Source of the DNA: Apostichopus japonicus
Taxonomy: Eukaryota; Echinodermata; Holothuroidea; Aspidochirotida; Stichopodidae
Assembly (NCBI RefSeq): GCF_037975245.1
Contig: NC_092577.1
Coordinates: 22,036,398 to 22,100,397 of the forward strand
Direction: 5' to 3'
Length of the DNA stretch: 64,000 bases
The notes beneath the pieces are model-generated. The model saw nothing but the letters and a program-made list of their open reading frames with translations. It did no database searches and had not been told where the DNA came from. Made by a program: the position numbers and the translations under genes. Position 1 is the stretch's first letter. Every line of letters begins with the position of its first letter. Positions 1 to 64,000 of this stretch are shown piece after piece.

Positions 1-620
1 TACAGTAGCTAGCTTTCCCTTTAACCTGCACAGAAACAAATACCAGTCTATATCTATTAAACATAGAACTATATACAGAAATAACGAACATAGTAAAGTA
101 CTCTTAAGGTCTACAATACTGTTAACCTTACCTTAAATGTATTCACTCCCTTTTAAAACTTTTAGATCTCCCACACACTTAACAACACTCTTTGAATGCA
201 TAGGCACATATGTACACATAAATGGCAATTACTGACTTTTTAACCTTTCTATTGAACTATAAAGCTGCAGTACTGATAAAGCCACGTCATGACTCAGCCA
301 TCAACTTATCATGGTTAAGTCAACTATAGGCCTCCAATATATATCATAAACCCCAGAAACTAAACTATTTTTACAATAATCATGTTAAAAATTAAAGAAC
401 AATTGAATGAATGGACGCACTCTGATGAGTAATTGGCCTCAACATTCTTTATTAGCAAATATATCACTTTAAGGCACTGTACCACAGCATTATCCTACAC
501 AATACACAGTACAATGAAGTATAGCAAATGCCAACCCTCATTTGGCAGTAGGGGTAAATAAGACTATAAAATAAATAATGCCAATTTAATTAATTGAACA
601 AATTTAAATAATACTTTACA
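1..620. other. AT-rich sequence, no gene recognised; probable 3' UTR of a minus-strand gene near its end
   Basis: No coding region is supported here. A minus-strand AATAAA signal at 448-453 lies about 170 bases downstream of the possible minus-strand terminal exon at 621-881. Part of this stretch could therefore be the 3' UTR of that gene. The rest shows no repeat or motif that I recognise. Confidence 0.3.
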
Positions 621-881
621 CTAAACTTCTTGAACTCTTCTCATGAGATTGATGACTTCTCCAAAGTAGCACAAATGATGAAGTGATGGAACAAAGGGAA
701 ATTGGAGCAGATGTTCCCCAACCAACTCACTAATACTGATCTTCTTAGAAACATTGAGAAAAGGACAGATGTATGCAGTGTCTGAGAAGTAGCCAATCAA
801 AGACAAACATTAACTCTGGATTACTTTATCTGGCTCAAAGACACCATACTCTAAGGGGTACAGCTTGGTAGCAGGAGGAAC
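621..881 (-). CDS. Possible terminal coding exon(s) of an unrecognised minus-strand gene
   Basis: Two short open stretches look more coding-like than chance. From 881 down to a stop at 810-812 there is a 23-codon piece containing PLEYGVFEPDKVIQS, preceded by a plausible acceptor (tgacag). A second piece at 621-806 contains ISELVGEHLLQFPFVP and ends in a stop. A plausible acceptor (cttctcag) also lies just upstream of it on the minus strand. An AATAAA signal follows at 448-453. The two pieces could be alternative last exons. I do not recognise the family, and no upstream exon was identified, so this is a weak call that needs transcript support. Confidence 0.25.
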
Positions 882-1553
882 CTGTCATGATGACTCACAT
901 CCTGTTTATTCCCTACTCTCCATTTTATTCCCTACCCTCTTCCCTTAATCCTCTCTTTGTCCCTCTACTGTTTATCTTTCACCTCTCCTTTTCCTGGGTT
1001 GGTTTCGTTCATTCTTCTCTCCATCCCTTGTGTAGTAATCCTCTTACATATCTATTTGTGGTCACCATGCTCATTAACCTGTCTGTATTTCTGTGTGTGT
1101 ATTTGTCCCTGCTGTTAAAGTACTTGTCATATAGCCTCTGAATAAGATCTTGCTAGACAAACTTACTTACCACATCCTGTTTATAAGAATTCTTTAAGAC
1201 GAGCTCTGTCTCTATGTGCAGAGCTTTATTAAAGACCAATAGGGAACTTAGTAAGGCAGGCCAATTGGGAAATATGCAAAACTACACTTACCACAGTAGA
1301 TTTATGGTACACTTTGGTAAAGGTGGGTGAGAATGCAGTTGTGCATATCTCATAGAGGGTCTTTTTATTTCATCACTGTTACATTGGTTGTCCAAATATT
1401 GACCAGTATCACAACTGCATCAAATTAATTCTGTGTAGTTTTGGGTATATACTCTTATTCAGTAATTTCTGTAAAATCTTGACCAATTATTCCAAAAAGC
1501 ATGTTCAATTACCAAAATGCTACATGTTACACAAGAAAGGTCATTCATCTGGG

Positions 1554-1618
1554 GACTTTGGTGGGATTCGAACCCACACTCCAAAATCAAGCTTTGGATT
1601 CAACCTCATGACAAAGTC
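1554..1618 (-). tRNA. tRNA-like relic (possible tRNA pseudogene or tRNA-derived SINE head)
   Basis: On the minus strand a 65-nt cloverleaf-like fold can be drawn. It has a perfect 7-bp acceptor stem (1612-1618 with 1554-1560), a perfect 5-bp anticodon stem (1593-1597 with 1581-1585) and a perfect 5-bp T stem (1573-1577 with 1561-1565), and it contains a canonical B-box (GGTTCGAATCC). The D-arm region is only 14 nt, the variable region 3 nt, and the base at position 33 is C rather than U. There is no A-box. The nominal anticodon would be TTG (Gln). This is more likely a degenerate tRNA copy than a working gene. Confidence 0.4.
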
Positions 1619-1899
1619 TTGACCAAAGAATGTCCAACCTGGACCACATAACATGCTTTATGTGTAATGAACAGAACAGAATTTGCTTAGACTGTATTAT
1701 ATGACATAAATTCAGGTCAAAGGAATGATGATAAAGTCTTGATTAAGCTTCAGTTCTATTTTTTGTAAATGAATGAATGAAACTAATGATTAGCAATGTC
1801 GTCAGAGCAGCCTGCTGAACCTAGGCTATACACCCTTGACCTACATGATAAGGCCTAGACATGTCATGTTTCCCCAGATCAAATTTTGGGTAGATTCTC

Positions 1900-2270
1900 A
1901 CTGGTATTTTCCACAAATGTCTTCAGACAGTCAGACAAATATGAGCCGGCAATGTACAGGCACCGTCACGTTAGGCCTATGGCCAATGCAGTTAGGCCTA
2001 GGCCTAGCCTATGTCCAAACACAGCACCTACAAAGGCACCTAACCATTTTTTTTTGGCAGTATGGCCTGTGAAAATAACCCTACTAAGAAATAGGCATAT
2101 AGCCTAACAAGTAACACTAACTTACTGAACAATAACCATAGTAATACTTCGACTACTGTCCTAATCTCCGTCAGGTCTTTCGTGCGAGTAAGACTAACAG
2201 TAGTTAGCCTACGAGTAGTTAGGCCTCTGTAAGGCCTTACGTTAGGCTAGTACTAGCAGTAGTAGTATCA
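1900..2270. repeat. Stretch dense in TAGGCCT/AGGCCTA motifs, no gene
   Basis: Short TAGGCCT-like motifs recur many times between about 1970 and 2250, as at 1979-2010. Weaker clusters occur near 31.6 and 40.1 kb. Short reading frames here are not supported by splice signals or motifs. Confidence 0.35.
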
Positions 2271-2560
2271 GTTATCTCTAACAAGTAACATACGCCTATC
2301 AATTTCACGACACGATTGCACTTACTATAGAAAAATGACGCAGATCGAAAGCGTTGATGGAGTAGGCCTACTGGTTGGACTGAATATCTAATTCATGTAA
2401 CTTGTTTGATGTTGATTGTTAACTTTATGCCTAAGCATCAATGTACAGCGAATAGTTTTGTGTTGCGATGGAAATACTTGAGGTCGTTATTAGAGTTAGA
2501 ACCCCAGTCGCTTTCTGTAATATGCGACTATCAAAAGTCTCCTTGAATGGCTTGTAAGGG

Positions 2561-2631
2561 TCCACGATAGTTATCGTAAAATTCATAACATGTGTGATGA
2601 AGTTATAACATAGCACGATAACTATCGTGGA
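2561..2631. repeat. Perfect 17-bp inverted repeat (hairpin) with a third degenerate copy
   Basis: TCCACGATAGTTATCGT at 2561-2577 is exactly complemented at 2615-2631, with a 37-nt loop. A degenerate third copy follows at about 2648-2665. It could be the end of a small palindromic repeat element. No protein is encoded nearby. Confidence 0.7.
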
Positions 2632-2665
2632 TCACCATTAGCAAGAACCACGTTAGTTATCGTGA

Positions 2666-3482
2666 CGACAAGTAGAATCGGGTGAAATGGCACGTGTTAA
2701 AACTTTTTTTTTTTTTTAAATCTAACCTGACACGGGGTGTTGTAAAATTCCGGTTTCAAACAATGCATAACATTTAAGAAGCAACAAACATTTCTTGTAT
2801 TTTTGTGATATTATACCATGTAATAACCGTGCAGAAAGATGAATGAGAATGGAGGGTCCAAAGCAGTCCAAATATGAAAAAAAAAATGCATAATGTAAAC
2901 CACCTCCACAAATTCTACGATCTTCCTTTTTCCATCGTTATTATTCTTCGCAAAGATATGTAGTCTTTGAAGATAGTTAAGATAGATAATTTGCGAAAAG
3001 AGAAAAATTCAAATACCATAAACATTATACTACCATGACGAAAACCTTAAACATATTTTCCTACCCACCCTGCAGGTTAGACCGGTAAACCGGTCTTTAC
3101 TGAAGTCCTGCCTTCAATGATGACCTCATTGTAGCTTTTAATACGGTTTCTCTTAGTGTAATTTCGGATCTTAAGAATAAAGTTAATTTTAGAGTAGAAA
3201 TACACATGGTGAAGACTTAAATGATTAATTCGGATACTTCTTGCAAACTTCACATCAGAGTAAACAAGGTACTATACAGGCCAAATAAGGTTCAACAATT
3301 TTGCCATTAAATTACCGTCATAATCGAATAGTTACATTTGGGATACTCAAATCGGATGTTTTTCTTTCCGTTACAAACGCTGCCCACACATACAACACAC
3401 TACAAGAGGTAGCCCCCTACATAGCGCAGATGCTTAGTTTAGATTTTGACCTCTTATGTATGATTATTGATAATGGAAGCTC
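2666..3482. other. AT-rich intergenic DNA, nothing recognised
   Basis: No gene, RNA or repeat family is recognised here beyond homopolymer runs. The region lies directly 3' of the minus-strand Ulp1-like protease relic and may include its 3' UTR. Confidence 0.3.
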
Positions 3483-4127
3483 CTAACTACGGGAAAGTAT
3501 TGTTGACGCTATGCGGCGTCTCTCGTAAGGTATGTCATTCCATTTGACGTCTTTATTCAAACCCCTTGCGCTTTCGGCAAAGAGGCAAGTAAATACGCCA
3601 CAGTCACTCATGTTTTCCTCCTTTGGCTGCGTCAGTTTTCAGTCGAAAAGACCATTCACCTAGATTAAGAGATCTCTCAGTAATTGCGATGAATAAAAAT
3701 TGTTTGATATGGTCGAGGTGTGTTTTGTTGTTTGTATTATTAAGAGAATCGTAGTAGACAACCTCGCGCTGAATGTTATCCACAACCACTAAAGTCCAAT
3801 GAGAAACAAAATTTATGGGAATTAATAAGTCATCTTGCTGAAATATATCGGAATTGCTACACCACCTATCAGCTTTGTCGTACCCGTCGTTGAAAAGGCT
3901 AGGGGAAAAAAAGACTGTTGAGAAGGGGAATAGCTTTGTGTTGAAAGATTTCTGCGCTGCTCTGATAAACGATTAAGATCAAAGTTAATGATATTGTCGT
4001 TTAACCACCCGTCCGGCTCCATCAGCAACTTCAAGTCGTTCACCATAACGTTCATGCCAAATCCCCTGGTGACGGGTCGTCGTTGTGGGTGAAATAGGTC
4101 TTCGGCTACCTCGTCCTCCGTCGTCAA
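3483..4127 (-). pseudogene. Ulp1/SENP-type (C48) cysteine protease, frameshifted
   Basis: This reads as a SUMO- or ubiquitin-like-protein-specific protease domain. In order on the minus strand it shows the substrate-groove motif GWLNDNIINF, then LLIPINFVSHWTLVVVDN with the catalytic His (HW) and Asp (VVD), then YYDSL. The catalytic Cys follows in DCGVFTCLFAE, and the domain ends with RRRIASTIL and a stop at 3483-3485. Spacing fits the roughly 200-residue catalytic domain, so the whole triad is present. Two frameshifts break it: one at a T7C4 run near 3901-3908 and one near 3615-3630. Either may be an assembly error. It follows a USP-like module on the same strand. Ulp1 domains also occur in several transposon families, so it may be of mobile-element origin. 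Confidence 0.75.
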
Positions 4128-4223
4128 ATCATAATATCATCGGCACATACTATATTTTTCTGAATGTTTTCCGTTGATCGATCCTGCTCAGTAACAGGTG
4201 AGCGATTGTCATGTTTACCTTCT

Positions 4224-5093
4224 TTAGTTATCTGTGGTATGGTCAGATGTGCTGGTAGGGTTGGATACTTTCTCGTGGTACATGTCGTCCTTGGTCTTGG
4301 TTTTGCGCGTTTGTGTCACGAAACTTGAGTTAGACAGTGTTGGAGTCGTCGGTAAATTGTGTGTGTCAACATTGTCGACCTTTTCGTATACACATATGTA
4401 AGCGTTGTTAGCTGTTAATGTCGACCACAGGCTTGTATTGTCGTCTGCCACTGCCCATCCTGTCGAAGTTTTAAACAGTGTTTGTTAATGTCCATTCCCA
4501 GTACTCTCACCAATGTGTTGAACCACAGTAGACAAAGCATACACGGTATATATCTTAGTACGGATAACTAAATACTCTTCAATCGCTCCAAATGCGAGAG
4601 TAGTTGTATTGGTCCCTTAAGGAAAAAATCGCTGTCATGACACTGCGTACCTCTTTCAAAATCGCACGATGCGCACACAAATATGGATCATTTCGCTATC
4701 ACTTACCACCCTGCCGTGAAATAAGCTTCTCGATAAATCTAACAAAGTGTTAAGTCGCGAGTCACTCACGGATAAGGTGCTTTCCCGGAAAGACCTGTCT
4801 ATGCTGCCAAAAGGAATAAATGACTGCAAAACTGAACTGAACCAGCAGTTATTTTCTAGATTTTGAAGCGGGGTGAACATATGAAGAACGTTGTCATATA
4901 CGTTGTGATATTCGCTTCCGATGTCTTCACCTGTACGTTCATTAATATTAACATAAGAAAGAACATTTCGTTCGTCATGAACGTTCTTATGGGCTGATTT
5001 TTGATATACTGAACCCTGTGAATGTGATCGTATGAAGTTGGTGTTGCGTTTATAAGCTGACTTACTGAAGTGTTTTACTGCAACTGTAAACAA
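4224..5093 (-). pseudogene. USP-type (C19) deubiquitinase-like domain, frameshifted
   Basis: The Cys box LQNLENNCWFSSVLQSF has its Cys codon at about 4845-4847. The His box HIGESTGNGH has its His codon at 4488-4490, and a further C-terminal piece reads GWAVADD then NNAYICVYEKV. This is the expected order for a ubiquitin-specific protease (Cys box, His box, then W/DD and AYxxxYE). The distance from Cys to His is about 120 codons, shorter than most USP domains. Frameshifts or stops occur after about 4656 and right after the GH of the GHY motif, where a one-base insertion would explain the loss of Tyr. It lies just upstream of the Ulp1-like domain on the same strand. The two may once have formed one multi-protease protein or adjacent genes. 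Confidence 0.6.
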
Positions 5094-5951
5094 TAATTTC
5101 TAATCCACTTTCTTAATTCCTCGACAAGGTCGTCTGTGCGATGAAATTTTCGTTTCCCTAACTGTATTTGCTTTACAACCCCCATACGTTGCTCCGAATG
5201 AGCTATACACCGTGGAAACGAAATGCTGCTTGGTTGTCCATTTGCAACCTGCCATTTATGAAGAGAACTTGGTAGCATATGGAAGCAGGATTCTCTCTAT
5301 TTCATTTAAGAAAGTTACACAAAAGTAGGAGTTACGGTCGTCTCCAGTAGGTACTCCGGTGTAGTGACTGTTTCTGCAATCGAGGCGACCTTTCTCTATA
5401 ACTTTACTAAGATGTTCAGTGAGAGGGGAATTCATACGGGAAAGGAATGCATCTTCTGACAAATTAGTGCTGTTATTGCCAGAGGCAAAGTCGGTGTTAC
5501 CTACAAAGAGGAGAGATAGTTCCGTCTTTGTTCTTTACCTTTTGTGGATAAAGCTGTTAGTGTTTGGTGTAATCTCTTTAAGCAAGACGATACTAGAGGT
5601 CACGCGCATTGGGACGAAAGAACAACAGAAATATCTTAAACAATCCCTGCGAATGCTTTCAGGGAGCACGCACTAACCAAATTAGAATCCGTAGATACGG
5701 CAGGGGTATGTTTCATCCAGTTTACATCTGCTGTAGTGTTGTCTTCAGATTGCAGGTTATCAGACACAGCAGGTAAGCATGGGGCCTTCATCATCTTTGC
5801 AGGCAGGGTCCTTTGGAGTTATGTTTGATTGTTCAGAACGACGTTCTCCTCTTTTTCTAGGATCCTGTATTGGTTCTTTCATCACAAAAAGCTTCCTGAA
5901 AATAATAATGAAATGTACCCAGTACTGGCTGTGGTTCATTTTATGTACCAC
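5094..5951 (-). pseudogene. Fragmented open stretches upstream of the USP-like domain
   Basis: Several minus-strand segments are open in alternating frames: about 5760-5951, 5640-5780, 5256-5462 and 5075-5278. They look like a broken continuous coding region leading into the USP-like module, for example a segment ending ...LVEELRKWIRNYCLQ. I recognise no domain in them. They may be the N-terminal part of the same protein, cut by frameshifts, or introns may separate true exons. Confidence 0.35.
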
Positions 5952-6997
5952 TATCCAGTTGGAGACTTGTTAATGTCATTTCCCAAGTTAAGCTGTAGGT
6001 TGAAAATTGCTAGGAGTTTTCATAAGTAGCTTCTAAGACATCTTTACCATCAAAAACACTCTCAGAAATTATGAGTATGTGGCAGTAATTTTAGTTTCAA
6101 CTAGCAAAACTACAGCACTTATACAGGAGACCTTTAACCACAACTTCCTCTATTTATACTAAAGTCATGGGAGTCTAGAGGAAGAATCGTAGACGGGGGG
6201 GGGGGGAGTGTGAAATGTTTTCCATGGCAAATGTCCACATCCAAATCATACATGTCCCAACATTTACAGTGAGAAAGTTCTCCTCTTGCCCTGGAAAGAT
6301 CATAACCTATAATGTAAAATTTGACTGGCCCTGCATTACACAAAGCATTCCCTGCAATTAATGTTAAACTATGATACTGCAGAACAACTGTTTTCAAGTA
6401 TGGTTCCAAAATTTACAATAATGTCCCTATCACAGTGAGTGCTAAAGCCACAAAACCTTTCATGGGGGGGGGGGGGGGGTCTTGGGTCGTCCTGCAGTTT
6501 ATTGAAATTAATTACTTACATGACCTGTTGGTGTGTATGGGTCTTTTAGGTTTTCAAACAGGTTGTCAATACCAAATGCATATTTTCTTTTTGTGACCGT
6601 AGGTGGAGTCCGTCTGTGATGGTAGATGTAGGGATACAAAATATATAAGTGTATTAGATGTTTGCCTTAATAAATTAGTGATTATTTAAAGGCCCTTTTC
6701 TCTCAGCACAAATCTGCCATAAACCCGACTACTGGTCAGTTAAAATGTTACGTATGTCTTAAAACCAACAATGGACCAATGCAGAATTGAATAACACGGG
6801 CCTTGAAAAATTCTCTTGCACAGAAGAGAAAAAGGTCTTTAAAGGAGCTCAGCTATCTGCTGTATTGGTCACAGCTCCCAAATATAACATGCCATGAACT
6901 AGGCAAATTTATAACATGAAAATGAACTGCCGGGGTTAGCCCTACTAGTATTTGTGTACACAATTTCAATAAACCTGTCTTTCAGCATATGGTATTG
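5952..6997. other. No gene recognised; poly-G tracts
   Basis: This stretch contains long G runs at about 6195-6207 and 6464-6479 and otherwise unremarkable AT-rich sequence. It ends at the target site (GTAT, 6994-6997) of the Ty3-type element. Confidence 0.4.
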
Positions 6998-8260
6998 TAA
7001 CGCTACCTCGTCCGTGGTGTCAGATCAGGTCTCGACTGGAGTCTACGATCACTGGAACGGAGTTCTGTTCTGAAATAAATACTCAGGCACACAAGGTCTT
7101 AGGTATAAACAATCTATTTACAACACGACTTGCTTTCAGTTTCATGCTACAGGCATTAAATGAACATCTCAATACATTTATTAAGTATATATATATATGA
7201 AGAAACATCAATGAAACACAATGTAGGACCCTGATGACAACTAGTCAGGTGTACAGTCCCAGTATATGACCTGCGGAATATTGCTAATTCCGCCAGAAAC
7301 CAGTATAATAGTATATTCCGCCAAAAAATAGGCGGAACAAGCCTCCTTTCCGTTGTTCGGCGGAATCCACTCAATTCCTCGGGGTGGGCGGAATAACCTT
7401 CCTTTCCGTTGACCGGGTGGAACAGCGTAAATTCCGCGTGTAGGCGGAATTGCCCTCTTGTTCCGCTGTTAGGCGGAATACCGTCAATTCCGCGGGTAGA
7501 CGGAATAGCCCTTCGTTCCGCTGTTAGGCGAATTACCGACAATTCCGCGGATATGGGGTGGAAAGATGGTCCCTACATAGCAACAGCTAAAATATGTGGT
7601 TCCGTAAAAAGGAAAGAGGCCCTCCCGTTAGGTCCAGAATACCAGCAGAAATATGTTAATGTAATTTCCCCCTTGATACGGAATAATTTAACCCCAAGCC
7701 AGACAGATGTCGAGTTACACTCTGCCTGATTAATGTCAGCGTTAATTTAGGTGTTTAACGTGTGGTCTCTATACGACCGATTTATATATAGGTTGATTAC
7801 TGGTACTTACTGTAGGCTCTGTTAGATTCACGGCAAAACTTCTACGGCGACGGTGCACAACGACTCCAGAATATAAAGTTATTAGGGCTAACTAACAGTT
7901 GGTTTACCCAAATCGAACACAAAGAAATTGACTGACTATACAAACTACAAAAGTTCAATCACAACTTGACGATTCTAATTGTAATCTATATATATATAAC
8001 GACCACTTTGATAACGATCCTTTCTCTTCGGAGGCAAAAACAGGTGTGCCCTAGCCCTGCGTATCAGTGCAGGCTGGCCGTAACTTTCACACAGCACGTG
8101 TAACAATAGTTAAACAATAGTAGCGGAAGCTCAGCTTCCGGCCCACGAGGCCTTCATGTGCACTCATCGCCGTCACGCTTAACAGCCGTAATCTACGGTA
8201 GCTTATTATGCACTAGAATATTATTATGATTAAAGAAAAATGTCACCTATTTTCGTAACA
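6998..8260 (-). repeat. 3' LTR of the Ty3-type element
   Basis: A 1263-bp LTR matching 14258-15428 in the same orientation, with TG...CA termini. Relative to the other LTR it has extra sequence around 7225-7260 and 8105-8195. It contains the GCGGAA array described separately and a TA-repeat near 7185-7198. Confidence 0.93.
7262..7560. repeat. Array of alternating GCGGAA / TTCCGC motifs inside the LTR
   Basis: About a dozen copies of GGCGGAAT or its complement ATTCCGCC recur roughly every 20-30 bp, so the region can fold into a series of short hairpins. The same array is in the other LTR (about 14500-14785), and a short version lies in the internal region at about 8515-8570. Such a motif series could be a binding-site array or a structured RNA segment. 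Confidence 0.75.
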
Positions 8261-8276
8261 CTCTCCCTTACCTACT
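8261..8276 (-). promoter_or_regulatory. Polypurine tract next to the 3' LTR
   Basis: On the minus strand the 16 bases directly before the 3' LTR are purine-rich (AGTAGGTAAGGGAGAG). This is the expected place and composition for plus-strand priming in an LTR element. Confidence 0.7.
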
Positions 8277-9125
8277 CACAAATGCGTCCCCGCATTACAA
8301 TAAAACTGAATAATAGTGAACAAAATGATGTACCGACATTAAACATGAAGTGCACTTGTATACGTAATGCATATCCGGTATATTCATAATAACAATAATA
8401 ATAAAACATGACGCAATGTCAAGCAACATAGAATGCAACTTTAGAATAATCATCCCAGGCCATCCGGTTGGCCATGTCTATCAGAATTTGAAACCTTGCT
8501 CCCTTAACGCAGAGAGCGGATTTTCCCGAATTCCGCTTCCGCCTGAGCGGAATACCCCGAATTCCGCCAACCACCACTCTACTAAAGAAAAATATATATT
8601 TACAAAAAAGATACATATACTTCATCATACCACTCTAATACACCCAGGGTGTGATGTGGAATACAACTACAATTGAACAATCCTGCGGTTGCAAACACTA
8701 ATATAACATAGACAGGCTATCTTGAATACAACATATCAAAACACTTAAAAACAATACTACCCATCAATAAAACGACTTGAAGTAGGTCTGGGACCCACCG
8801 AAGTGAACTCACCCAGATAAAACATGATTTTTTTTGGCTGTTTAAATTGTCCCAAGCCTAACACATATACCTAGCTTAATTGTGAGTGATCCACGACGAT
8901 TTGACAGATCTGGGATTCACCGAGGTGACATCAACCAGAGAGCTGTCACTGTCCCCGACGGTCGACCCACACAGTAACCAAAAGAAACAAAGAAAAACAT
9001 TATAAAAACAAAATGTAGATTAATTGCCGGAGGAGGGAGAAAACTTCTCTATCGTAACGAATATTCTCCCATCGGGCAGCACCACTGTGGACACGCGCTC
9101 CCGTAAGCTCGGTTCGGTATTCACT
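8277..9125 (-). other. 3' untranslated internal region of the Ty3-type element
   Basis: Non-coding sequence between the accessory zinc-finger ORF and the polypurine tract. It holds a short GCGGAA/TTCCGC hairpin group at about 8515-8570. No further protein is recognised. Confidence 0.5.
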
Positions 9126-9324
9126 TCATCGCCTTCCTGGATATTGGCGTCTCACCTGTCTCACGATTTCCCGCGCGGTCGGGTCAGACGCCTCCGTCGG
9201 TCTCCCAGGGGTGACACGGGGTGTTGGAGGTGGTCGGTCCAGAGCGACTTCCCCATCCAGGTCCGTTACTGGAGATCCCAGCAGTTCGTCCAGGACCGGT
9301 AATCCCTGAAGACGGCAGCATGGC

Positions 9325-9677
9325 CTAGGGGGTGACCGTGACTCGGCAGGCTCCTTCTCCCTCTGGCCGTGTCCGGGAATCGAGGTGTCCGAGGTCGATG
9401 AGGAACCCCCCAGTCTTAGCCCCTTCCTTTGCCTTCGAAGAGACGTCTTCTGCTGACTTTGCCCTCTTGCCTCCCCTCTCCTCGTCATCCCTCAGTGGAT
9501 GTCTGCTCTGAGTGTGTCGCTCCACGTCTATTTTTCTTTGCTGCCATAATCGCAATGGAGGCACTTGTGCCTCTTACTCCTGTGCTTGTCCTGCGCATGT
9601 CGCTCAAGGTCAGGGATGTTAACGTAGCGTTTTCTGCAAACCTTGCATCTGTACTCAGTTCCGTACTGTTCAGACAT
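9325..9677 (-). CDS. Accessory two-C2H2 zinc-finger ORF of the Ty3-type element (frameshifted)
   Basis: Starting at an ATG at 9675-9677, the first finger is YRCKVCRKRYVNIPDLERH followed by AQDKH (C-x2-C-x12-H-x4-H). The second begins HKCLHCDYGSKEK and continues, after a one-base frameshift in an A-run near 9530, into IDVERHTQSRH with the same spacing. A basic, acidic and Ser-rich tail follows, ending at 9325 in this frame. An overlapping frame is open down to 9126. It sits between the end of integrase and the 3' polypurine tract, where some retroelements carry an extra ORF. The role is unknown; nucleic-acid or chromatin binding is a fair inference from C2H2 fingers. The frameshift is in a homopolymer and could be an assembly error. 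Confidence 0.65.
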
Positions 9678-9849
9678 TTCTAAAAGAACAATAAGGATGC
9701 ATCGTTAGTGATTCAGAAGTATGAAATAAAAACATGAAATGAGCTTTCCCCGCTGTCCAGTCCCATTGTGATTTATCGACCCAGTTCTACCAGGGTTCCC
9801 ACCATCTTAGGTTTTCAGTTGATCTTTGATCGGCTGCAATAACCAAAGG

Positions 9850-10630
9850 GGAGGGTCCTCACCTACATATTTCTTTAACCGATCACGGTGGACAACCCGA
9901 GGTTTACTTAGAAAGGGACTTTACTGCATCATTTCATCCATCATTCATCCAACGGTAGAAAGCATGGCTCCACCATTCCATCTGGCTGAGGATGAAATGG
10001 TGTTGTTCGCGTCTTCCCGATGTCAAGCATTCTGCACATATGCTGGAACAGTTCCGATTCGAATTGACGACCCTGGTCGGTGTGTAGCTCTCGTGGAACC
10101 CCAAAACGGCATAGAAATTCTTCTACCTGGTCGGTGTGTAGCTCTCGTGGAACCCCAAAACGGCATAGAAATTCTTCTACAAGTAAAGTGGCAACAGTCT
10201 CTGCTTCTATGTCGGCCATCGCATATGCCTCAGTCCACTTGGTGAAGTAGTCCGAAACGATAAGTACGTAACGATTCCCTCCGCTTGACTTTGGAAGAGG
10301 TCCCAAAATATGGATATGTCCACAGCTTCGGCACCACTTCTCGACATGGCGTCGGTAGCCGCTCCAATAGAAAGTATCCCGGATCCTCTCAATTGTCTTC
10401 TTCGTCATCAGGTGACATGAGAGTCTGTGGTTATGTGTACTAGATAGAATTTCCTCTTGGATAGTTCTTGGTGCCACCAACTGGAGAAGTACTGACATGC
10501 CGTCACTAGACTCAAATCGCCGATAAAGCACACCTTCCTTAAGATCCAGCCGGTCCCACTGGTTCCAATAATTCTTCAGTGTAGGACTACCAGCAGTAAT
10601 CTGTGCCCAATCAGGTCTTGAGTCCTGCAC
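9850..10630 (-). pseudogene. Integrase of the Ty3-type element, duplicated and deleted
   Basis: The N-terminal H-H-C-C zinc region (HNHRLSCHLMTKKTIERI, then WCRSCG) is followed by the core with VSDYFTKWTEAYAM (second Asp of the DDE set region) and GVPRELHTDQG. An 18-codon segment (VEEFLCRFGVPRELHTDQ) is tandemly duplicated, from a 54-bp direct repeat (copies start at 10072 and 10126). The core stops being recognisable after FHPQPDGMVE at about 9965. The C-terminal RVVHRDRLKKYVGED motif then appears at about 9850-9900 in another frame, so sequence is missing between them. It would not be a working integrase as written. Confidence 0.85.
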
Positions 10631-11340
10631 CTCCTTCCACAGTAGTCCTTGTCAGCTATTTGCATCTCTCTCAACTCGACATCGGACCATCTGTGAAACC
10701 AAGCGGGCTTTTGGCCTCGTCCCCCAGAGTCCAGATTCGCTCCCTCCTCAGGTGTGTCCTCCGGGGCCTGTTCTGCCTTCTTCACGCTCTGGACCTCCGG
10801 TGGAGCTTTCTCCAAATCGCTCCTCTGTCTTGTTGACGCACTGTTTTCCACTACCAGCGTAGGGTCTCCGTCCACTCCCGGAAAAGGAGAGATATATACC
10901 TTGTCTAAATTGGTACCTACGATGCAATAATTGTCGTCCTGCTCAGCTTCCTTGGCCTCGGCTCGTTGACAGTGTTTGCAAGCTCCGCAAGGACGCCTTG
11001 ACAACGCATCAGCGTTCCCGTGTTGCTTGCCCGGTCGATATCGTATGTCGAAGTCGTAGGTCAACAGGACTTGCCACCTGGCAACCTGACCTTCGGGATT
11101 ACGAAAGTTCGTCAACCACCGTAACGCTCCGTGGTTGGTTCGGATCAGGAATTTTCTACCATACAGATAGTAATGTAATAAGATGTAATAAGAACATAGT
11201 CCCACGAAGCTACGTACGTGTTTCACTGATGAGGGGGTTGGCCATTCAGTTACGGATTCGATTTTGTAGGATCGGGAGATATTCCATCCTGCGAGACAAT
11301 GTGACCCAGGTTGGTTACTTGGGTTCGGAACAAATGACAT
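10576..11340 (-). pseudogene. RNase H region of the Ty3-type element with internal deletion
   Basis: The end of RT/connection (VRSFVGLCSYY) is joined directly to the RNase H C-terminal motif YLYGRKFLIRTNHGALRW, followed by GKQHGNADALSRRPC. About 100 residues normally lying between these are absent, including the catalytic Asp and Glu of RNase H. The junction near 11165-11200 contains repeats of TTATTACA on the minus strand, which suggests a microhomology-mediated deletion. The region after the DALSR motif leads into an integrase spacer with acidic, low-complexity sequence. Confidence 0.8.
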
Positions 11341-12242
11341 TTCTTCGCCGAAAGCTTTAACCCGGCTTCTCGTAATCTCGTTAATACTTCAGAAAGTCTG
11401 TTTACAGCTTTATCAAACGAATTTCCATACACAATGATATCATCCAGGTATAGGAGACAGGTTTGCCATTGTAACCCCCTTAACACCCTCTCCATCAACC
11501 TCTCAAAGGTCGCGGGGGCGTTGCATAGTCCAAAGGGTGAAACTTTCAATTGATACAACCCTCCATGGGTAACAAATGCTGTCTTGTACCGGTCGTCTTC
11601 GTGGACTTCGACCTGCCAGTATCCACTTGCAAGATCCAGTGTCGAAAACCACTTCGAGCCAGCCAGTGTATCTAAGGAGTCATCTATCCTTGGAAGGGGA
11701 AGGGGCAGCCTTCGATAATCCACACAAAACCTGGTGCTGCCATCACCCTTCTTGACCAAAACAACAGGGGATGACCATGAGCTTCAGGATAGTTGTATAA
11801 TATCTTGACGTAACATCCGTTTCACTTCGGTAGTCGCTTCCTCTTTCCTAGTAGGTGGGAGTCGTCTGGCCGCCTGTCGAACGGGTTTAGCACCCCCGGT
11901 GTCTATACGGTGCTTTGCTAAAGTAGTTCGTCCGAGATCAGCTGGAGACTTGGCAAACACGTCAGCGAAATCCTTCAGAAGTTTGGTGACTCTCCTACGC
12001 TGCATGATGCCTAAGCCATTGTAACTCCTCTTAGCGAGATCCTGTACGTGTTCGACCAATTCCCCAAAGTCAGCTCCCGATGGCGAATTCTCGACGTCCC
12101 CATCTATCTTCGCGTCATGGCAATCTAGCCCAATGTTGTCTTCCCCTCCAAGTACGTTTACCGCATAACACGAACCCACCACAGTTCCTTGGTATAGAGT
12201 TATCGGCCTTTCACTTGGATTGAACACTCTTTGTGGCATCAC
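11250..12242 (-). pseudogene. Reverse transcriptase of the Ty3-type element (one break)
   Basis: The upstream part (11784-12242) has the pre-RT segment with HRIDTGGAKPVRQAARRLPP, typical of Ty3 RT N-termini. The downstream part (11250-11759) has [43 protein letters not shown] and the active site YLDDIIVY, then [14 protein letters not shown] stop or frameshift lies between them at about 11760-11784. Motif spacing is normal for the family. The enzyme copies element RNA into DNA in virus-like particles. Confidence 0.9.
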
Positions 12243-12497
12243 ATCGTTTGAGGAGATCCACTACTACATTGTCGCTTCATGTCGCTTCGTGAATTTCTCG
12301 TCAGCTTCGATGACTCCCGCGCCCTTGTAACGATGCTGTTCTACAGGTCTTCCTGTCACAATTTTCTCGCAGCCGGCCGCTACCACGCAGGTTTCCGCCA
12401 CAGCAACCCTAAAACAGCCAAACTCCTCCTTGGTTTCTGTTTCATGTCGCGTCCCTATGGTCAGCCGACCCAGCCCAGCGTCAATTGTACAGCGAAA

Positions 12498-12833
12498 CTA
12501 CTGCAAGAACTCGTATCCCAAGAGACCATCTGTGTCAATGCTTGCCACCCATACTTCGTGTTCGACCTTTAGCCCATTGATTTCAAGTTGAAACATCCAC
12601 TTGCCTTGGAAGACTAACGGTCTGCCGTCCGCTACTTTCATCTCAACGAAAACCTCTTCAAGTTGAGGCCTGTTCGATCCAGACAGCTTCTGGTAGATCT
12701 CCGGGCGTACTATGGTGATATCAGCTCCAGTGTCCACTAGAAAATCTAGAGGAACACCTGCAAGATTTCCCCTCACATAGAATCCCTTCCCTCCCGTTGA
12801 CCAGGCCTTCCCACTTATTCGTACATCGGGCAC
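12498..12833 (-). CDS. Aspartic protease domain of the Ty3-type element
   Basis: An open segment of about 111 codons with the retropepsin active site FLVDTGADITIV, a flap-like region after KVADGRPLVFQGKW, and the second conserved motif near the end (DGLLGYEFL, the ILG-type motif). It lies between gag and RT in the usual place. It would process Gag-Pol. The reading frame breaks after 12498, before RT. Confidence 0.88.
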   Translation of the reverse strand: MPDVRISGKAWSTGGKGFYVRGNLAGVPLDFLVDTGADITIVRPEIYQKLSGSNRPQLEEVFVEMKVADGRPLVFQGKWMFQLEINGLKVEHEVWVASIDTDGLLGYEFLQ

Positions 12834-12871
12834 GTCAGATCTTCCAGCCAGCCTCTGCCCATCGAAACTGG

Positions 12872-14166
12872 CTAATGTTCGTTTCCCTGTTTAATATTCT
12901 CCCCAGTGGTAGTCTTTCCCTCCTGCTCGCGGGGACAATCACGACGATAGTGTCCTAATTCACCACATCCCCAGCACTTGCAATCATTTGGTTTCTTCTT
13001 GTCACCTTGCCAGACTTTTGTTGGTTTCTGCATCTTCGTCAGGCGCTCGGTTAGCTCCTCAAATCCTTTCGCTAGGGCGGCTGATATCGTCTCTGTGAGA
13101 TCTTTTATTTCCCCAGACCCAGCGTTAGTGTCCTGTCTTTCGCCAATTGTCCGAACGCCAAGTTTTCGGTTCAATTTCTTTGACTCTGCCAGACCAAATG
13201 CTTCAAGCTCTACCGCAACTGTCAAAGCGTCATCCAAGTCCATTGGGCGAGCCTGATAGACTTTCCACTTGACATCACTGTCTCCGAGAGCATCCATGAA
13301 GAAGTCTTTCGCCAGCGTCTCCTTTATTTCCAATGACGCATCGGGATAAGCACGGCTTAATAGTCCTTTGATATCGTGCGCCATTTCCGGTCGGGTCTCG
13401 CTTGGTTGCCTGCTCCTATTCCGTAGCATCGCCTTGAAAAGTTCCGTCTGGTTCCAACGTCCAAAACGGTGTTCCAAGGCATCGACCAGCAAACCGAAGT
13501 CCTTCCTTCTTCTGGGCTCCAAATCTGCCAACACCGCATTCGCCGGGCCTCGCAGACTAGCAGCCAGCTGTAGTGCCTGGGTGAATTCATCCCATCCGTT
13601 AAGTTCGGCGATCAGTTCGAACTGCACTAAATAGTCCTTCAGAGGGGAAGTGCCATCGTAGGTTGGTACTTGGGCACGTTGGTTAGAGCCACTTGGTATC
13701 CGGGCGCGTTCCAGTACTTACCCGGCATTTGTTTGGACTCTTCGACCACCACACGGTGAGAAACTTGCATCAGGGCTTCGTAAAACGGATTACGGCTGTG
13801 CCGTGTTGGAGCTGCGTTTGCTCTACCGTCACCTCTACCATGGAAGTACCGCTGGGATCCATTGTCATCAGTAATCCTTCGTCCGTATTCATTGCCACTG
13901 TTGCTTTGCGGTGCCCGGGTAGCTCCGTCGGTGAATACATCCCTCTCGTTTGGTCGTCACTCCACCCTTGCACCTCCTAGGTCGGAAGTATCCCTACGTC
14001 GGATGTCCTGGGGTGTCCCATCCGTAAACAGTCGTCCTTCCTCGACCAGTCTATTCGGCCCTCGTTCGGTTGGGTTGTGGCCTCCCCCCATCTGCACAGA
14101 GCTGGGTATATCGTCGAACTGCAACTTGCTACCTTCCCTCATCTTGCAGGATCCAGCCTCGATCAC
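12872..14166 (-). pseudogene. Gag of the Ty3-type element with one CCHC zinc knuckle
   Basis: The main open part (12872-13627) encodes a capsid-like segment with AASLRGPANAVLADL and then the zinc knuckle CWGCGELGHYRRDC (C-x2-C-x4-H-x4-C) near the C-terminus. Two upstream open parts, 13957-14166 and 13770-13973, in other frames probably represent the N-terminal Gag region broken by frameshifts. The start lies soon after the primer-binding site. Gag would form the particle and package RNA. Confidence 0.85.
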
Positions 14167-14238
14167 TGCTCACAGAGTCGTTGAAAGGATTAGTTCCTGG
14201 CATCTCTCCAACCTCACACACAACTGCAAGGTGCGTTT

Positions 14239-14256
14239 ATCCCACCGCTGCCACCA
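14239..14256 (-). promoter_or_regulatory. Primer-binding site, complementary to tRNA-Leu 3' end
   Basis: One base inside the 5' LTR border on the minus strand lies TGGTGGCAGCGGTGGGAT. This matches the complement of the 3' end plus CCA of a typical animal tRNA-Leu over 18 bases, by my recollection of that tRNA. Position and sequence fit a minus-strand priming site. Confidence 0.85.
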
Positions 14257-14257
14257 A

Positions 14258-15428
14258 TGTAACGCTACCTCGTCCGTGGTGTGAGATCAGGTCTCGACTG
14301 GAGTCTACGATCACTGGAACGGAGTTCTGTTCTGAAATAAATACTCAGGCACACGAGGTCTTGTGTTGTAAATAGATTGTTTATACCTTGCTTTCAGTTT
14401 CATGCTACAGGCATTAAATGAACATCTCAATACATTTATTAAGTATATATATATATGAAGAAACATCAATGCAACACAATGTAGTGCCATTATAAGACCT
14501 GCGGAATATTCCTAATTCCGCCAGAAACCAGTATAATAAGTATATTCCGCTAAAAAATAGGCGGAACAAGTCTCCTTTCCGTTGTTCGGCGGAATCCACT
14601 CAATTCCTCGGGGTGGGCAGAATAACCTTCCTTTCCGTTGACCGGGTGGAACAGCGTCAACTCCGCGTGCAGGCGGAATTGCCCTCTGTTCCGCTGTTAG
14701 GCGGAATACCGTCAATTCCGCGGGTAGGCGGAAAACCCTCTGTTCCGCTGTTAGGCGAATTACCGACAATTCCGCGGGTATGGGGTGGAAAGATGGTCCC
14801 TACATCTATGATATAACAACAGCTAAAATGTGGTTCCGTAAAAATTAAAGATGCCCTTCCGTTAGGTCCAGAATACCAGCAGAAATATGTTAATGTAATT
14901 TCCCCCTTGATACGGAATAATTTAACCCCCAACCAGACAGATGTCGAGTTACACTCTGCCTGATTAATGGTCAGCGTTAATTTAGGTGTTCAACGTGTGG
15001 TCTCTATACGACCGATTTATATATAGGTTGATTACTGGTTCTTACTCTAGGCTCTGTTAGATTCACGGCAAAACTTCTACGGCGACGGTGCACAACGACT
15101 CCAGAATATAAAGTTATCAGGGCTAACTAACAAATCGAACACAGAGAAATCGACTGACTATACAAACGACAAAAGTTCAATCACAACTTGACGATTCTAA
15201 TTGTAATCTATATATATAACGACCACTTTGATAACGATCCTTTCTCTTCGGAGGCAAAAACAGGTGTGTCCTAGCCCTGCGTATCAGTGCAGGCTGGCCG
15301 TAACTTTCACACAGCACGTGTCAGGAAGTTAATGAACAAAGTTAAACAAATAGCCGTAATCTACGGTAGCTTATTATGCACTAGAATATTATTATGATTA
15401 AGCAAAAATGTCACCTATTTTCGTAACA
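14258..15428 (-). repeat. 5' LTR of the Ty3-type element
   Basis: A 1171-bp LTR, same orientation as 6998-8260, TG...CA ends, followed by the GTAT target duplication. It carries the GCGGAA/TTCCGC array at about 14500-14785. Confidence 0.93.
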
Positions 15429-15639
15429 GTATTGTCTGTGGAGAACATTTACAATGAAAAGCAATACCTGGTGTTCAATGGTTGATACTGAGCATGTCAC
15501 ATCACATGACTGTCTAACTGTGCTTGTGCTAACTTTGAGGCCAATGCAACAGATCTTTAAGGCCAAGTTTACAATGGATCCCCATCTCAGGATCAGATCT
15601 GACAAAGCAACACCCCCCCCCCGACAACTAATCAACTCG

Positions 15640-15925
15640 ACGTAATGACCGCTCTTTCAGCGCTTCGCTTCGAACGCCGCACACAATCCTATCTTTGATC
15701 AGACTGTCTATCAGATGAGCAAACTCACAACTCTTGCTTTAATTCTAAGGTCGCTGACGTACGAGTCGATACTTTCACCTTCCAGTTGGGGATCGGGTAA
15801 AAAATAAGGTGTCTTTCATAAGTGACATTCTTCCGTGGCTGACAATAAGTGTCAAATCTCGATTTTATCTTCACCAAGTTCACTTTATCCTCCTGTGTCT
15901 CGAACTTGAATGTTTTGATAAAGCA
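15640..15925 (-). pseudogene. Gag fragment of another LTR retroelement, frameshifted
   Basis: On the minus strand, in three successive frames, are KIKSRFDTYCQPRKNVTYER, then ESIDSYVSDLRIKA, then CEFAHLIDSLIKDRIVCG followed by ALKERSLR. This order and spacing match the capsid-like Gag segment of a Ty3-type group that differs from the element at 6998-15428. The fragment sits between the two LTR elements, so it is probably an older insertion that one or both of them landed in. Confidence 0.65.
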
Positions 15926-15941
15926 AGATTTGCGTCAATAG

Positions 15942-16966
15942 TGTAGCGCCCCCAACGGGGTTTTAACTTGCCGAGCGGCCGTAGGTTCGATAGGGCCGCT
16001 CTCGGCCACCCTATGTCAGGATGAATGTGGGGCAACTACAAGTTAAGACACACTGAACCAATAAAACACGAACAAATGAATTGCTTTTTAAGCTTGTAAT
16101 ACATTTAATACAAAAACCTTTGCCTTCTCCACTTGGGCAGGTGTCTATAAAAACCAAATTAAATAATACAGGAGGTCAACGCAGTGACCTCCAAAAATAA
16201 GGTAGTAAGGTGATAAATTAGGACCAATATTTAATTCATTTAATAACATACAAATCCACATAAATCACAGCTTATAATTTACATAATTGATAACGATACG
16301 TACCTGTGAAGTCCGTGGCCAAACGTATAATTTCGTGTCCTAAATCTACAATACGTAGGCGTTGCCTCGGGGAAAATTCAACCCGAATTAAAGTCACCCC
16401 CGCGCCACAAATATAAGAATTACCCCGCAGGGTGCGGCGATAATATCGACCGTGTTCCCAACCTTTTAGTAAATTTAGATGTTATAATTTAAAGGGATTC
16501 TGACAAACGGGGAAATACGCCCACAATATTATAAGAAATAGGACTCGGACTTGCCTAAACTATAAAAGAACATTTAAGTTACTTAACGAACTGAGCAACG
16601 GACCTCACTAGGCAGCAGCAAACACCAAAAAAATGGAACACACTCTTAGAACCCAAAATAGCAAGTGCCCTAACTTAACACAAAAACTGAATCGAAACAT
16701 TGGAACTTCGCGTGGCTCGAACATTCCACATAGCTACGGAGGGACCAGACTATTGTCACGAGAGCTGGACAGCTGAAAGGGAGACGGAAACAAAAGGTAT
16801 AAATTAGCATATGAAACTACAACAATTCACTTTACATATAAAAAGATATTAGATAAAATAGACCCCCAGAGAACAATAAAACAATACACACTAACAGGAC
16901 AACTACTCCAGCAGTAATGCCACCTATGTACGGAGGCGTTTACGTGACGCTCTCCCGGGCGTCACA
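15942..16966 (-). repeat. 3' LTR of the second Ty3-type element
   Basis: TGTAGCG...CGTCACA borders of 1025 bp. On the minus strand it is directly preceded by a purine-rich tract (16967-16981, TTAGGGTGGGGGTGG), the expected polypurine tract. There is no partner LTR in the window, so the borders rest on termini and polypurine tract only. Confidence 0.75.
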
Positions 16967-17202
16967 CCACCCCCACCCTAATGATTAGGACTCGCCCTCG
17001 AGTCTACAACAGGAAATTACAATGGTTAGGTAGTTCCCAATGAAATGCCCAAACATACAACACTCGTGCCGTCCCAACCAAATGTATGTTATATGCGCAC
17101 AATCCATAGTTCTGCATCCAAATCGGTTACTAACGATTAACAAGCAATTACATTTCCTTTAAATATTAGTATGCTCATCAGTCACGCTAATATTGTACAT
17201 AA

Positions 17203-18652
17203 TCACTTAACCACACCGGAGGGTCGACGTCTTCGTCCTGTAGGTCCTATATTACCTAGCGAGGCCGCCTCCTCACAATCACTATCATAATGTTGATCGC
17301 TCCTAGCCTCTACTTCGCTCGATATATCTCTGTCACAACTTTCCCCTTCAGCCCTATCCCCAGTAGTCGCATATGAAGTAGTTTCTTCGTGAAACATCTC
17401 TCGCAGCCCGGAACTCGTGCATAATGCGTCCGGCTCAAGATACCGCTTCAGTCTGTCGATGTGAACTACTTTCCGCCTCCCTGTAATGGAATTTTTTACC
17501 CGGTACAAAGAGTCTGATAATGTATTAACAACCACGTGAGGACCATCCCATCTCAGCTGTTGTTTTGGAGACCTCCCTTTGGTCTTATAGTTAATTGCCA
17601 TCCATACCTTATCACCAATCTTCAGTGGAGTTGTCTTTGAACAAATGTGTGCATCATAGTTCTTTTTCTGCCGAGCTTGTGACAGTGTGGTTCTTTCTCG
17701 AACAACTCGATATGCTTTATTGCAGCGGTCCTTGAAATTAGCCACATACTCTGGAACGTTCGTGTCTGGGTTCGATTCTGCTTCTGGGGATCCAATCATA
17801 AGTTCGATGGGTAGTGTTGTTTCCCGTCCCAGCATCAGGAAGTTTGCAGGAAACTTGAACGATAAGCCATTAATAATATGGGGATATGCACATCCCAGTC
17901 TCTTTGATTCTCATGCACATATACGCTTATCATCTGTTCCAACGTCCTGTTGAATCTCTCTAACCCATCAGACTGAGGTCGATATGCAGTCGTTCTAGTT
18001 TTATGAATTCCTAGACATTTACATGATTCACCAAATAATTCAGATTCAAAATTTCAACCTTGGTCACAATGTATGATCTGTGGTACCCCAAATCTACCAA
18101 TGAAATTAGTAACCAATTCTGAGGCCACAGTTTTGGCCTCTTGATTAGGAATGGGATAAGCCTCCGTCCACTTAGTAAAGTAGTCGGCAACTACTAATAA
18201 ATACTTCATGCCGTTGTAAGTCTCAGGTAAAGGACCTAGAACATCACGTTGCATTGGCTCTCCCGCCTTCACTATTTCCATAGGGGCTTTACTGCGAGGA
18301 GTAGGGGGTTTCCGACGGGAACATAACTCACATCTACGACACCAGTCTCGATGTCCCTTCTCATAGAATACCAATAACACCTTGCTCGTACTTTGGCCCT
18401 AGTTTTGTTTTGACCCAAATGACCACCAGTGGGGGAATTATGTAGCTCGTAAAGTATATCACCTCTCAAATTCTGGGGCACCATCAATAAGTAACTATTC
18501 TGCTCACCAGAGTCTGAAACCCATAACCTGTAGAGTACCCCTTCCCTAACATGGAATAAATTCCACTGATACCAATAGGCTTTTACTTCCCTACTCATCC
18601 CGCTAACCTTTTCCCATCCAGGCTGGGGAACACCAGCCTCCTTCCAGTGCAA
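17203..18652 (-). pseudogene. Integrase of the second Ty3-type element, in pieces
   Basis: The zinc-binding region is at about 18272-18652 (HNSPTGGHLGQNKTRAKVRA, then CRRCELCSRRKPP in the next frame). The core at 18054-18380 has LLVVADYFTKWTEAYPIPNQ and GRFGVPQIIHCDQG. After a gap with stops (about 17836-18053), the C-terminal part (17203-17835) has NYDAHICSKTTPLKIGDKVW, LRWDGPHVV and VVHIDRLKRYLEP, then an acidic tail. The order is normal but the frames are broken, so the enzyme is not functional as written. Confidence 0.85.
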
Positions 18653-18676
18653 AATGACCCCAATATCCGGGTCATC

Positions 18677-19018
18677 GCTCTGATACTGTCGCAGTTGGGC
18701 CTTACTACAACATTACCCACCCAATTACTATCGGCAGTTACGAGATTACGTAAACCTAAGGGGGGGGGGACCATTACCAACTACCTCTGTTACGCTCTGA
18801 TACTGTCGCAGTTGGGCCTTACTACAACATTACCCACCCAATTACTATCGGCAGTTACGAGATTACGTAAACCTAAGGGGGGGGGGACCATTACCAACTA
18901 CCTCTGTTACGCTCTGATACTGTCGCAGTTGGGCCTTACTACAACATTACCCACCCAATTACTATCGGCAGTTACGAGATTACACCTAAGGGGGGGGGGA
19001 CCATTACCAACTACCTCG
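18677..19018. repeat. 117-bp tandem repeat, three copies, within pol of the second element
   Basis: Copies start at 18677, 18794 and 18911 (exact spacing 117 bp). Each contains a run of eight or more G. They lie in the linker between the RNase H DALSR motif and the integrase zinc region. On the minus strand each copy brings a stop codon, so the expansion breaks the polyprotein even though 117 is a multiple of three. Confidence 0.9.
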
Positions 19019-19250
19019 TTCTTCAAAGTAGGTGAACTAAATTCCACTCTAGATAATGCATCGGCATTACCGTGTACCCTACCAGGTCTCGTCTCTATCT
19101 CAAAATCATAAGTATTTAATACTTCGATCCACCTGGCCACTTGACCCTGAGGGGACTTGAAGCTATAGAGCCATCTCAAAGACCCATGGTCTGTCCTATG
19201 GTGAAACTTGTTACCATAAAGTTAGAGACGAAAGTATTTTACAAACGCCG
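18990..19250 (-). pseudogene. RNase H C-terminal part of the second Ty3-type element
   Basis: The minus strand shows AAFVKYFR, then YGNKFHHRTDHGSLRWL, FKSPQGQVARW and RVHGNADALSRVEF. This is the standard end of Ty3 RNase H. The upstream catalytic part and all of RT are absent; the element appears truncated at about 19250. Confidence 0.8.
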
Positions 19251-19260
19251 CCTATCACAT

Positions 19261-19677
19261 GCAAACTTCTTCCACTTTGCTGAAATGTTGCCTTCTAAGC
19301 TCAGGCTATTTGGTGGTTTCAACTGATCCATCGTATTTGTCGATTGGCCTGGATATTATTCCTGATTATTCCTGGATGTCATTGAGAGGTAGCCATATTG
19401 TGACTCTGTTATTTATGATGGCGCTATTTCACAAGTAACGTTACAACAATGTCAACCTCTATGAACAATGACTCAATAATTGAAAATGCATATATCGTTC
19501 GTGAGTTTGAAATTTAAAACACTGTCGCCTCTCCTTTTGGGACAATGCTTTTTTTACAAGCGTATAGTTATTGATTTGTATTAGGGGGATTTATCTGCAG
19601 TAAAGCCAGGTTTCGATAAATCCAATGACAAAGAAATCGTCCTTCAATAGAGACATAAATGTAGTAATGTTGTGCTT
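19261..19677. other. No gene recognised
   Basis: AT-rich sequence between two retroelement fragments. No motif or repeat was recognised. Confidence 0.4.
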
Positions 19678-20012
19678 TTTACGTGACCCGCCATGCGGGA
19701 TACAAAACGTCACGGCCAAACGGCACTACCGAACCATCCCATTCTGACAAACGAAACTCAGGTCTAGCGAGCCAAAAAAACATACGCCCGCGGACCTGCA
19801 GAGACAAAACGCCCAACCCCCCCACTCATACATTCCAAAAACTAGAAAAGGACGACCCGCACGCAGCGAAACGAAAAACCCCTCCCCAGCACACCAGCGT
19901 CCAAAAAAAGCAGCCCCAGATAAACGGCGAAAATCGCCTTCAATTTGAAGGCGAATGTCAGACTTCACCGCCTCCAGGACTGCCTGCCAACTGGCAAATT
20001 TCCCCCTAAAAA
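19678..20012 (-). mobile_element. 5'-truncated Tx1-like LINE copy (3' end only)
   Basis: The reverse complement matches the end of ORF2 and the 3' UTR of the LINE at 42653-47759, from the segment around AAATTTGCCAGTTGGCAGG to the terminal GGGTCACGTAAAAAGCA. The insertion is in the minus orientation and contains no complete protein. Confidence 0.9.
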
Positions 20013-20257
20013 CCAAATTACATAGTCTTTTCATTGTATTTCAGCATTTTGAATCTAATTGATATTTCATGCAATAGATAATTGACAAGATTTGTTTGTT
20101 TCGTGGTTTGCTGAATTTTAAAGTGAATAAAGTTATTTGCAAGTTGACAGAACATCATCAGACCTCTGACATTATTGTAAGCCAAAATTGTACACATATC
20201 ACAATAGCTGCAACTTAATACTATTATCTGGTCTTCATGGCTTCTGTGAACAGTAAA

Positions 20258-20625
20258 AAGTAAGAACCTTCCAAAGAACTTGTGACAACCATTTCAAAGG
20301 GGTTCCCCTGGGAACCATATTTGAAAAGATAGAACCTTAGGCGACGAATTGAAAGAACCTTTCATGGTTCTGGTGAGAACCATTTCAAAGGGGTTCTGAA
20401 AAGAACCTTAGTCATAAAAGTTCTTCATAGAACCTTAGGGGTTCTGCTGCATACGGGACAAAATGAAAGAACCTTTTATGGTTCTTTCGAGAACCATTTC
20501 GTAGGGTTCTTATTAGAACCATCATGAAAAGGGTTCTCGGAAAGAACCATTGAAGGTTCTGCATACGGGACAAGTCCAAGAACCAGTTTTGGTTCTGTGG
20601 AACCATATTTTCTTAGAGTGTATGC
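20258..20625. repeat. AGAACC/GGTTCT-rich foldback-like region
   Basis: Many copies of AGAACC and its complement GGTTCT are spaced irregularly over about 370 bp, giving extensive self-complementarity. The phrase CTGCATACGGGACA occurs twice (about 20448 and 20560). The end TTTTCTTAGAGTGTA resembles the termini of short non-autonomous DNA transposons. No target duplication could be set with confidence. Confidence 0.5.
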
Positions 20626-20887
20626 ACAATTTCATCTCTTTAATATTCATGAGTGGACGGGGCTAAGCATAATTTTGTCAATATAAGCTCATTCCGCCAC
20701 ACTTGAATGGGCCTGCCTGTGCTGGTAACAACATACAGGGTGCTCACAAATGGCTCATCCCGTTCTAGCATGCTATCATATCAGCAAACAGCCTATCTAT
20801 AGTAATAGTGTTCATGCCTGGCATAATCCATTCATCTATGTATGATAGTCATATAACTACTTTCTTGTAATTATCTTCAAACAACAG

Positions 20888-20968
20888 AGATGACAGTGCT
20901 CTGCCTGGTCCCTCAACACCGGTGATATCAGCACCACAGAGACTGCCTACTTCAGCTCCTGTTGATAG
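20888..20968 (+). CDS. Ser/Pro linker exon 1 of the HECT-like gene
   Basis: Acceptor aacaacag and donor gtaagc bound an 81-bp exon in phase 2/2. It encodes DSALPGPSTPVISAPQRLP and a few more residues. Its symmetric phase lets it be duplicated without frame change, and similar exons follow at 21153 and 24074. Confidence 0.55.
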
Positions 20969-21152
20969 GTAAGCTACATGTAAGCTCTTTATCTCTATAT
21001 TGGTACTATATATCATGGGTAACACTTGGACTTGTAAAAATGTTTTTGTTACTGTGAGATTTTGCAAGAGAAGCTTATATATCCTCCATAGCATGTATGT
21101 GTGCTATTTATATATACTGATACTACTTCTTGTAATTATCTTTAAACAACAG

Positions 21153-21230
21153 TGATGACACTGATCTGCCTTGTCCCTCATTGACACCAATGGTATCAAG
21201 ACCACAAAGATCTCTTGTTCCTGCTAATAG
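21153..21230 (+). CDS. Ser/Pro linker exon 2 of the HECT-like gene
   Basis: A 78-bp exon in phase 2/2 with acceptor ttaaacaacag and donor gtaagc. It encodes DTDLPCPSLTPMVSRPQRS plus a few residues, a diverged tandem copy of the preceding exon. Confidence 0.55.
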
Positions 21231-22619
21231 GTAAGCTAAGACTTTGTGTTACCTTAAAAATCAAGTAATTGATTCCTTGCCTGAGGCAAAGGAATGTATG
21301 CAGTCATGTGGGGTCAACAGAGGTCGAAAAGTGAAAACCTTGTAAACATGATAGTCCATACCTTAAGGATAGGTTTTCCAGAGGGAGTTGATTTTGGTTG
21401 AGGTCAAATGTCATATGAGGTCAACTTGCACAATTTTTTGTAGGCACAATAAGTTATTAACAGAGCTAACATGAATCAGATTCATACTTGCTTGAAACAT
21501 TATAGTAACTAGAACAGCTGTAACGTGTATCACATATTAATGAGTAGTCGGTACTTAAAGTGTAATCTTCAAACTTTGATATCTCAACATCCGTAAGCCT
21601 GATTTTGTTCAAATTTGGTGTGATAGTAACAGCTGTATATGGGCACATTGTAACGCTATAATTAAATAGCCGTCAGTTATATTCATGAGTGGGCAGAGCC
21701 AAGCAGGATTTTGGCAATGTTAGCTCTTAAACATGAAATCTGGAAGTGTAACTTTGAATAAGCTCATGCTTGGTGTATAGGTCCTCCATAGTGAGTAACT
21801 GGTCCCTATTGTTTTCAATGCTGATATACTGAATAATAATGAGTAGGCTGGGCTTAACATAAATTCATTAAAACTTCAATACCTCTGCAACTGTAAGCAT
21901 GATTTTTTTCCATGATTAAAGGGGAACTGAAGCATGAACTTTCGGAGACAGATATTGTGGAGCAATCAATCAAATACAAGTACTTTACTGAAAACCGTAT
22001 TCGAAAATCAAGTCTTCAAGTCTCCTTGTGAAATAAAAAAAAACCCTAAATAGAAAACTAAACCAGAATGAAAACATTTCATGGTTCCTTGCTGCTGTTC
22101 ATTAGTTCCATTCATAGGGAAATTTCTAACAAAGCCCTAATACAACAACAGTAATTTATGCCCACAAACTTTTCTTGCCAAAGTAATGCTAAGCCCTGAT
22201 ATCAATTGCAACACACATGAGTGTGTGAAGACTATCTACCATTATCATCATACCAAGTTTGACGAAATTCCCATTAGTAATAGTAGCCAAGTAATTGCAA
22301 TTTGGAGTATTTCACGTTTGACCCCAATGACCTCATTAATATTCATGATATGAGCACCAAAATCAACAGGGTTAATCTACTTACTATTGGCCACCCACTC
22401 ACCAAGTATGGTAATGATTGGTCATTCCCTTTGTTGAGTTTTTGTGCATACAAACTTTTCATAACGAAATAATGCTAGCCCCCCCCCATGCATGATATCA
22501 ATTGCAACACACATCAGTGTGTGGAGACTACCAATATCATCATACCAAGTTTGACGAAATTCCAAGTTATTGCAACTTGGGAGTTTTTCACGTTTCACCC
22601 GTGACCTCATTAATATTTT

Positions 22620-23300
22620 TTAACTTTGACCTCGTATAACTTCGCACACGAAGGTCACACGGGGGTCAACCTATTGACATTTATGATCAGAAGGTACCTT
22701 TGACATTTTTCGTGACCTCGGATCACATGACCGTCGATCAGATGCGGGTCGACAATTGGATAAAATTGAAGCAACTCCCAACCCTAACGGACAAATCGTT
22801 CTCAAGTTATCGGAAAAATACTACTTTTTTAACATTAATTGACCTTTGGTGACCTCGGATCACATGACCGTTAAGTTTGAGAATATTCCCCTATACCATT
22901 TGCAACTTGTCCCAAAATATCAACCGTGTCACACCTTGGAACTGAGAGTTATTGCATTAAATGTCTGAAAATTAACTTTTGACCTCGTATAAACTCCGCA
23001 CACGAAGGTCACACGGGGGTCAACCCATTGACATTTATGATCAGAAGGTACCTTTGACATCTGAAAATAGCATCGAAACTGTAAAAACCCCCAAAACATG
23101 AAAAGGTCACCAGAGGTCAAATTGAGGTCAAGGGTCACCCAGATGCGGGTCGACAATTGGATTAAATTGAAGCAACTCCCAACCCTAACGGACAATTCGT
23201 TCTCAAGTTATCGCAAAAATACTACTTTTTTAACATTAACTGACCTTTGGTGACCTCAGATCACATGACCGTTAAGTTTCAAAATGTTCCCCTAACCAGT
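22620..23300. repeat. Diverged tandem duplication of about 350-400 bp in an intron
   Basis: The block starting GACCTCGTATAA (22627 and about 22980) and the block starting GATGCGGGTCGACAATTGGA (22741 and about 23142) each occur twice in the same order. AGGTCA/TGACCT half-site-like motifs are frequent here. A weaker related copy extends to about 23470. Confidence 0.8.
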
Positions 23301-24073
23301 TCACTTGTCCCAAAACATCAACCTTGTCGCACATTGGCACTGGGAGTTATTGCAGTTTTAGTATTTTGGGTTTTTGAACCATAACTGACCTTTGGTGACC
23401 TTTGTGGGCACCAAAAACAATAGGGTTCATCTACTCACTATGGGCCACCCACCCACCATGATCAGTCAATCCCTTGTTGAGTTATCGTGCATACAAGCTA
23501 AAGCGTCACACATACACACACACACACACGCCAACCTGAATACATAGGTTCCTTTGCTTTTAGCAAGGAACCAACAAGATTTTTGAATGCGGTTTTCACT
23601 AAAATACTTGTATTTATTAATTGCTATACAATCTATTTTTTCTTACAAAATTCAGGGTTATAAAGAAATACATAAACCAAAGCAACTTGTAGTACCTGTG
23701 TGACATCATAGACTTGCTTCAACTTTAAAAATGAAAAACTAAGCAAGACTTTTGAATGCGGTTTTCGGTAAAGTACACTTGTATTTCATTGCTCTACAAT
23801 ATATATGTTCCAAAATTCAGCCTTCAGTTCCCCTTAGTGCATGATTCTGCTTGGAATCAGTTGAAAAAAATTTGAATCATTTGAACGTGGTACATATGCT
23901 TGCAATATATAAACTTTTCATCTAATTAATATCCATGGGTGAAATATCTAACATAGTAGTTGTTGGCGTAGTGACAAGTGGTAAACCCCATATTGATTTG
24001 ATGTAGTCGTTTGTGAAAGTCACTTCTAATTATGTGTTGATATTATTTTGTGTTAATCATCTTCTCACAGCAG

Positions 24074-24157
24074 AGACAGTAGTGCTTTGGCAGGTTCATC
24101 AGCACCAGCGAGATCAACACAACAAAGACAACCTCCTTATTTGTTCTTGCAAGCAAT
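24074..24157 (+). pseudogene. Degenerate third Ser/Pro linker exon
   Basis: After an acceptor (cacagcag) the sequence reads DSSALAGSSAPARSTQQRQ in the same phase as the two linker exons upstream. No GT donor follows, so it is probably a dead exon copy. Confidence 0.4.
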
Positions 24158-24403
24158 TTGACATATTATCAGAATAATTGTAATGTTCTTCTGCCAGTCA
24201 TGTTTATGTGGTAGCCACAAAATGAGTGAAAACATTTTTGACTCACTGGCGATGGGCGAAGGAATATATGTAATCACGAATGCGTATTTGTCGGTACGTG
24301 TATGTGACAGGAGCTCATGATCAGACTCTCACAGTGAGGGAAAGTAGGATGAATCTCAGCAACAAGGAATCACAAATTGTCTTCATTCTCTTGTTTTCTA
24401 CAG

Positions 24404-24505
24404 GTATGTCGCTGATTATATCGATCTGCTTGAGCCGGATGATTCAAGTGATGATGAATTACAGCATGTTATAGAAGACAGCTTGAAGGACATAGATAAC
24501 AATCG
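24404..24505 (+). CDS. Acidic exon with UIM-like motif (HECT-like gene)
   Basis: A 102-bp exon with acceptor ttttctacag and donor gtaaat, phase 2/2. It encodes YVADYIDLLEPDDSS then DELQHVIEDSLKD. The latter resembles a ubiquitin-interacting motif (acidic start, hydrophobic position, Ser, acidic end), although the usual central Ala is Val/Ile. The phases join correctly to the linker exons before it and to the HECT exon at 30319. Confidence 0.6.
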
Positions 24506-24570
24506 GTAAATTATATGGTAATCTCTAAGAGCCAATGCGAGTATAGCCAATGCGACTATAACTAAAAAAA

Positions 24571-24600
24571 GGACTCTAGACCGAGTCCGGACTAGAGTCC
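24571..24600. repeat. Short hairpin GGACTCTAG...CTAGAGTCC
   Basis: A 9-bp perfect inverted repeat with a 12-nt loop, just upstream of the LINE insertion site at 24623. No function can be assigned. Confidence 0.6.
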
Positions 24601-24835
24601 TTCAGCACTGGTACTTATTGTAGGTTGGCAGTTGCTTTTCGTGGAGTGCAGACGTGTTTTTCGCTCTCGCTCTCCATCTGATACAGCTACTTTCTTACCT
24701 TACTGTACTGTGCTATACTTCCCGCCAGGCGGGTGTGTGCGTTTGTCGTATATAGTTATCGTATATCGTTTTAAGTTGAAACCTGTCTTTAGTTTGTTTT
24801 TCTTACTCCTCTGTGGCCTAGCCACCTTCGGTATC

Positions 24836-26732
24836 ATGGCATCGCGCCGTGATTCGAAAATTGTTAAGTTGACCTTCACCGGTGAACAAGCGGTTCAACC
24901 GGTGCAAGTTTTTAATATTTTAAAGAGTAAGGGTGTTGTTGTGCCTGGAGAGGTTGATGCTTTACAAGCTCTCCAGGGTCGTAATACGTATGATCTACGT
25001 TTTACCAGTGACGTGACCCGGCAGAAGGGTGTCACGTTGCTGAGTGGGGTTGAAGGTTTGACAGTTACTCCATACGAACGTTCCGTATGGGTAACTGTCA
25101 TCCACGTAGGATTAGAGGTGCGTCAAGAACTTGTCGCAACGGTGACATCTCTATGTTCCGACGTCTCTATGTTCCGACGTCTCTATGTTCCGACGTCTCT
25201 ATGTTCCGACGTCTCTATGTTCCGACGTCTCTATGTTCCGACGTCTCTATGTTCCGACGTCTCTATGTTCCGACGTCTCTATGTTCCGACGTCTCTATGT
25301 TCCGACGTCTCTATGTTCCGACGTCTCTATGTTCCGACGTCTCTATGTTCCGACGTCTCTATGTTCCGACGTCTCTATGTTCCGACGTCTCTATGTTCCG
25401 ACGTCTCTATGTTCCGACGTCTCTATGTTCCGACAATTTGTTTGGAAACTTTTTTTTGACCAAAATTTTTTGGGGGACTTAATTTTTTGGGCCCCAAATT
25501 TTTTTGGGACCCAATATTTTTTTGGGGGGGCTAAATTTTTTTGGACCAACATTTTTTCTGACCTACCTTTTTTGGGGGAGACAATTTTTGGGGCGCACAA
25601 AAAAATTTTCACGAAAAAAAAAGGGCCCAAAGTTTGTTATGACCCAAATAGTGTTTCTGACCAAAAATTGCTTGTGACCCGAAATTTAATTGTTTGTACT
25701 CAATTTTTTTGGGACCAAAGTCAGTTTGGTCAAAACAAATTTGGGTCCGAAAAAAGTTGGTACTAAAACAAGCTGGTCAAAAATTTTGCTCCAAAAAAAA
25801 TTGAGTCAGAAAAAAATTGTCGGAACATAGAGACGTCGGACTTAGAGATGTAACCGTCGCAACTGTTTTAGGTCGGTTCGGGGCTGTGAAGGCTATTAAA
25901 ATGTGCTCCTACGCACAGGCCCCTGGGGTGTTGAATGGGCACCGACAGGTTCGGATCGACCTCAAGCAGGACATTCCCTCCTTCCTTTTTATTGCCGGGC
26001 ATAAAGCTCACGTGCGTTACCCCGGTCAGCCCCGTACCTGCTTCAGGTGTGGGGAGACCGGGCACGAAGCCAAGGGCTGCCCAAATAAAAAGTCTGGGCG
26101 CTGCCTTCGTCTTGGGCATGATACCTCTGCTTGCCCAAGCGAAGTAGTGTGCTCACTCTGTGGGAAGGAGGGACATGTCTTTCGCGCTTGTCCCTCCTCT
26201 TATGTCTTTATGACAAAGAGTGGGGGTCAAGCAAAGGCGCCAAGTTCTGGCGCACCTACTGTCCCGGAGGAAGCTCCACTCAAGGAGGGGGAAACGGGTG
26301 AGGATTCACTCTCCGCACCTGGTACACCCTCCCCCGTAGTTGCAGACCCAAACCCCGTGCCCGCACCGAGAAAGTCTCCACCAGCTTCCCCCATCAACCC
26401 CGTGCCCGCACCGTCTCCACCACACAGCGAAGCGGACACGGGGTCTCCACCAGCTTCCCCCATCAACCCTTCCAGTCCCGTACCCAGTCCGCCGCCGGTA
26501 TCGCCAGATCCGGAGACTGTCTGACGACGACTCGGTCGTCGGGTCCCCGGAGGCTATGTCTGACAGCGACTCCGGAGGCTCGGTGATCGTCGAGCCGAAA
26601 CGTGCCACTGGGACGAGCTGGTACGACGAGATGGGGGAACCCTCACTAAAAAGGTCGGCCTCAAGTGACGACTCGGACGACGATATGTCGTCTAGAGCGC
26701 GCTTGAAGCTTACAGAATCGACGTCGGCGTAG
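24836..26732 (+). pseudogene. ORF1 of LINE copy A (zinc-knuckle RNA-binding protein), interrupted
   Basis: The ATG at 24836 starts MASRRDSKIVKLTFTGEQA, as in copy B. The frame is cut by the 715-bp foldback element 1 after the codons for QELVA. Removing it with one TSD copy restores the frame into LGRFGAVKAI. Three CCHC knuckles follow: CFRCGETGHEAKGC, then a second with its first Cys changed (SGRCLRLGHDTSAC), then CSLCGKEGHVFRAC. A Pro-rich linker with an internal duplication of SPPASPINP follows. A frameshift near 26517 moves the C-terminal acidic tail to another frame ending at 26732. Confidence 0.85.
25141..25855. mobile_element. Foldback element 1 (TU-like), 16-bp iterons, 8-bp TSD
   Basis: A 715-bp element inserted in ORF1 of LINE A, flanked by perfect 8-bp duplications GTCGCAAC (25133-25140 and 25856-25863). 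Left terminus GGTGACATCTCTATG and right terminus (reverse complement) GGTTACATCTCTAAG form the inverted ends. The left arm is 18 exact copies of a 16-bp unit CTATGTTCCGACGTCT (25151-25438). The right arm keeps about two. The middle is low-complexity sequence built of T-runs and GGGACC-like words. No protein is encoded. The architecture matches sea-urchin TU foldback elements (tandem ~15-bp repeats in inverted ends, 8-bp duplications). Confidence 0.85.
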
Positions 26733-26752
26733 TTTTGCCCCATTGCCTTCTC

Positions 26753-29700
26753 ATGGCCCATACATTTTCAGTTGCCACCTTGAACGTCAATGGCATGAGG
26801 GATCATCGCAAGCGCATTTTCCAATATTGTATTTCAATGGAAGTCGACTGCGTTTGCCTACAAGAAACACATATTTTGGAAGAAGATGTCCCTCTATGGG
26901 CTTATGAGTGGGGTGGTGGGCTGCATGCTTCGTTTGGTTCGTCTTCATCCTGTGACACTGTCATCCTCCTGTCACCTCGTCAGGCGGGTTGTGCCACTAG
27001 GGTGGAGACGGATCACGAGGGCCGATTGGTTTGCATTCTTTTCAAGTATCCACAGGGTAACATCTCCCTTTGCAATGTGTATGCTCCCAATCGGCCTTCT
27101 GCTAGACGAGATTTTTTTAACACGCTGCCTTCCTTTGTTCCTGGTAGTGCTCCATGTGTCATGGTCGGAGACTTTAACTGTGTCCCAGACTCGGGTCTTG
27201 ACAGACTCGGGTCTTCTGTGTCTGCTAGTCCCGACGCTGGGATCACAGAATTGGACAGATTCACTTCGGCACACCTTTTAGCCGATGTCTGGAGGCATAT
27301 GCACCCGTGTAGTACGGTGTATACGTGGGTGAGGCCTAACGGAGAAGATGCCTCCAGGATAGATCGAGTGTATGCGCCCGTAAGTTTTAAATTTTCGGGT
27401 TGCGAGACGCTCAGCTGTCCGCTCTCTGACCATGACACTGTGGTAGCGCGTTTTGTTTTGCCTTCCATTTTCCCGATCGGGCGGGGCCTATGGAAGCTAA
27501 CTGTCGGATTCTTGGCGAGGCAGAATTCCGCCAGGGTTTCGAGACCAGGTACAAAGGATGGCAAACATTGAAGCCGGCCATTGCTTCTACATCCCAGTGG
27601 CGGGATAATATCAAGTTGCGCATCAAACGCTACGCAATTCAGTATTGCGTGACCCGCGCACGGCGTCGAAGAGAAAAATTCTCGAAGCTGTGCGCGGAGG
27701 TGAAGTTTGGCGACCCTTCGGCAGTCATCGCTTTGCAGACATATCTCGATGAAAAGTACCACGGTGCCCGCGTCAGGGCCCGTGTCTAAGCGGTGGAAGC
27801 CGAGGAGCGCCCTTCACTGAGGTTTTACCAGTCCGTTAGCTCATCGGCGGGTGACAGACGCGTCCCGTCTGTGCGCGCTACCGATGGGACCGTGGTCAGT
27901 GACCCTCACGGCATTGTCCGCGTATATAAAGAGTATTATTCGAATTTGTTTACGCGTGGCAATGTCGACTTGTCGGCACAGTCTGATTTATTGAGGGGAA
28001 TCTCAAAAACCGTTCCCCACGATGTCAATGATATTTTGGGGGGCGGAATAACCACTGTTGAGCTTTGGAAGGCGCTTTCGAAGATGAAGAATGGCAAGTC
28101 CCCGGGTTCGGACGGGCTCCCGAGGGAGTTCTACCGAACCTTCTGGGCAATAATAGGACCCGACATCAGAGCCGTCTTCGAAGACGCCTTCCAAAACGGA
28201 CTGTTAAACCAAAGTCAACGTCTGGGCATGATTACTTTGCTGCCAAAGTCTGGGGACCCCTTGGATCCCCATAACAAGCGTCCGATCACCTTGTTAAATG
28301 TGGACTACAAGTTGCTGGCTAAGGCTTTGTGCAACCGCCTTGCACTGGCTATGCCGCATCTTGTTGGTGATCTCCAGACTTGTGCAGTCAAGGGTCATTG
28401 CATCCAGCAGAACTTGTGGTCGATGCGCGACTTGACCGACTTTGTTATTGAGCGTGATCTGCCATGTGCATTGGTGTCTCTGGACCAGCAGAAGGCCTTT
28501 GACATGGTGGATCGCGGTTTTTTAATGAATGTATTGGAGACGTTTCGGTTGCACCCAATTTTTCGTAAATGGATTTCTGTTTTGTATGAAGAAAGTTTGT
28601 TCTGTTATCGTAAATGGGTTTTGTTCGGAGGTTTTGAACGTAGAGAGGGGGGTGCGCCAGGGGTGCCCTCTGTCTCCATTACTTTGTTTTGTTTAGCGAG
28701 TCCCTCTCTCGTCTTTTGGAAAGGGACTCCAAACTTGTTCCATTCGTTGTGCCAGGGGGTGCCAAAGTGAAATGCGCTCAATATGCAGATGACGTGACAT
28801 GTATTGTTTCGAGTCTGGGCTCCTTTCGCGCACTCTCGCAGGATCTATCTATTTTTGAGAGAGCTACCGGGGCGAAGTTGAATCCGGAAAAGACAAAGGG
28901 CCTTCGTCTTGGTAGCTGGAGATACAGAGATTTACCATTCGGTGCGTCGTGGTCGGATCAGAATATCAAAATTAATGGTATATGGTTCGGCTACGATGCA
29001 CCTTGTGATGTCACCTGGAACGAGAGGGCTGAGGTATTTCAGAGCAGACTCGAAACCTTTGGCACCCGCTGGCTTTCGATCTTGGGGAAAGTCACTGTTA
29101 TTAATCGTTTCGTTTCGCCCATCTTGTGGTACCCGGGAGCGGTGTACCCTATTCCGCGTCGCGTCCTGGTGCGGTTGGAGAGGGCGATTTTTTCATTCAT
29201 ATGGTCTGGTGGTACAGAGCTGGCCAAGAGGGCGGTATTGTACCAAAAACTGGAGAAGAGGGGACTAGGGGTGGTTCATCTGGGAAGTAAGTTAACTTGT
29301 TTGTTATTTAAGCAATTGTTTGTAGCGGTAACTGACCCAGGGTTGCCTTGTTCATATTTTGTACGTTTTTGGGGTGGGTTGCACTTGCGTCGATGGGTTC
29401 CGGCGCTGTTTAGCAACAGAGAACCGCATAGAAGCACACCAAGCAGAGTGGTGCGTGTCATTTGCTCTGCTCTTATTGAGTTGCCCCCTGTTGACCTGTC
29501 ACGGCCAGCCCTCGTTCTCAGTTTCTTTGCGGGAATAGGGCCTTGAATGCAATTTTTGTACAGGGACGTCATCCTGTCGAAGTATGGCGTTCGGTGCATT
29601 CAAGGCTGAATGGTTGCAGGCTCCGTGATCTTGCGTGGAGAATTGCACACGGTGCCTTGGTGACCAATCTGAAAAGGTATCACTGGCGATTGGGTGATGG

Positions 29701-29932
29701 ACTGTGCCCGAGGACCGGCTGTGACAGCTTAGAAAGTACTGCCCATGTTTTTTGGGCATTGCCCCTTTGTTTTGAACTTGTGGGAGTGGTTTCAGTCCTG
29801 GACCGACCGTTCCTGGTCGGTAGGACAGGGCTTTGTTTTATATGGATTAGATCCTCCAGTTTGTTCTGTTGCTGTGTTGCAGCGTATTATTTATGTTTGT
29901 TCTGTTCTAAAAAAACTTATTTGGAGGAATAG
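26753..29932 (+). pseudogene. ORF2 of LINE copy A (endonuclease-reverse transcriptase), broken
   Basis: The ATG at 26753 starts MAHTFSVATLNVNGMRD, the first motif of an apurinic-type endonuclease. VMVGDFNCVPDS and LSDHDTVVA are also present. Compared with copy B there is a one-base deletion at about 27497, a GAA-to-TAA nonsense change at 27787-27789, a frameshift at about 28595, and another at about 29525. RT motifs include LPKSGDPLDPHNKRPITLLN, LVSLDQQKAFDMVDRGF and QYADDVTCIV. A C-terminal CCHC-like motif (CPRTGCDSLESTAHVFW) is present. A 23-bp deletion removes part of the end. It cannot make a full protein. Confidence 0.9.
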
Positions 29933-30318
29933 CTGTGATATTGCTTTTAGGGGGTCCCTGGAGGCGGTGAAGTCTGACATTCGCCTTCAAGTTGAAGGCG
30001 ATTTTCGCCGTTTATCTGGGGCTGCCTTTTTTGGACGGTGGTATGCTGGGTAAGGCTGTTTTGTTTCGCTGCGTGCTGGTCGTCCTTTTGTGGTTTTTTG
30101 AATGTTTCAGTGGGTGGTTGGGCGTTTTGTCTGTACAGGTCGGTGGGCGTATGTACTTTTTTCTTTTGGCTCGCTTGACCTGAGTTTCGTTTGTAGGAAT
30201 GGGGTGGTTTGGTAGTGCCGTTTGGCCGTGACGTTTTGTATCCCGTTCGACGGGTCACGTAAAAAGCACTTATTGTAGAATATGTTCTACCGTTGAATTC
30301 TTTTAAATTTATTTGCAG

Positions 30319-30543
30319 TGATGACACCATTCTAGAAGCAAGGATGCAGGAGAAGTTGGGGCAATATCATTTGTTGCGAGAGGAGGAGAAAATCCACGTT
30401 GTTGTTAGGCGGAGGAAAATTCTCAAATGTGCAGCAGATGCAATAAATTCCCAAGCAGGGTTTTCATTTTTTAAGGATCCAGTCATTTGTTTTTCTGGGG
30501 AGGAGGCAGTTGACCTTGGAGGTCCAAGAAGAGAGTTTTTTAC
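30319..30543 (+). CDS. HECT domain exon 1 (N-lobe start)
   Basis: A 225-bp exon with acceptor atttgcag and donor gtgagt, phase 2 at both ends. It encodes KIHVVVRRRKILKCAADAIN, then PVICFSGEEAVDLGGPRREFF, the conserved beginning of the HECT N-lobe. The previous UIM-like exon supplies the first two bases of its Arg codon. HECT ligases pass ubiquitin from E2 to substrate; the N-lobe binds the E2. Confidence 0.75.
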
Positions 30544-31223
30544 GTGAGTAACTTGTGTTAGACTAAATTGGCTATATACCAATAGATTAAGACAATGTGC
30601 AGAAGTCTATCTATTTGTCTGTCAATAAATGAAATGGGCTACTTCACATGAACCACTTGAAGTGTGAAAATCAGACTTTGTCAAGTTTTCACACCTGTAC
30701 TGTTGCGTGATTTTTTATTCCTTGCAGAATCTATGCATTCATGATGGTGTGTTTATATGTGTGGGTGTTGCTCCATGCAGGGGTAGCGCCAAGCCCCAAA
30801 TTTAGTGGGTCCGAACTCATTTTTTGGACACCTTAAAAATTGCTACCTCTGATTTTAAGGGACTAATATCCAGGACTAATATTAAGGGGTCCGAGTTCAA
30901 CAGTCAATTTGCCATTTTCCCAACGATGAGAGGCTACTATTCACTAACCCAGTAGGCCAGTAAGCGGAAGTTCAATGAAAGTCGTTCCAGGGTAACATTT
31001 AATTTCTGTCTAACGGGGGCTCTTTTCAATTTTTTTCAGAAAAAAAAAAGCCCCCGTGGAAGAGGGCTTGGGCCGATTTTCACCCACTGAGGGCTCTTTC
31101 CAAATTCGGAGATGTCATGCCAAAAAATTAACATCTACAATATGAGAGGAGGCGTAAACAAAAATGGGGACCAAAACGGAGATATGCACTTTTTCCGGCA
31201 GTATAGGAAATTTCAAAATACTC
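30544..31223. other. Intron sequence, nothing recognised
   Basis: Intronic DNA of the HECT-like gene up to the P-superfamily transposon. It has an A-rich tract near 31040 but no gene. Confidence 0.4.
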
Positions 31224-32578
31224 GGACGCACCATAGTTATTATACTACCCCTGGTTAGGCAGCAACGCGGTTCTGCAGAATATGTTGGAAGTCTCAGTTT
31301 TTGCAGTCACGTGACATTGACCGTGCACAAGCGCTGAGCCGAGCAGCTAGCCTAGCGAAGTCTGCGATAACTGTGTATTGATGCTACCATACAGTAGTTA
31401 CTATCTGTAATTCTACGAAGAACGCAGTATAGAGGCTGTTTCGTCGAATAAAAATGTACGTTGACTATTTAGGGCCGTACCAACTCATCCTCTGCCACGA
31501 TGGTTTAACGATCAATTTATGGATGGACTAAGACTTGTAGGAAAAATAGGCATAGACGTAAAAAAAGACACTAATGGTAGCAAGCCCTGTAGGCTGTAGT
31601 ATGAGCTACAAATACAATAGGCCTAGTAAGTGAATGTAAGGTATAATGTACCCCTTTGGCGAGATACAACACTATACAGTAGCCCGTAGTCTGGCCTACA
31701 ACTTGTACTATTGTACTGCCTACAACGAAACGATACAGCCTACAAATTAGGCCGTAATCTATAAATAAATAATACCCATTAAGGGAAAATACAACACTAC
31801 AACGAAACGAATATACTAAAAGTAACACAGCCTACAAGTACAAGACTAGCATTTGCACTGTAGGAGTATGAGGTAATGTTTGGCCTAACGTTACTCATTA
31901 GTGCTAACTGTGTAAAAACAGTGAAGTGTTTGTCAATAATTAAACATACAAGTCATGTAAATTCAGTAATTGATTGAGCGTTGTCGTTGGGGGAAACCTG
32001 GTATAGTATAGGCTGTAGCAGAGCGGGAACTGCATTGGATTACACAAGGGACTTTGGTTACTGACTCAGTGACTGTGTAAAGCCTACTGTGCTTGCACAA
32101 GTTCTCACAGCCTTTTCTTTCGGTTTACCAGTAATGCCCACCTGATTAAAGAATACTTAAATATTCAATGAATGAGTAGAGTACAGTAGAAACTTAGGAA
32201 ATATGGGTCATGGTAATGTATGGCAGGCTAATATGATTTAGTAACCTAGGTCTCCCCCCCCCCTCACCCCACCAAAAAGAAAAAGGTGTGTACGTATAAA
32301 CCTACCAGTAACATGCTCAGTCAGTTCTGGACATTTAAGAATTGTAATTATTACAAAGATGAACAAAGTTAGCTCCTAACCATGCATGTCCTATTTGTTA
32401 TGTTATTTTTTTATTAGATAATATACTGTATTGGAAGTTTCCTTCCAGTTTTTGTTTATTATGAAGAAGGTATATGTTTTGTACCTTATAGTAATATTGT
32501 CAATTTAAAGTACGTTGGCCTATATTTTAACATGTCTTCAAACATTTTTGTAACATTTGTCTTTCTTTCCTGTCAAAG

Positions 32579-33162
32579 ATGCCGGGTGATAACTGTGCAA
32601 TCGTTGGTTGTGGGACAAGTAGGAGATCAAAAGGGATTGGAATATTTAAGCTTCCAGCTGCAAAAGATGAGGAATACAAGAAATGGCGTGTTCTGCATGG
32701 CTGAATGAAATCACCAAAAGCCGAGGCTTTCAAGGAGCAAATTAGAAGAGTGTGTATACCTGTCAGAAACATTTCCTTCCTGGGAATTTTACAAAAGCTG
32801 AACAAAGTGGTATGTTTATTTCCAGACAAACATTGGAAGGATTTCAAATAACAACATATTCTTTGATAAAGGCCACCAAGTTCCTTCTTACAGAGGGCAT
32901 GGAATTTGTATTTGCAGAGCGCTTCTGTCGGGACCCTTTGGAGGAATATTTTGGAGTTCAACGCCAGCTTGGGAGGAGAAATGATAACCCTGATTTGTGC
33001 GTTTTTGGGTATAATGATAATTCTATTAGGATTCAAAGGACAATTTCTTGCAATACACGTCGTTATGATCACAAGAGGTCACATGGGAGAATGTTGTGGA
33101 TGAGCAAGTGCCGAAAAGACAGTATAAGAGAGTACTCTTTTAAGCATGTTTATGATGAATGA
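32579..33162 (+). pseudogene. P-type transposase remnant: THAP domain joined to C-terminal region
   Basis: The first part (32579-32704) has [12 protein letters not shown] (first two Cys of a THAP zinc finger) and KKWRVL (the conserved Trp), then a stop. In another frame from 32752, [11 protein letters not shown] gives the C-x2-H half. It runs without interruption into [40 protein letters not shown] and SIRIQR, which are conserved in the C-terminal part of P-element/THAP9-type transposases. The RNase H-like catalytic core and GTP-binding part that should lie between are missing. This deletion layout recalls KP-type P derivatives, which keep DNA binding without catalysis. Confidence 0.75.
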
Positions 33163-34497
33163 TCAGAATATGCTTAGGATAAAAGGGCAGAATGCTTATG
33201 GCAAACTGTCACTACTGATTTATTGAGGGGAAACCTTTCAGCTTAGTATGCCTCAAATACCAATTGAAGCCAACTATTTGTTTTATAGGAAACACTATAG
33301 TGAAGATCAAGGCATATACATTTAAAAATTATGTTCCACGGCTAGGACAGCCAATATCACAGCTTACTGTACTTATTCCAACCCCCATTTCAGTAGTATG
33401 ACATCCATACTAGCGGGCTATGAGATTTTAACTCCATGATTTGCCCACTTGTGTGATCTTGTTTGGAAAGATTTTATGTGCTGAAGTTAATATTGCTGCT
33501 TGCTTTTCAGAGCTAAGAATTTCAGTAAAGGACAGTGCCTTAAGTTTCATTAACAATGGTATATATGGAAACTACATTCAAGAACAGAATTATGATGAAA
33601 ACATTTTTATTGTGATACTGCATGTAAATGTTTTGTAATTGCCCTTTAAATAAAATAAGAAAATTATAAGTACTTCGTATTGAAACTTATTTCTTCACAG
33701 TCTAAAGTATACAATGGTAAAGGGATGAGGATTGTTAGCAGTGGCATATATCTAGACCTTGACTTCAGAGGGTGCAAGACTAATGATCAATGGTATTGAA
33801 AACAGGGGTGCCAAGTTTGTTACGTTGTGCTTAAGGAAGACCCCATACTGCTAGTCGCTCCTTGTCAGCCATCCTTTACCATGAACATGTTAACCAAAGT
33901 TAAAAATGATTGAGTAACATCAGCATTGTTTGTTTGTTTCAAATGCTTTCAAAATCCCCTCCCTTTCCAGCTATTGTACTCAACTCTGATTCTTTGCATA
34001 AGTTGTTTTCTTTTGAACAGTTATCTGAAAGGTCCATCAGAAGATAATGTGATGTATTTGTAAGAGCTTATTAATAACTAGCTTAACAGCAAATGACTTT
34101 CTATTGCAAAGGAAATATAAACAAACAAAAAACAAAAGGTGATAAAGGTCATTCAAAAAGTTACTGGTGTATCTTCAAAAAATTTCAATGTGCTTACTCT
34201 TTCAAAATAATGAATAAAACTCAAATTACCTATATTAAGGCCTTTGTGCTTAAGCTCCTTTTCTGAGTTGAGGCATTATTTCATGAATTTTAATAATATC
34301 TGTTTTTGTCAATAAAACCAAAACATGATATACAAAGACATCTCCATGGCCCTTAACTTTTATTACAGTATTTTTTTTGTAGTTTTTATACTTATACTGG
34401 AGTAGTTCGACTACAAAATAATTGACCTAAGTTTCTATAAAATGATTTGAATAGTACTGTAGCAGTCACATGTTACAAGCACATTGCTGTAGGTCTC

Positions 34498-35012
34498 CTA
34501 ATCTTTTGGAGCATCACTAGATCTTTTCAGTTCCCTTCTCAAACCCTTCTTTTTGGACATTTGCTGCCTCCTTTTATATTTCTGCACAAAGTCACGAGTG
34601 AATGAAAAAGCTGTAACTCTAAAATATAAAATACTATGCAAAATGCATTTTGAGAGTTCATCTTCTATGTTGAGGTCGCAGTCAATGCATAAAGTATTGA
34701 AGTTGCTTAAAACAGTTTCATGTGTAATAGTTTTATTCAGAATGGATTCGGTATCAATTCGATGCATTCCTGTTGGAGTACAAAGCCTGAAATTTTTTTC
34801 ACCAACAACCAGTATCCCATAGACACATGCTTTAACCGACCATAAACCACCACGATTCAGTGCTGTCACCAGAGATCCTTCATCAACTTTTTTTCGTTTA
34901 GTTTACGAGCTTCTTGAAACCCGCTCTGAATATTTTGATCTGATTCTATTAAATCTAAGACTAGGTTCATATCATGCCCAAATAGAAAGAGAACATCGTT
35001 CGATGAAGCCAT
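34498..35012 (-). pseudogene. Convergent ORF in the P-superfamily element, transposon tail domain
   Basis: The ATG at 35010-35012 starts MASSNDVLFLFGHDMNLVLD, which continues through QSGFQEARKLNEKK. A frameshift in an A7 run (about 34890) leads into DEGSLVTALNRGGLWSV and later YFRVTAFSFTRDFVQKYKRR and KKGLRRELKR, ending at 34498. The NRGGL motif and the Phe/Lys-rich end resemble C-terminal segments seen in invertebrate transposon proteins of the THAP/P kind, by my recollection. It runs towards the THAP gene on the opposite strand. An inversion inside the element or a second gene are both possible. Confidence 0.5.
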
Positions 35013-35953
35013 CTCTTCGTCTTCCGTAGATAGTGCTAGTGTATTTAATCAGTAAAAGTTCGGCAGCTGAACCAGCTAACATCGATTGTGTGCACGGTCA
35101 AGGTCACGTGACACACTTTTTGCACAGTTCAACATAGCTGACAGGCGCCCGTACGCGCTGCATTGTTGCTCGCGGTGCTGCCTAACCAGGGGTAGTATAA
35201 TAACTATGGACGCACTGAGAAGAGGCTATTTTTTTTTCACGCGTCCACAGCGTCATCAGTGCGTCCTGGACGAACAGACGCACAAAAACGCGACCCCTGG
35301 CTCCATGCAAGCACCATACATGGACAATGCCTTGGTGGAATGAGTTCAAACTTGGTGTGTAGGTTCCCCAATCCCCATAATAAGTACAAGATCCCTAAAG
35401 GTCATTTGAGAGGGGTCAAAAACTGAAAGCCTTGTAACCACCATAACTTATCAGTGTGGAAATGAACCTACTGATTCTGCTACATGTTACAAGTCATTTG
35501 ATTGTAATAGGGGTAAAATGTTGGAAACTTTGAAACCAGCAAGCCCAAGTTGTGGCAACCTGACAGAACTTTAATATTGACACCTATTTTGCTTTTACAT
35601 GGCAATGAATCACAACCTTGTTGTTTTTCTATATTCTATAATTTCTATATTCTAAAAAGAATTGTCAGTGAGCTGAGTGAAATTGAACATGATTTGTGCA
35701 AATATAAGAGATCAAAAGTTATTTGCAGTCAATGGGGGGTTAAACAATAGGAATCTCATAGTCACATTTCTCAGCAGTGTTTACTTGAAATTTGGAATTG
35801 GGCAATAAAACAGGCTTAAAGTAACCCGCTGAAATTTTGGGTTTTCATCCTCACCAACACCCCCCCCCCCCACACACACACTTTTCAGTTTGTGTTCATA
35901 CTTGGTCCTGCATTCAATCAATTGTGAAATAATGATACATTATCTCTCATCAG

Positions 35954-36216
35954 GATAGCCACACAGCAATTATCACATCTGGGAATCTTTGAGGGCAAGA
36001 CTGGCAAGCTATACTTCACCCATGATATTTGTTGTTTTACAAAAGGGCCTTTATGGACTTGCTGGTGAAATAATTGCATGGAGTATTCGTCATGGCGGTC
36101 CTGGTTTCCCTATGCTACACCCCTGGCTCTATTCTATGATGTGTGACAATAAACCAAGTGAGGAATTCTCCACTGAAGATGTTACTGATCCAGTTGTGAT
36201 GGGTCACTTGCAGAAG
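35954..36216 (+). pseudogene. HECT domain exon 2, with frameshift
   Basis: Acceptor ctctcatcag and donor gtaata. The frame continuing from the previous exon reads TIATQQLSHLGIFEGKTG, then LYFTHDICCFTKG. A one-base excess at AAAAGGGCC (about 36045) shifts it before LYGLAGEIIAWSIRHGGPGF. It ends DPVVMGHLQK. This is the middle of the HECT N-lobe. The shift is in a homopolymer-like context, so it may be a true mutation or an assembly error. Confidence 0.7.
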
Positions 36217-36310
36217 GTAATAGCTGAATGGGCTCTTCGTTGTAATGGGTTAGAATCAGTGTAAGAATCATCTTGTAATCATATAGGGTATTTGTGTTTA
36301 TCTAATTTTT

Positions 36311-36345
36311 AGCTCATACCAGCATGCTGGTGTGAGCTTTTGTAA
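36311..36345. repeat. AGCTCATACCAGCATGCTGGT palindrome-type short repeat
   Basis: A near-perfect palindrome centred on GCATGC, with a partial second copy at about 36570. A nearly complete copy also lies at 38101-38130. It seems to be the end of a small interspersed repeat. Confidence 0.6.
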
Positions 36346-36927
36346 TGGGTGTGGGGTCTGAAAGTGGGGAGGGGAAATTCCCTCCTATGTTCAGCAGAAC
36401 ACATTTGGGGATCTTTGTGAAAGTTGTAAGCAATGATCGTTGCATGGAAAACAAATTGCACTGGAAATACCGAAAAGAGCCCCTCAAATAGTCCAAAATT
36501 GATATCTCCCCCATAAGAATTGCCGTGTGGTACTAGGCTAATTCTATGGTACAACCGATGTGGTTTTTGCTGGTGTGAGCTATTGTTACAGTGCGGCGTC
36601 TATCACTCTATCCGTGAACAATTGCTCATCAAATTGATCGTCTGCATTCATCCCAATCACCTGTACGGTTACAGATTCTTTGTAATCAGTGTCATAGGCC
36701 GGATGGTCTAACATGCTTTGATTGTCTCACCTATGTATGTGGATATGTTCAATAATAATGTAGAAATTATCTTGGGACCTCTACATTTTTAGTTTTTCAC
36801 TTTAAAGAGATCGCCCTATATTTAATCATCACTACACACCTTCAGTCCAATACTAGTTTTTTGCTGAATTGTATAAACTTAAATACCAACAAGGTTAACT
36901 GAAGAGTCATGTTTATTGGCATTGCAG

Positions 36928-37082
36928 ATAGAAAACTCTCCATCAGAAGCCTTGCTGGAAGACACCATAACTATGGTTGGTGACTGGGCTGCCAACAACG
37001 GATGCCCTGCTATATACAGCATGTGAATGGCAAACAAGGAGGATATTCTAAAGACCCTTTTCAAACAACACATCTATTACAG
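36928..37082 (+). pseudogene. HECT domain exon 3 with in-frame TGA
   Basis: Acceptor attgcag and donor gtatat, phase 0/2. It encodes IENSPSEALLEDTITMVGDW then AANNGCPAIYSM, an in-frame TGA, and MANKEDILKTLFKQHIYYR. Both sides of the stop match the HECT N-lobe segment (W..nnG.paIys, then a helix before the R-end). The stop suggests decay of the gene. Confidence 0.65.
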
Positions 37083-37272
37083 GTATATTTGCTAGTATTT
37101 AGCTCATACCAGGCTTACGTGACCAACCACTCCGTTTTATTTATCTATCCTCCTATCAGTGTACAGTCTGTTAACTCTTTCTGAAAAAATCATATATTGA
37201 CGGATAATTAGAAAAACACTAATTGCCCACAATAGGCACATTAGGTTGTGAAATGGTACATTGCCACTCCAT

Positions 37273-37517
37273 TCTACCGGTAGCGTATTTTTTTTTCCAG
37301 GACGGACGTGGGTTTCAGGAATGTACAAATTTGAAAGTGGGTTAGGGATTTAAGTTTTATGAAAATGAAGGACTGTCGTTCATAATCTGGAGTCAAAACT
37401 AGGAAAAAAGATTCACAACATGTTTTTTGAAAAAGCGTCACATGTTTGGAATCCAGGGATTTGATTGGCCGATGCCCACGTTCGTCCTGGGGAAAAAAAA
37501 ATACGTCTACCGGTAGA
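37273..37517. mobile_element. MITE-like element with ~40-bp inverted ends
   Basis: The 245-bp unit begins TCTACCGGTAGCGTATTTTT and ends in its inverted version, with similarity over about 40 bp including CCAGGACG(G/A)ACGTGGG. CCAT occurs on both sides (37268-37272 region and 37518-37521), a possible 4-bp target duplication. No coding capacity. Confidence 0.65.
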
Positions 37518-38002
37518 CCATTTATAGGTAATACTGATGCATGACAGATGAAGAGATTACAACTTTGTGTGATAAGGGTTTCATTTGCCAACTAAGCCAT
37601 ATATGATCTTCTGGTAGTGCAAATGTGTAATTGCACTTGTAATGGGGAGGTCTAAGGGTGCTATTATAAATAAATGGTGCTATGTATTACAACTTTAACT
37701 GTATTTATGTACAACATTTTTCAATGTTTTAAAAGGAACATAGTAGTCGCTCCAAAGCAACGTCCAATACACTGAGTAAGAAATCATGTATGAAGTGTTA
37801 TATATTTATGACAACGTATGGATATTCTGTGTCTTGCTTATATTGATTGGTTGAAAATGACATACTTTTGACAGTTAGTACTCCTTTGTAATGTGTATTG
37901 GGGCAACTTTATTTTCTACATATTGATAAACTGTTGTTTGTCGATTTTTTTTTTTTTTGCACCCCCAAAATCGTCATTGTGGATTTTTTTCTCTCATGTT
38001 AG

Positions 38003-38128
38003 ATGCAAGTCTGAAATAGATGACCTTAAGCGAGGTCTCGACAGTGTTGGGAAGTTATGGAGTATGATCCATGAAGACCCTGCACCATTCACTGTAACAA
38101 TAGCTCACACCAGCATGCTGGTATGAGC
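38003..38128 (+). pseudogene. HECT domain exon 4, ending in a palindromic repeat
   Basis: After acceptor tcatgttag it encodes CKSEIDDLKRGLDSVGKLW then SMIHEDPAPFTVTI, the end of the HECT N-lobe. It then runs directly into the repeat TAGCTCACACCAGCATGCTG (38101-38130), which supplies a stop. No C-lobe exon with the catalytic Cys was found downstream, so the ligase would be inactive. Confidence 0.6.
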
Positions 38129-38130
38129 TA
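38101..38130. repeat. 30-bp near-perfect palindrome
   Basis: TAGCTCACACCAGCATGCTG followed by GTATGAGCTA is self-complementary except for one position. The same repeat is at 36311. It replaces the natural end of the HECT exon. Confidence 0.75.
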
Positions 38131-38274
38131 AAAATGCTCCATTAACTTTAAAGTTAAAAGAGCATATGAAAGTGAGCTACACTAAGGAAGCAAGTTGAGG
38201 AATTCAGTGATTGTACAGATGAATAGGACTTAGGCAGCAAGAGGCAGTTGCCAATCTTAAGAAAAGATACTCAC

Positions 38275-38371
38275 CAATTGTCTTTTCAACTGACTCCTTC
38301 ATGGTCTTTGTTTTAAACAACATAGGTAGATCACCAACATCTGTTCCTCTTTCCGGGGTCTTGCTGGGGTA
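38275..38371 (-). CDS. Unrecognised minus-strand exon
   Basis: Good splice signals on the minus strand (acceptor cttttcag, donor gtgagt) bound a 97-bp exon. One frame encodes YPSKTPERGTDVGDLPMLF followed by KTKTMKESVEKTIG. No family is recognised. It lies downstream of another candidate exon at 38987-39243 on the same strand, but the phases do not join directly, so another exon may lie between. Confidence 0.45.
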
Positions 38372-38986
38372 CTGAAAAGTCAGAATGAATATCAAGCATT
38401 GTTATCAGGGAAGGACACTCAATCATGAAGAAGTAACCCCAGGCATCCCACATTACACAACGTAAGCCATCCAATATTACCATACCACACCACCACAATA
38501 TACAGTATTGTATTCTTGATACATCAATAACTTGTCCTCACTGTAATGCATAGACGCGTCATTAAATTTTATGTTAAACCACAGAACATCAATTTACCAT
38601 GTGCGTAATTATCACATATGCCATATCTCCATCATCAACTGCACAAAAGTCTGAATGCAACCTACAATAACATTGGCCATGGAGTTATCACAATTTTGGA
38701 GTAATATTTGGACTGGGTAGGAATTTCCTTTTATCTCTGGTACTATGAACAGTTTTCATTTTTCATCAAAAGCAACTCTCAGGACTCGAGTATACCCACA
38801 AAATACAACATTGCTGCCACCCAGCCAGACACCTGTTTGTTTTGTTAATGAATGGCATACATTCTTGGCACAACAGGTTCCTGTTGTTTTCAGCAGAAAA
38901 GAATGAAATTTAAAATTTAAGATCAAACCTAGCTCTTATGCTGAAGATAAGAAAGACATTGCAATGCACTACCACAGAGGACTTGC

Positions 38987-39243
38987 CTGTGATGTATGAC
39001 AGGTGATACCCCAATTTCAGGTATGTCATTCCCTGAAATGTCCCACTCAAAAGCTGATGACTGATTGGCAGTGACTTCCATTTCCTGGTAGACTTGTGCC
39101 TCCATTTCAACCAATGGTGCAGACCCCACCATCTGATTAAACTTGGCTGCAAACTTTGTACATCTTTGATGAATGGTCGTAACTCGTGTCTCCAGCATTC
39201 CACACCAAAAAATTTGCATCAAAGGCAGTTGCCGTATCACCAC
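38987..39243 (-). CDS. Unrecognised minus-strand exon with possible GC donor
   Basis: Acceptor ttcttcaaag, 85 open codons, and an AG|GCAAGT donor typical of GC-AG introns. It encodes IRQLPLMQIFWCGMLETRV, CTKFAAKFNQMVGSAPLVEM and SAFEWDISGNDIPEIG among others. The composition looks protein-coding. Family unknown. Confidence 0.45.
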
Positions 39244-40486
39244 CTTTGAAGAAAACCTACAGAGAAACATGGGTGACATGTATGAATTTTAGAAATAATC
39301 TCTACCTTTGTGACAATGTGCACCATACATGGGTAAAAGAAATGCTGACATGTGAGAAAAGTTTGTACAGACGAAATTGATGGGGTTCAAGTTTGTATCA
39401 ATTCATATAACAAGTTTACCTTGATGTACTGTACTTCAAACGGATGAAGGGACTGCTACTTCAAATTTGAATCGGTATTTCTCTTCCAATATCAGCAATT
39501 TAAATAAATGTGTGCATAGTAGCTTTGTGTCCTTCCAAATTCCCCCAAAACTAGTGTTTGAACCAGGTCGAAATTTCAGAAGTGCAGATACCCGACTGGA
39601 CTGAGCGGTCGGGTTTTTCGCCTCCCAATTCGTTTATCTGCTTGTGATATCTAAAAGTGTAAGTAACCATGTGTATAGCGGTGTTGTATTGACCAACCAT
39701 ACAAGTACAGTACATGCACATCCAAATCCACACCGATCCATTTCAAAAATACAAATCAAGTTTTAAAATGATTGACAAAACTATGCGATCTTCAAGCAAA
39801 GGTAGCAACGTTTGTAAAACGCACACAAATCGACCGAACATCACCAATGAACTATACTCACTATTCCCCATGAAAACAATGTTATCAGTAATTATACCTG
39901 CAGCTACTACTAGAATTGCGTATATTTCAGGATAAAACTTTACAGATTGAGCGTGATTTTCATGGTTTTATAGTACCCAAATACCACAAGTAGTACTGTA
40001 CTTCAAGTGGAATAGCCAGGGGCCAACGGCACTCGAAACGTTATGTGTTGAGTAACAAATTACTGTAAACTACCACTGTACCAGAGCCTGTACTCTAGGC
40101 TAGGCCTCCCACTAACTTCAGTTAGTACCAGGCCTTAGCAGTAGTATAGTAATTGGCATAAGCCTTAGGCCCTGTAGGCCCTATAACTAACGTAGTTTTC
40201 ACGAAAACAGCATCAATCACGAGGGCCTCTTCCATCAATTAATTCTAAGCTAGACCTTCTTTTAAATTTCCACACCTTTACACTTTCCGATTAGCCTACA
40301 GCTTTATTGATAAATAACCCTAGCATCTACCTTTTTCACGTCCTTGGCCTCTTTAAATTGACCAGCGATATATAGCCAGTAGAGTACAGATCTGTGACCA
40401 TTGCCCCGTAGAAGTGAAAAACGAATAGCTCTGAGCTAGTAAAGAAAGGACCGTGACCATTACATATAATCATTAGTTTAGTTTAG
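39244..40486. other. No gene recognised
   Basis: Possible upstream exons or introns of the minus-strand gene are not resolved here. The stretch 40080-40200 is rich in AGGCC words. No repeat family was identified. Confidence 0.3.
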
Positions 40487-40645
40487 TAGAAAAAAAAAGG
40501 ATCAGGAGGGACACTTAAGTTCCATCAAGGACCCTATAGAGAGAGGGGGAAGAAACTGAAGACACAAATACTCAGACCCGATTACGATGCTTAAAGTGCT
40601 TGTCCAAAGCATTCCTAAACCCATTCACACTACTTGCAAGTACAA

Positions 40646-42652
40646 CTATTTCAGGCAAACCATTTCACTCATCACAACCCTTTTAGAAAAAAAGTTATGC
40701 CGGATATTAGTCCTACTATGCGACTTTTGGAGTTTAAGACAATGACCTCTGGTACAACTACTGTTACCAAACATGAAAAAGTCGGTAAAGGAAAAATTTT
40801 CGAAACCATACATAATCTTGAAAACCTGGATCAAGTCCCCACGTAACCTCCTAAGCTCCAGTGCGGTGAGATTCAACAGTTGTAACCGCCTATAATAAGG
40901 AACCCTCTTTAAGGAGCTAATCATCCTAGTAGCCCTCCTCTCGACCTTTTCAAGTACTTCCTTATCCTTAGCAAAATAAGGGTTCCAAGCCTGCACAGCA
41001 TACTCCAGATGAGGCCTAACCAACTGCTTATAAAGCCTAACTACGATGTCCTCTTTCAGAAAACTGAAGTTCCACTTGATCATACCTAACACCCTATTGC
41101 CTCTTTTAGCAGCTTCAAGACGATGTTTACAAGGTTGCAGAGATGAGTCAATACCTAGGTCTCTTTCAACAGAGACCTCCTGTAACTCCACACCATTAAG
41201 ATTGGTAGTAGTAACCAAAAGTGCATTACCTTGCATTTATCAATATTCAAAAGCATTTGCCGCCACTGAGACCATGAAAAAATCTTTTCCAAATCCGCTT
41301 GATATTTATCTTAATCGCTTTTGGAAGAGACCTCAGAATACAGTTGTGTCATCAGCAAACTTCTTAGATGTACACAAAATATCTCTGTCGATGTCATTTA
41401 TATAGGCAACAAACAACAAGGGACCTAATACAGACCATTGTGGAACCCCACTAGTAACGTTCTGCCAAGAAGCACAGCCTTTAATTACCACCCTCTGTTC
41501 CCTATTACCAAACCAATTCCCGATCCAAGACAGTAAATTCCCATTGACACCCATGCTCTTCAGCCTAAGTAAAAGACGCTGGCGGGGAACTTTATCAAAG
41601 GCCTTCTGGAAATCCAGGAACACAACATCTTCAGACTTCTGCCTATTTAGTGAGCTTGTTACATCTTCCATAAACTGAAGGATATTAGTAAGACAAGACC
41701 TTTTTTGACAAAAGCCATGTTGAGACTCTCTGATCAAAGACTGACTGCTGAAGTGACAGACCATAGACTTTTGAACGATAGACTCCATGACCTTACAAAC
41801 TACACTAGTGAGACTAACGGGCCTGTATTTACAGGGCTTGAACTTATCACCCTTCTCAAAAATTGGGGTAACATTAGCACATCTCCAGTCCCTAGGAACA
41901 TAACCTTCATCCATCAATTTACTAAAAACCAACGAGAGTGGAACGCAGAAATGGTGTGACAACCTCATCCGAAAATAAGACCGTAACCAGGTTAGGCCTA
42001 TCACTGCCCCCCGGAAAATCTGGAATACTACTCATATCTTCCCTTGTGAAAACCGTCACAAAATAGTTCTTCAAAAGATCTACTATCCTTAATTTTTAGG
42101 GCAATGCTTTTTTCGAAATTCAATTTTGCATCAGAGACTAAGCATTCTTCCTTTAGCTGATGAACTTTGTTACTCATCCAGTGAGGCATACTGCTGTTAC
42201 GACGACGATTCTTTCCACGGAACATGATTTTCCATAATGACCTTTAATTTATCAGTAAAACAAATCCAAGACTGGGAAGCACTCATATCTCTAAACACAT
42301 TAATCCAATCTGTACCCTTTAGTAAAGTTTCAATTGCCTCTGTATCTGATCTCGAAAAATCAGGGACTCTTTCCTTGCTAACAGAATTTACGACTTTGCA
42401 AACAACATCAAAAGCTAGTATATCATGATCACTAGTTCCTAGACCCGTGAAATCAACAACATTGCTTGGATTAGAACTCTTGCACAACATGTAGAAAATT
42501 ACTACCCTTCCTACTACTAGAACCATCTATCCAATTAATTTCAGGAAAATTCAAGTCGCCCATTATAACATGACCTTTAGCAGCCTTTCAAATTGAATCA
42601 AACAGCACATCCTTATCATCGCTGCTGTTAGGAGAGCGGTAAACAACACCCA
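40646..42652 (-). pseudogene. CR1-like ORF2: end of endonuclease, RT, C-terminal domain
   Basis: After the insertion site the endonuclease continues (VYRSPNSS, an in-frame TGA, VIMGDLNFPEINW, then GTSDHDILAF). The RT follows: ANVTPIFEKGDKFKPCKYRP, VVFLDFQKAFDKVPRQRLLL, NVTSGVPQWSVLGPLLFVAY and KFADDTTVF (active site FADD). In another frame the C-terminal segment reads LGMIKWNFSFLKEDIVVRLY and LVRPHLEYAVQAWNPY, ending near 40646. This is a typical CR1/L2-group ORF2 with several frameshifts. RT and endonuclease would copy the element at the target site. Confidence 0.88.
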
Positions 42653-42847
42653 CAGTTGGCTTTCGTGGAGTGCGGACGTGTTTTCGCTCTCGCTCATCAT
42701 CTGTTACAGCTGTTATTGTACTGTGCTGGTGGGTGTGATAGCTTGTGTTCGTGTGTTTTCCTCAGTTCGTATATCGTTTGTTGTTTCACTATCCTGTCTT
42801 TTGTTTGTTTTGTGTTACTCCCCTGTGGCCTAGCCACCTTCGGTATC

Positions 42848-44182
42848 ATGGCATCGCGCCGTGATTCTCGGATAGTTAAGTTGTCGTTCACCGGTGAACA
42901 AGCTGTTCCACCGGTGCAAGTTTTTAGTATTTTGAAGAGCAAGGGTGTTGTTGTGCCTGGAGAGGTTGATGCTTTGCAAGCTCTCCAGGGTCGTAATACG
43001 TACGATTTACGTTTTACCAGTGACGTGGCCCGTCAGAAAGGTGTCACGTTGCTGAGTAACGTCGAGGGGATGACAGTTACTCCATACGAGCGATCCGTAT
43101 GGGTAACTATCATCCACGTAGGACTAGACGCTGGTGTGCTGGGGAGGGGTTTTTCGTTTCGCTGCGTGCGGGTCGTCCTTCTGTACGTTTTTGAATGTTT
43201 CAGTGGGGGGGGGGTTGGGCGTTTTGTCTCTGCAGGTCGGCGGGCGCATGTTTTTTTGGCTCGCTAGACCTTAGTTTCGTTTGTCAGAATGGGATGGTTC
43301 GGTAGTGCCGTTTGGCCGTGACGTTTTGTATCCCGCATGGCGGGTCACGTAAAAAACCACGTAGGACTAGAGGTGCGGCAGGAACTTGTCGTAACGGTTT
43401 TGGGTCGGTTCGGGGCTGTCAAGGCTGCCAAAATGTGCTCCTATGCACAAGCCCCTGGGGTGTTGAACGGGCACCGACAGGTTCGGATCGACCTGAAACA
43501 GGACATTCCCTCCTTCCTGTTTATAGCAGGGCATAAAGCCCACGTGCGGTATCCCGGTCAGCCCCGTACCTGCTTCAGGTGTGGGGAGACCGGGCACGAA
43601 GCCAAGGGCTGCCCAAACAAGAAATGTGGGCGCTGCCTTCGTCTTGGGCATGATAGCACCGCTTGCCCAAACGAGGTTGTGTGCTCACTATGTGGGAAGG
43701 AGGGACATGTCTTTCGAGCTTGTCCCTCCTCTTATGTCTCTAGGACTAAGAGTGGGGGTAAGTCAAGTTCCGACGCACCTACTACTTCACGAGAGGAGGG
43801 GGAATCTGGTGGGATTTTACCCTCCCCTGCACCTGGTTCACCCTCCCCCGTCGTTGCAGACCCCAACCCCGTGCCCGCACCGAGAAAGTCTCCACCAGCT
43901 TCCCCCATCAACTCGTCCAGTTCCGTCCCCAGTCCGCCGCCGGTATCGCCAGATCCGGAGGCTTTGTCTGACGGAGAATCGGTGGTCATCGATTCTCCGG
44001 AGGTTCTGTCTGACAGCGACTCCGGTGAATCGGTGATCAGCGAGCCGAAACGTGCCACTGGGACGAGCTGGTACGACGAAATGGGGGAACCCTCTCTTAA
44101 AAGGTCGGCTTCAAGTGACGACTCGGACGACGATATGTCGTCAAGGGCGCGCTTGAAGCTTACGGAATCGTCGTCTTCGTAG
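42848..44182 (+). pseudogene. ORF1 of LINE copy B, interrupted by a nested insertion
   Basis: The ATG at 42848 starts MASRRDSRIVKLSFTGEQAV. The frame is cut at 43128 by a 228-bp LINE 3' fragment and resumes after 43357 (VGLEVRQELVVTVLGRFGAV). Three CCHC knuckles follow: CFRCGETGHEAKGC, CGRCLRLGHDSTAC and CSLCGKEGHVFRAC. A Pro-rich linker and an acidic Ser/Asp tail (SASSDDSDDDMSSRA) end at 44180-44182. ORF1 proteins of this type bind element RNA. Apart from the insertion it is undamaged. Confidence 0.9.
43129..43356 (+). mobile_element. 5'-truncated LINE 3' end nested in ORF1 of copy B
   Basis: A 228-bp fragment matching the LINE 3' UTR, from CGCTGGTGTGCTGGGG to GGGTCACGTAAAAAA, bounded by a perfect 15-bp duplication CCACGTAGGACTAGA (43114-43128 and 43357-43371). 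This is a classic truncated retrotransposition event into a related element. Confidence 0.95.
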
Positions 44183-44202
44183 TTTTGCCCCACTGCCCTC
44201 TC

Positions 44203-47200
44203 ATGGCCCATACACTTTCAGTTGCCACTTTGAACGTGAATGGCATGAGGGATCATCGCAAGCGCAGTCGCATTTTCCAATATTGTAAATCAATGGAGGT
44301 CGACTGCGTTTGCCTGCAAGAAACACATATTTTGGAAGAAGATGTCCCTCTATGGGCTTATGAGTGGGGTGGTGAGCTGCATGCTTCGTTTGGTTCGTCT
44401 TCATCCTGTGGCACTGTCATCCTTCTGTCAGCTCGTCAGGCGGGTTGTGCCACTAGGGTGGAGACGGATCACGAGGGCCGATTGGTTTGCATTCTATTCA
44501 AGTATCCACAGGGTAACATCTCCCTCTGCAATGTGTATGCTCCCAATCGGCCTTCTGCTAGACGAGATTTTTTTAACACGCTGCCTTCCTTTGTTCCTGG
44601 TAGTGCGCCGTGTGTCATGGTCGGAGACTTTAACTGTGTCCCAGACTCGGGTCTTGACAGACTCGGAACTTCTGTGTCTGCAAGTCCCGACGCTGGGATC
44701 ACAGAATTGGACAGATTCACTTCGGCACACCTTTTAGCCGATGTCTGGAGGCATATGCACCCGTGTAGTACGGTATATACGTGGGTGAGGCCTAACGGAG
44801 AAGATGCCTCCAGGATAGATCGAGTGTATGCGCCCGTAAGTTTTACATTTTCGGGTTGCGAGACGCTCAGCTGTCCGCTCTCTGACCATGACACTGTAGT
44901 AGCACGTTTTGTTTTGCCTTCCATTTTCCCCATCGGGCGGGGCCTATGGAAGCTTAACTGTCGGATTCTTGGCGAGGCAGATTTCCGCCAGGGTTTCGAG
45001 ACCAGGTACAAAGGATGGCAAACATTGAAGCCGGCCTTTGCTTCTACATCCCAATGGTGGGATGAGGTCAAGTTGCGCATCAAACGCTACGCAATTCAGT
45101 ATTGCGTGACCCGCGCACGGCGTCGAAGAGAAAAATTCTCCAAGCTGTGCGCGGAGGTGAAGTTTGGCGACCCTTCGGCAGTCATCGCTTTGCAGACTTA
45201 TCTCGATGAAAAGTACCACGGTGCCCGCGTCAGGGCCCGTGTCGAAGCGGTGGAAGCCGAGGAGCGCCCTTCACTGAGGTTTTACCAGTCCGTTAGCTCA
45301 TCGGCAGGTGACAGACGCGTCCCGTCTGTACGCGCTACTGATGGGACCGTGGTTAGTGACCCTCACGGCATTGTCCGCGTATATAAAGAGTACTATTCGA
45401 GTTTGTTTACGCGTGGCAATGTCGACTTGTCGGCACAGGCTGATTTATTGAGGGGAATCTCAAAAACCGTTCCCCACGATGTCAATGATATTTTGGGGGG
45501 CGAAATAACCACTGTTGAGCTTTGGAAGGCGCTTTCGAAGATGAAGAATGGCAAGTCCCCGGGTTCGGACGGGCTTCCGAGGGAGTTCTACCGAACCTTC
45601 TGGGCAATAATAGGACCCGACATCAGAGCCGTCTTCGAGGACGCCTTCCAAAACGGACTGTTAAACCAAAGTCAACGTCTGGGCATGATTACTTTGCTGC
45701 CCAAGTCTGGGGACCCATTGGATCCCCGTAACAAGCGTCCGATCACCTTGTTAAATGTGGACTACAAGTTGCTGGCTAAGGCTTTGTGCAACCGCCTTGC
45801 ACTGGCTATGCCGCATCTTGTGGGTGATCTCCAGACTTGTGCAGTGAAGGGTCATTGCATCCAGCAGAACTTGTGGTCGATGCGCGACTTGACCGACTTT
45901 GTTATTGAGCGTGATCTGCCATGTGCATTGGTGTCTCTGGACCAGCAGAAGGCCTTTGACATGGTGGATCGCGGTTTTTTAATGAATGTATTGGAGACGT
46001 TTCAGTTGCACCCAAATTTTCCTAAATGGATTTCTGTTTTGTATCAGGAAAGTTTCAGTTCTGTTATCGTAAATGGGTTTTGTTCGGAGGTTTTTAACGT
46101 AGAGAGGGGGGTGCGCCAGGGGTGCCCTCTGTCTCCATTACTTTATGTTTTGTTTAGCGAGTCCCTCTCTCGTCTTTTGGAAAGGGACTCCAGACTTGTT
46201 CCATTCGTTGTGCCAGGGGGTGCCAAAGTGAAATGCGCTCAATATGCAGATGACGTGACATGTGTTGTTTCGAGTCTGGGCTCCTTTCGCGCACTCTCGC
46301 AGGATTTATCTATTTTTGAGAGAGCTACCGGGGCGAAGTTGAATCCAGAAAAGACAAAGGGCCTTCGTCTTGGTAGCTGGAGATACAGAGACTTACCATT
46401 CGGTGCGTCGTGGTCGGATCAGAATATCAAAATTAATGGTATATGGTTCGGCTACGATGCACCTGGTGATGTCACCTGGAGCGAGAGGGCTGAGGTATTT
46501 GAGAGCAGGCTCGAAACCTTTGGCACCCGCTGGCTTTCGATCCTAGGGAAAGTCACTGTTATTAATCGTTTCGTTTCGCCCATCTTGTGGTACCCGGGCG
46601 CGGTGTATCCAATTCCGCGTCGCGTCCTAGTGCGGTTGGAGAGAGCGATATTTTCATTTATTTGGTCGGGTGGTACAGAGCTTGTCAAAAGGGCGGTAAT
46701 GTACCAAAAACTGGAGAAGGGTGGGTTAGGGGTGGTTCATCTGGGAAGTAAGTTAACTTGTTTGTTATTTAAGCAGTTGTTTGTAGCGGTAACTGACCCA
46801 GGGTTGCCTTGTTCATATTTTGTACGTTTTTGGGGCGGTTTGCACCTGCGTCGATGGGTCCCGGCGCTGTTTAGCAACAGAGAACCGCATAGTAGTACTC
46901 CAAACAGGGTGGTGCGTGTCATTTGCTCCGCTCTTATTGAGTTGCCCCCTGTTGACCTGTCACGGCCGGCCGTCGTTCTCAATTCCTTGCGGGATAGGGC
47001 CTTGAATGCAATTTTTGTACAGGGACGTCATCCTGTCGAAGTATGGCGTTCGGTGCATTCAAGGCTGAATGGTTGCAGGCTCCGTGATCTTGCATGGAGA
47101 ATTGCACACGGTGCCTTGGTGACCAATCTGAAAAGGTATCACTGGCGATTGGGTGATGGACTGTGCCCGAGGACCGGCTGTGACAGCTTAGAGAGTACTG

Positions 47201-47595
47201 CCCATGTTTTTTGGCATTGCCCCTTTGTTTTGAACTTGTGGGAGTGGTTTCAGTCCTGGACCGACCGTTTAACGGGAGACCGTTCCTGGTCGGTAGGACA
47301 GGGTTTTGTCTTGTATGGATTAGATCCTCCAGTTTGTTCCGTTGCTGTGTTGCAGCGTATTATTTATGTTTGTTCTGTTGTAAAAAAACTTATTTGGAGG
47401 AATAGATGTGATGTTGTTTTTAGGGGGAAATTTGCCAGTTGGCAGGCAGTCCTGGAGGCGGTGAAGTCTGACATTCGCCTTCAGGTTGAAGGCGATTTTC
47501 GCCGTTTATCTAGGGCTGCCTTTTTTGGACGGTGGTGTGCTGGGGAAGGGTGTTTTGTTTCGCTGCGTGCTGGTCGTCCTTTTGTAGTTTTTTAA
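44203..47595 (+). CDS. ORF2 of LINE copy B: endonuclease-reverse transcriptase, intact (1130 aa)
   Basis: The start at ATG 44203 (MAHTLSVATLNVNGMRD) is 20 bases after the ORF1 stop. An apurinic-type endonuclease comes first: LNVNGM, CLQETHIL, VMVGDFNCVPDS, SRIDRVYAP and LSDHDTVVA. RT then shows LPKSGDPLDPRNKRPITLLN, LVSLDQQKAFDMVDRGFLMN, RGVRQGCPLSPLLYVLF and the active site YADDVTCV. A C-terminal CCHC motif (CPRTGCDSLESTAHVFWHC) is present. All expected motifs are present without a stop, so the protein could be active. Downstream are only the 3' UTR and the target duplication. The pattern (APE, RT with NKRPITLLN, C-terminal knuckle) fits the Tx1 group. Confidence 0.95.
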   Translation: MAHTLSVATLNVNGMRDHRKRSRIFQYCKSMEVDCVCLQETHILEEDVPLWAYEWGGELHASFGSSSSCGTVILLSARQAGCATRVETDHEGRLVCILFKYPQGNISLCNVYAPNRPSARRDFFNTLPSFVPGSAPCVMVGDFNCVPDSGLDRLGTSVSASPDAGITELDRFTSAHLLADVWRHMHPCSTVYTWVRPNGEDASRIDRVYAPVSFTFSGCETLSCPLSDHDTVVARFVLPSIFPIGRGLWKLNCRILGEADFRQGFETRYKGWQTLKPAFASTSQWWDEVKLRIKRYAIQYCVTRARRRREKFSKLCAEVKFGDPSAVIALQTYLDEKYHGARVRARVEAVEAEERPSLRFYQSVSSSAGDRRVPSVRATDGTVVSDPHGIVRVYKEYYSSLFTRGNVDLSAQADLLRGISKTVPHDVNDILGGEITTVELWKALSKMKNGKSPGSDGLPREFYRTFWAIIGPDIRAVFEDAFQNGLLNQSQRLGMITLLPKSGDPLDPRNKRPITLLNVDYKLLAKALCNRLALAMPHLVGDLQTCAVKGHCIQQNLWSMRDLTDFVIERDLPCALVSLDQQKAFDMVDRGFLMNVLETFQLHPNFPKWISVLYQESFSSVIVNGFCSEVFNVERGVRQGCPLSPLLYVLFSESLSRLLERDSRLVPFVVPGGAKVKCAQYADDVTCVVSSLGSFRALSQDLSIFERATGAKLNPEKTKGLRLGSWRYRDLPFGASWSDQNIKINGIWFGYDAPGDVTWSERAEVFESRLETFGTRWLSILGKVTVINRFVSPILWYPGAVYPIPRRVLVRLERAIFSFIWSGGTELVKRAVMYQKLEKGGLGVVHLGSKLTCLLFKQLFVAVTDPGLPCSYFVRFWGGLHLRRWVPALFSNREPHSSTPNRVVRVICSALIELPPVDLSRPAVVLNSLRDRALNAIFVQGRHPVEVWRSVHSRLNGCRLRDLAWRIAHGALVTNLKRYHWRLGDGLCPRTGCDSLESTAHVFWHCPFVLNLWEWFQSWTDRLTGDRSWSVGQGFVLYGLDPPVCSVAVLQRIIYVCSVVKKLIWRNRCDVVFRGKFASWQAVLEAVKSDIRLQVEGDFRRLSRAAFFGRWCAGEGCFVSLRAGRPFVVF

Positions 47596-47782
47596 TATTT
47601 CAGTGGGGGGTTGGGCGTTTTGTCTCTGCAGGTCGGTGAGCGTATGTACTTTTTTTGGCTTGCTTGACCTGAGGTTCGTTTGTAAGAATGGGATGGTTTG
47701 GTAGTGCCGTTTGGCCGTGACGTTTTGTATCCCGTATGACGGGTCACGTAAAAAGCACCACACCCACAGTGATAAACGTCCC

Positions 47783-48020
47783 GTGTGCTTTTTACGTGGT
47801 AAGAAAACGGACACGGACCAAAGGTCAACAAAAACAATCCCAGTCTGCAAAACAACAACTGAAACACATCAATCTCTCACTAACGCAGCGTTCAACGTGC
47901 CGCGAAAAGGACACGGACCCAAAGGCCAACAGAAGCAAAAGAAATAAAACACTACAAACCGGCCCCCAAAAGCCAACCCCAAACCACAAACAGTAAAAAG
48001 AAAAGCGACCAATATTATAA
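47783..48020 (-). mobile_element. Truncated LINE 3' end, minus orientation, 17-bp TSD
   Basis: A 238-bp insert whose minus-strand 3' end reads ACGTAAAAAGCACAC, bounded by CACAGTGATAAACGTCCC (47765-47782) and CACAGTGATAACGTCCC (48021-48037). Its body matches 49184-49395 rather than the main Tx1-like 3' UTR, so it comes from a sister family sharing the terminal motif. Confidence 0.85.
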
Positions 48021-48037
48021 CACAGTGATAACGTCCC

Positions 48038-48512
48038 TGGACCTCTTGGAGTTGTTTGTGGACAGCTCGCACCAGACAGAATTAACAAAAGCCCCTTGCA
48101 ACTGAGATTTCTGAACACTTACAATGTCATCCCTAACATACAGTAAAACTCCCCCACCAACCCCATTACGAGTATCCCTTCTGTCCTGACGATACACAAC
48201 ATACCCCGGGTGAGAAACCTCAGCACTATCAATGTCCTCCCTTAACCAAGATTCGGTGATACCAAACACATCCGTTTGAGATCCTCAAGAAGCACAGTAA
48301 ATTCAGCGAATTTTTTTTCCAATACTTCTAGCATTGGTAAAGACAATCTTCAGCTTATCCCTGAAACTATGTACCTTAGCATGCCTCCTAAAGTTAGAAC
48401 TATGACTATCACTTTTCTTGCTTTCAAAACTCCTATAATCGCCTCCACTAGGAACATAATCCTTATCCAATTTTGTTCCTGACCTCATAGCCCCCCAGTT
48501 TAGTTTAAACAT
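48038..48512 (-). pseudogene. CR1-like ORF2, endonuclease N-terminal part
   Basis: The ATG at 48510-48512 starts MFKLNWGAMRSGTKL and leads to LKIVFTNARSIGKK, the first endonuclease motif. After a break at a T8 run (about 48309) comes FGITESWLREDIDSAEV, then NGVGGGVLLYVRDDI, ending at the insertion cluster at 48037. The ORF2 start overlaps the ORF1 stop by a few bases, as often seen in this group. Confidence 0.8.
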
Positions 48513-48758
48513 AGCTGTTCAGCATCCTACCAAACAACGAGGCCCCAGTATTAGCTAAGTGCAAACCATCCCTGGCGAACAAGTGAAGCCGAAGTTAGCA
48601 CACAGACTATACAATAGACCATTTAAAGTTACAATCTTTTCCGACGGAACCTTGTTGTGAAATCTTGGCAACAAACTACATATGACAACTTTACCCCGAG
48701 TTGATGCTAGTCGACACATCAACTCGTGGTACCAAGACTGAATAATGTTTTGTGACTC
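48505..48758 (-). pseudogene. CR1-like ORF1, C-terminal SGNH-esterase-like end
   Basis: The minus strand reads IQSWYHELMCRLASTRGKVV, then, after a one-base shift, LHLFARDGLHLANTGASLFG and a stop at 48505-48507. The RDGLHL motif carries the Asp-x-x-His dyad typical of SGNH hydrolase-like ORF1 proteins of CR1-type LINEs. The N-terminal part with the catalytic Ser is not found. Confidence 0.65.
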
Positions 48759-48762
48759 CTAT

Positions 48763-49082
48763 ACACCGAACGATAGGATACACTGACACTACAGACCTAA
48801 AACCACGGACAGAACTGAAAGAAGACAAAAACAGCTCAGACTGAACACAACAACATGCAGAATGAAAGTTACAGACAATAATAACGAATACACTCAGGCA
48901 CAGAAAAACCCGCGAACACGGAAAAACGATAGTCACGATTAGCAGCTTAGGCTCAACATAGACTATACACTAAACGATAGGATACACTGACGCTACAGAC
49001 CTAAAAACACGGACAGCACTGACACAAGACAAAAACAGCACAGATTGAACACAAAAACATGCAGAATGACAGGAACAGACAA
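48763..49082. repeat. Diverged tandem repeat, ~203-bp period
   Basis: The block starting ACGATAGGATACACTGAC and ending AACATGCAGAATGA occurs at about 48770-48870 and again at about 48973-49074. It lies just upstream of the CR1-like ORF1 end and could be a repeated 5' UTR or promoter unit of that element. Confidence 0.8.
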
Positions 49083-49183
49083 AAAATAACTCCAAATAAC
49101 CAACTAAACGAATCACAAGGTGTTTTGGTGAAAAAAAAAATCCCAGAAATTCCAATCATTAACGAATTGCAAGAGCTCCGAAA

Positions 49184-49395
49184 AAGTGCGTGTGTACGTT
49201 TGTGGTTTGGAGTTGGCTTTTTGGGGCTGGTTTGTGTAGCGTTATTGTTTTGGTTCTGTTGGCCTTCTGTTGGATTTCTGTTTGTGGGTTTTCAGTTGGG
49301 TTTATGGTGGTTGTTAAACAGACTGGAATTGTTTTTGCTTTTGTTGACCTTTGGTCCGTGTCGGTTTTGTTCTTTGCACGTAAAAAGCACACGTG
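49184..49395 (+). mobile_element. Truncated LINE 3' end, plus orientation
   Basis: Similar to the reverse complement of 47783-48020 (TTTGTGGTTTGGAGTTGGCT, TTGTTGACCTTTGGTCCGTG) and ending GCACGTAAAAAGCAC. CGTGTGT occurs on both sides, but no clear target duplication can be set. Confidence 0.75.
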
Positions 49396-49462
49396 TGTCG
49401 CTTCAACGACCAATACGCTTCGTTAGTAGTCAGCTAACATAAAAATGTATGCTGTTACGTTA

Positions 49463-49530
49463 GGTAAAGATTCTTAAACTGTTTTTATTACCATCCTGAA
49501 AATGTACCTCCCTACGACATTCAGATTTCT
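49463..49530. repeat. Copy of a dispersed ATTCTTAAACTGTTTTTATTACC repeat
   Basis: A short copy of a repeat also present at about 53341-53450 and 59195-59315. All share a segment like AAACTGTTTTTATTACC followed by GGAGGAAATTTACCTC-type sequence. Confidence 0.65.
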
Positions 49531-49899
49531 TTGATAGCTTATACTTATAGATGCTCTGCTTCTCAAAAATATTTAATTAGTGCATCAGTAGTATAGAGGG
49601 CCCCGGATCGCACCGGTGCAATCCTAATTTTGGATGTATCTTGATGGTTCCCGGACAATTCCCCCCTGGACGATTTCCCCCCGGACGATTCCCCCTCGGA
49701 CAATTGCCCCCCGGACAATTCCCACCCGGACAATCCCCTTCCTCGGAAATTTCGACGATTGATTGACAGCCGATGTAGGCGGGGTTAAGGCTATTATTCC
49801 AGTAAAAATGAGGGTGTGCAACAAGAGATTTCAGTTTTGGTTTCGATGACAATCTAACCTATGCATTCATGCGGGCGGAGAGTGTGTATGCGTGTGTGT

Positions 49900-50340
49900 T
49901 GGGGGGGGGGTGTAACGCCTCGCTTTTAAATACGATATCTCACGAAGTGAAGCTTTGACCAATCTAATATTGGTGTATATGAGTAACACCATTGGGTAGA
50001 AGAACCCTTTTGTTTTGTGGGTAGGTCAAAGATCATTTTGAGTCACCAGGGGCCTAATAGTAAAAACCTTGTAAAGACGATATCTCAAGGATGTAAGCTT
50101 AAACCAATATCATATTTAAGTTCGTGAGTAGGGGACCACATTTAGGAGCAAAAGCCTCTAGTTTAATGTGGAGGTCAAAGGTCATTTGGGTTCACCAGGG
50201 GTCAAATAGTGTAAACCTTGTAAACACGATATCTCAAGAAGGGAATGTTGAACGAATCTCATATTTAGTATGTAGTTGTTACACGTTCAGTACATTTTTT
50301 TATTGAGATCAAAGGTCATTTTCAGTCGCCAGACGCCAAG
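49900..50340. repeat. Diverged ~125-bp tandem repeats inside foldback element 2
   Basis: Units contain ACGATATCTCAAG, a segment like ACCAATCTCATATTTA, and AGGTCAAAGGTCATTT followed by GTCACCAGGGGCC. About three to four diverged copies are visible. Similar phrases occur near 21300-21420 and 35340-35480, so this is a common genomic repeat. Confidence 0.7.
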
Positions 50341-51146
50341 TTGTGGAAACCTTGTTTATAAGCTACAGTATCTCCCACCGACCAGCCTATCAGATAACAT
50401 GTGCGTTACGCCTCGTACGAATAGGGGGCTATTGGCATTGGAAATGAGCTTATGGGCATCCGTAGAATCTAAAACTCACAAACTGTAAACTCCAACATAC
50501 TTGCATTTGCTTAAACCTGCCGCTTGGAAGCCTTACTTTGCGTGCAAAAGGTGTACCATTACTTTAAATAATTCAGACAACAGAGGATAGTTGTAGCCTT
50601 CCTGGATTACAAGCTGGGATAGGGGACCAAATGGAATATTTTTGCCACTGACTAGAGACTTGATCAGCCACCCTCCCAATTTCTTCAACACCCCCGATGA
50701 ATTCCAAGTTTCGTCTTTTCTTGCTGGCCATAATAAGGGTCAACAATTTGGTAACAGAACTGAAAGTTTGTGGACAAAAGCCGAAGCTATGCCTCATATT
50801 ACTGACTTGTGAATTAGGATACAATGTTTTATTGACATGTCAGGTAGGCCTTTCTATTCTGTGCAAAAAATATATTCTGTAAGAAATATATATATGCTGA
50901 ACAAAGTACGGAGCTCTGTAAGTTCCAGCTGAGATGTTGGTATTTCAGTAACTTCAGTGAACAGCTTATTCATTATATTGGCAATAAGTGTGCAAGTACA
51001 ATGCACTTTCTTGCTCAGAACCGAAATGCAGTTCTAAGTTAGTGGTTTTGCGACATCTCATTGCATATGATATTACGACGATACGATCAACAGCATAGCC
51101 TACTGTATCTAGCCGGCTTAAAAGTCCCATTAACATATCATATAAC

Positions 51147-51177
51147 CAGGGAGCTGTTAGAGTAGCAGCTCCCTGGT
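51147..51177. repeat. Hairpin CCAGGGAGCTG...CAGCTCCCTGG
   Basis: An 11-bp perfect stem with a 9-nt loop, extended by a few more pairs outside. A related hairpin lies at 55568-55592 (CCAAGGAGTT...AACTCCCTGG). Confidence 0.75.
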
Positions 51178-51514
51178 ATAACATAGGTAACATATACGTA
51201 TAGCAGCAGTACTGTAATCATTGCGTCCAGATATAGCGCTTTAGTAGGATAGTTGGTAGTGTGATGTTAACGTTAGACTACTCTAAACAGCATACTTATT
51301 ACTTACACTAGGCTAAGACTTAGCATATATTCCACTATTTGCTTTTCTCTAACCACAGTCTTTCAATAATTTGTTGCACTTCTGCAAGGACTCTATACAT
51401 CAACGGAAAGAAAGTGGATGTGAAGAAAACAGCAATATGATGAATAAGCTGGTCACTGAAGTTACTGAACAACAAAACATCTCAGTTGGCACTTACAGAG
51501 CACCGTACTTTGTT

Positions 51515-51960
51515 TAGCATATATATTTTTCTTACAGAATATATTTTTGCACAGAATAGAACTTTGTTATTAGAGAAAATATTTCCTACAAAGAATAAAA
51601 ATTTATTTTTGTACAGACAAAAAATATTTTTCGGTCAGAGAATTCACATACTTTTTGAAAAGGATATATATATTTCTTCACAGAATACCTTTTTTTTCTC
51701 TTAGAGAATAAATATATTCTTGGCAGAGAAAAAATATTTTTTGTGTTAGAGAATATATATTTTGGACAGAATATTTACTATAAGAGAATATATATTTTTG
51801 CACAGAATACATATTTGTTATTAAGTAAATACTTTCTGTACGCGTGGAGAATATATAAATATATACTTGAAGGGAATAAATATAATTTTCAGGGAATATA
51901 TATGTGTAAACAAATGTCTAAAATGTATTTTTGAAGTTAACCATGTTTGTATTTCGCAAT
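51515..51960. repeat. AT-rich quasi-periodic stretch (ACAGAATATATATTTTTG-like)
   Basis: Words such as CAGAGAATATATATTTT and TTTGCACAGAATA recur every ~18-40 bp over 450 bp. The arrangement is irregular, unlike the clean iterons at the element ends. Confidence 0.6.
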
Positions 51961-52225
51961 TACAGCATATATATTTTGTATGTATATATTCCGCTTTCTC
52001 GCGCCATAGCAATTGCCCGGGGGAAATTGTCCGGGGGAAATTGTCCGGGGGGGGGGGGAATAGTCCGGGGTGAAATTGTCCGGGAAGGTTATTGACCGGG
52101 GGGGAATTGTCTGGGGTGGGAACTGTCCGGGGTGGGAATTGTCTGGGTGGGAATTGTCCAGGGGGGAGTTGTCCGGTCACCATATCTTGATTGCCATAAT
52201 AGATGTATATGGAACGCCAAAAGGA

Positions 52226-52545
52226 CCACGGTGACATGTACTACTACTAATTTGACACGTACTACTACTAATTCCAAGTGTACTACATCTAAAATGTCGC
52301 GTAATACTTCTAATTCGAAGTGTACTACATCTTCAATGTCACGTACTACTACTAATTCGGAGTGTACCACATCTAAAATGTCGCGTACTACTACTAATTC
52401 AAAGTGTACTACATCTAACATGTCGCGTACTACTACTAATTCGAAGTGTACTACATCTAAAATGTCACGTACCACTACTAATTCGAAGTGTACTACATCT
52501 AAATTCACGTACTACTACTGATGTCAATACCACTACCTCTAAAAC
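52226..52545. repeat. 42-bp minisatellite, open in frame on both strands
   Basis: Six to seven copies of a 42-bp unit (ATGTCGCGTACTACTACTAA, TTCGAAGTGTACTACATCTA, AA) with a few changes. The plus strand reads MSRTTTNSKCTTSK repeatedly and the minus strand VVRDILDVVHFELV repeatedly, with no stops in either. It begins about 40 bp after foldback element 2. It is probably non-coding; the openness follows from the unit being a multiple of three. Confidence 0.9.
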
Positions 52546-53340
52546 GGGAGCTACTACTACTAAATTGGAGAGATGGCGCTATGCTCAATCTGTGTGCCGA
52601 AGTACGCAAACTTTTCGACGACTTTGACCCAATGACTACACGCGAGAAATCCATCTGCGTAATCTATGTAATGGTCGCAAATTGGAGAAAATACGCACGT
52701 ATTTGCTGCGGTAGCCTGTAGTACTACGCATATTTGCTGAGCCGTAAATCAAGACAGTCAGTTCTCTTTTTGACGACACTTGCATAAATAAATTGTAGGC
52801 ACAAATGTCAATTTAAATATAAGCGTCACATTAGTTTAGTCTAGACTACTTTAGATTAGTTTAGATTGTTAGTTTAGAGACCCAAGGATCAGGAAGCCTT
52901 ACACTGCAGTAGCTTATTTGAGACCATATCCGTGTTACATCGTGGATGAGCACCGGCTTATTCAAGCCTTCTCTTTTCGATAAGTGTTCAGAGGATAACG
53001 AGGCAGGGGTGTGAATTCCCTCCCATTCCTGCTCACGGGACCGCAATTTAACGCCCCCATCCGACGGGCGAGAGTGTACCCCCAGCATCTGACCACTTTC
53101 TCAAATACGGAGGCCAAGGTACCCAATCGACATCACTGCACACTGTACCCATGTAGGCTCTAAAATCATGTAGGGGATATTTTAAGACATTTCTTGTCTA
53201 ACAAACCGAGAAAATGTAGGCATTTGCTAGATCCTACCTAATTTAGCCCTTCACTGTCATTTGTCAAAAGCAAATAGGACTAGCCATTAGGCCTATAAGC
53301 TATACTTAAGTTAATATAATACGTATGCTGTATTGGCCTC
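52546..53340. other. No gene recognised
   Basis: A 66-codon open stretch at 52521-52721 (with LNLCAEVRKLFDDFDPMTT) has no recognised domain or splice context. The remainder is unremarkable. Confidence 0.35.
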
Positions 53341-53450
53341 AAATCTGCCAGATATCCAAATATGGTCACCTTTGGTCAACATTCTTAAACTGTTTTTATT
53401 ACCTTGGAGCAAATTTACCTCACTGGAATATTTAGTCATCTTGGGTGTTC
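53341..53450. repeat. Dispersed repeat copy upstream of the SAM exon
   Basis: Shares AAATATGGTCACCTTTGGTC-type sequence and AAACTGTTTTTATTACC with the copy at 59195-59315. Both lie 100-260 bp upstream of an exon of the SAM/HECT-family gene. Confidence 0.7.
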
Positions 53451-53570
53451 CATTTACTTGGCTAGGTATAGCTGAAGGTAGACCTGTTAGTTCAATCCAT
53501 ATTTTCAATTTATTAGTTGTCATTTATATGAGCCTGAAAGGGTATTATTTCTTTTCCATTACAGTTTAAC

Positions 53571-53961
53571 ATGGAGAGCATATTACGTCGCCTCGGATTG
53601 CAAAGTGTTGAAGATGTAATCAGAAAATTCAGATGTGAAAATGTAAGTTTGTTATACATGTGTTTGACGCTAAACACGGATCGAGTTGCTATTTCCGAAA
53701 ATATGTGCACTTTAAATGTTGTTTTTGTTGTAATTTATGCCACTATTTTCCTCTATACAAGGGTCACTGAAATTAGCACTAACCCTAATTATGCACCCTT
53801 TTCTTTTTCTTCATTGAAATAGATCACGCCAGATTTGGTTCAAGAACTTACCCCTCAACAATTGCATCAGTTAGGAATAAACTCCATCGGAAAGCAGGCG
53901 TTACTGAGAGCTAGGTGCAGAAATTTCAGACAGTTTCAAGCATCATCAAGTTCTGCTTCAG
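53571..53961 (+). CDS. SAM domain, two exons (intron 53643-53822)
   Basis: The ATG at 53571 gives MESILRRLGLQSVEDVIRKF, then RCEN at the donor gtaagt. After the acceptor (gaaatag) the second exon reads ITPDLVQELTPQQLHQLGIN then SIGKQALLRARCRNFRQF. The pattern of short helices, LTxxxLxxLGI and GxxxxLLxxx is that of a sterile alpha motif. SAM domains mediate oligomerisation. The donor after TCAG is gtacgg. Confidence 0.75.
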
Positions 53962-56900
53962 GTACGGTAATGAAAATTGCCTGACATTGAGACACTCTCA
54001 CTCCTAACACTACATTTTCAGTTCATTTAAAGTTATGTGGTCATTAATTCAAGGCAACTTTTTTCTTTTTTGGAAAATACAAGTTATTGAAAACAGTAAT
54101 TGGTATTCACCAGTTTTTATAATTGCTTTTGTGTAGTTAATGACATATTTGTAATCTTTGCCACATCACCCAAACATCGTTGTCATTGTAACTGTTTTAT
54201 CAGTATATGGGCCTATTAGTTTAATTTTTAATCATAGTTTCATTGTGGACCTGCCAGGCAATACAAAATCGCAGTCAGTCAATTATACAATACTGTTTAG
54301 TTTTAGCGCGTGAAAAATCTGACTGATTCTACTGAAAATGGGAGAAACTGCCCTGCTAGAATAAAACATATGTTTGAAACTTCAAACTCTGAATCATACT
54401 TTAAAAAAATCTAAGGTACGTTTGCAATCTCACATATCATTAATCAAAATTTGAAATATATCACAGAGTTCAAGATAACCATCATGAAAAAGAAAGAAAC
54501 CTTTTTTGTGTGTGTGTGTGAGTGGTGAATGTCAAAATAATTCATATTCTATATTCTACATTTTTTCATAGCTGCTGAAGAACGTTCCTCTTTGTTCCGT
54601 GGTTGGACCTCATGGAAAAAGCGAAAAAAGGGGTGGGAGGCAATTGAGCATTACGTTCTGTTGTCTTTCTGAAGTGATCTTTGTAAGTAGTTGTAGGCCC
54701 TAATAGTATTTGTATTATGTTTGTAAAAATACTTGGCGAATATATATGTTTGCAAAGAACTAGCTGTCTCATGAGTCATGGCACACTATAGGCTGCAGGT
54801 TTCAGGGTGTGTACAAAATTAAGATCTAAGACCTACTGTAGGACCTGCAAAACTAGGACCCTATTTTGCCACAAATCTGTCTTGCCAACAATTTGCCTTT
54901 AGGCGTCGGGTCCAAAGGCTGGTGGTTTTATCGTTTTGTAGCCCCTTAGAGGCCTCAGGGCCTAGTTTTCATCCATTCGGCTTGAGTTTCATCGATGGAC
55001 AAAAAACAAGAAAAAAGTAATGGGAATTAGCGGGGAAAGGGGTCAACCCTCGATCGCTCAACAAGGACCTGCTTGTGAGGTTTCAGAGAACAAAAATAAA
55101 ACATTTTCGGTCAGATCTGGTCAGTCGAGCACATACGGACTCATTAGCTTATTTACTATTTCTGCAGTATAGCCTAGGCTATTGACTGGCAAAAAAAGCA
55201 GTGCATCCACACCCAGCTTAAATGCCACTGTTCCATCTGTCAAGTTAAGATTGATATAAGGAAATATTTTTGAAACACTTATCAGTCCTTGTTTTGTTTG
55301 TTTTTCTCCTTCTTTCTTAGAGGTGCCAATGTAGGAATATGTGCTTGTTACACCCCCTGTATATGCCACTGCTACTATATAGCCTCATTGTAGTGGTTAC
55401 ATGAGCAAGTATTGCCGAGCAGGGTAATTTGGTTAACCATATGGTATAGCTCACTGTCTTTCTGCAGGTCTATAGGATCCCATTATAATCATTAATCACA
55501 AGGACATGAAACCATTCTGGAATGTGTCGTCTGTCATTTCCTGTTTAAATCTACCACCTTATAATGACCAAGGAGTTACAACAACTCCCTGGTATGACCA
55601 TGAAACAATTATATGCCTCATGGTATATGCATTTAGTAAGATGCTATTGTTATGACCTCTTCATTCCAAAATCCTCAGACTTTATATACTGTATAGTCAT
55701 TACCACAATATGCTGATATGCCAGGGGGAATGTTTGTCACATTCCCGTTAACTTTATCTGAGAATATTTGTTGTTGATAGACTGATGAAATTTTGTGCAA
55801 CATTATGGGTATGTTTTGAAGTGAATTTATTATTCAAATTCTGCACAAATAATGGGCTTAAAACCTTCAGCAGTGCGGCTGACGGGTATTGTGGGCCGTA
55901 AACATAGTAATAACCTACGAAAGCAATGATCACAGGAGATGCGATGAAGTCGAAAAGGATGTGTGACACTCTTGAAAATGGTTATGGATGGAAAAAAACT
56001 ATTGGGAAAAACTTGGTTCTCAGGCAATAGTGTACATCTTGTTGGTCATTCTTAAGCACGAGAAGTGCCATTTCCAGTGATCTGGGGGGCTATCAAAACC
56101 AGACATTTTCTTGGCGTCTGTACCCAGCAAATGTGCCCCCAATATTTGAAACAAAACGCCTGTATATATATATATATATATATATATGTTCAAAGTATCG
56201 AGAGTATTTCGAGATCCGGCTTTGGGAATCACAAATGATTTCATCATGTTTGATCTCTAGAGTAAGGCAAAATATGTCACCAAAAACAGAACTAGTATTG
56301 TTCAATACAGGTGACAAAAGCCTACAGTGAAATTACGACCTTCCTTACCGGTTTCAAACCTCTGGACATACAATCAACGTCCATAGCCTAGTGGTTAGGG
56401 TGTCCGCGTACAGAGCGGAAGGCCCGTGGTTCGAATCCCGGTGGAGGCTGAGTTTTTTCACTGTTCTTGATTTTCCAACTCATTACGATTTTCATTTATA
56501 TATATATATATACACATATAATATAACACCTGAGATATATATATATATATAACATATATATATGTGTGCATATATATATCTCAGGTGTTATATTATGAAG
56601 CAAATTTATGAGTTGATTCATGTGTGGTATATACAAATCCAATATTTTATGCAGTGTGTCATCAATACAAAATTACTGTTGCATGATTTGATTTTGAATT
56701 TATTACATAATGGGATGCATCTGGTTTCATTTTAAATAGCTGTCTTTCTTCTGGCTTTAGTTCATTGGAGTTTTTAACAAAAATAGAATAAAGAACAAAG
56801 AATGATAATTGTTTTGATTTCAGAAAAAACACCGTCCAATATGGCTAAGACCTTCTTAGGTGAGGCTGGATTGGGTGAAAAGAAAGTTATTCTCAGCTCT

Positions 56901-59503
56901 GATGATGGTCCTCATGAGGTATTGGAGAAGGTGTTACTGGCCTATCCAAAACTAAAAGATGGTGGTGGCTTCGAATACCTCAAAGCTAATACTCTCAAGA
57001 AAGTGCTTGAGGCAATTCCTTATCCAGCTGGAGGATTTGGAGCACAGCAAATTAAATCAATTTGCGGAAAGGCACGAGTCTACTTAAGACCAATCCAACG
57101 GGACCTCAATCTTGAAAAAGTGGATGTGAGTAAACAGTATTGATATTAGCTGAAGTGAGACAGATTCTATAACATGTTTGTGTATAATGTAATCATCATA
57201 GTGGAATATTTGAAATTGAAACACATGTTCTGTTTATTGTCTAACACCATTTTGCAATTTGTAATACTTGAGCCCAGATGAGTCAAGACTCTTTGACCCG
57301 GAATTGTCTAACTATCCGGGTCCCTGGGCTCTCGAATTTGATTTGATTTATTTGTTTTATCACATGAATATATACATTGTGAAAGGAAGTCTTCTAAAAA
57401 GCCTACTGTATATTGGCTTAACAAAGTAGAAGACTCCCTGAAAAAGGGAAATAAAAAGAAAAGGAAATGAAAATATTACAGTTCACAAATTAATATAATG
57501 AAAATATTACAGTTAAAGAACTGACCCATGTTTGAATAAGGATGGATCAAATGGTTTCATTAACAATATTATCAGTGCTCGACTTGTTCCAATTATCAAA
57601 TGTGAGTTATGCATGTTTTCTGTAGCTAAAGTGGTTAAGCAGTAACTATAGGTGTATCATTACATTGTTCGCCATCCCCATACCAATTCATATTAGCCCC
57701 TTTCTTCTTCCTCTTCCAAGATTGAACAAGAGAAAATTAAAATTAATAGGGAGTAATTTCTGTATGTTCACAGTATCATACATATAACATTCATGAGCTG
57801 ATATAGGAAACAGACTGCATACTGCAGTCTTATAAGTTTAATTGAGAATAAAATGTGTAAGGAAATATGCAATATGGCTTGATAACGATTTAAGAATATA
57901 TGGTCAAAATTTAAAAGAGTAAAAACAGCAGGAAATGACGAGGCCCAAAAAAACCCGGATGCACAGAAAAAGTGAATTGTAAATGTAAAGGGCTATTAGG
58001 AAAGTCAGGAGACACATAAATTTTTAGAGTAGTTCAATGCTCAGGGTGTGAGGTATTGATGAAGATTGGAGAAGAGAATTGTTAAAATATGAGTGAAGTG
58101 TAAGTAAGGACACTGTGACTGAGCGTGTTGTCCCAAATGTAGTGAAGAAGTTCATGTTAAAATATGATGACACTACAAGTAAGGATATGTAGACTAACAG
58201 TATTGTCCCAAATGTACAGAAGAAGAGCATATTAAAATGATGATATATGCAGGGACACTATGACTGACAGTAGTGTCCCTAAATGCTCTGAAGTTGCACA
58301 TTGATTCAAAATGATGTAAGTCCATATCAAGACTGAAAAATTGATGTATGCTACTTGTCAGTTACAAAATTGATCACTAATTGACATCAGAACAACATGA
58401 CTAATGACTGAACTGATAGCCATCAATATTTCCAGCTGCTCTTTCACAAGCTTTAGAGTTATATACTGTTGAGTTGCACCAGTGCTTTTAAACTCACTCT
58501 GCTATGTTCAAGTAAACAATACACACTAAAATGTACATACACAATTATGTTATATCTGGGTCACACCCCAAACAGGATGAATTCATTAAAGAGTCATTGT
58601 GACTTAAATTGAGAAGCAATATGTTAAGTCAGCGGATGGCATGGGAATTAGGGGAAGAGGCATGGGCCTTACCAAATAGTTTAATATTTAACATTTTCAA
58701 CCAATTGGTCCTAAAAAATGTGTTATTTATTTCACTTAACAGACACCAGCAGCAGATGTGAATCATCTTCAAGAGAAGTGCTTGCTCTGCCACCAACTTT
58801 TTCCGCAAACAGACTTGCGGAAGCATGTGATATCATGCAAAAGTGATAGGTATTTTGTTTTTTTCAAAATTTGCATAGCAAATTAATGAGTCTGAAGGAT
58901 AAAAGGTATGTTTAAAAAAAAAAAGAAGGAAGAAAAGGATGTCTTTGTATTTTTCAAATGATGACCATTAATACATCTTTTTAAGATTTCCATTTAGGGT
59001 CTTTAATTGCAGTCTATTGGCATATTTCTCTGAATATTTTTTTTTTCTTCATCTCATGAACCGTTCGAGTTTTGTCCTGACTTTTACAGATAGTCTCTGA
59101 CATATCGTCATGATTTTACCAATAGTATTTACTAACAGACAGACTGAATCTTGGAGGCTTACAAGTAGTTTGTGATATTTTTTTGATTATCATCCTTACA
59201 AATATGCCACATTTTCAAATATGGTCACCCTTGGTCAAAATTCTTCAAATGTTTTTATTACCACCTTGGAGGAAATTTAAACTCACCATAACATTCAGTT
59301 ATCTTGTGTGTTCATTTTCAACGTCTCAGAACAATATGGAGAGTAACGACCTCCATGAATGTACTTTATGAAAACTTCTAGTAATTATTGGGGCTTATAC
59401 AGACTACCTTGAAATTTGACCAAAGAAATATAATAAGTTCTATTCTTCACTCTTCTAGTTCCTCTTCACCAGCATCTGTGTCAGCAACCCCTAGTAGAAA
59501 TTG
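53571..59503 (+). CDS. HECT-family paralogue, 5' half: SAM - central domain - UBZ-like finger
   Basis: Plus-strand exons: 53571-53642 and 53823-53961 (SAM domain), possibly 54572-54670, then 56824-57125 (conserved central domain), 58743-58849 (UBZ4-like finger) and 59459-59503 (Ser/Pro tail). Phases join: 0 after exon 1, 1 after exon 2, 0 after the central exon, 2 after the finger. The last phase and the Ser/Pro content match the first linker exons of the locus at 20.9 kb, so both loci appear to be members of one family. No UIM or HECT exons follow in the window, so the gene is either truncated here or continues beyond the window. Role inferred: ubiquitin binding or ligation. Confidence 0.6.
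54572..54670 (+). CDS. Possible alternative terminal exon after the SAM exons
   Basis: Acceptor tttttcatag, phase 1 compatible with the SAM exon. It encodes AAEERSSLFRGWTSWKKRKK and about a dozen more residues to a stop. No donor lies before the stop. It could give a short SAM-only product, or it may be a chance frame. Confidence 0.3.
56379..56500 (+). mobile_element. tRNA-derived SINE (or tRNA pseudogene)
   Basis: A perfect A-box TAGCCTAGTGG (56384-56394) and B-box GGTTCGAATCC (56428-56438) have correct spacing. The anticodon stem TCCGC/GCGGA is perfect, with loop GTACAGA (nominal anticodon ACA). The T stem and acceptor stem are mismatched. A T-rich segment and a TA-repeat follow. This is the usual look of a tRNA-derived SINE head. 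Confidence 0.7.
56518..56596. repeat. Inverted repeat ATAATATAACACCTGAGA with TA-repeat centre
   Basis: 18 bp at 56518-56535 are exactly complemented at 56579-56596, with TA-repeats extending the stem. A strong cruciform or hairpin is expected. Confidence 0.8.
56824..57125 (+). CDS. Central conserved domain exon of the HECT-family paralogue
   Basis: Acceptor ttgatttcag, donor gtgagt, 302 bp. It encodes KTFLGEAGLGEKKVILSSDD, LKDGGGFEYLKANTLKKVLE, PYPAGGFGAQQIKSICGKAR and VYLRPIQRDLNLEKVD. The GGGFE..., PxxGY/F and R-P-[IL]-Q-R-D-L motifs are typical of the segment that precedes HECT domains in many fish and invertebrate G2E3-like proteins. The function of the segment is unknown. Confidence 0.75.
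57126..58742. other. Intron, nothing recognised apart from low-complexity repeats
   Basis: Intronic sequence of the HECT-family paralogue. At about 58070-58270 three short diverged direct repeats contain AAAATATGA(G/T)... and TGTCCCAAATGTA. No gene. Confidence 0.4.
58743..58849 (+). CDS. UBZ4-like zinc-finger exon
   Basis: Acceptor cttaacag, donor gtattt, ending in phase 2. It encodes TPAADVNHLQEKCLLCHQLF then PQTDLRKHVISCKSD. The C-x2-C-x11-H-x3-C pattern is that of Rad18-type ubiquitin-binding fingers. Linked to SAM and HECT-family modules, this fits a ubiquitin-pathway protein. Confidence 0.7.
59195..59315. repeat. Dispersed repeat copy upstream of the last linker exon
   Basis: Matches 53341-53450 (ATGGTCACCCTTGGTCAAAA, TGTTTTTATTACC, GGAGGAAATTTAAACTCACC). 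Confidence 0.7.
59459..59503 (+). CDS. Ser/Pro tail exon of the HECT-family paralogue
   Basis: Acceptor ttcttctag in phase 2, as in the linker exons of the locus at 20.9 kb. It encodes SSSSPASVSATPSRN and a stop. If the true gene continued, a donor is expected at CCTAG, but it is followed by TAGAAA rather than GT. It may be a degenerate linker exon. Confidence 0.4.
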
Positions 59504-59504
59504 A

Positions 59505-60175
59505 AGTAGGTTCTACTAGGGCCTACTATGTTTAACTGGTTTTTAACTGTGTTTAACTGGGTCTTACTGGGTTCCAACTGGGCTATGCTGTACATGAGCT
59601 AGGTTCAACTGGGTTTACACAATGTTCAACTGGGTTTGTTCAGGCCCAACTGAATTTGAACTATGTTTGAACTGGTCCAGCTGGGCTTCAACTAGGTTTC
59701 ACTGGTTTTTGCACTAGCCCAACTGGGTTTGAACTATGTTGACTGGTGAACTTGCCCTGTTGAACTAGGTTTCACTGGTTTTGCACTGGCCCAACTGGGT
59801 GTGAACTATGTTGGCTGGTGAACTGACCCAGCTGGGGTTTAACTAGGTTTCACTGGTTTGCACAGGCCCAACTGGGTTTCAACTGTGTTTTGTGGTGAAC
59901 TTGCCCTGTTGTGATTGAACTAGGTTTCACACTGGCCCAACTGGGTTTAAACTATGTTGACTGGTGAAATTTCCCTGTTGGGTTTGAACTAGGTTTCACA
60001 TTGGCCCAACTGGGTTTGGACTGTTGACTGGTGAACTTGCCCGGCTGGGTTGAACTAGGTTTCACTGGTTTTGCACTGGCCCAACTGGGTTTAGACTGTT
60101 GACTTGTGAACCTGCCTAGCTGGGGTTGAACAAGGGTTCACTGGTTTTGCACAGGTTTGAAGTAGGCTGTTGGTT
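59505..60175. repeat. Tandem repeat rich in AACTGGGTTT, ~95-120 bp higher-order unit
   Basis: Units contain GAACTAGGTTTCACTGG, GCACTGGCCCAACTGGGTTT and TGTTGACTGGTGAACTTGCC. About six diverged copies are visible. The simplest word is AACTGGGTT. No protein. Confidence 0.85.
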
Positions 60176-60194
60176 TTTACAGATTTTTAATGAA

Positions 60195-60860
60195 GAAGAT
60201 ATACAACTAAAACTAGGATAGAATGGCTTTATGTTAATAACAGGAACCAATTAATTGACAGTATATACAGGTAGCTAGTGACATTTCCCAATGCCAATGC
60301 CCTGGTCCTCATCTAAGAACTTGTAATGATGTTTTACCAATAAAATACTGATAGTTATTTACCTCCCACATAAAAGGATACAAAATAAACAAAACACACA
60401 GTGCATTCAATTTATAATATAGTTTGATTCTTTATCATGCAAAATCGTTGATATGATGTTTTATTTATTTTCACATTGTAATATCTTAATAAGTTGAAAA
60501 AAGTAATACTCCATGTTCAAACTGTATCGCATGAAGTAGGATAGATTGGCTTAATGGTAAGATGAGGAACCAGTTAATTCACCGATCAACTTATATATGT
60601 ATACAGTATATGCAGGTAGTGACATATTCCAATGCCCTAGTTCTAATCTAAGAACTTGTAATAAAGTACTGATAGTTACCTCCCCCATGAAATGATAAAA
60701 AATAATATAAACAAAACACAGTGTATATAGCTTATAATATAGATTTATTCTATATTATATAATATATAATCATTGATATAATGTACTATATATTTGCACA
60801 TTGTTATATCATAATACAGTGTAAGATGGAAAAAGTAATATTCCATGTCCAAACTATATA
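60195..60860. repeat. Diverged direct duplication, ~320 bp each
   Basis: The first copy (about 60212-60500) and the second (about 60537-60860) share AGGATAGA(A/T)TGGCTT, AGGAACCA(A/G)TTAATT, CAATGCCCT(G/A)GT, ATCTAAGAACTTGTAAT, ATAAACAAAACACA and so on. AT-rich, no coding. Confidence 0.85.
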
Positions 60861-61293
60861 TTGCATGAAGTATAAAGATTTAGGTTTAACAATGAAAGGC
60901 TGCAGCATCAGGCACCCCTAAATGAATTATCCCCATGACTTTCATGGTTGAGTGAAACCCTGTAGATTGCAACTTTCTAGCTGAACAGCTGTCATTGCAC
61001 TGCACTGACCATAGGTAAAATATGTACAGTAACTCTTTCTGGCCCAAAACATGTAGAACATGTGAACAAAAGCCTGCTCATGGATTGTTCTACCCAGGGT
61101 TTCATTAGACATAAAAAAAGAAGGCGAAGGCCCCCATTTTATTGTGTGTGTTAGCATGTGTATTGTATATGGTTGATATAATTAATGGTTGCTAACTCTC
61201 TGTTCTTAATCATAAGTAACAATGTTGTTAAGTTCACATAATTAAATGAATTAGTGCTGTGTACCTATCTTTGTGAAATATATATGTGCAATA
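60861..61293. other. No gene recognised
   Basis: AT-rich sequence downstream of the CACTA-like fragment. No motif identified. Confidence 0.35.
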
Positions 61294-61610
61294 CTATAAA
61301 GCCACATAGCTGGCTGGGAAACATATGAAACTCCTCTCGCCAACATCAACTAAAAAACAACTTCCACACAGTTCAGTTGCTGCAATTGCTGAGACATTTT
61401 CAGAAAGATGTGCACACAACTTTATGTGGAAAACATCAGTATTGTTTTGTGGGTCTTGAAAACCATTATCTGGGACAAAGTACATCATTGTATACAAAAT
61501 AATGCATTCATTTTGTATACATAACACTTTTTGGATCCTTCCAACCTGTCCATTTGACAAGTAAAACATTGTGCAGTTGCGCCGTGTAGCTTTGGTGTAT
61601 TGCTGTGAAT

Positions 61611-62241
61611 GGGGTCTACCCGATGTTCACGGGGTTCAATGTTCCCAGGGTTCGATATTCCCCGTTTTCGTGTTATTTCAATGGCTTACGATGAATACGA
61701 GGTTCGTTGTTCCCAGGGTTCGATGTTCCCAAGGTTCGTTGTTCCCAGGGTTCGATGTTCCCAAGGTTCGATGTTCCCAGGGTTCTATGTTCCCAGGGTC
61801 CAATGTTCCCAGGGTCCAATGTTCCCAGGGTTCAATGTTCCCAGGGTCCAATGTTCCCAGGGCTCGATGTTCCCAGGGCTCGATGTTCCCATGGTTCGAT
61901 GTTCCCATGGTTCGATGTTCCCAGGGTCTGAGCCTGTCCCCGAGCACGGTCGGGCAGCAGCAAAGCGGACCCTCTTAATTCTCGACCTCGTGGAACTCTG
62001 GACTCTCAGGTCAACACTTCTGTGCGGCTCTTACTGAACAACGTCCCTTCGGGTGATTTTTGAAAAAAAAAGGGACATCAAACCCTGGGAACATCGGACC
62101 CTGGGAACATTGGACCCTGGGAACAAAGAACCTTGGGAACAATGGACCCTGGGAACATCGAACCCTGGGGCCTGGGAACATTGGACCCTGGGAACATCGA
62201 GCCATGGGAACATTGGACCCTGGGAACATTGACATAGCCCC
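61611..62241. mobile_element. Foldback element 3 (TU-like), 16-bp iterons, 8-bp TSD
   Basis: A 631-bp element in the transposase fragment, flanked by CTGTGAAT (61603-61610) and CTGTAAAT (62242-62249), 7 of 8 identical. Ends: GGGGTCTACCCGATGTTC and, inverted, GGGGCTATGTCAATGTTC. The left arm has about 16 copies of GATGTTCCCAGGGTTC (61630-61925) and the right arm about 9 inverted copies (62080-62235), around a 150-bp unique core. Removing the element with one duplication restores the host frame (YHLQ then QYTKATRR). Confidence 0.88.
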
Positions 62242-62488
62242 CTGTAAATGATATATGATACCATCTTTACCCAAACGCTTATATACCACTGCTTCATTTA
62301 CTACTTCAAGTTCATTGACAAGTAAAGCATTTTGCTCAGGATTACTTAATAGCTGAACAGAGCCTGCGCCATATAATTCCACTGAATCCATCAATTCTGT
62401 TGGCTTGAGCTTTCGCGGAGAAAGCATTTCCTTACAGAAGGCTTTGATTCTGTCGGATACCATATAATTTGCTCCAAACAATGGCCCC

Positions 62489-62727
62489 TTTTTTGGACGC
62501 TGGTGTGCTGGGGAGGGGTTTTTCGTTTCGCTGCGTGCGGGTCGTCCTTTTGTAGTTTTTGGAATGTTTCAGTGGGGGGTTGGGCGTTTTGTCTCTGCGG
62601 GTCGGCGGGCGTATGTTTTTTTTTTGGGCTCGCTTGACCGGAGTTTCGTTTGTCAGAATGGGATGGTTCGGTAGTGCCGTTTGGCCGTGACGTTTTGTAT
62701 CCCGCACGGCGGGTCACGTAAAAAGCA
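62489..62727 (+). mobile_element. 5'-truncated Tx1-like LINE 3' end
   Basis: A 239-bp fragment from TTTTTTGGACGCTGGTGTG to GGGTCACGTAAAAAGCA, matching the LINE 3' UTR, inserted into the CACTA-like fragment. CCCC flanks both sides; no longer target duplication is visible. Confidence 0.9.
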
Positions 62728-62899
62728 CCCCTATTGCCCTTTAAGACATTCTTGATTTCTCCATTTGCTGTTTCAAAAGGGAAACATGAATGCGTCCAAA
62801 GAGGTCCCCACATTTTGACAGTTTTTGCAAGATGGACTAATGAGTGGACATTGGAAGTCATTGCTTTTTCCCCATGAAGAAACTGCATATGACCTACAA

Positions 62900-63917
62900 A
62901 ATTAAACAATAAAATATCAGCTGTATTGATGAAGCGAACCGCGGATGGCGGGGGAAATTACCGAATTTAGGGTTCTTCGCTTCGCTTCGCTAAGTGATCA
63001 ATGAGGAGGCAAGAGTGTTCTTGCGTTGAAACAACGACTGACTTTTTATTACAAACTCTATGAAAATGATAATGAAAATATACAAATGAACAATATACAA
63101 TGGCTCAATAAGTCATGACAATATAAAATGGCTTTATATACTCAAATGGCTGAAAGGACTCTTTACTCTTATTTAAAACTAGCCTGACTCGGGGAAAAAC
63201 CTATACTCAATCTATGAAATATTCACAGAACCTGTGCTCCAACTGTGAAATACCAATTACAGAACTCTATCTGTACCATAAATACTAAATCCACGTAATG
63301 TAAAGTGAACATTATGAAATAATTTGCATAAATAATAATAAACGTTTGCCAACAGGCGAGGAATTTAACACCTTCGTAATGGCCAGCCTAGGGCAACACT
63401 TGCCGCTGCAACTCATTATAGGCTTTTCCACCGTACGGTTCCTAGACAGCAGGAATTTCTACCTCCTGAACCCACAAACTCTCAAGAGACTTGGCACTCC
63501 ATAGCTGTCCATAAAGGCTAAGATTAGAAGGACAAGCTCTGAGACAACTCTATAGTGACCAACAGTAACAATCATGTTCAAGATACAAAATACAAATACG
63601 TATACGCTCTTTACACTGCGAGCAGTACAATACAGAAATATGGGTACAATAAATAATCTCTCAATACAACTCAACTGTCAATACAGTACAATACACGTAA
63701 CTATTAATAACTCTCTGGATACTAAAACTCAACCTAACCGTTACTGTCACTCTACAGTATACTAAAATCCAACCTAACCGGTACTGTCACTCTACAGTAT
63801 AAAGGTACACAATACTACTAGCACCCATGTGCTTAACAATACACAACCACTGATCTACACCGTGTACACAACACACGCTATAAACTCATAGGACCAAGGG
63901 AACATGGGGGATCAGAG
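62900..63917. other. No gene recognised; short tandem duplication near 63.7 kb
   Basis: A segment containing CCAACCTAACCGGTACTGTC and CACTCTACAGTATA is repeated with ~50-bp spacing at about 63725-63800. The start of this stretch (TGATGAAGCGAACCGCGG) could be an LTR border, but nothing confirms it. Confidence 0.35.
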
Positions 63918-64000
63918 TTGGCTTTCGTGGAGTGCAGACGTGTTTTCGCTCTCGCTCTCCATCTGATACAGCTACTTCTTACCTTACTGTATTGTACTGT
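63918..64000 (+). mobile_element. Tx1-like LINE, copy C, 5' end (cut by window end)
   Basis: TTGGCTTTCGTGGAGTGCAG and the following CTCTCGCTCTCCATCTGATA match the 5' ends of copies A and B. The rest lies outside the window. Confidence 0.88.

Follow-up and report, generated by a model that had tools for sequence, protein, structure and literature searches.

The stretch of genomic DNA analyzed here (64,000 nucleotides in full, hereafter the window) corresponds to C17:22036398-22100397 of a 671.6-Mb assembly and contains three structures, E1, E2, and E3, in which short tandem units are repeated in arms of opposite orientation. They raise the question of whether such paired arrays are transposon insertions and, if so, which enzyme moves them. 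The TU elements of the sea urchin Strongylocentrotus purpuratus have outer arms of 15-bp tandem repeats, an inner domain, and 8-bp target duplications, and to our knowledge no transposase is known for them. E1 to E3 resemble TU elements in their arm plan and duplications.

Three foldback insertions in the window

E1, E2, and E3 share a common plan, with a short G-rich tip followed directly by 15- or 16-bp tandem units in opposite orientation on the two sides (Table 1). The initial annotation of the window had described them as foldback transposon insertions with iteron arms and target duplications, and empty sites, genome copies, and the duplications themselves confirm that these insertions are real.

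E1 is flanked by an exact 8-bp duplication (GTCGCAAC) and carries 18 units of 16 bp in its left arm and 2 in its right arm. Behind the iterons lies a second, AT-rich domain, which forms an imperfect inverted repeat (75% over 128 columns, last units included). The insertion point falls in the zinc-knuckle ORF1 of a LINE (copy A), while a second copy of this LINE in the window (copy B), which has RT and endonuclease domains, harbors at the same position one 8-bp target without the element. Judged by its sequence, the LINE hosting E1 is L1-type, the nearest solved structures being those of L1 ORF2. Another E1 copy, L013, sits in ORF2 of the same LINE family, and its joined flanks (112 bases) align without gaps to both window LINE copies, with 3 and 5 mismatches.

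The ends of E2 had previously been placed at 49645-52182. Genome copies give 49646-52181 instead, the leading T being target DNA, since with the tips GGTT and GGTGAC all six resolved genome copies show an exact in-phase duplication, which is not the case with a TGGT tip. The ends fixed across genome copies are GGTTCCC and GGTGACC. The duplication of the window copy can be read either as 10 bp with one mismatch or as 9 exact bp plus one extra base. Arms built of 15-bp units, as originally described, were borne out by array measurement. The DNA of the inverted repeat nested in the E2 core is also found elsewhere, without the left part of E2.

In E3, the duplication matches at 7 of 8 positions (CTGTGAAT/CTGTAAAT), and the arms hold about 19 units (A-arm, interrupted) and 9 units (B-arm). 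When E3 and one duplication are removed, a minus-strand reading frame stays open in a gene fragment adjoining a weak DUF4218-like piece. No Pfam family matched the joined target fragment, and this putative reading frame is taken as supporting evidence only.

We compared the window with 12 dinucleotide shuffles, using as criterion an exact 8-bp flank match together with at least 15 of 20 matching inverted ends. Four pairs were found in the window, two of them being E1 and E2 with the ends initially assigned, and none in the shuffles. At the level of E3 (7/8 flank, 12/20 ends), there were 137 pairs in the window and a mean of 98 in the shuffles; E3 is therefore unremarkable in this test alone, and its reality is settled by its genome copies. 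The window scan also brought up a fourth element at 36329-38111 and another candidate at 31315-35103. Both were rejected because their 8-mers (AGCATGCT in the former) are palindromes that lie inside longer inverted repeats.

Table 1. Features of E1, E2, and E3 and of their target sites (window positions)
Feature	Position	Strand	Basis or remark
E1, 715 bp	25141..25855	(-) when written T-end first	ends GGTTACATC / GGTGACATC as in genome copies
Left E1 target duplication GTCGCAAC	25133..25140	.	direct reading
Right E1 target duplication GTCGCAAC	25856..25863	.	direct reading
E1 expanded arm, 18.2 units x 16 bp (GACGTCTCTATGTTCC), 99% alike	25144..25434	+	array measurement
E1 short arm, tip and two units	25822..25855	-	array measurement
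LINE copy A (L1-type by sequence), E1 target	24629..30269	+	94% identity to copy B over 3.9 kb
Empty E1 site, single GTCGTAAC in LINE copy B (42653-47758)	43388..43395	+	comparison of copies A and B
Empty site of E1 copy L013, in LINE copy A	28918..28925	+	exact 8-bp overlap of the two flank matches
E2, 2536 bp, corrected ends	49646..52181	+	ends GGTTCCCGG / GGTGACCGG in genome copies
Left E2 target duplication TATCTTGAT	49637..49645	.	direct reading and genome copies
Right E2 target duplication TATCTTGAT	52183..52191	.	base 52182 between duplication and element
E2 left arm, about six 15-bp units	49649..49738	+	array measurement
E2 right arm, about eleven 15-16-bp units	52011..52178	-	array measurement
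Inverted repeat nested in E2 core, AT-rich, arms about 129 bp, 91% alike	50852..51561	.	
E3, 631 bp, A-end first	61611..62241	+	ends common to 12 two-ended copies
Left E3 target duplication CTGTGAAT	61603..61610	.	direct reading
Right E3 target duplication CTGTAAAT	62242..62249	.	direct reading
E3 A-arm, 16-bp units (CGATGTTCCCAGGGTT), break after third unit	61615..61927	+	array measurement
E3 B-arm, 16-bp units	62082..62237	-	array measurement
E3 internal deletion junction, approximate	62005..62015	.	left, A side, and right, B side, of the 11-kb element

Three dispersed families with 8- or 9-bp target duplications

The three members had been read as a local cluster; genome searches assign them instead to three families dispersed over the genome. 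E1 is represented by 176 exact T-ends and 207 exact G-ends, with 0 hits for both in the reversed-pattern control. The E2 search gave 3,610 candidates, and among the 40 scored, the best long matches are 87 to 98% identical. E2 DNA is so common that some closeness to MULE genes is expected by chance. For E3, 15 candidates were found and all were scored. One exact iteron pattern per family had 0 matches in viral contigs, and the exact E3 pattern had 0 matches in prokaryote genomes. At C2:27.43-27.44 Mb, E1 G-ends of the same type face each other, 7.5 and 10.2 kb apart.

To define ends and duplications, we examined 39 E1 loci, 11 E2 loci, and 14 E3 loci. After exclusions, E1 provided 21 sites with both ends: ten loci at the same site in one larger repeat (exact duplication in six, one mismatch in four) were counted as one insertion, and nine loci without a recognised second tip were left out of the duplication count. 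Both ends were in hand for 7 E2 copies and 12 E3 copies, the latter including an 11-kb element described below. In these 12 E3 copies, the A-end is GGGGTCTACCCGATGTTC with at most one mismatch, and the B-end is GGGGCTATGTCAATGTTCC with none.

Across the 40 two-ended sites, 27 duplications are exact at 8 bp, 5 are exact at 9 bp, 7 have one mismatch, and a single site, that of E3 copy L057, has none. By family, E1 has 16 exact 8-bp duplications, 1 exact 9-bp duplication, and 4 with one mismatch; E2 has 4 and 2, respectively, plus the window copy with one mismatch; and E3 has 7 and 2, plus 2 with one mismatch and the site without duplication. The exact 9-bp cases (L041, L062, L064, and two E2 copies on C9 and C20) represent all three families. 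Each family thus has two fixed, slightly different ends, made of a G-rich tip and then iterons, and duplications of 8 or 9 bp.

Genome copies devoid of duplications or of a common boundary had been named as the outcome that would speak for plain satellites, and what we found was the reverse, with 39 of 40 sites duplicated, 32 of them exactly. The presence of duplications thus agrees with the initial annotation, whereas their supposedly fixed length of 8 bp does not. hAT duplications have a constant length of 8 bp and Merlin duplications measure 8 to 9 bp, a length with which those seen here would agree. The exact 9-bp duplications at 5 of 40 sites argue against a strict-8 enzyme such as hAT. 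In the Mutator superfamily, target duplications of 8 to 11 bp are described (PMC6446971), a range into which those of all three families fall.

A MULE transposase gene in long E3 copies

As already noted in the initial annotation, no transposase is visible in the window: among the 25 of 37 matched Pfam families listed for the 149 window ORFs of at least 80 aa (out of 332 of at least 60 aa), none is a fitting transposase. A longer copy with a transposase and the same ends was looked for and was found for E3. This element of 11,012 bp (C17:22116330-22127341) starts 15.9 kb past the right edge of the window and has its A-end at 22127341, its B-end at 22116330, and a MULE match at C17:22121343 between the two. 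The exact 8-bp duplication ATACGGAA is present outside both ends, indicating that they bound one single element.

The genome profile search covered only the MULE transposase family PF10551 and returned 38 matches, all over the cut-off. The interior of the long E3 contains an N-terminal FLYWCH zinc finger (E=4.9e-7) and a MULE domain (E=1.2e-10). PF10551 exceeded its cut-off both in L102, within the 11,012-bp element, and in L106, beside a second B-end; FLYWCH (PF04500) scored 30.2 and 27.9 bits against a cut-off of 23.6. The combination of FLYWCH with MULE characterises Phantom transposases according to the account of Tm1 (PMC3169594), and the predicted E3 transposase is probably of the Mutator superfamily, Phantom type. 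For E3, the evidence obtained with this PF10551-only search hence points to a MULE and not to the hAT, P, or Merlin-type enzyme proposed earlier.

Aligned to the long E3, query positions 1 to 400 of the window copy correspond to the A side (93%) and positions 400 to 515 to the B side (97%). This alignment shows window E3 to be an internal-deletion derivative of the 11,012-bp element, whose two ends it shares. Near C17:15731541, another long copy is 94% identical over 954 bp beside the B-end and 94% identical over 1,712 bp in the transposase region; its A-end was not found within C17:15741500-15743500. Both transposase copies seen are broken, L102 being split between frames and L106 having an in-frame stop, and the earlier description of the family as active goes beyond this evidence.

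Ends and possible transposase links of E1 and E2

For E2, two MULE genes that are 96% alike over 926 bp (C20:6868470 and C16:21507569) have E2-family DNA 2 to 7 kb away, most pieces being on the same strand and one stretch per locus being inverted. The E2 left end is present at the C20 locus and was not found at C16:21513200-21513500. Since the right end was not found within C20:6864700-6867000, these loci are suggestive of a MULE gene linked to E2. The MULE protein on the E2 side is only distantly similar to the one on the E3 side, with 27% identity over 190 columns.

No E1-linked transposase was found, with pairs of exact E1 ends surveyed on C1-C11 and T-ends set against the MULE matches on C1-C14. 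On C1-C11, an exact G-end faces 51 of the 85 exact T-ends at a distance of up to 20 kb, and 50 of these 51 pairs span 344 to 1541 bp, too short for a MULE gene; the remaining pair (17,338 bp) may be a chance pair. An apparent link at C7 and C5, with two MULE genes 11 to 14 kb inside an E1 T-end, was rejected: the E1 ends there delimit short complete copies (694 and 410 bp), and the genes lie beyond them. This link concerned 2 of the 12 MULEs on C1-C14 and had a random-placement value of 0.0009, with a threshold chosen post hoc and 100 of the 176 T-ends listed. Two further MULE loci on C17 lacked all three iteron motifs within about 3.3 kb on either side.

Taken together, E1, E2, and E3 are in all likelihood non-autonomous members of three dispersed foldback DNA-transposon families that are moved in trans by MULE transposases. 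That E1 and E2 also use MULE enzymes is something we infer from their G-rich ends, their 8- or 9-bp duplications, and their related tip sequences. The families could alternatively represent three unrelated superfamilies with the same plan, E3 being a MULE and E1 and E2 something else. Indeed, E1 lacks a linked transposase, the link of E2 is incomplete, and the foldback plan occurs with several types of enzyme, among them that of the P-type Galileo (PMC3688188). We nevertheless consider this rather unlikely in view of the 8- or 9-bp duplications in all three families and of the ends themselves. In four tip-anchored comparisons of E1 and E3, 12, 14, 9, and 10 of 20 positions agree, and the best agreement has a permutation p of 1.5e-4, which rises to 2.4e-3 when the G cap is kept constant. 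The iterons had been called unrelated or only partly related; the former holds only in part, since the tips support kinship for the E1 and E3 ends. Compared with E1 and E3 tips with one gap allowed, E2 tips give p values from 0.009 to 0.26, a weak hint that they may be related too. E1 and E2 also have a common end asymmetry, one tip being GGTT and the opposite one GGTGAC, which may speak for kinship.

A further alternative is that another transposon inserted later into the long E3, bringing the MULE gene with it, and that a different enzyme, e.g., Merlin or hAT, moves E3. Both C17 loci are located in a MULE-rich region (11 of the 38 matches fall within C17:15.7-25.6 Mb), the distance between gene and B-end is about 5.0 kb in one long copy and about 3.1 kb in the other, and the long copies were read in part, their middles incompletely. 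On the other hand, two loci 6.4 Mb apart both have the B-end interior together with the gene, at about 94%, the 8- or 9-bp duplications fit a MULE, and FLYWCH followed by MULE is the Phantom order as given in PMC3169594. A nested MULE is thus very unlikely, and the preferred reading remains a MULE gene belonging to E3.

Arm growth

The proposal that the arms grow by repeat expansion is supported for E1, where up to 81 units, 80 of them identical, occur, mostly in one arm. In 12 of 13 long-array copies, the identity of the units to their consensus is 0.98 to 0.997 (units with more than 5 mismatches left out), and the cores have a median pairwise identity of 0.86 among 21 copies. Near-identical units next to diverged cores indicate that the arrays were amplified recently, copy by copy. 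In L013, unit identity is 0.94 and a private variant unit occurs 27 times, showing that this array was amplified within L013 or its immediate source.

In 17 E1 copies, 13 from the standard count and 4 from a looser count with one tip unrecognised, one arm holds 15 or more units and the second arm is countable. This second arm has 2 to 6 units in 16 of them, and in L051 both arms are expanded, to 13 and 38 units. L048, L049, and L050 have a long array with one arm only visible. The side of the long arm differs between copies, and the longest arms have 81 to 87 units. Because these loci were drawn with a long-array query, the share of long-array copies is unreadable from the sample. In a pattern-based sample from C1-C11, 5 of 50 short-range pairs exceed 800 bp and 2 of 50 exceed 1 kb, and a comparison of array lengths between C17 and C1-C11 is biased by the long-array query that yielded the C17 copies.

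In E3, 130 bases per arm were compared. The A-arm is nearly constant in all 11 short copies, interruption included, and was therefore inherited, and in the B-arm units were gained or lost in several copies.

Near-perfect tandem repeats and E1 arms reaching 1.4 kb could recall ordinary minisatellite arrays forming inverted pairs by accident, a reading that the genome copies refute, as their tips are fixed, 39 of 40 sites carry duplications, and two empty sites were found.

Discussion

In the mechanism that we propose, long copies would supply the MULE transposase, which would bind repeated sites in the arms, pair both ends, and insert the element at a cut staggered by 8 or 9 bp. Short copies would arise by internal deletion. 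The iterons would then be repeated binding sites through which transposase multimers recognise the ends. Such repeated binding sites have been shown for the P-type Galileo of Drosophila, in which some repeats bind the THAP domain of the transposase (PMC3688188). Array length may change in either direction through replication slippage or unequal exchange. Copies with two long arms may be rare because the large palindromes they would form are unstable and would be lost.

The combination of this plan with this enzyme class is already known from Muta1 and Tm1. Muta1, an active MULE of Aedes aegypti, has duplications varying between 8 and 9 bp and ends of 145 bp in which a 12-bp subterminal tandem repeat occurs 9 times, and is classed as a type 2 foldback (PMC5225508). 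According to the same source, 10 of 12 long-end MULE families of this mosquito have tandem repeats of 9 to 15 bp, and there are many non-autonomous derivatives with varying repeat number. E1 to E3 are thus similar to Muta1 in their 8- or 9-bp duplications, tandemly repeated ends, and short derivatives. However, the repeats of Muta1 are described as having 3- to 4-bp spacers and lying behind a palindromic tip (PMC5225508), whereas the iterons of E1 to E3 directly follow a G-rich tip, and, unlike in Muta1, E1 arms reach 81 to 87 units.

The Tm1 elements of root-knot nematodes share with E3 a Phantom-type FLYWCH plus MULE transposase, predicted in the case of E3, as well as variable arrays (units of 13 to 15 bp in Tm1), duplications (8 to 10 bp in Tm1), and asymmetric tip motifs (PMC3169594). 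Their tips, as reported there, are 7 bp long and non-inverted, unlike those of our elements, and unit sequences and host differ. Galileo also has long ends with internal tandem repeats but, in contrast to E3, encodes a P-type transposase (PMC3688188). Tetris, another Drosophila element with such ends, has repeats that seeded a satellite, its units being about 220 bp long, unlike those of E1 to E3 (PMC4079207). A 2026 survey of arthropod MULEs reports G/C conserved in the first three bases of most ends (PMC13359780). In the open literature, we found no description of these three families in this kind of genome.

Our data indicate that TU-like foldbacks are real in this genome and that most examined copies keep exact duplications. 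For one family, E3, an internal-deletion derivative provides the link to a FLYWCH-MULE transposase. The E1 copies, whose array length differs per arm and per insertion, represent a natural experiment on the conversion of transposon ends into minisatellites. As a tentative and rather doubtful extension, one-sided E1 growth could result from transposition or one-end repair and seed minisatellites copy by copy, and the TU foldbacks of sea urchins could themselves be Phantom-like MULEs. The sea urchin is mentioned as a foldback host in PMC4079207, where the 1983 TU paper is cited. As the present host is an echinoderm, our findings would hint at the class of enzyme that moves the TU elements, which have been known since 1983.

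Repeats and other features of the window

The window holds repeats and other features of several further kinds (see the table). No transposase was recognised in the 3.9 kb between the 39-bp inverted repeats. Both of the ~1.2-kb direct repeats contain tandem units of 27/54-56 bp. The tRNA-like sequence was read by ARAGORN as tRNA-Cys with anticodon aca, and it may be a tRNA gene or a SINE. Of the three fragments of the LINE (L1-type) 3' end, one sits within ORF1 of LINE copy B, and another within the En/Spm-like gene adjoining the foldback transposon E3.

Features and their positions (in the window unless a contig is named)
Feature	Position	Strand	Score
Ulp1-type peptidase fragment	3607-3972	-	PF02902, E=2.7e-13
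Two ~1.2-kb direct repeats (86%) flanking fragments of gypsy-type gag, protease, RT and integrase	6996-15428
117-bp tandem repeat, 3 copies, 98%	18676-19017
Short LINE 3'-end fragments (same LINE as copies A and B)	43127-43355; 19672-19901; 62489-62728
39-bp inverted repeats, 97% identity, enclosing 3.9 kb	31231-35209
Near-palindromic 39-bp sequence around AGCTCATACCAGCATGCTGGTGTGAGC, two inverted copies 1.75 kb apart	36305-36343; 38097-38135
Tandem units of ~145 bp, E2 core	49923-50267
AT-rich foldback nested in E2, degenerate 18-20-bp units	50852-51561; 51521-51903
42-bp array directly adjoining E2 end	52237-52519
tRNA-like sequence	56376-56450	+	43.8 bits in Rfam
E1 in larger repeat, loci L034-L038, L040, L043-L046	C9, C20, C13, C3, C16, C15, C7, C16, C13, C5 (in order)

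A foldback nested in E2

The core units of the foldback transposon E2 contain GGTCAAAGRTCA-like double half-sites together with ACGATATCTC. Among the matches listed for the genome search, copies of E2 query positions 1211-2365 occur on C11, C14, C6 and C17 without the left part of E2, and the nested AT-rich foldback may therefore be a family of its own.

E1 on C17 and within a larger repeat

The interval C17:15.7-25.6 Mb, which includes the window (at 22.04-22.10 Mb), spans about 10 Mb, or about 1.5% of the assembly, and holds 11 of the 38 MULE transposase matches from the genome search. Twelve of the 39 examined loci of the foldback transposon E1 fall in the same interval, and several of these copies are flanked by the same LINE as in the window.

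At the ten loci in the last row of the table, E1 occupies a common insertion site inside a larger repeat. At L036, another E1-like piece was observed about 1 kb downstream. The larger repeat contains repeats of 170-180 bp, and its copies are ~98-100% identical between loci across the 1.0-1.5 kb compared per side. Judged from these sequences, we consider this larger repeat to be a carrier of E1 that has spread recently.
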